Made by a program: the position numbers and the translations under genes
Source of the DNA: Agelas oroides
Lineage: Eukaryota > Porifera > Demospongiae > Agelasida > Agelasidae
Assembly: GCA_949130485.1 (NCBI GenBank)
Contig: OX422194.1
Location: 4,972,699-5,036,698 of the forward strand
Length of the DNA stretch: 64,000 nt
Reading direction: 5' to 3'
Part shown: one piece after another, positions 1 through 64,000 of the stretch
Layout of the letters: the number at the start of each line of letters is the position of its first letter
Position numbering within the stretch: position 1 is the stretch's first letter
The notes under the pieces: generated by a model
What the model was told of the DNA's origin: nothing
Seen by the model: only the letters and a program-made list of their open reading frames with translations
The model's database searches: none

Positions 1-2657
1 CTTATATTGGAGCTCAAGGTAGAGTAAATTTGGAAGTACATATTACAGGCAGTTTGCATTATGCATGCATCATTTTGGTACAGGTCCCATAGCTAACACA
101 GTCAGTGATTTCTGGCGGATGATTTGGGAGTATAGGCTGCCAACTGTTGTCATGCTAACCAGATGCTTTGAAGGGAAAGTAAGCACAGAGAAAAAATTTC
201 ACACTGGAGGAAAAGAAAACACTAGTACTGTCATAAAATTTCCTCCAACTGACTTAGAAAAAATGTGAGCAGTACTGGCCAAATGAAGTGGATGGCACGG
301 TGAACCCTGGCTGCAACCTCTCTGTCACAATGACCTCATTCCAGCCTTTTGCCGAGTATGTCATTAGGAAACTGCTGGTCAAAGATGTAAGTGGCACAGG
401 ATAGTGGCTTTGGTGCTGCATAAGTACAGCTTTAGCTGCTCTCCTCTGTAGATTTCCAACCCAGGTGAAAATTCATTGGAAGCGACCCAGTTACAGTACC
501 AGGCATGGCCGGACCATGGAGTACCCACCAATGCCATGTCTATTGTGAATTTCATCAAGCAGGTGAATAAGATCCACCCTTCCTCCCACCAGTATCCCCT
601 CTTGGTCCACTGCAGTGCTGGTGTGGGCAGGACTGGCACCTTCATTGTGCTGGATAGCATGATGCAGAGGATCAAGGCTGACGGGAGTATAAACATCTTT
701 GAGTTCCTGATGAAGTTGAGGACCAAACGAATGCAAATGGTGCAGCAAGAGGTATTTGAACTACAAGTTGCCCTAGTTTAATTTATGCTGTTTGTTTTGT
801 TTACATACTAAGTGGGAATTGATGAACTAGGCTGAACGCTTATTTCATCAGTGCCAGTATGTGTTCATCCATGATGCTCTGAATGAGCTGATTACGTGTG
901 GAGAGACGGAGATTGCAGCCGCTAATCTGAGGACTACCATTAACCACCTCTCCACACAAATAGAGGGCAAGGAGATTTCTGGATTTGAGCACCAGTTTCA
1001 GGTGTGGACCTAGGGTTATTCAGCAATGCAGTAGTTTGTGTGTACAAGTGAAGTGCTCATCTTAACAACACAGCTCCTGGAAGAAGTTTCTCACATGATT
1101 GAGGAAGTGGACTATACAGAGGCAAAGGCTTCTTCTAAGAACCGCTATGCTGACAAGCTGCCAAGTGAGCTAAGAAACACATTGCATAGTGGCTCTGGTC
1201 TCACTAAAACTTCATAATGTAGATGATGGGACTCGAGTTAGACTGAATCCAACACAAGTTCAGGGGTCTGACTACATCAATGCCAGCTTTGTCCAAGTAA
1301 GGATCTGTTACACGTTAGTTGGTTGATAGCCTAAATACTATCCCTTTCACTAAAGGTAATCATTTTCTACACAGGGCTACAGGCGGTATGGAGGCTACAT
1401 AGCTACCCAGGGGCCACTTCCATCCACAGTGAATGACTTTTGGCAGATGGTGTGGGAGAATGATAGCAAGTGTATTGTGATGTTATGCAGCCTGCAAGAA
1501 GATGGAGTGGTAAGTGATGCAGCATAGATACAAACTTGTTTACTTCAGTTTAGTCATCACTTTAGGACATGTGTCATTGCTACTGGCCTGGGAGGAAGGG
1601 AGAGAGTACCACTTATGGTGAACTTAGTGTCACTCTAGTGTCTGAGGAGAAGTGTGAAGATAGCATCATCAGGAAGCTTGAAGTCTCTGAGACTCCACCA
1701 CAGACTACAATACCAACTGTGAGACTTGAGGTCTACATAGTACAGAATAAAGCTAAGTATTATGATGTTTCTAATTTAGGCACATGCCAGAGCTCCCTTC
1801 ACTGTGACCCACTTCCAGTTTCTATGTTGGCCTGATTGTGGCCAGCCTCCTACCTCTTCCTCCCTGCTGGTGCTGATGGACAATGTCACAAAGGTGCAGA
1901 TGAGCACAGGAAACAAGGCCATTACTGTAATGTGCAAGTAAGTGTTATGGTGGTCCCACTTAACTTCATACTGTTCACAAGCCGTATGTTACATGTAGTT
2001 GCTATTTGAATAGTTGTAGCTTATAATCGCTAGTAGCCTAGCTAGGATAGTAGGAACTGTGGGCTGGGTACCTTGTTGTGTTTCATATGCAACAAAATTG
2101 GGCCTAATAAAAATGGCTACTTGGTGTTTTAGTGCACTGTCTTATAAATTGTGACATCTGTCTGCAGTCACACAACCGTCATGGCTTTCCCCTAGTTTAA
2201 TAACTTAGCTTCAAATTGTGATGTGGTGCTTGTCTGTGCAATAAGAACAAGGCCACTGCACTGTCCAATATGATGTAACCAGTCGTAACAGGTACCTGTG
2301 TCACACTTAACTTACACATTTTTTCACGCACATGATGTTTTCTCTATCCTCACTTTTTGACACTTACTCAGTGATGGTGTTGGTCGCACTGGGACCTTCA
2401 TCTGTATCTATACTCAGCTGGAGAAACTGAAAACTGAGGGTGAAGTGGACATCTTTCAGTCCATCAAGTCAGCACGCATACATCGTGCTGGACTCGTCCA
2501 GAGTGTGGTATGAGCATGCTCATGCAGTCAGTATCAGTTTCCAGTTGATGAAACCGTTTACCTTTTTCTACAGGAGCAGTACATATTGTGTCATATTGTG
2601 CTTGCTGATTTTGTGGACAGCTTCGAAACTTATGCCAACTTTAAGGAAGTAATGTGA
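1..2657 (+). CDS. Receptor-type protein tyrosine phosphatase A1, 3' part (rest of D1 and all of D2)
   Basis: The window opens inside a D1 exon. Exons by splice-site and phase match: 1-18, 84-178, 258-386, 452-751, 852-1001, 1074-1164, 1223-1296, 1375-1509, 1566-1718, 1780-1937, 2372-2507, 2574-2657 (stop TGA 2655-2657). D1 shows KKCEQYWP, the WPD loop (QAWPDHGVP) and the catalytic P-loop [11 protein letters not shown], so it should hydrolyse phosphotyrosine on the cytosolic side of the plasma membrane. D2 keeps a WPD motif and a CX5R motif (CNDGVGRTG, assembled across the intron at 1938-2371), but its P-loop His is Met and the phosphotyrosine-loop Tyr is Asn, so D2 is probably weak or regulatory. 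Compared with A2 and A3, three codons are missing before KNRY (exon 1074-1164 is 9 nt shorter). No stop or frameshift is seen in the part present. The 5' half lies outside the window. Confidence 0.9.
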
Positions 2658-3562
2658 TGCATCCTTTTTGTATGATTTGATGGATCCCTGTGTTCCACAT
2701 TTATTTTTACAATAACAAGTTGCATCTGAGACTCAGTACAGGAATACCCTGCATGATAGGTAGAATGTAGTTGCGTAGAACTGAGAGTTCACTTGACGGG
2801 GATTCAATTATAGACGTGAATTTAATATGCTCACTAGCTAGCCTTGTTCTCAGGCTGGCTCCCAGCTGGAGCTAAAGACATAGTAACACTAGGGCTCAAG
2901 AATGAGGTGTTGGCAGGTTGTAGGTGTAGAAAGGTTTGCTAGGGTCCTTGCTAGAGCAAAATCTGGTGCTATAGGGGATAATTAAGAGTACAAAATTGAT
3001 GTTTTAGCAAAACATTGATTTTGCTGACTTGATATAGATCTAATTATGTAACTTAGTAATAGTCAATTTTTCTCGATAACAGGTCTGATATCAGATGTGT
3101 GTGTCAGAATCAAATTCTGGCCTTTCTCCGCTTGGTGGCAAGTAGCTATTACCAAGCCTTGTGGGAGATGAGATTAAACATTAGGAGAAAGTGCACTGAC
3201 AGTGCTAGAGCTTTTACCCTTTAAACCCCATAGGGCAGTTTTGGTTACATACTACTGCACCTTACACACAGCTTCTGTGTCAGCAGAAAGGGTGGGACAG
3301 GTGGAAGTGGGTGAGGCAACTCACTGTGTGCTGTGCACATGTAGGCTTAGCTGTAAAAGTGCCATGATTGACACCGCCTGGGCCAACTCTCACCCTGGCT
3401 GCATGTAGCTATGGACTGGCTTAGAAAATGCTACTCTCACCTTTAGGGTGTTCAGCAGGACGGCTTCTTGGGTTCTGAGTGGGTGTTTGCCAACCGAGAA
3501 TGCTGACTATTGCATACTCTAAATGCATAGAATTCTTGCCTCATGTTGGAATAAAGAGAGAC

Positions 3563-3676
3563 TAGACATTTTGAGGCGAAAATAGAAAGTGAAAAGCACA
3601 AGCCAGGTGTCCTGGGTTCGAATCCCGGTGACTGCCAGTCTTTTCACTTTTCTCTATTTTCACCTCAAAACATCTA
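3563..3676. repeat. Short inverted-repeat element with tRNA 3'-half
   Basis: Arms of about 30 nt (3563-3596 and 3640-3676) are near-perfect reverse complements. The loop carries a B-box-like GGTTCGAATCC at 3615-3625 within a T-arm and acceptor-like stretch. No A box or 5' tRNA half is present, so it is not a tRNA gene. The same element is at 27968-28098. At about 60630-60667 only the left arm remains. Confidence 0.6.
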
Positions 3677-4800
3677 TTGCATGCTCATTAATGAGTGGGC
3701 ATGGTTAAGGTCACGAGTCTGCTTGAAAGTGCTCTTGGATTCAGTTTATGAGTCAGAGCTCAGAGGTATGGTGCATTAAAGGCATGTGTATGGTAAAAGT
3801 AGTCTCAAGTGAAAAAATTTAGGTGTTAAAGGGTTTCAACTTATTTAACATAAAATATGTAATTCACATTTTGGGGTGTAGTGTATTCTAGACAGCAGTG
3901 ATGTGAGAGAATGCATGGCTGGTCGCTCTGACTGTGGTTGTCTACTGAAACAGGATGAGGTGAGGAATGTAATGTAGCTACTAGCTATGTATGAACTAAG
4001 GTTCCACTTTGTTTTCTGAAATCCAACAGATACATAAGCTAGACTAAGTGTGTAATGTCCACAATGACGGCCAAAAATAGCTAATGGCAATCATTAGTTA
4101 CTATAAGACCACTTTAGGTATTGGCACACTGACCATGCCGATACAGAATGTATATAAGCAGATGACAAATAATTGGGAATTGAACATTAACTGGGATTCT
4201 TTCACCTATGGGTAGGCAAGTCCGAAAGCAATTTTGAATCTGTAAGGTTAATGTGGTGGTGGAATCCTACACTGCAACAATTACAATGTAGGCATACTCA
4301 AATGCTCTCTGTCCATCAAGGAGTACATGCAATAGATAAGCCAATATTCACATAAATGGCATTACTATAGTGATTATGCAACACATATTTTACTAATGGC
4401 CCTAGTAATCACAGTAGTATCCTACCCTGACAGTTGCCTTGCATAGGTTTATTGTTTACTGTATGTTGATTACATGGTTGTCAGCATAGGAAATACCAGC
4501 AAGAAGTATAAGTGGAATGAAGTGGTGGGTAGGTTGGCACTAAATATACTTTTGGGCATAAATAATCATTGTGGGATTATGTGCACAAATGGAATAAACA
4601 TTACATTAGTCAGGTGATGGCAAGTCTGCCTTGGTGTAGCTAAACGGTGCATTCTGATGATATAGTGTAGAAACACACCAGACAGATGGAGCACTTTATT
4701 CTGTCAACATTGCAGCACTGCATTGTTGTTGTTGATATATACCTCTCCATATGCATGACTGTTCTGCATGTCTGACCCAATTCACACACTCATCTCTGAA

Positions 4801-4828
4801 ATCATAGCAGCACCCTCAAGTGGACATT
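4801..4828 (+). promoter_or_regulatory. Conserved upstream block shared by A and B genes
   Basis: A block beginning ATCATAGCAGCACCCTCAAG is found upstream of six of the seven regular signal-peptide exons or their loci: here, 16196-16225, 29341-29368, 39799-39826, 49869-49898 and 61384-61411. It lies 0.7-1.6 kb before the start codons and is kept between A and B types, although surrounding sequence has drifted. Regulatory function is inference; it may only mark shared ancestry. Confidence 0.35.
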
Positions 4829-5727
4829 TAAATTGTGAAGGGACACATTTTTTTACTCTACCATATGCAAATAGCAATCTAGATATCTGTTCCTCACATG
4901 TACATTAATGTTGAAAAGAATCAATTTTTTTGTGACTGCTATTTATCTCTGTATTTTATTCACAGTCCTTACTATGGAAGAATGCAGTGCTGAATAAGAA
5001 ATGCTAGCCAATTAACAGAGCAGGTTTTGCCTATAGTACCACATTGAACAGTGTTCACAGGTCAAAGTTTGAGCTGGATTTGGTTGTCTCCTCGGTCCTC
5101 ACTTCCTGTTAACCGGCTTTCAGCCTACTTATGAGAGTTGGTGCATATAACTATAGTGCAAAAAGAACATTGTAGAAGGTATATATGTATTAAATGTGAT
5201 CTAGCTAAATCAGTTTTAGGCAATGTATATTGCAAATTATGAGCCCTGAAAACAGTCTTTTTTTTATTTGCAGATAGAACAGCTGCTAAGTTTAGCCATG
5301 GTCGAAAATCATCAATGACATCGTGAACGCAGAGCTGGAAACGCTCGACAGTCAAATTCTACAAGTCGAAATCAGGCTCGCTATAGCCTCATCTCCAGCT
5401 CTGCCAGCCGTCCAACTATTTGATCGCAGTATGTACTGCAAGCAATCAAAAACGTGACGGTGGGAAGGCTTGGTAACGAGGGTACAGGCTCGCATAAAAT
5501 TCGCTCTTTCGCTTATGCAATGTGCATAAATCAGTGCCTAGTCTCGCAAGCCACACCCTTCGCAGAGAGGAAGGGTCTGGTCACGCTGCAGCTGACGAGT
5601 TGTCCCCGAGGAACGCAAATTATCACGGATAATACACTATACTTACGTAAGTAGCATATCATCCATGGATCTCCACAGAAATTGTTTCAAGTGTTTATGG
5701 ACTACGCATCTTGATTGAAGCTTCAGA

Positions 5728-5818
5728 ATGTCCACAATGAAGTTGCTGTGTGTAATAGTCTTCATCCATATATTGACGGGATGTCAGTGTCAGAAAAGGG
5801 GACGAGGTCAGGCTAGAG
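5728..5818 (+). other. B1 signal-peptide exon with mutated donor
   Basis: ATG at 5728-5730 opens a hydrophobic leader (MSTMKLLCVIVFIHILTG) followed by a Gln/Gly/Arg-rich stretch; the exon is 91 nt and ends in phase 1, matching the phase-1 start of Ig1. The expected GC donor reads GA at 5819-5820, a single C-to-A change relative to 30349-30350 and 63085-63086. The only nearby GT gives phase 2 and a stop in Ig1. Confidence 0.7.
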
Positions 5819-6848
5819 GAAAGTGTGCTGAGTATAGCTAGACGTCTATGCAGACATTCAGTATACCCAGTAGAGGAGCGCCGCGAATCGCCGCGCCTAA
5901 AGGAGCAGCAAACTACCATACATTGTGCGGTTCCGTCTGTTGTCCAATTCTAATTCGCGGCTACTGCCAGCAAGTAGCTAATGTTGCAGTGCATGGGAAG
6001 GATTTTATGATCAATAATGGTAACCTCAAACTTGTTAACAAGTGCGATTTAGTGCGCCTTTTCTGCACTGGAACTCGACACTACATAGACACGCTAGTTG
6101 AGCGCTCTTATACTTGCCATGAGCTCCTACCGGTGTAAGCAGAAGAAAACGCATTGTGCATGTAACAGTTGTCTGATAGCGAAAGACATGAACTTTGAGG
6201 AAGATGGGGCGAAATTGAAAAATATACATTCAGCAAAATTTACCGCGTACGACAACGTTGCCGGCAAAACGGACCCTGCGCATGCAGATCAAGTCTACAA
6301 GCTGGACTGCATGAGGAAACTCAGCAAGTAATGTTAACATGATGAGAATTTCACAGATAAAAGCATCTATAACCAGTGCTATATGAGACAAGAAAAAGAA
6401 ACACACATTAAAACTGTAAAAAGATGTAGGGATGGCACACCAAAAAGTATGCAAACTAAGTAGGGATGATATAAAAGTGAAGGTAAAATACACAAAGCCC
6501 CATTCCTGCCATCTTTCTCACACTAGAGTGCAACTGTAGTGTAAAAGAATGTAGCCTGTATCCCTACATTATGGAATCTCTCTATAGCGGACACCATTGT
6601 GAACTAACATTTTGTCCCTGAGTTGTCCCTAAACCAGGGGCTTCCGGTATATTTTCGGTAGGCGTGGTACTGCGTAATCGGACCGTTGAGTACAACGCGG
6701 CTGCGTTTTTTTTATTATTTTTTTATCAAAAAACAAAATCCAAAATTTAATAATAAGCAAAAAATGAACCAAGTGAAGATACAACTGGAAAAGTCATGGT
6801 GGACAGATAAAAATAATAAGTGACAGGGAAGAGGTTTGTGTTCATGAG

Positions 6849-7484
6849 TTAAACATCAGGTGAAATGTTCGATTCGGCGTTAACGAGGTCGACCGCTGTG
6901 GGAATTCTGATGGCATGTCCGCACGACGATCGAGCTCCTCTGATGGACTGGATAGCAGAACGTAGGAGGGAGAAAGCCAGACTACAGCGCAGCCAGCGCA
7001 GTGTGCTGCTGTAGGGATGATCCCATTTTGAGGCAAGCAAGGAGGCCAATCTTTTGTAGAACGTGCTGGCTTCGTTAGCAAGTCCTCCCGTGGCGGAGAT
7101 CACTAGGGGGGTGAATGAGGCGTGTTCAACTTCTCTAATTCTTTGTTCATATGCACGCTTCTTCATCTGTTCGTGCTTTCTGTAGCAGGACGAGAGTTGA
7201 GTGTGTCTGTTCGACGGGGCATGGGGGTTGAACACCCTAACATCAAAGAAGGTTCTCTCAAAGGTCCCACCCCAGAATCCACTTGCTGCTATGTCTAGCC
7301 GAGCACCGTCTTGACGGTTGGCTGAGGCACCCGTCAGGGTTTCGTTTGACACAGGCTGTAATCCTGGCTCAATACACACGTCGTGGCACACCTCAGTGAG
7401 TAGAGTGGCCGTCAGGTTGCGAATCTCATCTACGTTTTCAGAGCTTTCCCTTGCTGTACGCTGGTGGGGAGGGCCAAGCAGTGG
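6849..7484 (-). mobile_element. Retroelement polyprotein C-terminal remnant
   Basis: An open frame of 211 codons runs leftwards with no good start of its own. It contains SGFWGGTFERTFFDVRVFNP, then an Arg/Lys-rich segment (YRKHEQMKKRAYEQRIREVE), then a Leu/Arg-rich end. I recognise this as the C-terminal part of reverse-transcriptase-type transposon proteins common in sponges and cnidarians; the DxxxGFW...FDVRV pattern suggests a nuclease-like fold. No reverse transcriptase motifs are in this window, so it is a fragment. The AT-rich stretch at 6700-6790 could be the element's 3' end. A second copy lies at 31437-31979. Confidence 0.6.
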
Positions 7485-7505
7485 CTAGTATTACGAGTTA
7501 CAACG

Positions 7506-7775
7506 CTAGTCTAATGTCAAGTTGTTAACTCCAGCAGTGATAGTGGACAATTTGGTCGATGAGTGTCCACTAAATCGGGGTCTTTCAGTACTGTTAGCGT
7601 ACAATTGGGAACACGAAAACTGTCCTTTATATGGAGTAGCGGGGTGTCCGCTGTTCAGGGATTGCTTAAGTATTGAGGTGAATTGAAGGACAGTGTCGGG
7701 ACTTTCGGAAGTGTCCATTATATCGTGGGTGTCCGCTGTTGAGATGTGTCCGTAAGCTGGGTTCCAATGTAGCAT
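7506..7775. repeat. Repeat with recurring TGTCC motifs
   Basis: The stretch has many TGTCC(A/G)CT-type words and is matched at 32096-32365. Similar words occur at 6570-6630. The style resembles non-coding ends of a DNA transposon, but no clean terminal inverted repeats were found. The 89-codon minus-strand open frame here has no recognisable features and is taken as chance. Confidence 0.35.
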
Positions 7776-7863
7776 TTACTGGGCATGCTTTTGGTGAGCT
7801 TTTGGATTAGCTCCGTCGTCGATTGTGTTTGTAAACACGTACACACACACAGACGATCTTATG

Positions 7864-7920
7864 TAGTCTCGCAGGCCCGACTCACTTCCGCTAGAGAAGT
7901 GGGTCGGGCCTGCGAGACTA
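7864..7920. repeat. 57-bp hairpin element with 9-bp target duplication
   Basis: Arms TAGTCTCGCAGGCCCGAC and its reverse complement close on a short loop. GATCTTATG flanks both sides (7855-7863 and 7921-7929), the mark of transposition. Present at the same site in B2 (about 32454-32510), so insertion predates the B1/B2 duplication. Confidence 0.65.
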
Positions 7921-8572
7921 GATCTTATGCGGGGTCGTCCCCTGTCACCACTGATGCTTCGATGCCTCTCGGCTTAGTATCAATACAAGCGCCGCTGATT
8001 TTCCTAGTACGCGTTCAGCGAAGCTGCAGTTCTTCGTCACAGTCGTCGCGATTGTCGACCTCACACGTAACATCGCGAGAGATGGCGTCGCCACCACCCC
8101 CAATTTTTCCTAGGATTACGTGTTCCACCTTTGACCTCCTCCGGGAAACTTGGCACCCCGTGGGAACTTGCGCGAACGTGGCCAGTAACAGTGACTGATG
8201 TGTTTCTGTTCCCGGACGTAACTAGCTTAGGCTGAGAAGTGTTTGATCAAAAACACTGAGTAGGGGGTGCATGATGTCCTAGGATCTTAGGTATGGGGTA
8301 CCTGAAATACTACCGAGATAGGGGGTGCTGGTTTTCCTGAGGGGAGGCCAATATTCGGAGAAATTGCATGGGGGTGCCAGATTTCAGGGGGGCATATGCA
8401 CGAGACTATTCGAGCAAACGCCCCCTCTCAACTTTTGCTTCAAAGTTGTGTGCAAAGGGGGGGGGGGGTATTTTCAAGAGATTACAGTACAATACCATTG
8501 CTATGTGTAGACATTCCATGTAGCTACACATATTAACTAGGTGGCAAAGGTCCTTTTCTTTTGGTTCCCCAG

Positions 8573-8905
8573 GTGGAGGTGTTGGGTTCTCGCTCAATGG
8601 TACAACATACCAGAACAACAGTCTTGTGACCCTGGAGTACATTGGTGAAGGTGATGCTGCCCTGCTCTGCATGACTGAGTACTCTACTTGTTGCAAACAG
8701 CCTGACAGAGGAAACTGGTTCCTTCCCAACGGAACTAGAGTTCCTAGCAGTGGTCAGCAGTGGGACTTCCACAGAACAAGAGGTAATATGACGGTAAGTC
8801 TGCACAGAAGGAGAGGTGGAGAGGATGGAGTTTACCGCTGTGAGGTACTCGATGCAATGAATATCACCCAGACCATATACATTGGAGTATACACAGCAGA
8901 CACTG
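8573..8905 (+). other. B1 Ig1 exon
   Basis: A 333-nt phase 1-1 exon, flanked by CCCCAG and GTGAGC. It encodes a V-like Ig domain: LLC at the B strand, an extra CC pair, GNWF, and the F-strand motif [10 protein letters not shown]. Several N-glycosylation sequons are present (NNS, NGT, NMT, NIT). Related exons: 19461, 21030, 33142, 43023 and 53217. Confidence 0.88.
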
Positions 8906-9271
8906 GTGAGCAGTACATAAATATACTACAGTGCTTATGTTGCAGATGAGTGATGACAGGAATAGTGGAGTTTGTATCATGGTGCATTCATCATCATCAC
9001 TGGTATGTGCCTTTGAATCTAGGTGAAAATGTTGCTCAGAAGGCAAAGGCCAGTGTTTGCATGCACACTCCACTCACAACCTGGAATATGTGAATGAAGT
9101 CATCAGTTATAACTAAAGGGATTTAAAATACTTTATGCTTGGACTTTGTTATAATTTTATCATCAGTGAAGCATTACTCACATATGCCAGTTGGTTGTGT
9201 TTCTATCTTTCACTCATATCACCATACAGGCATACTCTCATATGCCAATTCATGATATTTTCATCATACAG

Positions 9272-9843
9272 GTTCACCTAACATAACTAGTCTCACTTTC
9301 AATGGATCATCAAACACCCTCACCTGCACCTCCACTGGTGGACCTGCTACCACTGTCACCTGGAGGAGAGATGGTGTTGTGATAACTCCCAATACTACCT
9401 ACCAGCAGACCAAGACAGTAGTGGATCCTGTTGAGAGTACCTAATCAACTGACTAGCTACTCCATTAATTTTATCCACACATTTACTGCAGCCTGACCTT
9501 GTCCGTTTTCTTGGCAACATCCCCTCAAGATATGGATGAAAACTACTACACACATCAACTTCATTGTTGGCATTCTGAAGCTGCAATACGTAATCGTTCA
9601 TCGAGAATATATGGCACGGTACTACTGCAACGGTGTAAGGCAGCTGCGTAGCTCCACCCATCGACTATAAAAATGTAAGCACTCCTCCGGGAAGGAAGTA
9701 CGTCATCAACAGCCCTCCATAGGCTTATGAATGAGATGACCAGACAGTGCTCACCATTGACCCATCAGTGGGTCAGAGTGGCTTTGTGGGGACATACAAC
9801 TGCACAGTGGAGAATGCAAGGGGAAGATCATCAATGACAATAG
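9272..9843 (+). pseudogene. B1 Ig2 exon, split by insertion
   Basis: The exon encodes a second Ig domain (LTCTSTGG, VTWRRDG, then GTYNCTVENARG) and ends in phase 1. The intact B2 copy (33855-34130) is 276 nt. Here 296 nt (9444-9739) interrupt it and the first codon after the left edge is a stop. Both halves otherwise align in frame with B2. Confidence 0.85.
9444..9739 (-). other. Inverted insertion carrying a signal-peptide exon and its upstream DNA
   Basis: Read on the minus strand, this insert holds an ATG at 9573-9571, a leader ([18 protein letters not shown]) and then Gln/Gly-rich codons to 9486, a homologue of the family's signal exon. Upstream it has ATGGGTGGAGCTA, as in A-type promoters, while the bases just before the ATG match the B type. 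It is therefore a third, diverged version. No clear target duplication or terminal inverted repeat is seen. Confidence 0.75.
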
Positions 9844-11315
9844 GTGAGAACTGAAGCCCTCCATCCTGGCATTATGGCCTTGGTATAGTTACCAACATGT
9901 AACAGATTTTATATAAGATGTAATTACAATAAATAGTTAGCTTGTGTAAATGCGACAGAATTTGATGGTATAGGTACACAAATTGGTGCTGGGGCTTTGA
10001 AAAGTTTGTTATGAGGTTAAATGACTTCGGGGAGGAATGAATAATAGTGTTCAAACTCAGTCAGCTGGTGTCTGGAGGATCGTCTGGACTTCTCCCAGAC
10101 ATCCTAGCCTGTTTTGTGATAGCCCACTAGCTATTATAGCAAAGCGACTTGAGACAAGTCATGAAACATATTATGCAAGAGTTCTCAAAGCAAGCCTTAG
10201 GCAGGGAGTGATCCAAGCTGTTCTCTTGTGGGCTGTGGATGGGGAGTTCAAATAAACCAAAGCCTGATGGTGATCAGAAAGGGAACTTCCCTGAAGTCTG
10301 GTATTTTGAATTCAACAACAAAATGCTGGTTGTAATGCCTTACCAGCATACGTGTCCCACCCATTAGCCACAAGTGCCGCCTCACAATCCTATGGCTATA
10401 TACTGACAAAGTGTATGCACACACTCCAGTTCTTTGATCCATGCTGCTGCTAGTGCTGAGTTATTCTTCTTGATTTTCGCACCAGAAGGGTCTGGGAACA
10501 AAACCATAGGCCTACCACCTCCAGTAAATACTTGAGCTGCTTTGCCCAGCAGTATGCATCCCACTGTACTGTCCTGTTTTACAACCCACCACTTGTGTCA
10601 TAGTAGCTACCAAGTGTTGCCGTTTTCATTTCTCCATTTCCTGTTTCCCATTTCTCAATTTCCATGTCCCTTTCCCCCACCTCAGTATTTGTGCCATTTG
10701 TACCTCCTTCCTGAAATGTTTAAATGCGCTGATTTAAAAATTTACGATATATAGTTAATTGGCATGTGCCAATGCCAAGCAGGCAGAGTCTTGTGCCCAG
10801 ATCCACAGGACTAAATCTGGCAAACAAGCAATCAAACAACACACATGCTAGTGTGGGTCCTTTAGCTCACCCAAACTAGAGGTCTCCAAAGAATAGGTAT
10901 TCCACACTGCTTTACTATATGTTGGGAATGCAGACAGTAGTGCTGGTAGTTGCCAGAGAATGGTTGTTGGTATGCTTCTTTTGTCAGTAGGGTGTGTTTG
11001 ACTTGACATGCACCTATCTCTAAATACTTAACTGGTTTGTCATCATCTTTAATAGAGACACTCCTTAGCCATTTGTCACTTAGATACCACAAGGTAAGTT
11101 CCTGACTGAGAATCGCTAGTTGTTATCCTTCCAGTAAAAATATGGATGGTGCATTTCCTCCTCGCTTAATCTTGTTTCACCTACTCAAATTTTGCTTACT
11201 CTTGGTGTTTGACTTACTCATTGATAAATATTTTATAGCATGCAGTTTCATGAACACACCAAAATGAAGAAATAGTACAATCTTGTCATTGGTGTGTGCA
11301 GATATTTCACGTATA

Positions 11316-12199
11316 TGTTCCGCGCAATCTGAGAATTTGCGCAATCTCGAGATTGCGTTGCGCATTCTCAGAATCCCGAGATTGCGTTCTAATCTCGAGA
11401 TTGCGCAGGCAATCTGGAGATTGCGTAACACATGTGCGCAATCTGGAGATTGCGTAATATGTGTGCGCAATCTGGAGATGCGTAACACGTGTGCGCAATC
11501 TACGAACTTTGCCTGTACGCCCGACAGTGAGTGATCTACTGTGTAGCTCGCAGGATGGAAGACATCCTTGATAAGCGGCGTCTACCTCCATAGGAGGCAT
11601 ACTGCGATCTGGAAGAGTGAGTAATGCTGTGTATTGATGAGCAACAGAAGAGAAGGTCGCGTTCGAAGTTTGCCTGTCGATCGTAGTTGGCCACAGTCAG
11701 CTTATATGCCACACGCTACTGGTTCAATCGAGTGTATACTATCTAATTGTGTCAGCGACAGTTGACACGTACCTTCGCTGAAACTGTCAGCCATCTTTTG
11801 CGTGTATTATTGGTCATTTTCAGGTACACAGCGGGTACCCGCGTTTCCACCGTTGTAGCTTATTCCAACTTTACTAGCAGGACTCCTGACTACGTCCTGA
11901 GTAAGGCAGGTTTGTTTTCAACCAAGCTAAGCCAAACTATCATTGCCTGAACTCTGCTATTTTACAAGATATAACGCAAATTATGAATCAACACTACACA
12001 AAGTCGCAATTTTTTAGTAGCTTCTCGAGATGGTTTCTGCACATGCGCGTTGGGGTAAAAGAGATTGCGCACTATACTTGCGCAATCTCGAGATTGCGCA
12101 AGTATAGTGCGCAATCTCGAGATTAGAACGCAATCTCGGGATTCTGAGAATGCGCAACGCATTCTCGAGATTGCGCAAATTCTCAGATTGCGCGGAACA
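11316..12199. mobile_element. 884-bp foldback DNA element with TATA target duplication
   Basis: The ends TGTTCCGCGCAATCTGAG and its reverse complement are perfect, and the inverted match continues for tens of bases with multiple GCGCAATCTCGAGATTGCGC-type palindromic subrepeats. TATA flanks both ends (11312-11315, 12200-12203). B2 (about 35450) and C (about 45530) show the empty site (TGTA). No transposase frame is present, so it is non-autonomous. Confidence 0.82.
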
Positions 12200-12658
12200 T
12201 ATACATGTAATAACTAGGTGGCAGAGGTTCTGAACTCAAAGTTTCTGTTCAGCCACTTTCTTCAGTCAATATGACAGCCACTGTGAGCTCTCAACCTGCA
12301 GTACATGCCAACCTGCTGTGTGCAACTACTTGATTTAGCTTGCTAGATTCACGATGTAACGGTTAGGCCCTACCACTGAGTATTATGCTTACGACTGTAT
12401 GAACTGTTTAATACCCTGGAGTCTTGTAAACATGCCTCGGTGCAGACAAGGACATAGCTTTTTTTGCAACAGTATCCATCCATGCATGCATATCTGCTTA
12501 GGGTAAATAACATCAAGCCTCTGAAGTAAGCACCCTTAGCACACAGAATCAGTAATGTATAGTAGCTGAATGGTATTACTGGAGTGAACTTGAGCAAGCT
12601 ATGCACTTAATTTGAGTGTCCTTAGCAAAAGCCTTCACATCATGTTTCACCTCCCTGT

Positions 12659-12767
12659 TGCCTTTGATTCATGGCATGTGGAAACACTGCATTGTACTAC
12701 AATGCAGTGTTTCCACATGCTATGAATCAATACATGCAGTGTTTCCACATGCCGTGAATCAAAGGCA
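12659..12767. repeat. Long palindrome (hairpin)
   Basis: Arms start TGCCTTTGATTCATGGCATG and contain GTGGAAACACTGCATTGTA; the right arm is the reverse complement with an extra internal repeat. Cleaner 78-bp versions are at 35912-35989 and 45985-46062. It is probably a fossil foldback element. Confidence 0.65.
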
Positions 12768-12977
12768 GCCAGTGGCATGAAGCTCATTGTTGTTTGTCCT
12801 ATGCATCCCCTTGAACACACTAGATTCTTGGGGGTTCATATTCAACCTTAAAAAAAACATTGATAGCTATTTGATACTGGTGAACTTGCAGCTATCCTGT
12901 GCAGTACAAGTCTAGGGGAGTAATTGTTTTCACCAAGTATGTAAGACCTGAAGTGGATTATGTCTACATCATCGGTC

Positions 12978-13100
12978 AAGGGGCAGATCCGGGGGGGTGC
13001 ATAGGATGCAAGTGCACCCCCCCTTCCTCCCAGCAATCTTCACTGTGTGTACCAACCCCCCCCCCCCAACAACTCTTTTCCATCTCTAGATCCGCCCCTG
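12978..13100. repeat. Small inverted-repeat element, GGGGC(A/G)GATC ends
   Basis: It begins AAGGGGCAGATCC and ends GATCCGCCCCTG, with an inner GTGCA/TGCAC palindrome beside G and C runs. Copies are at 36270-36383 and 46343-46454. The same inner palindrome and similar ends occur in the 660-bp element at 61978-62637, suggesting one family. Confidence 0.5.
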
Positions 13101-14181
13101 AGGTCATAACTTTGAGAACGTATAATTTCATTTTAGTGTCCTTGACTTTGCTGAGTGAGCTTGTTGAACTTGTGAATCATTGGACTATACCAACCTGAAA
13201 GCTCTGTAGCTTGCGACCCCTCAAAATTAAAAGATGTAGATAAAGTCCTGAGCCCTATGGTTAATGTTTAATATTATATTCCAACTTTGTTTCTTGAGTT
13301 GTGTGCATGGTGACTGCACAAAAGTTGCCAACCACCATACCTAAGAACTATAAAAGTTAGCCATAAGACTCAAGATTTTATGCTTGAGTTTTGTTTCACC
13401 TCTCAATTGCCTTTCATTCACTGTGGAAACACCGGATCACTGGCACTGGCAGCATGAAGCTCATGGTTATCAAAAATTCTATGATACGTTCTTAAAAATC
13501 TTTAGTAACACTAATTTTACGTATAATTCTCAGCCATGCCTTTATGCAAAGTGTCTTTTCACTGAATATGTTTGTTTAGGTGCGTGTTTGTTAAAACGTT
13601 GAAGTTGTTTACATAGCACTATCCACTGATGTGAACTAGGGTGTAGAAATGTTAGTGTGTAGCTGCCATTTAGTTTCTATGTATAGTATGGTAGCACTAT
13701 AGTAGTGCACCTTGAGTAGCAGCATCAGTCCTAGTCTTGTTCCCAGACTGCCACCATTTATTGGTTCTTTAGTTTTGGGTTCACAGTATAACAGTAGGAG
13801 AGGCGAAGAATAGGGGGAGGCCTGGATTAAACACTATTGCGTGAAGGATATCAGATGGACATGAGGTGGACATAGTGGGGATGCCTAACTGCTAATACAT
13901 ACTCATTAAACCTGAGAGTGAGTTTCTTACCATGTTAGCTAAGTACTCTTGCTTGGATGAATGCCTGGAGTGCTGCCTATAGCAGCGGACCAGTGCATAG
14001 GCATCAGCTTCACCCTATGTGTAAGTCTGCATTTATAGCATTCCAAGGCTATTCCTGTTTCTTGCTGCTCTTCTGCTTCTGTGTAATATTGTGAACTGAA
14101 GAAAGAAGAGACCTGGTAACAAGGCCTGTGAGTTGATAGTGTTAGTCTCCAAAACATTGTTGACCATTCTTTCTCCAACAG

Positions 14182-14614
14182 TCTCATCATCCATCCCCTC
14201 TGCTGCCACTCCTGGAGCAACCACACTTACAGCTAACCAAGGTTTTATTCCTCTTCTATTCTATGCCTCTAAATCTTGTCATAAATATTGCGCACACCCA
14301 ATGAACTTGACAGTTTCAAATACTTGAACAATTTTATGTTAACTAGATTGTACTGCAAACTCTTCACTATAGGGTCCACACTTGGTCCAGTAGCTGCAGT
14401 CATATCCCTCTTTCCTTTGGCAGTGGTGGCATGTGGCTTAATAGCTGTTGGAATGATAGCAATATGGAGGTACAAATATTCTTGCTATGTTATGCTGTCC
14501 CAGTCTCACTCCTTCAACTCATGCTTGTCCCTCCAATTACCATACAGGCTTAAACAAAGAGAAAGCCATCCTTCTGACCATCTCAAGCCTCAAGGAATGA
14601 ATGTGAATGAATAA
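14182..14614 (+). other. B1 stalk, transmembrane and tail exons
   Basis: Stalk exon 14182-14241 (Ser/Thr/Pro/Ala-rich), transmembrane exon 14373-14469 (GSTLGPVAAVISLFPLAVVA onward, ending IWR), tail exon 14548-14614 (RLKQRESHPSDHLKPQG then four residues and TAA). The 78-nt intron between the last two (14470-14547) is open in frame, so retention would add 26 residues including SCYVML. Confidence 0.8.
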
Positions 14615-14673
14615 ATGAATGCAGATGAATGAATGAATGAATGAATGAACGAATGAATGAATGAATGAATAAA
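14596..14673 (+). repeat. GAAT tetranucleotide repeat with AATAAA
   Basis: (GAAT)n begins inside the last B1 codons and supplies the stop TAA. AATAAA at 14668-14673 is a candidate polyadenylation signal. Equivalents: 38020-38096 and 48090-48210. Confidence 0.7.
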
Positions 14674-14810
14674 AAATGCTACAGCACTGGAAGGACTTTC
14701 TATTCTGAAAAAAAAAAAAGGAATCTTGCATGGAACTCAAGGGGAAATTATGAGTTCATCTGTGTCAATGGATGAGTTCAGCTGTGTCAATGGGGAGAAA
14801 TTATCATCGA

Positions 14811-15030
<220 letters not shown>

Positions 15031-16914
15031 ATTATAGTAACTTCAGAGCTGTGATTGAGGTTCGAGGAGAAAGACGTTCTTAATTTTTTATTTCGTTTTC
15101 ATAGTGGCACAGACAAGTGCACTGACAGCATTAGAGCTTTAGAGAGGTTAGATAAACATAAAACACACATTACATAATAAGTAACCTATGTTATTCTTGA
15201 CAGCAGTGGTGTGAGGAATGCATGGCTAGTTGCTCAAGTTTTAGTTGTCCACTGCAATAGGATGGAGGTGAGAGTGCTAATGGAGAGACACATCAACAAC
15301 GATAACAGCAGTGTTGATGCAATAAAGTGCTCCAATCTACGAAGTGTGTTTCTAACACTCAAATGGCACCAGAATATAATGTACTGTGTATATACAAACT
15401 AATGTTTTAATAAATCCAGGATCAGTAACAGATAGACTAAGGTACTACTATAATAACAGGCAAGATTAGCTATAGTGACAATTAATGTGCCAGCAGGTTT
15501 GGCATACGACATTACAGTAGATACTGGCATGCTCAGAGTCTGCAGAATGTAAGCAATAACAAATTGTACGAAATATAATATTAGTTGGGATTTTTTACAC
15601 TTATATATGGATAGACAAGACAATTCTAGAGCTGTGACTGAGGATTTCTTCCTTCACCATACCTACTGTGAGTGTGCAATGATGTGGTGATGGAAGTCAG
15701 CACAGCAATGGTTCTAATGTGGCGATAATAGCTTGGATGTTCACTTCTCTCTATAGTCATCAGTTAAATGTATATCAGTAGGTAGTTAGCAAATCAAGGG
15801 ATTTTTACAACCATGCGTAACACATAATATATTATTACCCTGACAAAAGGCTTGGGTCCATTCTTCACTGTATGTTACAAAGACCAGCCAATCAAGTGTA
15901 TAATTGAAGTGTGGATTGCAGTTGGCACTAGCCATACTTTCTGCATGGTCATGGAATAAACTATGGCTTATGTGTACACAAATAGATTTCAACAAACATG
16001 CTGAAACATCACGTTTGTCAGGTGTGAACAGTGCAGTGCATTCTGATGCGACAGTGTGTGATAAAAGGACACTAGGCAAATTGGAGCACTTTGTTATATC
16101 AACACTGCAGTAGCTAACACATTGTTGTTGATATACCTTTCCATAGTATATGCATGGTTGCTCTGTCGGACACAATCCACACACTCACCTCTGATATCAT
16201 AGCAGCACCCTCAAGTGGACATTTGAAGTGAAGGGACACATTTTTATTTCTTTTTTTTTTTTAACCTCATTGTATTATAATAATGTTCCAAGTATTTTTG
16301 TTCCTTACATTGATAATGTCAGTGACAATGTTAAAAAGAATCACTTTTTCATGACTGTTTTATCTCTATGTTAATTTTTGTTGTATTCACAGTACTGCTT
16401 ACTATGGGAGAATGCAGTGTTAATGCATGGAAAATATTAACTAACAAGTGCAGGTTCCGCCTAGCTACCACATGATCAAAATTTGAGTTGCCTCTGGTTG
16501 TCTTCTCAGTCCTCACTTTCTATTAACCTTTCAGCGCAGCTACAAAAATAGTGATGGAACAGCTACAAGTAGGTGACTTTTTTCATCGTTGAAAACCATA
16601 GATATATGACACGGAACTATGCGAAAACCAACAATGACATCGTCCGCGCATGCAGAACTGGAGCACTCAATTTTCACAAGCCAAAAACAATCTCGCGTCT
16701 TTGCTTACGTCGTGATGCATATATATTCTTGCCATCACGTCTACACAGAGATTTTAATGACATTTTGTTTTCCTCTGAGGAACACCGTATATAGGTTACG
16801 TACCTTTCGCAGTGTTTGTAATCAATGGGTGGAGCTAGGAATCTATATATGAAAGTGATACTGCACGGAACCATAATTTTCTTGCTGGCCCTGATCGTAT
16901 GTTGTAGCTACAGA
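15031..16914. other. B1-A2 intergenic region
   Basis: No exon seen. It parallels the A1-B1 interval, including the conserved block at 16196-16225 and the segment ending CTTTCTATTAACCTTTCAGC before the promoter. TATATA at 16788-16793 lies about 120 nt before the A2 ATG and is repeated at the same spacing in the other A-type copies, so it may be a TATA box. Confidence 0.5.
16788..16793 (+). promoter_or_regulatory. Candidate TATA box of A2
   Basis: CCGTATATAGG sits about 127 nt upstream of the start at 16915 and is identical before the signal exons at 40517, 44056 and 50585. Only position and conservation support it. Confidence 0.35.
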
Positions 16915-17005
16915 ATGCTCACAATAAATTTGCTGTCTGTAGTAGTTTTCATCCATATCTTGATGGGATGTTGGGGTCAGGAAAGTGGACAAGGTGAAGC
17001 GACAG
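16915..17005 (+). other. A2 signal-peptide exon with GC donor
   Basis: [20 protein letters not shown] is a typical leader. The exon ends ACAG followed by GCAAGT, the consensus GC-AG donor, in phase 1. The next GT, four bases later, would give the wrong phase and a stop in Ig1. Confidence 0.75.
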
Positions 17006-20000
17006 GCAAGTGTGCTGAGTATAGCTAGACATCTATATAGCTACATGTAGAAGTATAACCAATAGATACTCGGTAGAGGAGCGTATGAGCGCCGGGAATC
17101 GCCGGGCGATGGAGCGGCAAACTACCGTAAATGGTGCGGTTCCGTGTGTTGTCAAATCGCAGCTACTGCCAGCAGGTAACTGATGTTACAGCAGGAAGGC
17201 TCTTGAGCAGCCCTCAAACTTGTTAACAAGTACGCAAATGCGAAAAAGAGTTTTCTGCACTGGAACTCGACACTACACGGATCGCTAGTTGGACGCTCCT
17301 ACTCGCCGTGGTGAGTGTTTCATAAGCTAGTCCTGCTGTGGTAAGGGGAACACCGTTATTTAGATACTTTGTGATATGTGAACCCCTCGCACTAAATTGA
17401 GTGCGTATGGGGATCTCCTTATAGCAGTATATAGAGATCCCAGAACGCAGAAGAGATGGATTTGTTTGTAGAATATCGAGCGCTCACTTGACGTAACACG
17501 CGCGATGGGCTGCGGGGTACTTCATGGGTGATATGTAAAACAAAACAAGTACCTACAGTTGTCGGAAGATTCGAGGATATACAAATTGCCCATAAGACGT
17601 ACGTACGTACCCTGTACGTGCAGATCAAATCTACAAGCACGGACTGAGTAAGTTTTTCATAATGGATGGAAGGAAGTTACCCTGTCAGCGTAGAGAAGTG
17701 TAAAGGGGAATAGAATTCTCGCTTGGTGAGGCTGAAAGTATAGGCGTAGGAAGCAAATTAGAAGCATAGAGACTATACTGTGCAACGCGAAGCGCGGCGT
17801 AAAAAATGTTAGAATGAGCGGCGGCGAATTTTTCAAAAGTGGCACCTTCACACTACAAAATAAAACCTTTTTTCAGGATTGTATAATATCCTTAGTCTCG
17901 TTCCCAGGCCTTCCCCGCCTCCAGTTTTTGGTCACTCGCGATATTCTAGCCACGTTCTGAGACCTTCGCAACCGTCCTGCAATATTCAATTTACGTAGAA
18001 AGCAAAACTTAGTCGTCGTTCCAAGGAGACCGCCAAGCTTTTCGTCGCTTGGAGTAGATCTATAGTGGTCAATGCTGATTTGACAAAATGTATTATAGCA
18101 AGGCCATCCCACTGGCAAGATTTTGTTCGCTTTACTTTAAGCGGAAATGAATGTAATAGACACACAAACAGCTAACTGCTGATGTAACTGTGCATGTACC
18201 CAGGGTATTACTACCGTATTTCAAACTTTACGTGTATACACGCACGGGCTCGTCTATTTCCTTCAGGACTGTGTAGACCGGTGTCATGGGGATAAAGTGA
18301 CTCCGCCTTCCAGTGACCCCCCAAGTCATTTCACCCTAGGGATCAGTGACCCCCAGTTTGGTCATTTCATCCTAGGGATGAGTGACCCCCAGTCATTTCA
18401 CCCTACGAATCAGTGACCCCCAATCATTCTACCCTAGTGTGGATGACCCCCCCAGGTGAAATGTGGATGCCTGGGTGAAATGACTCCCCATGGAGTAAGT
18501 AAAGGCCATGTAGGGTCCTGTGACTCTCTATGCTTTTACTGCTCTATCCAAGCTGATAATTTTCTACACATGAAATACATTTAAATTGTGTGGAGTATAC
18601 TCTTTATTTGTCGTGCTATAGCTTTTGCGGTTTTGCTTACGTAAAGTATGTATGTAGTTATGTAATGATTATTTGACTGGCGCTTGTCAATCTGCAGAGT
18701 AAACATGCACAAACAGGTGTTCCACATAGATTCTGTATACTACACCTGTGGAACACTGGAAGCTGCTTGGCACTGTATTTATGTGTACCTTCCGTCATGA
18801 CTCGATCACAGTACAATTTCCTCGTATATAATACTTGGGATGCAAGAGCTAGCTCTCTGCATCCACAGAATGACCCACAGCTCTCCCAGTGATGTTAATG
18901 TTGTAGTTGTTATACCATTCATTGACAAGTGTGTAGACCTCGCAATACGCCGTGCTACTACCAACAGTTAGGTACAGGACATGCAACACTCTTTATATAT
19001 AAATTGACGTTTGGTGGGGAGTGACTCTACTCCCGGGGGAGTCCTACTATTTATACCACTGAACATTCCTTAGTTGGTGATTATTGTGATTCAGAGTAGC
19101 TAATAGGTGGACCGAATGGGCATCAAAGGAGATTAGAAAATGGAATGGAATTTGGCGATTGAACGTTTTGTTTTGAATGAATCGTCACGGATGCCAGGGG
19201 TACGGGAGAAGCAGGTGGCTGGCGATGCAGTTGATGAGTTTTGGGGAGTGTATCATCCCCATTATGTTGAGCAATATATCAACAAGCAATGGGATGAATG
19301 TGTTGCACGGGCGAGAGATAATGCATGAACGTAGCCAGATACGGGGCTGTATGATGACCTACACATTTTTTCATGGGGGCGGAATATGAAGTGTGTAGAC
19401 AGAGTGACGGATCATGGTTTTGGACAGAAGACGTTTGATGTAGGATCTCTTCCTTCGCAGGTGCAGGTGATGTCTGGTTCTCACTCAGAGGTACAACATA
19501 CCAGAACAACAGTAATGTTACCCTGGAGGACATTGGTGAAGGTGATGATGCTCTGCTCTGCATGACTGAACAATCAGCTTGTTGCCGACCTCCTGCTAGT
19601 AACACCACAGGGAACTGGTACTTTCCCAATGGAACTAGAGTTCCTAGCAGTGGTGGCCAGTGGGACTTCTACAGAACAAGAGGTAATATGACGGTACTTC
19701 TGCAGAGGAGGAGAGGTGGAGAGGATGGAGTTTACCGCTGTGAGATACCTGATGAGCTGAATGTCACTCAGACCATATACATTGGAGTGTACACAGCAAG
19801 CACTGGTGAGTGGGACATGTATGTTAATTCCTCCCACTGCATTGACATACTGAGATTAAGCTTGAGATCGCAGACATAGTTTTAGTAACATAATGCTGGA
19901 ATGATGCGAAGTGTGATGGAATGCATCATTCAATAATCAGCAATACCACTCACTTTCTGTTACAGATTATTTGTGGGATGAGTTGGTCGATTGGTTGTGG

Positions 20001-23000
20001 GCATGTTGGTTCATTGATCATCACTTTGGCTCTTCTTAGGGCACTGTTAAAGTTTATGTCAGTAAGATGATGCCAAGGAAATATGCCTGTTTGTGCTAAT
20101 ATGATGCAAATCCCAATAAAGATATTTGCCATTTATCACCACTTTGCAACATTTGTTGGTGACTGAAATGTTTGTTCATAGGGTATGTGCACCATGGTAC
20201 TAGCCAATATGTATTCAGATTGGATGTATATTGCTTCTTCCGGCCTGTGTATCTATTATTTGGGTTATATGGAACCTGCATCTTGGAATGTAGGTGTATA
20301 AAATGGTCAATAACTTAATTATAAGGAGAAGGTCTGTTTAGGAATCACAGCCTCACTTCCAGGCTACGCAACACAGCAATAACAACGCAAGCCCCAATAT
20401 CAGAAGCGCTCCTGCAGTAACACAATAACAAGAGTATAAAGTGTCATTGGGGATCCTTTTAACATGCCACACATCTCCACTTCTGCTGAGGTCTAGTACT
20501 TTAAACTTCACCCTAACCAATTAGCAAGCCTTGAATAGTTACAAGTGAACACCTGAGAATTGATTGCAGTGTCAGAAATGGAGCCCTTACAAAGTGAGAG
20601 GAGTCTTTCTAAGTCCATTCATGCAAAAGGAGGAGAGAAAGATCCCCTTCAAGGCCTTTCTAGGGCCAGCTGCAGCAACTGTTTAATGCTTTTTATTTTC
20701 TGCCAACTTTCCCCTCGTTTACTTCATCTGTTAGTACAGTTTTGAATGAATCGTCACGGATGCCAGGTGTACGGGAGAAGCATGTGGCTGGCGATGCAGT
20801 TGATGAGTTTTGGGAAGTGTATCATCCCCATTACGTTGAGCAATATATCAACAAGCAATGGGATGAATCTGTTGCACGGGCGAGAGATAATGCATGAACG
20901 TAGCCAGATACGGGGCTGTATGATGACCTACACATTTTTTCATGGGGGCGGAATATGAAGTGTGTAGACAGAGTGACGGATCATGGTTTTGGACAGAAGA
21001 CGTTTGATGTAGGATCTCTTCCTTCGCAGGTGCAGGTGATGTCTGGTTCTCACTCAGAGGTACAACATACCAGAACAACAGTAATGTTACCCTGGAGGAC
21101 ATTGGTGAAGGTGATGATGCTCTGCTCTGCATGACTGAACAATCAGCTTGTTGCCGACCTCCTGCTAGTAACGCCACAGGGAACTGGTACTTTCCCAATG
21201 GAACTAGAGTTCCTAGCAGTGGGGGCCAGTGGGACTTCTACAGAACAAGAGGTAATATGACGGTACTTCTGCAGAGGAGGAGAGGTGGAGAGGATGGAGT
21301 TTACCGCTGTGAGATACCTGATGAGCTGAATGTCACTCAGACCATATACATTGGAGTGTACACAGCAAGCACTGGTGAGTGGGACATGTATGTTAATTCC
21401 TCCCACTGCATTGACATACTGAGATTAAGCTTGAGATCGCAGACATAGTTTTAGTAACATAATGCTGGAATGATGCGAAGTGTGATGGAATGCATCATTC
21501 AGTGATCAGCAATACCACTCACTTTCTGTTACAGATTATTTGTGGGATGAGTTGGTCGATTGGTTGTGGGCATGTTGGTTCATTGATAATCACTTTGGCT
21601 CTTCTTAGGGCACTGTTAAAGTTTATGTCAGTAAGATGATGCCAAGGAAATATGCCTGTTTGTGCTAATATGATGCAAATCCCAATAAAGATATTTGCCA
21701 TTTATCACCACTTTGCAACATTTGTTGGTGACTGAAATGTTTGTTCATAGGGTTGTGCACCATAGTACTAGCCAATATGTATTCAGATTGGATGTATATT
21801 GCTTCTTCCGGCCTGTGTATCTATTATTTGGGTTATATGGAACCTGCATCTTGGAATGTAGGTGTATAAAATGGTCAATAACTTAATTATAAGGAGAAGG
21901 TCTGTTTAGGAATCACAGCCTCACTTCCAGGCTACGCAACACAGCAATAACAACGCAAGCCCCAATATCAGAAGCGCTCCTGCAGTAACACAATAACAAG
22001 AGTATAAAGTGTCATTGGGGATCCTTTTAACATGCCACACATCTCCACTTCTGCTGAGGTCTAGTACTTTAAACTTCACCCTAACCAATTAGCAAGCCTT
22101 GAATAGTTACAAGTGAACACCTGAGAATTGATTGCAGTGTCAGAAATGGAGCCCTTACAAAGTGAGAGGAGTCTTTCTAAGTCCATTTATGCAAAAGGAG
22201 TAGAGAAAGATCCCCTTCATGGCCTTTCAAGGGCCAGCTGCAGCAACTGTTTAATGCTTTTTATTTTCTGCCAACTTTCCCCTCGTTTACTTCATCTGTT
22301 AGTACAGAACCTATCTTCCAAAGCAAATTGCACCAAATGACAATATCAAGCTAGAATTTGTAAGCGAAATCATTAGTAATTAAAAGGTTAATATTTTCAC
22401 CTAATTAGCTTGGACTGGGGAAGTTTAACGGTGTTTAGAAGGACCCTGCCTGTTCAATGTGTTCATTGTGAGATTTTTCCTTGTAATTAACTTGACCATT
22501 ATATGCACTTACATTCCAAGATGCAGGTTCCATGATCTACTCCGTTTTGGGGGCCACATGAAGTGTACAAAACTAAACAACCCCCCCCCCCCCCCCCCCC
22601 CCCCCGCCCCTCCCCACACACACACACATACACATACAAAACAAACAAAAACAAGCAAATGAACAAAAAACAAAACAACAATAACAAACATTTGTGGAGT
22701 CAAAATAGTGACTCAGATGCTACTTGTGCTCAAATACTATACTTTGTGCTTGCAAGATGTTTCAATACCAACTGCACCAGAATTAGCTAAGACTGCTTTT
22801 TTACGCCTCTCTCTTCAGCTGTTTTTCTCTAGTGGATCTATCCATGGCATTGTGTACAGTTTCAAGATATTTCCTTTGATTGTGTGTAGCACCATCAGTA
22901 ACGGCATCATTTTTTTGTTTTTGAGACGACATTTATAGCCATTGTTGATTCCACTCACTGTATTCTCATCCCTAACAGTCGCATCACCGACTACTCCTCC

Positions 23001-26000
23001 GGCCACACCACAAAATCAAGGTCAGTGTTCTTGGTAAATTTTAACAAGTTACATGCAAATGGAACAGGGGAACTACATAATATGCTTCCATGCAAGTAGC
23101 TGGAATATAAGGACAGAAGTTCAGAAGTAGCAGGCAAGCTAAAATTGAACCTAGCCCTAAGCCTTTGTCTAACCCTTCATTGGGAGCAACCCTGGTCAGG
23201 TAGATCATAAATATCATTATAGGGTCATGAATCTTATTAGCAGTGTCCAGGATTGGATTAGAGTGCATTTCGGGATCATGGGTCTCAATAAGAGCCATGC
23301 AAAGACAGATAACAGCCTCGTGTGTGTGGTACCCCTCCAATTGCATCTGTGACACCCTCCAATTGCATCTGTCAGTAGAATATCATTAACTGGCCGCTCG
23401 TTTGCTCTCCCACTACTATAGTGTTGACTACATGGATACCAACTGAAACACAATTTCCAACAGGTGTAGCAGATGAAATTGTTGCTGGAGCTGTTGCTGG
23501 AGCTGTTGCTGGAGCTGTACTCAGTGTGATAGTTGTGGTGGTATTTGTAGCAGCAGTTGGAGTGGTAATATGCAGGTATAGACTATCAACTTACTGTTGT
23601 GTAAATACTCTCACAATCTTGGTCCTTCAACTCTACTTTACCTCCACCACACAGACTAAAACGGAAAGGAACGATGTCGTTCTTTGATAGTGTTCACATC
23701 AAACTGCATTCTACATCATGTAATGACAGTGAAGCCAACCCCTCCAATGATCAAGGTGTTGAGATGACAGTGGAAGCATCTACTGAAGGTAAACAGAGTT
23801 CCATGGTGCCAGCCATTGCTATTATGTACAATCATCGTTGGAGTAGTAGTGTATAAATCTTTTGCAATCAGTAGAGTTCCCACTTGCACCTTCATCTTTG
23901 AAGTAATAATGCACTGTCCTTTTCAGATTGCAGAAAGCCAATCCCTGTTTCAAAGTTTGGGGAGCATGTGGCACAGATGCATAAAGACAAGAACAAAGGA
24001 TTTGTGCTGGAGTATAATGTATGTGGTTTGTACTTATTGTATATATATTACATGGTTTTTCTCTCTTGTTGCACACAGCGTTTCACAAAGCAACCCCAAG
24101 CTTCCTTTGAGGCTGCTGAAAAGCCTTGCAATAAAGCTCGAAACAGATTTGTGAACATTATTCCTTGTAAGTCACATGTTAGATAGCCAGGTGCTCGAAA
24201 ACTACTAAACACATCAAGACTACCAAAACGATTAACGTATTTGTTTAGATGACTTTTCTCGTGTGAAACTGTGGGAGATTCCAGGAGAGGAGGGCTCTGA
24301 CTATATTAATGCCAGCTATTTGGATGTAAGTTGCAGGACTATATATTTGTTCATATTTGTTACTATCAACACTTAATATGACCCATTTATTTTGATACGC
24401 TCAGGGCTACGAAAAAGCGAACTCTTATATTGGAGCTCAAGGTAGAGTAAATTTGGAAGTACATATTACAGGCAGTTTGCATTATGCATGCATCATTTTG
24501 GTACAGGTCCCATAGCTAACACAGTCAGTGATTTCTGGCGGATGATTTGGGAGTATAGGCTGCCAACTGTTGTCATGCTAACCAGATGCTTTGAAGGGAA
24601 AGTAAGCACAGAGAAAAATTTTCACATTGGAGGGGAAAAAACAAGAACACTAGTACTGTCATAAAATTTCCTCCAACTGACTTAGAAAAAATGTGAGCAG
24701 TACTGGCCAAATGAAGTGGATGGCACGGTGAACCCTGGCTGCAACCTCTCTGTCACAATGACCTCATTCCAGCCTTTTGCTGAGTATGTCATTAGGAAAC
24801 TGCTGGTCAAAGATGTAAGTGGCACAGGATAGTGGCTTTGGTGCTGCATAAGTACAGCTTTAGCTGCTCTCCACTGTAGATTTCCAACCCAGATGAAAAT
24901 TCATTGGAAGCGACCCAGTTACAGTACCAGGCATGGCCGGACCATGGAGTACCCACCAATGCCATGTCTATTGTGAATTTCATCAAGCAGGTGAATAAGA
25001 TCCACCCTTCCTCCCACCAGTATTCCCTCTTGGTCCACTGCAGTGCTGGTGTGGGCAGGACTGGCACCTTCATTGTGCTGGATAGCATGATGCAGAGGAT
25101 CAAGGCCGAAGGGAATATAAACATCCTTGAGTTCTTGATGAAGTTGAGGACCAAACGAATGCGAATGGTGCAGCAAGAGGTATTCCAACTACAAGTAGCC
25201 CTAGTTTAATTTATGCTGTTTGTTTTGTTTACATACTAAGTGGGAATTGATGAACTAGGCTGAGCGCTTATTTCATCAGTGCCAGTATGTGTTCATCCAT
25301 GATGCTCTGAATGAGCTGATTACGTGTGGAGAGACAGAGATTGCAGCCGCTAATCTAAGGACTACCATTAACCACCTCTCCACACAAATAGAGGGCAAGG
25401 AGATTTCTGGATTTGAGCACCAGTTTCAGGTGTGGACTAGGTTACATTCAGCAATTGCTGTTGTCTGTGTGTACAAGTGAAGTACTCATCTTAACAACAC
25501 AGCTCCTGGAAGAAGTTTCTCACACGGTTGAGAAAGTGGACTATACAGAGGCTAAGGCTTCTTATAACCTCTCTAAGAATCGCTATGCTGACAAGCTGCC
25601 AAGTGAGCTAAGAAACACATTGCATAGTGGCTCTGGTCTCACTAAAACTTCATAATGTAGATGATGGGACTCGAGTTAGACTGAATCCAACACAAGTTCA
25701 GGGGTCTGACTACATCAATGCCAGCTTTGTCCAAGTAAGGATCTGTTACACGTTAGTTGGCTGATAGCCTAAATACTATCCCTTTCACTAAAGGTAATCA
25801 TTTTCTACACAGGGCTACAGGCGGTATGGAGCCTACATAGCTACCCAAGGGCCCCTTCCATCCACAGTGAATGACTTTTGGCAGATGGTGTGGGAGAATG
25901 ATAGCAAGTGTATTGCGATGTTATGCAGCCTGCAGGAAGATGGAGTGGTAAGTGATGCAGCATAGATACAAACTTGTTTACTTCAGTTTGGTCATCACTT

Positions 26001-27106
26001 TATCTATGATCAGAACATGTGTCATTGCTACTGGCCTGGGAGGAAGGGAGAGAGTACCACTTATGGTGAACTTAGTGTCACTCTAGTGTCTGAGGAGAAC
26101 TGTGAAGATTGCATCATCAGGAAGCTGGAAGTCTCTGAGACTCCGCCACAGACTACACCACCAACTGTGAGACTTGAGGTCTACATAGTGTGGGATAAAA
26201 CTAAGTATTATGGTGTTTCTGACTGTAATTTAGGCACATGCCAGAGCTCCCTTCACTGTGACCCACTTCCAGTTTCTATGTTGGCCTGATTGTGGCCAGC
26301 TTCCTACCTCTTCCTCCCTGCTGGTGCTGATGGACAATGTCACAAAGGTGCAGATGAGCACAGGAAACAAGGCCATTACTGTACTGTGCAAGTAAGTGTT
26401 ATGGTGGTCCCACTTAACTTCATACTGTTCACAAGCCGTATGTTACATGTAGTTGCTATTTGAATAGTTGTAGCTTATAATCGCTAGTAGCCTAGGATAG
26501 TAGGAACTGTGGGCTGGGTACCTTGTTGTGTTTCATATGCAACAAAATTGGGCCTAATAAAAATGGCTACTTGGTGTTTTAGTGTACTGTCTTATAAATT
26601 GTGACATCTGTCTGCAGTCACACAAGTCATGGCTTTCCCCTAGTTTAATAACTTAGCTTCAAATTGTGATGTGGTGCTTGTCTGTGCAACAAGAACAAGG
26701 CCACTGCACTGTCCAAATACGATGTAACCAGTTGTAACAGGTATCTGTGTCACACTTAACTTACACATTTTTTCATGCACATGATATTTTCTCTATCCTC
26801 ACTTTTTGACACTTACTCAGTGATGGTGTTGGTCGCACTGGGACCTTCATCTGTATCCATACTCAACTGGAGAAACTGAAAACTGAGGGTGAAGTGGACA
26901 TCTTTCAGTCCATCAAGTCAGCACGCATACATCGTGCTGGACTCGTCCAGAGTGTGGTATGAGCATGCTCATGCAGTCAGTATCAGTTTCCAGTTGATGA
27001 AACCATTCACCTTTTTCTACAGGAGCAGTACATATTGTGTCATATTGTGCTGGCTGATTTTGTGGACAGCTTTGAAACTTATGCCAACTTTAAGGAAGTA
27101 CTGTGA
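16915..27106 (+). CDS. Receptor-type protein tyrosine phosphatase A2 (two Ig domains, tandem PTP domains)
   Basis: Exons: 16915-17005 (signal), 19461-19805 and 21030-21374 (Ig1 twice), 22979-23020 (stalk), 23464-23575 (transmembrane), 23655-23788, 23927-24018, 24079-24166, 24249-24325, 24405-24441, 24507-24601, 24686-24814, 24880-25179, 25280-25429 (juxtamembrane and D1), 25503-25602, 25661-25734, 25813-25947, 26014-26166, 26234-26391, 26821-26956, 27023-27106 (D2, stop TGA). The sum is 2877 nt, 958 residues, with no internal stop and consistent phases. Expected role: a plasma-membrane receptor whose cytosolic D1 removes phosphate from tyrosines. D1 has [52 protein letters not shown] (Cys near residue 583) and MVQQECQYVF. 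D2 has LPNDGTRV, WPD and LCNDGVGRTG. The first intron has a GC donor. An alternative acceptor at 23421/23422 would lengthen the stalk by 14 residues in frame. An in-frame ATG at 16825 could add 30 residues. Confidence 0.9.
17006..19460. other. A2 first intron (GC-AG)
   Basis: No exon found. Its first 650 nt resemble the start of the B-type first intron, so A and B share this segment. It holds the 31-bp minisatellite and, near 17895, an isolated TAGTCTCGTTCCCAGGC end like that of the 75-bp element at 63547. A short inverted repeat (GTTCCACA...TGTGGAAC) lies near 18720-18756. Confidence 0.55.
18311..18485. repeat. 31-bp minisatellite
   Basis: About four to five degenerate units of AGTGACCCCCAGTCATTTCA plus CCCTAGGGATC. 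Equivalent arrays are at 41916-42040 (about four) and 51995-52255 (about eight), showing copy-number change between loci. Confidence 0.8.
19461..19805 (+). other. A2 Ig1 exon, first copy
   Basis: 345 nt, phase 1-1. Ig domain with [28 protein letters not shown] and [12 protein letters not shown]. Relative to B-type Ig1 it carries an RPPASN loop after the CC pair. Confidence 0.9.
21030..21374 (+). other. A2 Ig1 exon, second copy
   Basis: Nearly identical to 19461-19805 and open throughout. One visible residue change is SNTTGNW to SNATGNW, which keeps the glycosylation sequon. Splicing both exons gives a two-Ig receptor; skipping either keeps frame. Confidence 0.88.
22580..22640. repeat. Poly-C and CA tract
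   Basis: A run of over 20 C followed by ACACAC-rich sequence in the intron before the A2 stalk. It generates Pro/Gly artefact frames on both strands. Confidence 0.9.
22979..23788 (+). other. A2 stalk, transmembrane and juxtamembrane exons
   Basis: Stalk ([15 protein letters not shown]), then a transmembrane exon with three VAGA units and [17 protein letters not shown], then a juxtamembrane exon starting RLKRKG. The second transmembrane-exon acceptor (23421) reads in frame through [14 protein letters not shown]3 has only two VAGA units. Confidence 0.8.
24079..25429 (+). other. A2 PTP domain D1
   Basis: Eight exons from RFTKQPQ to GFEHQFQ. All catalytic elements are present: phosphotyrosine loop (PYDFSRV), WPD loop, P-loop [10 protein letters not shown] and Q-loop region MVQQECQYVF. 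The acceptor at 24685/24686 was chosen because it restores KKCEQYWP. Confidence 0.92.
25503..27106 (+). other. A2 PTP domain D2
   Basis: Seven exons. A 58-nt intron (25603-25660) joins KLP to [14 protein letters not shown] and CNDGVGRTG are present; the latter is split by a 429-nt intron (26392-26820). The P-loop His is Leu and the phosphotyrosine-loop Tyr is Asn, so activity is doubtful. Confidence 0.88.
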
Positions 27107-30100
27107 CGCATGGATCCCTGTGTTCCACATTTATTTTTACAATAACAAGTTGCATCTGAGACTCAGTACAGGAATACCCTGCATGAATGTAGTTGCGTAG
27201 AACTGAGAGTTCACTTGATGGGGATTCAATTATAGACGTGAATTTAATATGCTCACTAGCTAGCCTTGTTCTCAGGCTGGCTCCCAGCTGGAGCTAAAGA
27301 CATAGCAACACTAGGGCTCAAGAATGAGGTGTTGGCAGGTTGTAGGTGTAGAAAGGTTTGCTAGGGTCCTTGCTAGAGCAAAGTCTGGTGCTATAGGGGA
27401 TAATTAAGAGTACAAAATTGCTGTTTTAGCAAAACATTGATTTTGCAGACTTGATATAATTGTGTAACTTAGTAATAGTCAATTTTTCTCGATAACAGGT
27501 CTGATATCAGATGTGTGTGTCAGAATCAAATTCTGGCCTTTCTCCGCTTGGTGGCAAGTAGCTATTACCAAGCCTTGTGGGAGATGAGATTAAACATTAG
27601 GAGAAAGTGCACTGACAGTGCTAGAGCTTTTACCCTTTAAACCCTACAGGGCAGTTTTGGTTACATACTACTGCACCTTGCACACAGCTTCTGTGTCAGC
27701 AGAAAGGGTGGGACAGGGAGAAGTGGGTGAGGCAACTCACTGTGTGCTGTGCACATGTAGGCTTAGCTGTAAAAGAGCCATGGTTGACACCTCCTGGGCC
27801 AACTCTCACCCTGGCTGCATGCATGGACTGGCTTAGAAAATGCTACTCTCACCTTTTAGGTTGTTCAGCAGGACAGCTTCTTGGGTTCTGAGTGGGTGTT
27901 TGCCAACCGAGAATGCTGACTATTGCATACTCTAAATGCATAGAATTCTTGCTTCATGTTGGAATAAAGAGAGACTAGACATTTTGAGGCGAAAATAGAA
28001 AGTGAAAAGCACAAGCCAGGTGTCCTGGGTTCGAATCCCGGTGACTGCCAGCCTTTTCACTTTTCTCTATTTTCACCTCAAAACATCTAGTCTTTCTCTA
28101 TTGCATGCTCATTAATGAGTGGGCATGGTTAAGGTCACAAGTCTGCTTGAAAGTGCTCTTGGATTCAGTTTATGAGGCAGAGCTCAGAGGTATGGTGCAT
28201 TAAAGGCATGTGTATGCTAAAAGTAGTCTCAAGTGAAACAGATTTAGGTGTTAAAGGGTTTCAACTTAATTAACTTAAGTAAACATAAAATATGCATAAC
28301 ATATTCTATAATTTGCATTTTGGGGTGTAGGGTATTCTGGACAGCAGTGATGTGAGGAATGCATGGCTGGTCGCTCTGACTGTGGTTGTATACTAGAATA
28401 GGATGAGGTGAGGAGTGCTAATAGCTACAACAACAACAACAACAACAACAGCAGTGTTGATGCAAGACAGTGGCAATGTTTTGTTAACTACAAATGGCAC
28501 CAGAATGTAATGTAGCTACTAGCTATGTATGAACTAAGGTTCTACTTTGTTTTCTGAAATCCAACAGATACATAAGCTAGTGTGTAATGTCCACAATGAC
28601 AGCCAAAAATAGCTAATGACAATCATTAGTTACAATAAGACCGCTTTAGGTATTGGCACACTGACCATGCCGATACAGAATGTAAGCAGATGACAAATAA
28701 TTGAGAATTGAACATTAACTGGGATTCTTTCACCTATGGGTAGGCAAGTCCGAAAGCAATTTTGGATCTGTAAGGTTAATGTGGTGGTGAATCCTACACT
28801 GCAACAATTACAATGTAGCCATACTCAAATGCTCTCTGTCCATCAAGGGATGTTTTACAGTACATGCAATAGATAAGCCAATATTCACATAAATGGCATT
28901 ACTATAGTGATCATGCAACACATATTTTACTAACGGCCCCTAGTAATCACAGTAGTATCCTACCCTGACAGTTGCCTTGCATATAGGTTTATTGTTTACT
29001 GTATGTTGATTACATGGTTGTCAGCATAGGAAATACCAGCAAGAAGTGTAAGTGGAATGAAGTGGTGGGTAGGTTGGCACTAAATATACTTTTGGGCATA
29101 AATAATCATTGTGGGATTATGTGCACAAATGGAATAAACATTACATTAGTCAGGTGATGGCAAGTCTGCCTTGGTGTAGCTAAACATTGCATTCTGATGA
29201 TATAGTGTAGAAACACACCAGACAGATGGAGCACTTTATTCTGTCAACATTGCAGCACTGCATTGTTGTTGTTGATATATACCTCTCCATATGCATGACT
29301 GTTCTGCATGTCTGACCCAATTCACACACTCATCTCTGAAATCATAGCAGCACCCTCAAGTGGACATTTAAATTGTGAAGGGACACATTTTTTTACTCTA
29401 CCATATGCAAATAGCAATCTAGATATCTGTTCCTCACATGTACATTAATGTTCAAAAGAATCAATTTTTTTGTGACTGCTATTTATCTCTGTATTTTATT
29501 CACAGTCCTTACTATGGAAGAATGCAGTGCTGAATAAGAAATGCTAGCCAATTAACAGAGCAGGTTTTGCCTATAGTACCACATTGAACAGTGTTCACAG
29601 GTCAAAGTTTGAGCTGGATTTGGTTGTCTCCTCGGTCCTCACTTCCTGTTAACCAGCTTTCAGCCTACTTATGAGAGTTGGTGCATATAACTATAGTGCA
29701 AAAAGAACATTGTAGAAGGTATTAAATGTGGTCTAGCTAAATCAGTTTTAGGCAATGTATATTGCAAATTATGAGCCCTGAAAACAGTCTTTTTTTATTT
29801 GCAGATAGAACAGCTGCTAAGTTTAGCCATGGTCGAAAATCATCAATGACATCGTGAACGCAGAGCTGGAAACGCTCGACAGTCAAATTCTACAAGTCGA
29901 AATCAGGCTCGCTATAGCCTCATCTCCAGCTCTGCCAGCCGTCCAACTATTTGATCGCAGTATGTACTGCAAGCAATCAAAAACGTGACGGTGGGAAGGC
30001 TTGGTAACGAGGGTACAGGCTCGCATAAAATTCGCTCTTTCGCTTATGCAATGTGCATAAATCAGTGCCTAGTCTCGCAAGCCACACCCTTCGCAGAGAG

Positions 30101-30258
30101 GAAGGGTCTGGTCACGCTGCAGCTGACAAGTTGTTCCCGAGGAACGCAAATTATCACGGATAATACACTATACTTACGTAAGTAGCATATCATCCATGGA
30201 TCTCCACAGAAATTCTTTCAAGTGTTTATGGACTACGCATCTTGATTGAAGCTTCAGA
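27107..30258. other. 3' flank of A2 and upstream region of B2
   Basis: No exon supported. Close copy of 2658-5727. It holds the tRNA-B-box inverted-repeat element (27968-28098), an ACA trinucleotide run (28427-28450) absent from unit 1, and the conserved block at 29341-29368. Confidence 0.6.
27968..28098. repeat. Short inverted-repeat element with tRNA 3'-half, second copy
   Basis: Same as 3563-3676 but with the right arm complete (TCTAGTCTTTCTCT), showing the arms extend about 44 nt. The B box is at 28028-28038. Confidence 0.6.
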
Positions 30259-33200
30259 ATGTCCACGATGAAGTTGCTGTGTATAATAGTCTTCATCCAT
30301 ATATTGACGGGATGTCACTGTCAGAAAGGGGACGAGGTCAGGCTAGAGGCAAGTGTGCTGGGTATAGCTAGACGTCTATGCAGACATTCAGTATACCCAG
30401 TAGAGGAGCGCCGCGAATCGCCGCGCCTAAAGGAGCAGCAAACTACCATACATTGTGCGGTTCCGTCTGTTGTCCAATTCTAATTCGCGGCTACTGCCAG
30501 CAAGTAGCTAATGTTGCAGTGCATGGGAAGGATTTTATGATCAATAATAGTAACCTCAAACTTGTTAACAAGTGCGATTTAGTGGGCCTTTTCTGCACTG
30601 GAACTCGACACTACATAGACACGCTAGTTGAGCGCTCTTATACTTGCTATGAGCTCCTGCCGGTGTAAGCAGAAGAAAACGCATTGTGCATGTAACAGTT
30701 GTCTGATAGCGAAAGACATGAACTTTGAGGAAGATGGGGCGAAATTGAAAAATATACATTCAGCAAAATTTACCGCGTACGACAACGTTGCCGGCAAAAC
30801 GGACCCTGCGCATGCAGATAAAGTCTACAAGCTGGACTGCATGAGGAAACTCAGCAAGTAATGTTAACATGATGAGAATTTCACAGATAAAAGCATCTAT
30901 AACCAGTGCTATATGAGACAAGAAAAAGAAACACACATAAAAAGATGTAGGGATGGCACACCAAAAAGTATGCAAACTAAGTAGGGATGATATAAAAGTG
31001 AAGGTAAAATACACAAAGCCCCATTCCTGCCATCTTTCTCACACTAGAGTGCAACTGTAGTGTAAAAGGATGTAGCCTGTATCCCTACATTGTAGGGATA
31101 CAGGCTACATTCCATTGTATCCCTACAATGTAGGGATACAATGGAATCTCTCTATAGCGGATAGCATTGTGAACTAACATTTTGTCCCTGAGTTGTCCCT
31201 AAACCAGGGGCTTCCGGTATATTTCCGGTAGGCGTGATATGCGTAATCGGACCGTTGAGTACAACGCGGCTACGTTTTTTTTATTTATTTTTTTAATCAA
31301 AAAACAAAATCCAAAATTTAATAATAAGCAAAAAATGAACCAAGTGAAGATACAACTGGAGAAACAGATATAAAACAAAAGTCATGATGGACAGATAAAT
31401 AAAATAAGTAACAGGGAAGAGGTTTGTGTTCATGAGTTAAACATCAGGTGAAATGTTCGATTCGGCGTTAACGAGGTCGACCGCTGTGGGAATTCTGATG
31501 GCATGTCCGCACGACGATCGAGCTCCTCTGATGGACTGGATAGCAGAACGTAGGGGGGAGAAAGCCAGACTACAGCGCAGCCAGCACAGTGTGCTGCTGT
31601 AGGGATGATCCCATTTTGAGGCAAGCAAGGAGGCCAATCTTTTGTAGAACGTGCTGGCTTCGTTAGCAAGTCCTCCCGTGGCGGAGATCACTAGGGGGGT
31701 GAATGAGGCATGTTTAACTTCTCTAATTCTTTGTTCATATGCACGCTTCTTCATCTGTTCGTACTTTCTGTAGCAGGACGAGAGTTGAGTGTGTCTGTTC
31801 GACGGGGCATGGGGGTTGAACACCCTAACATCAAAGAAGGTTCTCTCAAAGGTCCCACCCCAGAATCCACTTCCTGCTATGTGTAGCCGAGCACCGTCTT
31901 GACGGTTGGCTGAGGCACCCGTCAGGGTTTCGTTTGACACAGGCTGTAGTCCTGGCTCAATATACACACGTCGTGGCACACCTCAGTGAGTAGGGTGGCC
32001 GTCAGGTTGCGAATCTCATCTATGTTTTCAGAGCTTTCCCTTGCTGTACGCTGGTGGGGAGGGCCAAGCAGTGGCTAGTATTACGAGTTACAACGCTAGT
32101 CTAATGTCAAGTTGTTAACTCCAGCAGTGATAGTGGACAATTTGGTCGATGAGTGTCCACTAAATCGGGGTCTTTCAGTACTGTTAGCGTACAATTGGGA
32201 ACACGAAAACTGTCCTTTATATGGAGTAGCGGGGTGTCCGCTGTTCAGGGATTGCTTAGGTATTGAGGTGAATTGAAGGACAGTGTCGGGACTTTCGGAA
32301 GTGTCCATTATATCGTGGGTGTCCGCTGTTGAGATGTGTCCGTAAGCGGGGTTCCAATGTAGCATTTACTGGGCATGCTTTTGGTGAGCTTTTGGATTAG
32401 CTCCGTCGTCGATTGTGTTTGTAAACACGTACACACACACAGACGATCTTATGTAGTCTCGCAGGCCCGACCCACTTCCGCTAGAGAAGTGGGTCGGGCT
32501 TGCGAGACTAGATCTTATGCGGGGTCGTCCCCTGTCACCACTGATGCTTCGATGCCTCTCGGCTTAGTATCAATACAAGCGCCGCTGATTTTCCTAGTAC
32601 GCGTTCAGTGAAGCTGCAGTTCTTTTACGGGACCCCGTTCCTAAGATATGTGGCACCGGCCCCCATTCCAATTTTCCTAGGATTACGTGTTCCACCTTTG
32701 ACCTCCTCCGGGAAACTTGGCACCCCGATGGTACTTGCGCGAACGTGGCCAGTAACAGTGACTGATGTGTTTCTGTTCCCGGACGTAACTAGCTTAGGCT
32801 GAGAAGTGTTTGATCAAAAACACTGAGTAGGGGGTGCATGATGTCCTAGGATCTTAGGTATGGGGTACCTGAAATACTACCGAGATAGGGGGTGCTGGTT
32901 TTCCTGATGGGAGGCCAATATTCGGAGAAATTGCATGGGGGTGCCAGATTTCAGGGGGGCATATGCACGAGACTATTCGAGCAAACGCTCCCTCTCAACT
33001 TTTGTTTCAAAGTTGTGTGCAAAGGGGGGGGGGGGGGGATTTTCAAGAGATTACAGTACAATACCATTGATATGTGTAGACATTCCATGCAGCTACATAT
33101 ATTAACTATGTGGCAAAGGTCCTTTTCTTTTGGTTCCCCAGGTGGAGGTGTTGGGTTCTCGCTCAATGGTATAACATACCAGAACAACAGTCTTGTGACC

Positions 33201-36200
33201 CTGGAAGACATTGGTGAAGGTGATGCTGCCCTGCTCTGCATGACTGAGTACTCTACTTGTTGCAAACAGCCTGCCAGAGGAAACTGGTTCCTTCCCAACG
33301 GAACTAGAGTTCCTAGCAGTGGTCAGCAGTGGGACTTCCACAGAACAAGAGGTAATATGACGGTAAGTCTGCACAGAAGGAGAGGTGGAGAGGATGGAGT
33401 TTACCGCTGTGAGGTACTCGATGCAATGAATATCACCCAGACCATATACATTGGAGTATACACAGCAGACACTGGTGAGCAGTACATAAATATACTACAG
33501 TGCTTATGTTGCAGATGAGTGATGACAGGAATAGTGGAGTTTGCATCATGGTGCATTCATCATCATCACTGGTATGTGCCTTTGAATCTATTTGCACAAA
33601 GGTGAAAATGTTGCTCAGAAGGCAAAGGCCAGTGTTTGCATGCACACTCCACTCACAATTAACCTGGAATATGTGAATGAAGTCATCAGTTATAACTAAA
33701 GGGATTTAAAATACTTTATGTTTGGACTTTGCTATAATTTTATAATCAGTGAAGCATTACTCACATATGCCAGTTGGTTGTGTTTCTATCTTTCACTCAT
33801 ATCATCATACAGGCATACTCTCATATGCCAATTCATGATATTTTCATCATACAGGTTCACCTAACATAACTAGTCTCACTTTCAATGGATCATCAATCAC
33901 CCTCACCTGCACTTCCACTAGTGGACCTGCTACCAACGTCACCTGGAGGAGAGATGGTGTTGTGATAACTCCCAATGCTCTCTACCAGCAGACTAAGACA
34001 GTAGTGGATACTGTTGAGAGTACCTACCAGACAGTGCTCACCATTGACCCATCAGTGGGTCAGAGTGGCTTTGTGGGGACATACAACTGCACAGTGGAGA
34101 ATGCAAGGGGAAGATCATCAATGAAAATAGGTGAGAACTGAACGTTGCATCCTGGCATTATGGCCTTGGTAGTTACCAACATGTAACAGATTATGTAATT
34201 ACAATAAATAGTTAGCTTGTGTAAATGTGACAGAATTTGATGGTATAGGTATACAAATTTGTGGTGGGGCTTTAAAAAGTTTGTTATGAGGTTAAATGAC
34301 TTTGGGGAGGAATGAATAATAGTGTTCAAACTCAGTCAGCTGGTGTCTGGAGGATCGTCTGGACTTCTCCCAGACATCCTAGCCTGTTTTGTGATGCAAG
34401 CCTTAGGCAGGGAGTGATCCAAGCTGTTCTCTTGTGGGCTGCCTGATGGTGATCAGAAAGGGAACTTCCCTGAAGGCTGGTATTTTGAATTCAACAACAA
34501 AATGCTGGTAGTAATGCCTTAGCCACCATAAGTGTCCCACCCATTAGCCATAAGTATCACCTCACAATCCTATGGCTATATACTGACAAAGTATATGCAC
34601 ACACTCCAGTTCTTTGATCCATGCTGCTGCTAGTTATTCTTCTTGCTTTTCGCACCATAAGGGTCTGGGAACGGCCTACCACCTTCAGTAAATACTTGTG
34701 CTGCTTTGCCCAGCAGTATGCACTCTACTGTACTGTCCTGTTTTACAACCCACCACTTGTGTCATAGTAGCTACCAAGTGTTGCCGTTTTCATTTCTCCA
34801 TTTCCTGTTTCCCATTTCTCAATTTCCATGTCTCTTTCCCCCACCTCAATATTTGTGCCATTTGTACCTCCTTCCTGAAGTGTTTAAATGCGCTGATTTA
34901 AAAATTTACGATATGTAGTTAATTGGCATGTGCCAATCGCCAAGTAGGCAGTCTTGTGCCCAGATCCACAGGACTAAATCTGGCAAACAAGCAATCAAAC
35001 AACACATATGCTAGTGTGGGTCCTTTAGCTCACCCCAACTAGAGGTCTCCAAAGAATAGGTATTTCACACTGCTTTAGTATATGTTGGGAATGCAGACAG
35101 TAGTGCTGGTAGTTGCCAGAGAATGGTTGTTGGTTTGTGTTTGACTTGACATGCGCCTATCTCTAACTACTTAACTGGTTTGTCATCATCTTTAATAGAG
35201 ACACTCCTTAGCCATTTGTAACTTAGATACCACAAGGTAAGTTCCTGACTGAGAATCGCTAGTTGTTATCCTTCCAGTAAATATATGGATGGTGCATTTC
35301 CTCCTCGCTTAATCTTGTTTCACCTACTCAATTTTGCTTACTCTTGGTGTTTGACTTACTCACTGATAAATATTTTATAGCATGCAGTTTCATGAACACA
35401 CCAAAATGAAGAAATAGTACAATCTTGTCATTGGTGTGTGCAGATATTTCACGTGTACATGTAATAACTAGGTGGCAGAGTTTCTGAACTCAAAGTTTCT
35501 GTTCAGCCACTTTCTTCAGTCAATATGACAGCCACTGTGAGCTCTCAACCTGCAGTACATGCCAACCTGCTGTGTGCAACTACTTGATTTAGCTTGCTAG
35601 ATTCACGATGTAACGGTTAGGCCCTACCACTGAGTATTATGCTTACGACTGTATGAACTGTTTAATACTCTGGAGTCTTGTAAACATGCCTCGGTGCAGA
35701 CAAGGACATAGCTTTTTTTGCTACAGTATCCATCCATGCATGCATATCTGCTTAGGGTAAATAACATCAAGCCTCTGAAGTAAGCACCCTTAGCACACAG
35801 AATCAGTAATGTATAGTAGCTGAATGGTATTACTGGAGTGAACTTGAGCAAGCTATGCACTTAATTTGAGTGTCCTTAGCAAAGCCTTCACATCATGTTT
35901 CACCTCCCTGTTGCCTTTGATTCATGGCATGTGGAAACACTGCATTGTATATACAATGCAGTGTTTCCACATGCCGTGAATCAAAGGCAGCCAGTGGCAT
36001 GACGCTTATAGTTACAAGTTGTTGTTTGTCCTATGCAGCCCTTGAACACTCTAGATTCTTGAGGGTTCATATTAAACCTTAAAAAAGCATTGATATCAAT
36101 ACTATTTGATATTGGTGAACTTGCAGCTATTCTGTGCAGTACAACTCTAGGGAAGTAATTGTTTTCACCAAGTATGTAAGACCTGAAGTAGATTATGTCT

Positions 36201-38037
36201 ACATCATCTGTGCATGATTATGGAAAGAAGACATCTAGCTAGCTACTTGTCAAGATTTATAAGTCAAGTCAAGGGGCAGATCCAGGGGGGTGCATAGGAT
36301 GCAAGTGTACCCCCCCTTCCTCCCAGCAATCTTCACTGTGTATCTCCCCCAACAACTCTTTTCCATCTCTAAATCTGCCCCTGAGGTCATAACTTTGAGA
36401 ATGTATAATTTCATTTTAGTGTCCTTGACTTTGCTGAGTGAGCTTGTTTAAGTTGTGAATCATTGGACTATATACCAACCTGAAAGCTCTGTAGCTTGCG
36501 ACCCCTCAAAATAAAAAATGTAGATATATGTGCAACTCACATAGCACGTATATAACTTTGCATAAATGTATGGAGAAGTTCTATCCCTGTTGTTGTGATG
36601 ATACTGATTAGTATGGCAATTTTGAGAGTCTATTCAACCTTGAAATATAAAGTCCTGAGCCCTATGGTTAATGTTTAATACTATATTCCAACACTGTTTC
36701 TTGAGTTGTGTGCATGGTGACTGCACAAAAGTTGCCAACCACCATACCTAAGAACTATAAAAGTTAGCCATAAGGCTCAAGATTTTATGCTTGAGTTTTG
36801 TTTCACCTCTCCATTGTCTTTCATTCACTGTGGAAACACTGGATTACTGGCACTGGCAGCATGAAGCTCATGGTTATCAAAAATTCTATTAAAAACACTA
36901 ATTTTACTTCTAATTCTCAGCCATGACTTTATACAAAGTGTCTTTTCACTGAATATGTTTGTTTAGGTGTGTGTTTGTTAAAACGTTGAAGTTGTTTACA
37001 TAGCAATATCCACTGATGTGAACTACACACTTGACCATTGAACTAGGGTGTAGAAATGTTAGTGTGTAGCTGCCATTTAGTTTCTATGTATAGTATGGTA
37101 GCACTATAGTAGTGCACCTTGAGTAGCAGCATCAGTCCTAGTCTTGTTCCCAGACTGCCACCATTTATTGGTTCTTTAGTTTTGGGTTCACAGTATAACA
37201 GTAGGAGAGGTGAAGAATAGGGGGAGGCCTGGATTTGAAACACTATTGTGTGAATGATATCAGATGGACATGAGGTGGACATAGTGGGGATGCCTAACTG
37301 CTAATACATACTCATTAAACCTGAGAGTGAGTTTCTTACCATGTTAGCTAAGTATTCTTGCTTGGATGAATGCCTGGAGTGCTGCCTATAGCAGCGGACC
37401 AGTGTATAGGCATCAGCTTCACCCTATGTGTAAGTCTGCATTTATAGCATTCCAAGGCTATTCCTGTTTCTTGCTGCTCTTCTGCTTCTGTGTAATATTG
37501 TGAACTGAAGAAAGAAGAGACCTGGTAACAAGGCCTGTGAGTTGATAGCGTTAGTCTCCAAAACATTGTTGACCACACTCCATTCTTTCTCCAACAGTCT
37601 CATCATCCATCCCCTCTGCTGCCACTCCTGGAGCAACCACACTTACAGCTAACCAAGGTTTTATTCCTCTTCTATTCTATACCTCTAAATCTTGTCATAA
37701 ATATTGCGCACACCCAATGAACTTGACAGTTTCAAATACTTGAACAATTTTATGTTAACTAGATACCTGATTGTACTGCAAACTCTCCACTATAGGGTCC
37801 ACACTTGGTCCAGTAGCTGCAGTCATATCCCTCTTTTCTTTAGCAGTGGTGGCATGTGGCTTAATAGCTGTTGGAATGATAGCAATATGGAGGTACAAAT
37901 ATTCTTGCTATGTTATGCTGTCCTAGTCTCACTCCTTCAACTCATGCTTGTCCCTCCAATTACCATACAGGCTTAAACAAAGAGAAAGCCATCCTTCTGA
38001 CCATCTCAAGCCTCAAGGAATGAATATGAATGAATAA
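30259..38037 (+). CDS. Short-tailed two-Ig transmembrane receptor B2 (frameshift in signal exon)
   Basis: Exons: signal 30259-30348, Ig1 33142-33474, Ig2 33855-34130, stalk 37598-37657, transmembrane 37796-37892, tail 37971-38037 (stop TAA). Ig1, Ig2, helix and tail are intact and in phase. The signal exon has lost one A in a run (CAGAAAGGGG against CAGAAAAGGGG in B1), so it ends in phase 0 and the frame meets a stop early in Ig1. A 1-nt slip in a homopolymer could also be a sequencing error. If corrected, the product would be about 307 residues like B1: an Ig receptor with no enzymatic domain. Its GC donor (30349) is normal. Confidence 0.72.
31070..31144. repeat. Two adjacent perfect palindromes
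   Basis: ATGTAGCCTGTATCCCTACA and its complement (31070-31110), then CCATTGTATCCCTACA and its complement (31112-31144). Units 1 and 3 have only one arm or a shorter form at this site. Confidence 0.75.
31437..31979 (-). mobile_element. Retroelement polyprotein C-terminal remnant, second copy
   Basis: 180 codons matching 6849-7391, with few substitutions. A 2-nt insertion near 31968 relative to unit 1 shifts the frame upstream, confirming decay. It lies antisense in the B2 first intron. Confidence 0.6.
33142..33474 (+). other. B2 Ig1 exon
   Basis: 333 nt, phase 1-1, almost identical to B1 Ig1; differences include LEDIGEGD for LEYIGEGD and PARGNW for PDRGNW. Confidence 0.88.
33855..34130 (+). 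other. B2 Ig2 exon, intact
   Basis: 276 nt, phase 1-1. It encodes an I-set-like domain (LTCTSTSG, VTWRRDGVV, YQTVLTIDPSVGQSGFVGTY, NCTVENARG). It is the reference for the disrupted B1 copy. No Ig2 is found in A2, A3 or C. Confidence 0.9.
34131..37597. other. B2 intron between Ig2 and stalk
   Basis: No exon supported. It carries the 78-bp palindrome (35912-35989), the small inverted-repeat element (36270-36383) and the empty foldback site near 35450. About 34.2 kb begins the stretch that is tandemly duplicated from 44.17 kb. Confidence 0.6.
37598..38037 (+). other. B2 stalk, transmembrane and tail exons
   Basis: As in B1. The 78-nt last intron (37893-37970) has an in-frame TAG, unlike B1 and C, so retention here would truncate the protein. 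Confidence 0.8.
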
Positions 38038-38358
38038 ATGAATGCAGATGAATGAATGAATGAATGAACGAACGAACGAATGAATGAATGAATAAAAAAT
38101 GCTATATAGTTAGTATTTGAAATATTCTATACAACAAGGCAGCAAAGCACCTGCACTAGTCAGCAGACAGCATGTTTGCTTGTTAGTGAAGATTGAAGGC
38201 AAAAACTGCCAGCACTAAAACATGCACCTAGATCTCACAGGAAGTCTCTAACTTTAGGACTTGGGGCATGCTCTTTCATTTTCAAATGACAGCACTGGAA
38301 GGACTTTCTATTCTGAAAAAAAAAAAAGGAATCTTGCATGGAACTCAAAGGGAAATTA

Positions 38359-40516
<2,158 letters not shown>

Positions 40517-43500
40517 ATGCTCACAATAAATTTGCTGTCTGTAGTAGTTTTCATCCATATCTTGATGGGATGTTGGGGTCAGGAAAGTGGACAAGGTGAA
40601 GCGACAGGCAAGTGTGCTGAGTATAGCTAGACGTCTATATAGCTACATGTAGAAGTATAACCAATAGATACTCGGTAGAGGAGCGTATGAGCGCCGGGAA
40701 TCGCCGCGCGATGGAGCGGCAAACTACCGTAAATCGTGCTGTTCCGTGTGTTGTCAAATCGCGGCTACTGCCAGCAGGTAACTGATGTTACAGCAGGAAG
40801 GCTCTTGAGCAGCCCTCAAACTTGCTAACAAGTACGCAAATGCGAAAAGGAGTTTTCTGCACTGGAACTCGACACTACACGGATCGCTAGTTGGACACTC
40901 CTACTCGCTGTGGTGTTTCATAAGCTAGTCCTGCTGTTGTAAGGGGAACACCGTTATTTAGAGACTTTGTGATATGTGACCCCCTCGCACTAAATTGCGT
41001 GCGTATGGGGATCTCCTTATAGCAGTATATAGAGACCCCATGCAGAACGCAGAAGAGATGGATTTGTTTGTAGAATATCGAGCGCTCACTCGACGTAACA
41101 CGCGCGATGGGCTGCGGGGTACTTCATGGGTGATATGTATAAAGCAAAAACAAGTACCTACAGTTGTCAGAAGATTTGAGGATATACAAATTGCCCATAA
41201 GACGTATGTACGTACCCTGTACGTGCAGATCAAATCTACAAGCACAGACTGAGTAAGTTTTTCATAGTGGATGGAAGGAAGTTACCCTGTCAGCGTAGAG
41301 AAGTGTAAAGGGGAATAGAATTCTCGCTTGGTGAGGCTGGAAGTATAGGCGTAGGAAGCAAATTGGAAGCATAGAGACTATACTGTGCAACGCGAAGCGC
41401 GGCGTAAAAAAGTGTTAGAATGAGCGGCGGCGAATTTTTCAAAGTTGCACCTTCACACTGCAAAATAAAACCTTTTTTCAGGATTGTATAATATCCTTAG
41501 CCTCGTTCCCAGGCCTTCCACGCCTCCAGTTTTCGATCACTTGCGATATTCTAGCCACGTTCTCAGACCTTCCCAACCGTCCTGCAATATTCAATTTACG
41601 TAGAAAGCAAAACTTAGTCGTCGTTCCAAGGAGACCGCCAAGCTTTTCGTCACTTGGAGTAGATCTATAGTGGTCAATGCTGATTTGACAAAATGTATTA
41701 TAGCAAGGCCATCCCACTGGCAAGATTTTGTTCGCTTTACTTTAAGCGGAAATGAATGTAATAGACCCACAAACAGCTAACTGCTGATGTAATTGTGCAT
41801 ATACCCAGGGTATTATTACCGTATTTCAAACTTTACGTGTATACACGCACGGACTCGTCTATTTTCTTCAGGACCGTGTAGACCGGTGTCATGGGGATAA
41901 AGTGACTCCGCCTTCCAGTGACCCCCCAGTCATTTCACCCAAAGGATCAGTGACCCCCAGTCATTCTACCCTAGGGATCAGTGACCCCCAGTCATTCTAC
42001 CCTAGGGATCAGTGACCCCCAGTCATTCTACCCTAGTGTGGATGCCTGGGTGAAATGACTCCCCATGGAGTAAGTAAAGCCCATGCAGGGTCCTGTGACT
42101 CTCTATGCTTTTACTGCTCAATCCAAGCTGATCATTTTCTACACATGAAATACATTTAAAGTGTGTGAAGTATACTCTATTTTTGTCGTGCTATAGCTTT
42201 TGCAGTTTTGCGTACGTAAAGTATGTATGCAGCTATGTAATGACTATTTGACTGGCGCTTGTCAATGTGCACGGTAAACGTGCACAAACAGATGTTCCAC
42301 ATATATTCTGTATACTAGCTACACCTGTGGAACACAGAAAGCAGCTTGGCACTGTATTTACGTGTACTTTCAGTCATGACTCGATCACAGTACAATTTCC
42401 TCGTATATAATACTTGGCATGCAAAAGCTAGCTCTCTGCATCCACAGAATGACCCACAGCTCTCCCAGTGATGTTAATGTTGTAGTTGTTATAGCATTCA
42501 TTGACAAGTGTGTAGACCTCGCAATACACCGTGCTACTACCAACAGTTAGCTACAGGACATGCAACACTCTTTATATATAAATTGACGTTTGGTGGGGAG
42601 TCACTCTACCCCCAGGGGAGTCCTACTATTTATACCACTAAACATTCTCTAGTTGGTGATTACTGTGATTCAGAGTAGCTAATAGGTGGACAGTATATGT
42701 CTCATATACATGGCCAAAGACAAAAGTACTCTGGAGTAGGTACAACAGACATATATTGTTATCTGTGTTGTATTTTACATTTGCAGTTAACCTTAACCTG
42801 CCACTGGTTTGTGAACCAGGATCACAGCTCCACTAAAACCAATGTTACAACATGTTTTTTCAGGCATCACTGCTTTTGTTTCTCAGTAACATGGTCACAG
42901 CTCCTATATATGACCACTGGAATCCAGCTTGTTCAGAAGTGATACCCGTACAACATCTATATTCAGTAGCTCTGGCCAATCAAATTCTCAATTCCATGAC
43001 AGTGGAATCTGTTCCTTCCCAGATGCAGGTGATGTCTGGTTCTCACTCAATGGTACAACATACCAGAACAACAGTAATGTGACCCTGGAGAACATTGGTG
43101 AAGATAATGATGCTCTGCTCTGCCTGACTGAGTACTCTACTTGTTGCATACAGCCTGCCAGAGGAAACTGGTTCTTTCCCAATGGAACTAGAGTTCCTAG
43201 CAGTGGTCAGCATTGGGACTTCCACAGAACAAGAGGTAATATGATGGTACTTCTGCACAGGAGGAGAGGTGGAGAGGATGGAGTCTACCGCTGTGAGATA
43301 CCTGATGCAATGAATGTCACTCAGACCATATATATTGGAGTATACACAGCAAGTGAGTGGGACATGTACATTCCTCCTGCTGCATTGCCATACTGAGTTT
43401 AAGCTTGAGATTGTTATGCAGGCATAGTTTTCGTAATATCTGGGCAGAAGCATAATGCTGGAATGATGCAACACATTGAAGTGTGATGGAGTGCATCATT

Positions 43501-46500
43501 CAATGATCAGCAATACCACTCACTTTCTGTTACAGATTATTTGTGGGATCAGTTTGGTCACTTTGGCTTTTCTTACTTTTTTAATACTAGTACTGTTAAA
43601 GTTTATGTGAGCAAGAGGAAATACGCCTGTTTGTACTCTAGTATTGCATTGTTTACTATAGCAATTATCCAGGCCTCCAAATGCTTGGAGAGGTCCCTAG
43701 TGTGAAAGCCAAAACTGTGAAAGTAACACACAGTAGCTACAAAAATAGTAGCTACAAGTTGGTACAAGTAGACTTTATCATCGTCTGCGCATGCAGAACT
43801 GGAGCACTCAATTTTCACAAGCCAAAACCAATCTCGCGTCTTTGCTTACGTCGTGATGCATATATATTCTTGCCATTACGTCTACACAGAGATTCTATTG
43901 ACATTTTGTTTTCCTCTGATGAACACCGTATATAGGTTACGTACCTTTCGCAGTGTTTGTAATCAATGGGTGGAGCTAGGAATCTATATATGAAAGTGAT
44001 ACTGCACGGAACCATAATTTTCTTGCTGGCCCTGATCGTATGTTGTAGCTACAGAATGCTCACAATAAATTTGCTGTCTGTAGTAGTTTTCATCCATATC
44101 TTGATGGGATGTTGGGGTCAGGCTGAAAGTGGACAAGGTGAAGCGACAGGCAAGTGTGCTGAGTATACGACAGAATTTGATGGTATAGGTACACAAATTG
44201 GTGCTGGGGCTTTGAAAAGTTTGTTATGAGGTTAAATGACTTTGGGGAGGAATGAATAATAGTGTTCAAACTCAGTCAGCTGGTGTCTGGAGGATCGTCT
44301 GGAGTTCTCCCAGACATCCTAGCATGTTTTGTGATAGCCCACTAGCTATTATAGCAAGGTGACTTGAGACAAGTCATGAAACATATTATGCAAGAGTTCT
44401 CAAAGCAAGCCTTAGGCAGGGAGTGATCCAAGCTGTTCTCTTGTGGGCTGTGGATGGGGAGTTCAAATAAACCAAAGCCTGATGGTGATCAGAAAGGGAA
44501 CTTCCCTGAAGTCTGGTATTTTGAATTCAACAACAAAATGCTGGTTGTAATGCCTTACCAGCATACGTGTCCCACCCATTAGCCACAAGTGCCGCCTCAC
44601 AATCCTATGGCTATATACTGACAAAGTGTATGCACACACTCCAGTTCTTTGATCCATGCTGCTGCTAGTGCTGAGTTATTCTTCTTGCTTTTCGCACCAG
44701 AAGGGTCTGGGAACAAAACCATAGGCCTACCACCTCCAGTAAATACTTCAGCTGCTTTGCCCAGCAGTATGCATCCCACTGTACTGTCCTGTTTTACAAC
44801 CCACCACTTGTGTCATAGTAGCTACCAAGTGTTGCCGTTTTCATTTCTCCATTTCCTGTTTCCCATTTCTCAATTTCCATGTCCCTTTCCCCCACCTCAG
44901 TACTTGTGCCATTTGTACCTCCTTCCTGAAATGTTTAAATGCGCTGATTTAAAAATTTACGATATATAGTTAATTGGCATGTGCCAATGCCAAGCAGGCA
45001 GAGTCTTGTGCCCAGATCCACAGGACTAAATCTGGCAAACAAGCAATCAAACAACACACATGCTAGTGTGGGTCCTTTAGCTCACCCAAACTAGAGGTCT
45101 CCAAAGAATAGGTATTCCACACTGCTTTACTATATGTTGGGAATGCAGACAGTAGTGCTGGTAGTTGCCAGAGAATGGTTGTTGGTATGCTTCTTTTGTC
45201 AGTAGGGTGTGTTTGACTTGACATGCACCTATCTCTAAATACTTAACTGGTTTGTCATCATCTTTAATAGAGACACTCCTTAGCCATTTGTCACTTAGAT
45301 ACCACAAGGTAAGTTCCTGACTGAGAATCGCTAGTTGTTATCCTTCCAGTAAAAATATGGATGGTGCATTTCCTCCTTGCTTACTCTTGTTTCACCTACT
45401 CAAATTTTGCTTACTCTTGGTGTTTGACTTACTCATTGATAAATATTTTATAGCATGCAGTTTCATGAACACACCAAAATGAAGAAATAGTACAATCTTG
45501 TCATTGGTGTGTGCAGATATTTCACGTGTACATGTAATAACTAGGTGGCAGAGTTTCTGAACTCAAAGTTTCTGTTCAGCCACTTTCTTCAGTCAATATG
45601 ACAGCCACTGTGAGCTCTCAACCTGCAGTACATGCCAACCTGCTGTGTGCAACTACTTGATTTAGCTTGCTAGATTCACGATGTAACGGTTAGGCCCTAC
45701 CACTGAGTATTATGCTTACGACTGTATGAACTGTTTAATACTCTGGAGTCTTGTAAACATGCCTCGGTGCAGACAAGGACATAGCTTTTTTTGCTACAGT
45801 ATCCATCCATGCATGCATATCTGCTTAGGGTAAATAACATCAAGCCTCTGAAGTAAGCACCCTTAGCACACAGAATCAGTAATGTATAGTAGCTGAATGG
45901 TATTACTGGAGTGAACTTGAGCAAGCTATGCACTTAATTTGAGTGTCCTTAGCAAAGCCTTCACATCATGTTTCACCTCCCTGTTGCCTTTGATTCATGG
46001 CATGTGGAAACACTGCATTGTATATACAATGCAGTGTTTCCACATGCCGTGAATCAAAGGCAGCCAGTGGCATGACGCTTATAGTTACAAGTTGTTGTTT
46101 GTCCTATGCAGCCCTTGAACACTCTAGATTCTTGAGGGTTCATATTAAACCTTAAAAAAGCATTGATATCAATACTATTTGATATTGGTGAACTTGCAGC
46201 TATTCTGTGCAGTACAACTCTAGGGAAGTAATTGTTTTCACCAAGTATGTAAGACCTGAAGTAGATTATGTCTACATCATCTGTGCATGATTATGGAAAG
46301 AAGACATCTAGCTAGCTACTTGTCAAGATTTATAAGTCAAGTCAAGGGGCAGATCCAGGGGGGTGCATAGGATGCAAGTGCACCCCCCTTCCTCCCAGCA
46401 ATCTTCACTGTGTATCTCCCCCAACAACTCTTTTCCATCTCTAAATCTGCCCCTGAGGTCATAACTTTGAGAATGTATAATTTCATTTTAGTGTCCTTGA

Positions 46501-48109
46501 CTTTGCTGAGTGAGCTTGTTTAAGTTGTGAATCATTGGACTATATACCAACCTGAAAGCTCTGTAGCTTGCGACCCCTCAAAATAAAAAATGTAGATATA
46601 TGTGCAACTCACATAGCACGTATATAACTTTGCATAAATGTATGGAGAAGTTCTATCCCTGTTGTTGTGATGATACTGATTAGTATGGCAATTTTGAGAG
46701 TCTATTCAACCTTGAAATATAAAGTCCTGAGCCCTATGGTTAATGTTTAATACTATATTCCAACACTGTTTCTTGAGTTGTGTGCATGGTGACTGCACAA
46801 AAGTTGCCAACCACCATACCTAAGAACTATAAAAGTTAGCCATAAGGCTCAAGATTTTATGCTTGAGTTTTGTTTCACCTCTCCATTGTCTTTCATTCAC
46901 TGTGGAAACACTGGATTACTGGCACTGGCAGCATGAAGCTCATGGTTATCAAAAATTCTATTAAAAACACTAATTTTACTTCTAATTCTCAGCCATGACT
47001 TTATACAAAGTGTCTTTTCACTGAATATGTTTGTTTAGGTGTGTGTTTATTAAAACGTTGAAGTTGTTTACATAGCAATATCCACTGATGTGAACTACAC
47101 ACTTGACCATTGAACTAGGGTGTAGAAATGTTAGTGTGTAGCTGCCATTTAGTTTCTATGTATAGTATGGTAGCACTATAGTAGTGCACCTTGAGTAGCA
47201 GCATCAGTCCTAGTCTTGTTCCCAGACTGCCACCATTTATTGGTTCTTTAGTTTTGGGTTCACAGTATAACAGTAGGAGAGGTGAAGAATAGGGGGAGGC
47301 CTGGATTTGAAACACTATTGTGTGAATGATATCAGATGGACATGAGGTGGACATAGTGGGGATGCCTAACTGTTAATACATACTCATTAAACCTGAGAGT
47401 GAGTTTCTTACCATGTTAGTTAAGTACTCTTGCTTGGATGAATGCCTGGAGTGCTGCCTATAGCAGCGGACCAGTGTATAGGCATCAGCTTCACCCTATG
47501 CGTAAGTCTGCATTTATAGCATTCCAAGGCTATTCCTGTTTCTTGCTGCTCTTCTGCTTCTGTGTAATATTGTGAACTGAAGAAAGAAGAGACCTGGTAA
47601 CAAGGCCTGTGAGTTGATAGCGTTAGTCTCCAAAACATTGTTGACCACACTCCATTCTTTCTCCAACAGTCTCATCATCCATCCCCTCTGCTGCCACTCC
47701 TGGAGCAACCACACTTACAGCTAACCAAGGTTTTATTCCTCTTCTATTCTATACCTCTAAATCTTGTCATAAATATTGCGCACACCCAATGAACTTGACA
47801 GTTTCAAATACTTGAACAATTTTATGTTAACTAGATACCTGATTGTACTGCAAACTCTCCACTATAGGGTCCACACTTGGTCCAGTAGCTGCAGTCATAT
47901 CCCTCTTTCCTTTAGCAGTGGTGGCATGTGGCTTAATAGCTGTTGGAATGATAGCAATATGGAGGTACAAATATTCTTGCTATGTTATGCTGTCCCAGTC
48001 TCACTCCTTCAACTCATGCTTGTCCCTCCAATTACCATACAGGCTTAAACAAAGAGAAAGCCATCCTTCTGACCATCTCAAGCCTCAAGGAATGAATATG
48101 AATGAATAA
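40517..48109 (+). CDS. Chimeric short-tailed receptor C (A-type 5' half, B-type 3' half)
   Basis: Exons: A-type signal 40517-40607 (GC donor), A-type Ig1 43023-43352, B-type stalk 47670-47729, transmembrane 47868-47964, tail 48043-48109 (stop TAA). The sum is 645 nt, 214 residues, open and phase-consistent: a one-Ig receptor with a phosphatase-type ectodomain but no phosphatase. A second A-type signal exon (44056-44149) lies in the intron behind its own promoter fragment; joined to the stalk it would give a 105-residue protein without Ig. B-type DNA starts at about 44168. Ig1 differs from A3 mainly at ENIGEDND, LTEYSTCCIQP and GNMMV. The last intron (47965-48042) is 78 nt and open in frame. 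Confidence 0.78.
41916..42040. repeat. 31-bp minisatellite
   Basis: About four units in the C first intron, same motif as 18311-18485. Confidence 0.75.
43023..43352 (+). other. C Ig1 exon
   Basis: 330 nt, phase 1-1, preceded by CTTCCCAG. A-type Ig domain with [12 protein letters not shown]. Confidence 0.87.
43730..44167 (+). other. Duplicated A-type promoter and signal-exon cassette
   Basis: This 438-bp segment matches the region around 50.2-50.7 kb, with TATATA near 43930, ATG at 44056 and GC donor at 44150-44151. Its left edge joins the DNA after Ig1; its right edge (GAGTATA|CGACAG) joins B-type intron sequence matching 9955 onward. Confidence 0.8.
47670..48109 (+). other. C stalk, transmembrane and tail exons
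   Basis: B-type exons, almost identical to 37598-38037 but with CAG in place of the in-frame TAG of the last intron. Confidence 0.8.
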
Positions 48110-50584
<2,475 letters not shown>

Positions 50585-53500
50585 ATGCTCGCAATAAATT
50601 TGCTGTCTGTAGTAGTTTTCATCCATATCTTGATGGGATGTTGGGGTCAGGCTGAAAGTGGACAAGGTGAAGCGACAGGCAAGTGTGCTGAGTATAGCTA
50701 GACGTCTATATAGCTACATGTAGAAGTATAACCAATAGATACTCGGTAGAGGAGCGTATGAGCGCCGGGAATCGCCGGGCGATGGAGCGGCAAACTACCG
50801 TAAATCGTGCGGTTCCGTGTGTTGTCAAATCGCGGCTACTGCCAGCAGGTAACTGATGTTACAGCAGGAAGGCTCTTGAGCAGCCCTCAAACTTGTTAAC
50901 AAGTACGCAAATGCGAAAAGGAGTTTTCTGCACTGGAACTTGACACTACACGGATCGCTAGTTGGACGCTCCTACTCGCCGTGGTGAGTGTTTCATAAGC
51001 TTGTCCTGCTGTTGTAAGGGGAACACCGTTATTTAGAGACTTTGTGATATGTGACCCCCTCGCACTAAATTGCGTGCGTATGGGGATCTCCTTATAGCAG
51101 TATATAGAGACCCCATGCAGAACGCAGAAGAGATGGATTTGTTTATAGAATATCGAGCGCTCACTTGACGTAACACGCGCGACGGGCTGCGGGGTACTTC
51201 ATGGGTGATATGTATAAAGCAAAAACAAGTACCTACAGTTGTCAGAAGATTCGAGGATATACAAATTGCCCATAAGACGTATGTACGTACCCTGTACGTG
51301 CAGATCAAATCTACAAGCACGGACTGAGTAAGTTTTTTATGAGTGGATGGAGGGAGGTTACCCTGTCAGCGTAGAGAAATGTAAAGGGGAATAGAATTCT
51401 CGCTTGGTGAGGCTGGAAGTATAGGCGTAGGAAGCAAATTGGAAGCGTAGAGACTATACTGTGCAACGCGAAGCGCGGCGTAAAAATGTTAGAATGAGTG
51501 GCGGCGAATTTTTCAAAAGTGGCACCTTCACACTGCAAAATAAAACCTTTTTTCAGGATTGTATAATATCCTTAGCCTCGTTCCCAGGCCTTCCCCGCCT
51601 CCAGTTTTTGATCACTTGCGATATTCTAGCCACGTTCTCAGACCTTCCCAACCGTCCTGCAATATTCAATTTACGTAGAAAGCAAAACTTAGTCGTCGTT
51701 CCAAGGAGACCGCCAAGCTTTTCGTCACTTGGAGTAGATCTATAGTGGTCAATGCTGATTTGACAAAATGTATTATAGCAAGGCCATCCCACTGGCAAGA
51801 TTTTGTTCGCTTTACTTTAATTAAGCGGAAATGAATGTAATAGACACACAAACAGCTAACTGCTGATGTAACTGTGCATGTACCCAGGGTGTTATTACCG
51901 TATTTCAAACTTTACGTATATACACGCACGGGCTCGTCTATTTCCTTCAGGACTGTGTAGACCGGTGTCATGGGGATAAAGTGACTCCGCCTTCCAGTGA
52001 CCCCCCAGTCATTCCACCCAGGGATCAGTGACCCCCAGCCATTCCACCCTAGGGATGAGTGACCCCCAGTCATTTCACCCTAGGGATCAGTGACCCCCAG
52101 TCATTCCACCCTAGGGATCAGTGACCCCAAGTCATTTCACCCTAGGGATCATGCAGTGACCCCCAGTCATTCCACCCTAGGGATCAGTGACCCCCAGTCA
52201 TTTCACCCTAGGGATCAGTGACCCCCAGTCATTCTACCCTAGTGTGGATGACCCCCCCTACCCCCCGGGTGAAATGACTCCCCATGGAGTAAGTAAAGCC
52301 CATGCATGGTCCTGTGACTCTCTATGCTTTTACTGCTCAATCCAAGCTGATAATTTTCTACACATGAAATACATTTAAAGTGTGTGAAGTATACTCTATA
52401 TTTGTCGTCCTAATAGCTTTTGCAGTTTTGTGTATGTAAAGTATGTATGCAGCTATGTAATGACTATTTGACTAGCGCTTGTCAATGTGCATGAACAGGT
52501 GTTCCACATAGATTCTGTATACTACACCTGTGGAACACAGGAAGCTGCTTGGCACTGTATTTATGTGTACCTTCCGTCATGACTCGATCACAGTACAATT
52601 TCCTCGTATATAATACTTGCCATGCAAAAGCTAGCTCTCTGCATCCACAGAATGACCCACAGCTCTCCCAGTAATGTTAATGTTGTAGTTGTTATAGCAT
52701 TCATTGACAAGTGTGTAGACCTCGCAATACACCGTGCTACTACCAACAGTTAGCTACAGGACATGCAACACTCTGTATATATAAATTGATGTTTGGTGGG
52801 GAGTCACTCTACCCCCAGGGGAGTCCTACTATTTATACCACTGAACATTCTCTAGTTGGTGATTACTGTGATTCAGAGTAGCTAATAGCTGGACAGTATA
52901 TGTCTCATATACATGGCCAAAGACACAAAAGTACTCTGGAGTAGGTACGACAGACATATATTATTATCTGTGTTGTATTTTACATTTGCAGTTAACCTTA
53001 ACCTGCCACTGGTTTGTGAACCAGGATCACAGCCAATGTTACAACATGTTTTTTCAGGCATCACTGTTTTTTTGTTTTAGCTACATGGTCACAGCTCCTA
53101 TATATGACCACTGGAATCCAGCTTGTTCAGAAGTGATACCCGTACAACATCTATGTTCAGTAGCTCTGGCCAATCAAATTCTCAATTCCATGACAGTGGA
53201 ATCTGTTCCTTCGCAGATGCAGGTGATGTCTGGTTCTCACTCAATGGTACAACATACCAGAACAACAGTCTTGTGACCCTGGAGTACATTGGTGAAGGTG
53301 ATGCTGCCCTGCTCTGCATGACTGAGTACTCTACTTGTTGCAGAAACCCTGCCAGAGGAAACTGGTTCTTTCCCAATGGAACTAGAGTTCCTAGCAGTGG
53401 TCAGCAGTGGGACTTCCACAGAACAAGAGGTAATATGACGGTACTTCTGCACAGGAGGAGAGGTGGAGAGGATGGAGTCTACCGCTGTGAGATACCTGAT

Positions 53501-56500
53501 GCAATGGATGTCACTCAGACCATATATATTGGAGTATACACAGCAAGTGAGTGGGACATGTACATTCCTCCTGCTGCATTGCCATACTGAGTTTAAGCTT
53601 GAGATTGTTATGCAGGCATAGTTTTTGTAATATCTGGGCAGAAGCATAACGCTGGATTGATGCAACACATAGAAGTGTGATGGAGTGCATCATTCAATGA
53701 TCAGCAATACCACTCACTTTCTGTTACGGATTATTTGTGGGATCAGTTTGGTCACTTTGGCTTTTCTTACTTTTTTAATACTAGTACTGTTAAAGTTTAT
53801 GTGAGCAAGAGGAAATACGCCTGTTTGTGCTAATATTGCATTGTTTACTAGCAATTATCCAGGGCTCCAAATGCTTGGAGAGGTCCCTAGTCTGAAAGAC
53901 AAAACTGTGAAAGTAACCCCCCACCCAAATTCTACTCCTTCAGGAATAACCTCTGCATACATTGAAACCCTAGCCCCTTCCCCAGGTGTTCCCTGTATTC
54001 AGTTTTACGTACTGTCAGCAATCAACAACTTGAGACAGGTAAAGCTAAGAAAGGCAATGCTATGTACACACATATAGAAGTGCTAAATGGGAAATGTATA
54101 TGACGACTATATAACATCAGTGCACCATATAACTCACTCACTCTCACCTCACAATGCACTTCAACTTAATTGTGGGGAGACAGTTCTCTGTTGGAGGTGA
54201 TCATCATTAACCAAACTTATTATCGCCTGTATTTGTTTTCTGTTCATGGAGCGTTCTGCCTCACCAATATACTCACACCCTGCTCACACTTGACCCACCA
54301 TGTCATAGACTAAGTATAACTTGATGCTGCCACAAGGCAAATATTGGGTTTCACATATGTATGCTCTGTACGATATCCTAACAATGCAGCAAAGTCTGGG
54401 GGCTAACCTGGACATCATATATGTTTCTACAGCAGTGAGATCGTATGAGCTTTATTATTGTGTACATGTACGAGTCTAAACTGCATGCCAAGATGCACCC
54501 AGTGACCTGAAAGTCTTGGCTTACTACAAACAACGGTTATTAGACCATACTCTGTTATGTACACAATGCTTCAGGGTTGTATAAGATGCTTGCTTAGGTA
54601 CCACTTAACTTAACAGTTTCTTTTATGGAAAACTTCAAGTGAACCATTAAGTCTACTGTATATGGGAGGTATACCGATCCCAATAAGGGTGTTTGCCATT
54701 TAGCACCTCTTGTTGGTGACCAAAGTTTTAGTTCATAGGGTATGTGCACCATGGTACCAGCCAATATGTATTCAGATTGGATGTATATTGCTTCCTCTGG
54801 CCTGTGTATCTGTTATTTGGGGTAATTACATAGAACCTGCATCTTGGAATGTAGGTGTATAATAAGTTAATTATAAGGAGAAGGTCTGTTTAGGACTATA
54901 AAGTGTCATTGGATTTTAACATGCCACACATCTCCACTTCTGCTGAGGTCTAGTACTTGAAACTTCACCCTAACCAATTAGCAAGCATTGAATAGTTACA
55001 AGTGAACACCTGAGAATTGCTTGCAGTGTCAGAATGGAGCCCTTACAAATCTTTCAAAGCCTATTTGTGCAAAGGAGGAGAGAAAGAGCCCATTCAGTGC
55101 TGAACAAGGCCTTTCTAGGGCCAGCTGCAGCAACTGCTTATTGGTTTTTATTGTCTACCAACTTCCCCCTCGTTCACTTCTTCTGTTAGTACAGAACCTA
55201 TCTTCCAAAACACATTGCACCAAATGACATTATCAAGCTAGAATTTGTACTGTAAATGAAATCAAAAGGTTAAATATTTGCACTTAGCTTGGAGTGGGGA
55301 AGTTTAACGGTATTTAGAAGGACCCTGCCTGTTCAATGCGTTCATTGTGAGGTTTTAACTTATTGACCATTCTATGCACCTAGCTACATGTATATAACGT
55401 TGCATAAATGTATGGCAGTTCTATCCCTGTTGTTATGATGATGCTGATTATTATGGCAATTTTGAGAGTCTATTCGACTAAAGTCCTGAGCCCTATGGTT
55501 AATGTTTAATACTATATTCCAACTTTGTTTCTTGAGTTGTGTGCATGGTGAGCGCCCAAAAGTTGCCAACCACCGTACCTAAGAACTATAAAAGTTAGCC
55601 AAAGGCTCAAGATTTTATGCTTGAGTTTTGTTATTTCACCTCTCCATTGTCGTTCATTCACTGTGGAAACACTGGATTACTGGCACTGGCAGCATGAAGC
55701 TCATGGTTATCAAAAATTCTATGATTAGTTATTAAAAATCCTTAGTAACACTAATTAATATGGTTTACTTCTAATTCTCAGCCATGCCTTTATACAAAGT
55801 GTCTTTTTACTGAATATGTTTGTTTAGGTGTGTGTTTGTTAAAACTTTGAAGCTGTTTACAGCTTTAAGCCTTTGTCTAACCCTTCGTGGGGTACAACCC
55901 TTGTCAGGCAGATCACAAATATCATTATAGGGTCATGAATCTCATTAGCAATGTCCATTATTGGAGTCGAGTGCATTTCGGGGTCATGGTTCTTGCTAAG
56001 AGCCATGCAAACACTGGCAGCAGCCACATCTCTGTGTGGTAAACTTTATACTTGGCACACTCCGACTGCATCTGTAAACAGAACTCTCATGAATATCATT
56101 AAGTGGCTGTTTTCTGGGCTCTTGTGCTCTCCCACTACTATAGTGTTGACTACATGGATATCAACTGAAGCACCAAAAGGTGTAGCAGATGAAGTTGTTG
56201 CTGGAGCTGTTGCTGGAGCTGTACTCAGTGTGATAGTTGTGGTGGTATTTGTAACAGCAGTTGGAGTAGTAATATGGAGGTACACTCACTGTTGTGTAAA
56301 TACTCTCTCAATCTCCGTCCTTGAACTCTACTTTACCTTCACCACACAGACTAAGACAGAAAGGAATGATGTCATTCCTTGATAGTGTTCACATCAAGGT
56401 TCATTCTACATCATATGATGACAGTGAAGCCAACCCCAACAATGATCAATGCAATGAAATGACAGTGGAAGCATCTACAGAAGGTAAACAAAGTTCCATG

Positions 56501-59500
56501 GTGCAAGCAGTAGAGTTCCCACATGCACCTTCATCTTTGAAGTAATAATGCATAATCCTTTTCAGCTTGCAGAAAGCCTATCCCTGTTTCAAAGTTTGGG
56601 GAGCATGTGGCAAAGATGCACAAAGACAAGAACAAAGAATTTGTGCTGGAGTATAACGTATGTGCCTTGTACGTATTTACATCTTTGTGCATATATTACA
56701 TGGTTTTTCTCTCTTGTTGCACACAGCGTTTCACAAAGCAACCCCAAGCTTACTTTGAGGCTGCTGAAAAGGCTTGCAATAAAGCTCGCAACAGATTTGT
56801 GAATATTATACCTTGTAAGTCACATGCAACTTGTTAGATAGCCAGGTGCTCAAAAACTACTAAACACATCAAGACTACCAAAACGATTAACGTATTTGTT
56901 TAGATGACTTTTCTCGTGTGAAACTGCGGGAGATTCCAGGAGAGGAGGGCTCTGACTATATTAATGCCAGCTATTTGGATGTAAGTTGCAGGACTATATA
57001 TTTGTTCATATTTGTTACTATCAACACTTAATATGACCCATTTATTTTGATACGTTCAGGGCTACGAAAAAGCGAACTCTTATATTGGAGCTCAAGGTAG
57101 AGTAAATTTGAAAGTACATATTACAGGAAGTTTGCATTATATGCATGCATCATTTTTTTTTACAGGTCCCATAGCTAACACAGTCAGTGATTTCTGGCGG
57201 ATGATTTGGGAGTATAGGCTGCCAACTGTTGTGATGCTAACCAGATGCTTTGAAGGGAAAGTAAGCACAGAGAAAAATTTTCACATTGGAGGGGAAAAAA
57301 CAAAAGCACTAGTACTGTCATAAAATTTCCTCCAACTGACTTAGAAAAAATGTGAGCAGTACTGGCCAAATGAAGTGGATGGCACGGTGAACCCTGGCTG
57401 CAACCTCTCTGTCACAATGACCTCATTCCAGCCTTTTGCCGAGTATGTCATTAGGAAACTGCTGGTCAAAGATGTAAGTGGCACAGGATAGTTGCTTTGG
57501 TGCTGCATAAGTACAGCTTTAGCTGCTCTCCTCTGTAGATTTCCAACCCAGGTGAAAATTCATTGGAAGCGACCCAGTTACAGTACCAGGCATGGCCGGA
57601 CCATGGAGTACCCACCAATGCCATGTCTATTGTGAATTTCATCAAGCAGGTGAATAAGATCCACCCTTCCTCCCACCAGTATCCCCTCTTGGTCCACTGC
57701 AGTGCTGGTGTGGGCAGGACTGGCACCTTCATTGTGCTGGACAGCATGATGCAGAGGATCAAAGCCGAGGGGAATATAAACATCTTTGAGTTCCTGATGA
57801 AGTTGAGGACCAAACGAATGCGAATGGTGCAGCAAGAGGTATTCCAACTACAAGTAGCCCTAGTTTAATTTATGCAGTTTGTTTTGTTTACATACTAAGT
57901 TGGAATTGATGAACTAGAACGCTTATTTCATCAGTGCCAGTATGTGTTCATCCATGATGCTCTGAATGAGCTGATTACGTGTGGAGAGACTGAGATTGCA
58001 GCTGCTAATCTGAGGACTACCATTAACCACCTCTCCACACAAATAGAGGGCAAGGAGATTTCTGGATTTGAGCACCAGTTTCAGGTGTGGACCTGGGGTT
58101 ATTCAGCAATGCAGTAGTTTGTGTGTACAAGTGAGTGCTCATCTTAACAACACAGCTCCTGGAAGAAGTTTCTCACACGGTTGAGGAAGTGGACTATACA
58201 GAGGCAAAGGCTTCTTATAACCGCTCTAAGAACCGCTATGCTGACAAGCTGCCAAGTGAGCTAAGAAACACATTGCATAGTGGCTCTGGTCTCACTAAAA
58301 CTTCATAATGTAGATGATGGGACTCTAGTTAGACTGAATCCAACACAAGTTCAGGGGTCTGACTACATCAATGCCAGCTTTGTCCAAGTAAGGATCTGTT
58401 ACACGTTAGTTGGCTGATAGCCTAAATACTATCCCTTTCACTAAAGGTAACTGTTTTCTACACAGGGCTACAGACGGTATGGAGGCTACATAGCTACCCA
58501 AGGGCCCCTTCCATCCACAGTGAATGAGTTTTGGCAGATGGTGTGGGAGAATGATAGCAAGTGTATTGTGATGTTATGCAGCCTGCAGGAAGATGGAGTG
58601 GTAAGTGATGCAGCATAGATACAAACTTGTGTACTTCAGTTTGGTCATCACCTTATCTATGATCAGGACATGTGTCATTGCTACTGGCCTGGGAGGAAGG
58701 GAGAGAGTACCACTTATGGTGAACTTAGTGTCACCCTAGTGTCTGAGGAGAACTGTGAAGATTGCATTATCAGGAAGCTGGAAGTCTCTGAGACTCCACC
58801 ACAGACTACAATACCAACTGTGAGACTTGAGGTCTACATAGTGCGGGAGAAAACTAAGTATTATGGTGTTTCTGACTGTAATTTAGGCACATGCCAGAGC
58901 TCCCTTCATTGTGACCCACTTCCAGTTTCTATGTTGGCCTGATTGTGGCCAGCTTCCTACCTCTTCCTCCCTGTTGGTGCTGATGGACAATGTCACAAAG
59001 GTGCAGATGAGCACAGGAAACAAGGCCATTACTGTACTGTGCAAGTAAGTGTTATGGTGGTCCCACTTAACTTCATACTGTTCACAAGCCGTATGTTACA
59101 TGTAGTTGCTATTTGGCTTATAATCGCTAGTAGCCTAGGATAGTAGGAACTGTGGGCTGGGTACCTTGTTGTGTTTCATATGCAACAAAATTGGGCCTAA
59201 TAAAAATGGCTACTTGGTGTTTTAGTGTACTGTCTTATAAATTGTGACATCTGTCTGCAGTCACACAAGTCATGGCTTTCCCCTAGTTTAATAACTTAGC
59301 TTCAAATTGTGATGTGGTGCTTGTCTGTGCAACAAGAACAAGGCCACTGCACTGTCCAATATGATGTAACCAGTTGTAACAGGTATCTGTGTCACACTTA
59401 ACTTACACATTTTATCATGCACACGATATTTTCTCTATCCTCACTTTTTGACACTTACTCAGTGATGGTGTTGGTCGCACTGGGACCTTCATCTGTATCC

Positions 59501-59748
59501 ATACTCAGCTGGAGAAACTGAAAACTGAGGGCGAAGTGGACATCTTTCAGTCCATCAAGTCAGCACGCATACATCGTGCTGGACTCGTCCAGAGTGTGGT
59601 ATGAGCATGCTCATGCAGTCAGTATCAGTTTCCAGTTGATGAAACCGTTTACCTTTTTCTACAGGAGCAGTACATATTGTGTCATATTGTGCTGGCTGAT
59701 TTTGTGGACAGCTTTGAAACTTATGCCAACTTTAAGGAAGTAATGTGA
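50585..59748 (+). CDS. Receptor-type protein tyrosine phosphatase A3 (one Ig domain, tandem PTP domains)
   Basis: Exons: signal 50585-50678, Ig1 53217-53546, stalk 53944-53985 (least certain), transmembrane 56144-56279 (or from 56180), juxtamembrane 56350-56483, 56566-56657, then D1 56727-56814, 56904-56980, 57060-57096, 57166-57260, 57345-57473, 57539-57838, 57935-58084, and D2 58156-58255, 58314-58387, 58466-58600, 58667-58819, 58887-59044, 59463-59598, 59665-59748 (stop TGA). The sum is 2544 nt, 847 residues, or 835 with the shorter transmembrane exon. No stop or frameshift. D1 keeps all catalytic motifs ([19 protein letters not shown]); D2 keeps WPD and CNDGVGRTG with the His and Tyr changes seen in A1 and A2. 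It is the single-Ig counterpart of A2. The stalk is unlike that of A2 ([15 protein letters not shown]). Confidence 0.9.
51995..52255. repeat. 31-bp minisatellite, expanded
   Basis: About eight units, roughly twice the number at the other two loci. Confidence 0.8.
53217..53546 (+). other. A3 Ig1 exon
   Basis: 330 nt, phase 1-1, acceptor TTCGCAG, donor GTGAGT. The domain reads [19 protein letters not shown] and [12 protein letters not shown]. Confidence 0.9.
53986..56143. other. A3 intron before the transmembrane exon
   Basis: No exon supported. It is a mosaic: 54.7-55.4 kb matches the A2 duplication region, 55.4-55.85 kb matches the B-type intron near 36.6-37.0 kb, and 55.86-56.14 kb matches the A2 sequence before its transmembrane exon. 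Confidence 0.55.
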
Positions 59749-62700
59749 CGCATCCTCTTTGTATGATTTGATGGATCCCTGTGTTCCACACTTATTTTTA
59801 CAATAAAAAGTTGCATCTGAGACTCAGTACAGGAATACCCTGCATGATAGGTAGAATGTAGTTGCGTAGAACTGAGAGTTCACTTGACGGGGATTCAATT
59901 ATAGACGTGAATTTAATATGCTCACTAGCTAGCCTTGTTCTCAGGCTGGCTCCCAGCTGGAGCTAAAGACATAGTAACACTAGGGCTCAAGAATGAGGTG
60001 TTGGCAGGTTGTAGGCGTGAAAGGTTTGCTGGGGTCCTTGCTAGAGCAAAGTCAGGTGCTATAGGGGATAATTAAGAGTACAAAATTGCTGTTTTAGCAA
60101 AACATTGATTTTGCAGACTTGATATAATTGTGTAACTTAGTAATAGTCAATCTCGATAACAGGTCTGATATCAGATGTGTGCATGTGTCAGAATCAAATT
60201 TTGGCCTTTCTCCGCTTGGTGGCAAGTAGCTATTACCAAGCCTTGTGGGAGATGAGATATTAGGAGAAAGTGCACTGACAGTGCTAGAGCTTTTACCCTT
60301 TAAACCCTATAGGGCAGTTTTGGTTACATACTACTGCACCTTACACACAGCTTCTGTTTCAGCAGAAAGGGTGGGACAGGGGGAAGTGGGTGAGGCAACT
60401 CACTGTGTGCTGTGCACATGTAGGCTTAGCTGTAAAAGAGCCATGATTGACACTGCCTGGGCCAACGCTCACCCTGGCTGCATGCATGAACTGGCTTAGA
60501 AAATGCTACTCTCACCTTTAGGGTGTTCAGCAGGACGGCTTCTTGGGTTCTGAGTGGGTGTTTGCCAACCGAGAATACTGACTATTGCATACCCTAAATG
60601 CATAGAATTCTTGCCTCATGTTGGAATAAAGAGAGACTAGACATTTTGAGGTGAAAATAGAAAGTGATTGACAATCATTAGTTACTATAAGACCGCTTTA
60701 GGTATTGGCACACTGACCATGCCGATACAGAATGTAAGCAGATGACAAATAATTGGGAATTGAACATTAACTGGGATCCTTTCACCTATGGGTAGGCAAG
60801 CCCGAAAGCAATTTTGGATCTGTAAGGTTAATGTGGTGGTGAATCCTACACTGCAACAATTACAATGTAGCCATACTTAAATGCTCTCTGTCCATCAAGG
60901 GATGTTTTACAGTACATGCAATAGATAAGCCAATATTCACATAAATGGCATTACTATAGAGATCATGCAACACATATTTTACTAACGGCCCCTAGTAATC
61001 ACAGTAGTATCCTACCCTGACAGTTGCCTTGCATAGGTTTATTGTTTACTGTACATGGTTGTCAGCATAGGAAATACCAGCAAGAAGTGTAAGTGGAATG
61101 AAGTGGTGGGTAGGTTGGAACTAAATATACTTTTGGGCATAAATAATCATTGTGGGATTATGTGCACAAATGGAATAAACATTACATTAGTCAGGTGATG
61201 GCAAGTCTGCCTTGGTGTATAGCTAAACGGTGCATTCTGATGATATAGTGTAGAAACACACCAGACAGATGGAGCACTTTATTCTGTCAACATTGCAGCA
61301 CTGCATTGTTGTTGTTGATATATACCTCTCCATATGCATGACTGTTCTGCATGTCTGACCCAATTCACACACTCATCTCTGAAATCATGGCAGCACCCTC
61401 AAGTGGACATTTAAATTGTGAAGGGACACATTTTTTTTACTCTACCATATGCAAATAGCAATCTAGATATCTGTTCCTCACATGTACATTAATGTTCAAA
61501 AGAATCAATTTTTTGTGACTGCTATTTATCTCTGTTTTTTATTCACAGTCCTTACTATGGGAGAATGCAGTGCTGAATAAGAAATGCTAGCCAACAGAGC
61601 AGGTTTTGCCTATAGTACCACATTGAACAGTGTTGACAGGTCAACGTTTGAGCTGGATTTGGTTGTCTCCTCGGTCCTCACTTCCTGTTAATCGGCTTTC
61701 AGCCTACTTAAGAGAGTTGGTGCATATAACTATTAATAGTGCAAAAAGAACATTGTAGAAGGTATTAAATGTGATCTAGCTAAATCAGTTTTAGGCAATG
61801 TATATTGCAAATTATGAGCCCTGAAAACAGTATTTTTTTTATTTGCAGATAGAACAGCTGCTAAGACTTAAGTTTATAGCCATGGTCGAAAATCATCAAT
61901 GACATCGTGAACGCAGAGCTGGAAACGCTCGACAGTCAAATTCTACAAGTCGAAATCAGGCTCGCTATAGCCTCATCCAGTGGCGGATCTAGAAATTTAG
62001 AAAGGGGGGTTTAGTCACAGGCGCGCGAAGCGCGCCGGAAATTTTTGGGTTGCCACGCCCACTTTCGGTCACGTGAACGCAATAAAATAAAATATAGCTG
62101 GAAGGCCGAACCGAGGGGTCCGTCACAAAAGAAATCTCATACACTGTCCGACAGTGTTGTTTTAGTTAACTATAACTTTAACTAAATACATTTTAGTATG
62201 GCCTTTTTAAAATTTAGTTAACCAAAACTACAACTAACTAAAAATTTTTTGCTAAGCTGGGAACTATAACTAAAATATCCAAGAACATACAAGAAGAAAC
62301 CTGTCGGCAGAAATCCAAACTGAAATCCAGAAATCCACTCTGAAATACGAAATCCACGTGAAATCCAGTGGATTTTGAATCTCGTACGCCGAGGCGCCCC
62401 GTGGCGGACCCCTCGGGCCGAACTGAATATCTCGAAGCAACTCTAGGCCTAGTCAAACGTCTGGAGATCAGTAAGGAACTGATACGTGAGTGTGTAACTG
62501 TGCCTGGTTGTTGTTGCTGCATGCCACTGCTGCATAATCATTTGATTGACTCGTGCATTTATGTACGCAAAATACATTACTAGCCGCCAAAGGGGGGTGC
62601 ATTTGCACCCCCCTTACCCCCCCTAAATCCGCCACTGTCATCTCCAGCTCTGCCAGCCGTCCAACTATTTGATCGCAGTATGTACTGCAAGCGATCAAAA

Positions 62701-62993
62701 ACGTGACGGTGGGAAGGCTTGGTAACGAGGGTACAGGCTCGCAACATTTCACGTATTATAAAATTCGCTCTTTCGCTTATGCAATGTGCATAAATCAGTG
62801 CCTAGTCTCGCAAGCCACACCCTTCGCAGAGAGGAAGGGTCTGGTCACGCTGCAGCTGACGAGTTGTCCCCGAGGAACGCAAATTATCACGGATAATACA
62901 CTATACTTACGTAAGTAGCATATCATCCATGGATCTCCACAGAAATTCTTTCAAGTGTTTATGGACTACGCATCTTTTGATTGAAGCTTCAGA
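59749..62993. other. 3' flank of A3 and upstream region of B3
   Basis: Copy of the flank after A1 and A2, but about 0.5 kb is deleted at 60667 and the 660-bp element is inserted at 61978. Conserved block at 61384-61411. Confidence 0.6.
61978..62637. mobile_element. 660-bp non-autonomous DNA element
   Basis: Ends CAGTGGCGGATCTAG and CTAAATCCGCCACTG are inverted repeats, flanked by TCATC on both sides (61973-61977, 62638-62642). B1 and B2 have the uninterrupted site (for example near 5390). No transposase frame. The right part has an inner TGCATTTGCA palindrome between G and C runs. The ends resemble hAT-type elements, but the 5-bp duplication is short for hAT. Confidence 0.75.
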
Positions 62994-64000
62994 ATGTCCA
63001 CAATGAAGTTGCTGTGTTTAATGGTCTTTATCCATATCTTGACGGGATGTCGGTGTCAGAAAAGCGGACGAGGTCAGGCTAGAGGCAAGTGTGCTGAGTA
63101 TAGCTAGACGTCTATGCAGACATTCAGTATACCCAGTAGAGGAGCGCCGCGAATCGCCGCGCCTAAAGGAGCAGCAAACTACCATACATTGTGCGGTTCC
63201 GTCTGTTGTCCAATTCTAATTCGCGGCTACTGCCAGCAAGTAGCTAATGTTGCAGTGCATGGGAAGGATTTTATGATCAATAACGGTAACCTCAAACTTG
63301 TTAACAAGTGCGATTTAGTGCGCCTTTTCTGCACTGGAACTCGACACTACATAGACACGCTAGCTGAGCGCTCTTATACTTGCCATGAGCTCCTACCGGT
63401 GTAAGCAGAAGAAAACGCATTGTGCATGTAACAGTTGTCTGATAGCGAAAGACATGAACTTTGAGGAAGATGGGGCGAAATTGAAAAATATACATTCAGC
63501 AAAATTTACCGCGTACGACAACGTTGCCGGCAAAACGGACCCTGCGCTAGCCTCGTTCCCAGCCCCCGCCCAGCTTTCCGTCGCTTGCAGTACGGAAAAG
63601 CGGAGCCTGGGAACGAGGCTAACCCTGCGCATGCAGATCAAGTCTACAAGCTGGACTGCATGAGGAAACTCAGCAAGTAATGTTAACATGATGAGACTTT
63701 CACGGATAAAAGCATATAACCAGTGCTATATGAGACAAGAAAAAGAAACACACATTAAAACTGTAAAAAGATGCGGGGATGGCACACCAAAAAGTATGCA
63801 AACAAGGTAGGGATGATATAAAAGTGAAGGTAAATACACAAAGCCCCATTCCTGCCATCTTTCTCACACTAGAGTGCAACTGTAGTGTAAAAGGATGTAT
63901 CCCTACAATGGAATCTCTCTATAGCGGACACCATTGTGAACTAACATTTTGTCCCTGAGTTGTCCCTAAACCAGGGGCTTCCGGTATATTTTCGGTAGGC
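62994..64000 (+). CDS. Short-tailed receptor B3, 5' end only
   Basis: Signal exon 62994-63084 (MSTMKLLCLMVFIHILTG), phase 1, with a normal GC donor at 63085-63086. It lacks both the B1 donor change and the B2 deletion. The rest is first-intron sequence; Ig1 would lie about 2.5 kb beyond the window edge. B-type identity rests on the match to B1 and B2. Confidence 0.65.
63547..63621. mobile_element. 75-bp foldback element with 8-bp target duplication
   Basis: CTAGCCTCGTTCCCAG and its reverse complement bound the insert, and ACCCTGCG flanks it on both sides (63539-63546, 63622-63629). B1 and B2 have the empty site. The 8-bp duplication suggests a hAT-type transposase. Confidence 0.8.

Follow-up and report, generated by a model that had tools for sequence, protein, structure and literature searches.

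A window of 64,000 nucleotides of Agelas oroides DNA, meaning the whole stretch analysed here, carries a tandem row of receptor genes on one strand, which we read, at about even probability, as a recently expanded receptor/decoy family in which receptor-type tyrosine phosphatases (RPTPs; type A) are interleaved with Ig1-bearing, short-tailed paralogues (types B and C). The order, A0 (partial)-B1-A1-B2-C-A2-B3 (partial), all on the plus strand, is the A-B-A-B-C-A-B of the original prediction; A0 is truncated at the window start and B3, reduced to its signal exon, at the window end. The array is real rather than a chance arrangement, since it consists of kilobase-long repeated blocks, mostly 93–98% identical, and since internal splice sites in A0, A1, A2, B1 and C show AG at 55/55 acceptors and GT at 55/55 donors. 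B2 likewise has AG at 5/5 and GT at 5/5, but its frame is broken with the first donor. Sites were hand-picked in A1 and B2, the independent part of this evidence being their recurrence in the other copies and the kept frame. The gene models have open frames and coherent splicing, with introns of 49–5276 bp. Because the three copies of one repeated block (block X) differ pairwise by ~3–7%, two alleles mis-joined in tandem are ruled out as the whole explanation; partial mis-joining of alleles within the array is possible.

The type A genes were predicted to read signal-Ig-TM-PTP-PTP, and the models agree, as signal-Ig1-(stalk)-TM-PTP-PTP:

84–2657, plus strand: A0, partial phosphatase receptor, exons P5–P15, with D1 from mid-domain and D2; the stop codon ends at 2657
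16915–27106, plus strand: A1, complete phosphatase receptor, 20 exons, 843 amino acids
16915–16993, 19461–19805, 22979–23020, 23464–23575 and 23655–23788, plus strand: A1 signal, Ig1, stalk, TM and juxtamembrane exons
23927–27106, plus strand: A1 PTP exons P1–P15
21030–21374, plus strand: additional A1 exon coding for Ig1, phase 1-1, frame kept if included
50585–59748, plus strand: A2, complete phosphatase receptor, 19 exons, 821 amino acids, modelled without a stalk exon
50585–50666, 53217–53546, 56180–56279, 56350–56483 and 56566–59748, plus strand: A2 signal, Ig1, TM, juxtamembrane and PTP exons
55387–55861, no strand given: patch in an A2 intron, 87% identical to the B-type intron at 36545–37000 and not aligned in A1

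In A1, all 19 introns are GT-AG (19/19), the second Ig1 exon sits in a 1570-bp tandem duplication (98.98% identity), and Pfam finds Y_phosphatase (PF00102) in two stretches (496.7 bits, E 1.3e-149). The type A model has a hydrophobic TM exon and two PTP domains after this single TM. D1 retains the catalytic HCX5R and WPD motifs in A0, A1 and A2, those of A1 aligning with RPTP alpha; D2 retains WPD, Cys and Arg and lacks the loop His. Judged by these features, type A is a predicted receptor-type tyrosine phosphatase with tandem D1-D2, and the dN/dS of its PTP exons (0.37, 0.21 and 0.21 in three pairs; Fisher P 0.006, 2.7e-5 and 2.0e-5) indicates purifying selection on the phosphatase. It resembles PTPRA/PTPRE, the LAR family and CD45 in its one TM, D1 catalytic signature and divergent D2, and is unlike tandem-PTP RPTPs in its very short ectodomain of one or two Ig1 units, LAR having several Ig and FN3 domains, and in forming a multi-gene tandem row with phosphatase-less twins.

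The best solved relatives of the A1 catalytic region are RPTP alpha and LAR types, aligned over WPD and the catalytic signature; assignment to one vertebrate subtype was dropped because the alpha, LAR, S, gamma and kappa scores are too close. This kinship, together with the Ig ectodomains that adhesion RPTPs usually have, would also fit a conventional RPTP cluster for adhesion or development that includes truncated sister genes and plays no immune or self-recognition role, a reading we think somewhat unlikely; it overlaps the others weighed here, so that the probabilities do not sum to one. Against it, recent multi-copy expansion, chimeras and ectodomain exchange occur in recognition families, though not exclusively there, as a CEACAM study illustrates (PMC2832619).

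Type B was expected to read signal-Ig-Ig-TM-short tail. Signal, Ig1, TM and short tail are all present, whereas Ig-Ig is intact only in B2, one of the two complete B genes:

5728–14614, plus strand: B1, 211 amino acids if Ig2 is skipped
5728–5806, 8573–8905, 14182–14241, 14373–14469 and 14548–14614, plus strand: B1 signal, Ig1, stalk, TM and tail exons
from 9272, plus strand: B1 Ig2 exon, split after ~9443 by an insert
9444–9739, no strand given: the insert in the B1 Ig2 exon, ~296 bp, edges uncertain by one base
30259–38037, plus strand: B2, 308 amino acids with the donor at 30352
30259–30336 (or to 30352), 33142–33474, 33855–34130, 37598–37657, 37796–37892 and 37971–38037, plus strand: B2 signal, Ig1, Ig2, stalk, TM and tail exons
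40517–48109, plus strand: C, a chimera of 210 amino acids without Ig2
40517–40595 and 43023–43352, plus strand: A-type signal and A2-like Ig1 exons of C
47670–47729, 47868–47964 and 48043–48109, plus strand: B-type stalk, TM and tail exons of C
43779–44167, plus strand: second A-type start region inside C, with a signal exon at 44056–44137, adjoining the chimeric junction
62994–63072, plus strand: B3, a further B-type gene represented by its signal exon, the rest cut off by the window end

Each of the three genes B1, B2 and C is equipped with an ATG-signal exon, Ig1, stalk, TM and stop of its own and lacks a phosphatase. As read from the sequence, their tail is 22 amino acids long, RLKQRESHPSDHLKPQGMN(V/M)NE, with no Tyr, and their TM segment holds no charged residue. 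An activating partner is expected to carry an ITAM-type tail or a charged TM residue; B and C have neither. With no Tyr in the tail and no TM charge for an adaptor, B has the appearance of a decoy and not of an activating partner. An AATAAA or ATTAAA lies 34–54 nt 3' of the stop in 3/3 complete B/C genes, the AATAAA near these stops falling within a GAAT microsatellite, where it could occur by chance.

These gene ends bear on whether the A units instead use the B exons as alternative exons, 5' and terminal, one gene yielding phosphatase and phosphatase-less forms. The exon phases are compatible with this, the Ig and stalk exons being 1-1 and the TM exons of both B and A ending in phase 2, which fits the A juxtamembrane exon, and read-through splicing from B to A would therefore hold frame. 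Yet an ATG-signal exon, a TM and a stop followed by AATAAA/ATTAAA are present within every complete B/C gene, the spacing from gene to gene is regular (2.3–3.2 kb), and an intron running from a B TM exon to the juxtamembrane exon of the following A gene would span ~9 kb (B1-A1) or ~18 kb (B2-A2), against modelled introns of at most 5276 bp, so that we consider this explanation improbable.

A lesion is present in each of the two complete B genes, so type B may be decaying. The B1 Ig2 insert contains an inverted copy of the signal-exon region (80–87% identity), and the B2 signal exon is 1 nt shorter than that of B1, the frame being held only via the alternative donor. Taken further, B and C would be by-products without function: unequal crossing-over among the phosphatase-receptor genes of an array would have left them behind as copies that are truncated or in decay. 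To the two lesions can be added that C formed at a duplication junction and left a stray A-type start region, and that constraint on Ig1 between A and B is only mild (dN/dS 0.38–0.57, 6 pairs). The B1 lesion is, however, bypassed in frame by skipping the phase 1-1 Ig2 exon, and that of B2 by the donor at 30352, which gives the 308-residue product; the stalk-TM-tail of B1, B2 and C differs by 1–3 changes in 74 codons with splice sites kept, although these are recent copies, too alike for a selection test. In A-B pairs of Ig1, moreover, the synonymous rate exceeds the nonsynonymous (Fisher P 0.064 for A1a-B1, 0.014 for A1a-B2, 0.058 for A2-B1 and 0.037 for A2-B2). We regard the by-product explanation as rather unlikely.

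Domain searches, proposed as a check, recovered Y_phosphatase in A1 and the Ig2 of B2; Ig1 scanned alone had no Pfam match in 5/5 copies. Ig2 of B2 is a predicted Ig-superfamily domain, Ig_3 (E 8.5e-12) and I-set (E 5.3e-8) both passing the cut-off. Within the B2 model, Ig1 gave a sub-threshold Lep_receptor_Ig match (residues 14–41, E 0.093), and AlphaFold on the alignment of the five window sequences returned an unusable, low-confidence model (pLDDT 43.0, pTM 0.33). The pattern C...W...DGVYRC, which we take to be an Ig motif, and a profile search of the PDB, whose weak matches are Ig-domain proteins in 5/5 hits (best E 8.3e-4), weakly suggest that Ig1 is an Ig fold too diverged for Pfam.

The signal exon and Ig1 proved homologous across types on copy comparison, and the upstream DNA is shared as had been claimed, B1 and A1 being collinear 5' of the signal exon (4647–5124 against 16036–16535, 68.8% identity); 5715–6110 of B1 matches 16902–17301 of A1 at 72.8%. 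The shared noncoding 5' DNA diverges by 20.5–23.2%, above the 6.7–13.5% of Ig1 (B1-A2 6.7%, B1-A1 13.5%, B2-C 9.2%), whose A and B exons are 86–93% identical in nucleotides and 78–89% in protein. The immediate 200-bp flanks of Ig1 diverge by 52.8–61.8%, compared with a median of 58.3% for 30 random 200-mer pairs. The A-B similarity of Ig1 is thus limited to the exon, and its flanks look random.

Further signs of exchange come from individual copies. Between A2 and B1, the Ig1 exons are identical over a run of 103 bp, which has the lowest P of the 10 pairs tested (0.0032 uncorrected, ~0.03 corrected). At 5/14 differences between A2 and C, A2 agrees with B1 and not A1; these sites, 54, 55, 69, 88 and 92 of the exon, lie inside 39 bp (permutation P=0.013) and were assigned by eye from the alignment. 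Site 131 is opposite, C agreeing with B1 where A2 does not. Gene C joins an A-type front to a B-type back. From the exon-confined similarity, the A2-B1 tract and the chimeric C, ectodomains appear to have been exchanged between the A and B classes, and gene conversion may homogenise them, to judge by the exon-confined similarity and the 103-bp run. Positive selection as a source of A2-C Ig1 divergence was not supported: the exon (14/330) does not exceed all flanks (64/1476; Fisher P=1.0) or near flanks (23/760; P=0.36), and its 13 nonsynonymous against 1 synonymous differences are not significant (Fisher P=0.32).

The proposal of paired receptors is partly supported. It fits the architecture, the window showing like ectodomains, unlike cytoplasmic parts and clustering; it gains support from the exon-confined Ig1, the A2-B1 tract, the A2 intron patch and the chimeric C, and is weakened by the lesions in B1 and B2 and by a B tail without Tyr and TM without charge. 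Under the receptor/decoy reading, the array may have a recognition role. Type A would bind a cell-surface or soluble ligand via Ig1 and dephosphorylate tyrosine kinase substrates inside the cell, acting as an inhibitory receptor whose phosphatase is built in rather than recruited by an ITIM. B and C would share this ligand or else associate with A via Ig1, and could set the threshold as decoys or dominant-negative partners. Conversion and unequal crossing-over would stop the two sets of ectodomains from drifting apart and give rise to new decoys such as C. More specifically, an early-branching animal might here have a recognition system with phosphatase-bearing inhibitory receptors matched gene by gene with decoys, to which unequal crossing-over repeatedly hands their partner's current ectodomain, C recording one such event; we hold this version to be rather unlikely.

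If B and C are expressed, the array would be a paired-receptor system with the receptor phosphatase itself as inhibitory arm, bearing on inhibitory signalling without ITIM-SHP coupling and on which receptors read self in sponges; it offers a small, defined locus for population sequencing. Sponge aggregation factors are characterised by Calx-beta and Wreath domains, and membership of that family was rejected, Pfam scans of A1, B2 and C finding neither. Scans for relatives of Ig1 and Ig2 in genome contigs, and of these two plus phosphatase exon P7 in viral contigs, gave pattern matches but a confirmed relative in 0/5 scans, and of the listed minus-strand ORFs, 7 (101–211 amino acids) were examined and 0/7 had a Pfam match at E 0.1. 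Among the literature matches listed (titles and abstract beginnings of open-licence papers), none describes a phosphatase/phosphatase-less array, which is weak evidence of absence.

In mammalian paired receptors, such as the CEACAMs and Siglecs, an ITIM on the inhibitory partner serves to recruit a phosphatase, whereas in the array the phosphatase lies within the receptor. In CEACAM1/CEACAM3 and Siglec-11/-16, gene conversion and recombination uphold the likeness of the Ig ectodomains (PMC2832619, PMC5701461). Both resemble the sponge array, observed here as genomic DNA, in combining related genes and like Ig ectodomains with unlike cytoplasmic parts. According to a review, the three main invertebrate models, of which sponges are one, have candidate proteins for allorecognition that show no conservation, and Botryllus fester and FcoR form neighbouring gene pairs at a recognition locus, fester and uncle fester having no known signalling domains and the FcoRs having signalling tails (PMC12065747). 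The array is similar in its adjacent pairs, with a partner lacking a signalling domain beside a signalling one. The FcoRs differ in carrying Ig and sushi domains and ITIM/hemITAM tails, whereas A and B share a closely similar Ig1 and signalling would be by the in-built PTP.

Self-comparison revealed a tandem array in the window, in which two blocks recur in pieces at 90-99% identity (mostly 93-98%).

Recurring blocks of the array (all genes on the plus strand)
1-9443, 24424-34026 and 57079-64000: block X, the back of an A gene, which encodes a phosphatase receptor, and the front of a B gene, which lacks the phosphatase
9950-19112, 34441-42691 and 44477-52894: block Y, the back of a B gene and the front of an A gene

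Since X and Y alternate in this way, the gene order reads A0-B1-A1-B2-C-A2-B3, with a regular gene-to-gene spacing of 2.3-3.2 kb; A0 is truncated at the window start and B3 at the window end. This agrees with the original prediction of an A-B-A-B-C-A-B order on one strand, and the receptor array is both real and unusual. Its short introns and the character of its Ig domains would suit a demosponge.

We modelled A1 by hand on three-frame translations and then checked it by script, obtaining 20 exons and 843 aa with AG at 19/19 acceptors and GT at 19/19 donors. Because these sites had been picked as AG/GT, the independent check is their recurrence with open frames in A0, of which the last 11 exons are left (AG 10/10, GT 10/10), and in A2, with 19 exons, 821 aa and no stalk exon found (AG 18/18, GT 18/18). 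In A1, Pfam detects Y_phosphatase twice (E 1.3e-149), which, together with the A1 model, upholds the signal-Ig-TM-PTP-PTP architecture predicted for type A. Among solved structures, the phosphatase is best matched by RPTP alpha (6uzt) and LAR-type phosphatases, with scores that do not single out one vertebrate RPTP subtype; a paper on R3 phosphatases describes an Amphimedon R3 sequence with a PTP domain that resembles PTPRF and PTPRG too (PMC5336234). The first PTP domain (D1) has the WPD motif and a catalytic-loop signature. The second (D2) keeps WPD and the loop Cys and Arg, and may be weak or inactive given its loop sequence, which is LCNDGVGRTG in both A1 and A2 but MCNDGVGRTG in A0. Across P5-P15, the phosphatase exons left in A0, dN/dS is 0.37 (A0-A1, Fisher P 0.006), 0.21 (A0-A2, P 2.7e-5) and 0.21 (A1-A2, P 2.0e-5), which argues that the phosphatase is maintained. 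The first AATAAA/ATTAAA lies 516, 483 and 54 nt past the stop in A0, A1 and A2.

Ig1, the outermost Ig exon and common to all classes, had no Pfam match when scanned alone in 5/5 copies, even at E 10, so that of the domains expected from Pfam, Y_phosphatase was recovered in A1 and Ig in the second Ig exon (Ig2) of B2, but not Ig in Ig1. The B2 model has a sub-threshold Lep_receptor_Ig match (residues 14-41, E 0.093), and a profile of the five Ig1 copies matched five PDB entries, all Ig-domain proteins: zig-8 (best, E 8.3e-4), then NCAM2 (three) and CD7. From only five close sequences, AlphaFold gave no usable model of Ig1 (pLDDT 43). We consider Ig1 probably a divergent, V-like Ig domain. Scans of prokaryote and virus contigs with Ig1 and Ig2, and of virus contigs with a phosphatase exon, yielded no confirmed relative (5/5 scans).

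B1, B2 and the chimeric gene C each carry a signal exon, Ig1, a stalk exon, a TM exon without a charged residue in the TM segment, and a terminal exon that closes with a 22-aa tail, RLKQRESHPSDHLKPQGMN(V/M)NE, nearly the same in all three and without tyrosine. The proposed signal-Ig-Ig-TM-short tail layout therefore stands for signal, Ig1, TM and tail, but Ig-Ig is intact only in B2 (Ig_3 E 8.5e-12, I-set E 5.3e-8); C is without Ig2. In B1, a ~296 bp insert (9444-9739) interrupts Ig2. The insert contains the signal-exon region in inverted orientation, at 80-87% identity to the window copies, and reading through it leads to a stop. Ig2 is phase 1-1, so skipping it keeps the frame, with a modelled product of 211 aa. 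The B2 signal exon lacks one base relative to that of B1, and its first donor thus fails to keep Ig1 in frame; with a donor at 30352 the product is 308 aa. With a lesion in each of the two complete B genes, the B class may be decaying. If B and C are not expressed, the locus would be a recombining phosphatase-receptor cluster with debris. If they are expressed, the array would count among paired receptors, in a novel form.

AATAAA/ATTAAA occurs 54, 54 and 34 nt past the stop in B1, B2 and C, inside a GAAT repeat region. Long GACAGG hexamer arrays lie 3' of each B/C tail (14809-15026, 38395-38625, 48509-48727), preceded by GAAT tetramer arrays that contain the B/C stop codons. First introns hold minus-strand ORFs at 6849-7484 (B1, 211 aa) and 31437-31982 (B2, 181 aa), neither with a Pfam match. 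A B1 intron contains 29-bp tandem repeats (11409-11501, 12061-12124), and in self-comparison the B1 stretch 11312-12202 has no counterpart of at least 200 bp in B2 or C.

The predicted likeness of Ig1 across types was confirmed, with exon divergences of 6.7% (B1-A2), 13.5% (B1-A1) and 9.2% (B2-C). The 200 bp on either side are 52.8-61.8% divergent, a level close to that between 200-mers drawn at random within the window (median 58.3%; 30 pairs, minimum 4.2%, with at least one homologous pair among them), and A-B BLAST matches of Ig1 extend no more than ~15 bases past or short of the exon boundaries. Such exon-confined similarity is most likely due to gene conversion of Ig1, although replacement of introns may instead have produced it. 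Upstream DNA is also shared, as anticipated: noncoding 5' DNA common to B1 and A1 is 20.5% and 23.2% divergent. The Ig1 copies do not group by class: A2 differs from B1 at 22/327 sites but from A1 at 33/330. Inside the exon, A2 is identical to B1 over a run of 103 bp (shuffling P=0.0032, the lowest of 10 pairs; ~0.03 corrected). In 5/14 A2-C differences, with sites assigned by eye, A2 agrees with B1 but not with A1, and these five fall inside a stretch of 39 bp (permutation P=0.013); one site (131) runs the opposite way. A 475-bp patch in an A2 intron, unaligned in A1, is 87% identical to a B-type intron. C itself is a fusion: its signal exon is A-type and its Ig1 A2-like, its stalk, TM and tail are B-type, and where the two parts meet there is a stray A-type start region. 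Together, the Ig1 pattern, the 103-bp run, the intron patch and the chimeric C point to recombination between the A and B classes. Positive selection on A2-C Ig1 was not supported: the 13 nonsynonymous versus 1 synonymous differences fall short of significance (Fisher P=0.32), and divergence in the exon does not exceed that in the flanks (14/330 vs 64/1476).

Ligand-binding domains of CEACAM1 and its ITAM-bearing relatives are kept alike by gene conversion and recombination (PMC2832619), and the extracellular parts of Siglec-11/-16 are similar via gene conversion (PMC5701461); CD300A/C are termed paired receptors (PMC12447643). In Botryllus, a signalling co-receptor gene adjoins each fester-family gene (PMC12065747). 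Sponge adhesion molecules are described in an IgSF review in whose available text the word 'phosphatase' is absent (PMC11999971), and the titles and abstract openings among the literature matches listed, from open-licence papers, describe no comparable phosphatase/phosphatase-less array.

The gene anatomy, the constraint on the phosphatase and the chimera are shown by the sequence, while a ligand, A-B pairing, inhibition and a decoy role are what we infer: A would most likely be a ligand-gated or clustering-gated phosphatase damping tyrosine kinase signalling, and B and C most likely decoys or dominant-negative partners with a specificity like that of A. Splicing may instead read through from B into A, which would preserve the frame. 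As a source of new decoys, the alternating order would act together with unequal crossing-over.

A1 contains a tandem duplication (19170-22307, 98.98% identity) of a 1570-bp unit that includes the Ig1 exon; between the two Ig1 exons there are two changes, one synonymous and the other nonsynonymous. A 31-bp minisatellite occupies the first intron of A1 (18311-18437, 3.9 copies), C (41916-42036, 3.9 copies) and A2 (51995-52242, 7.9 copies).
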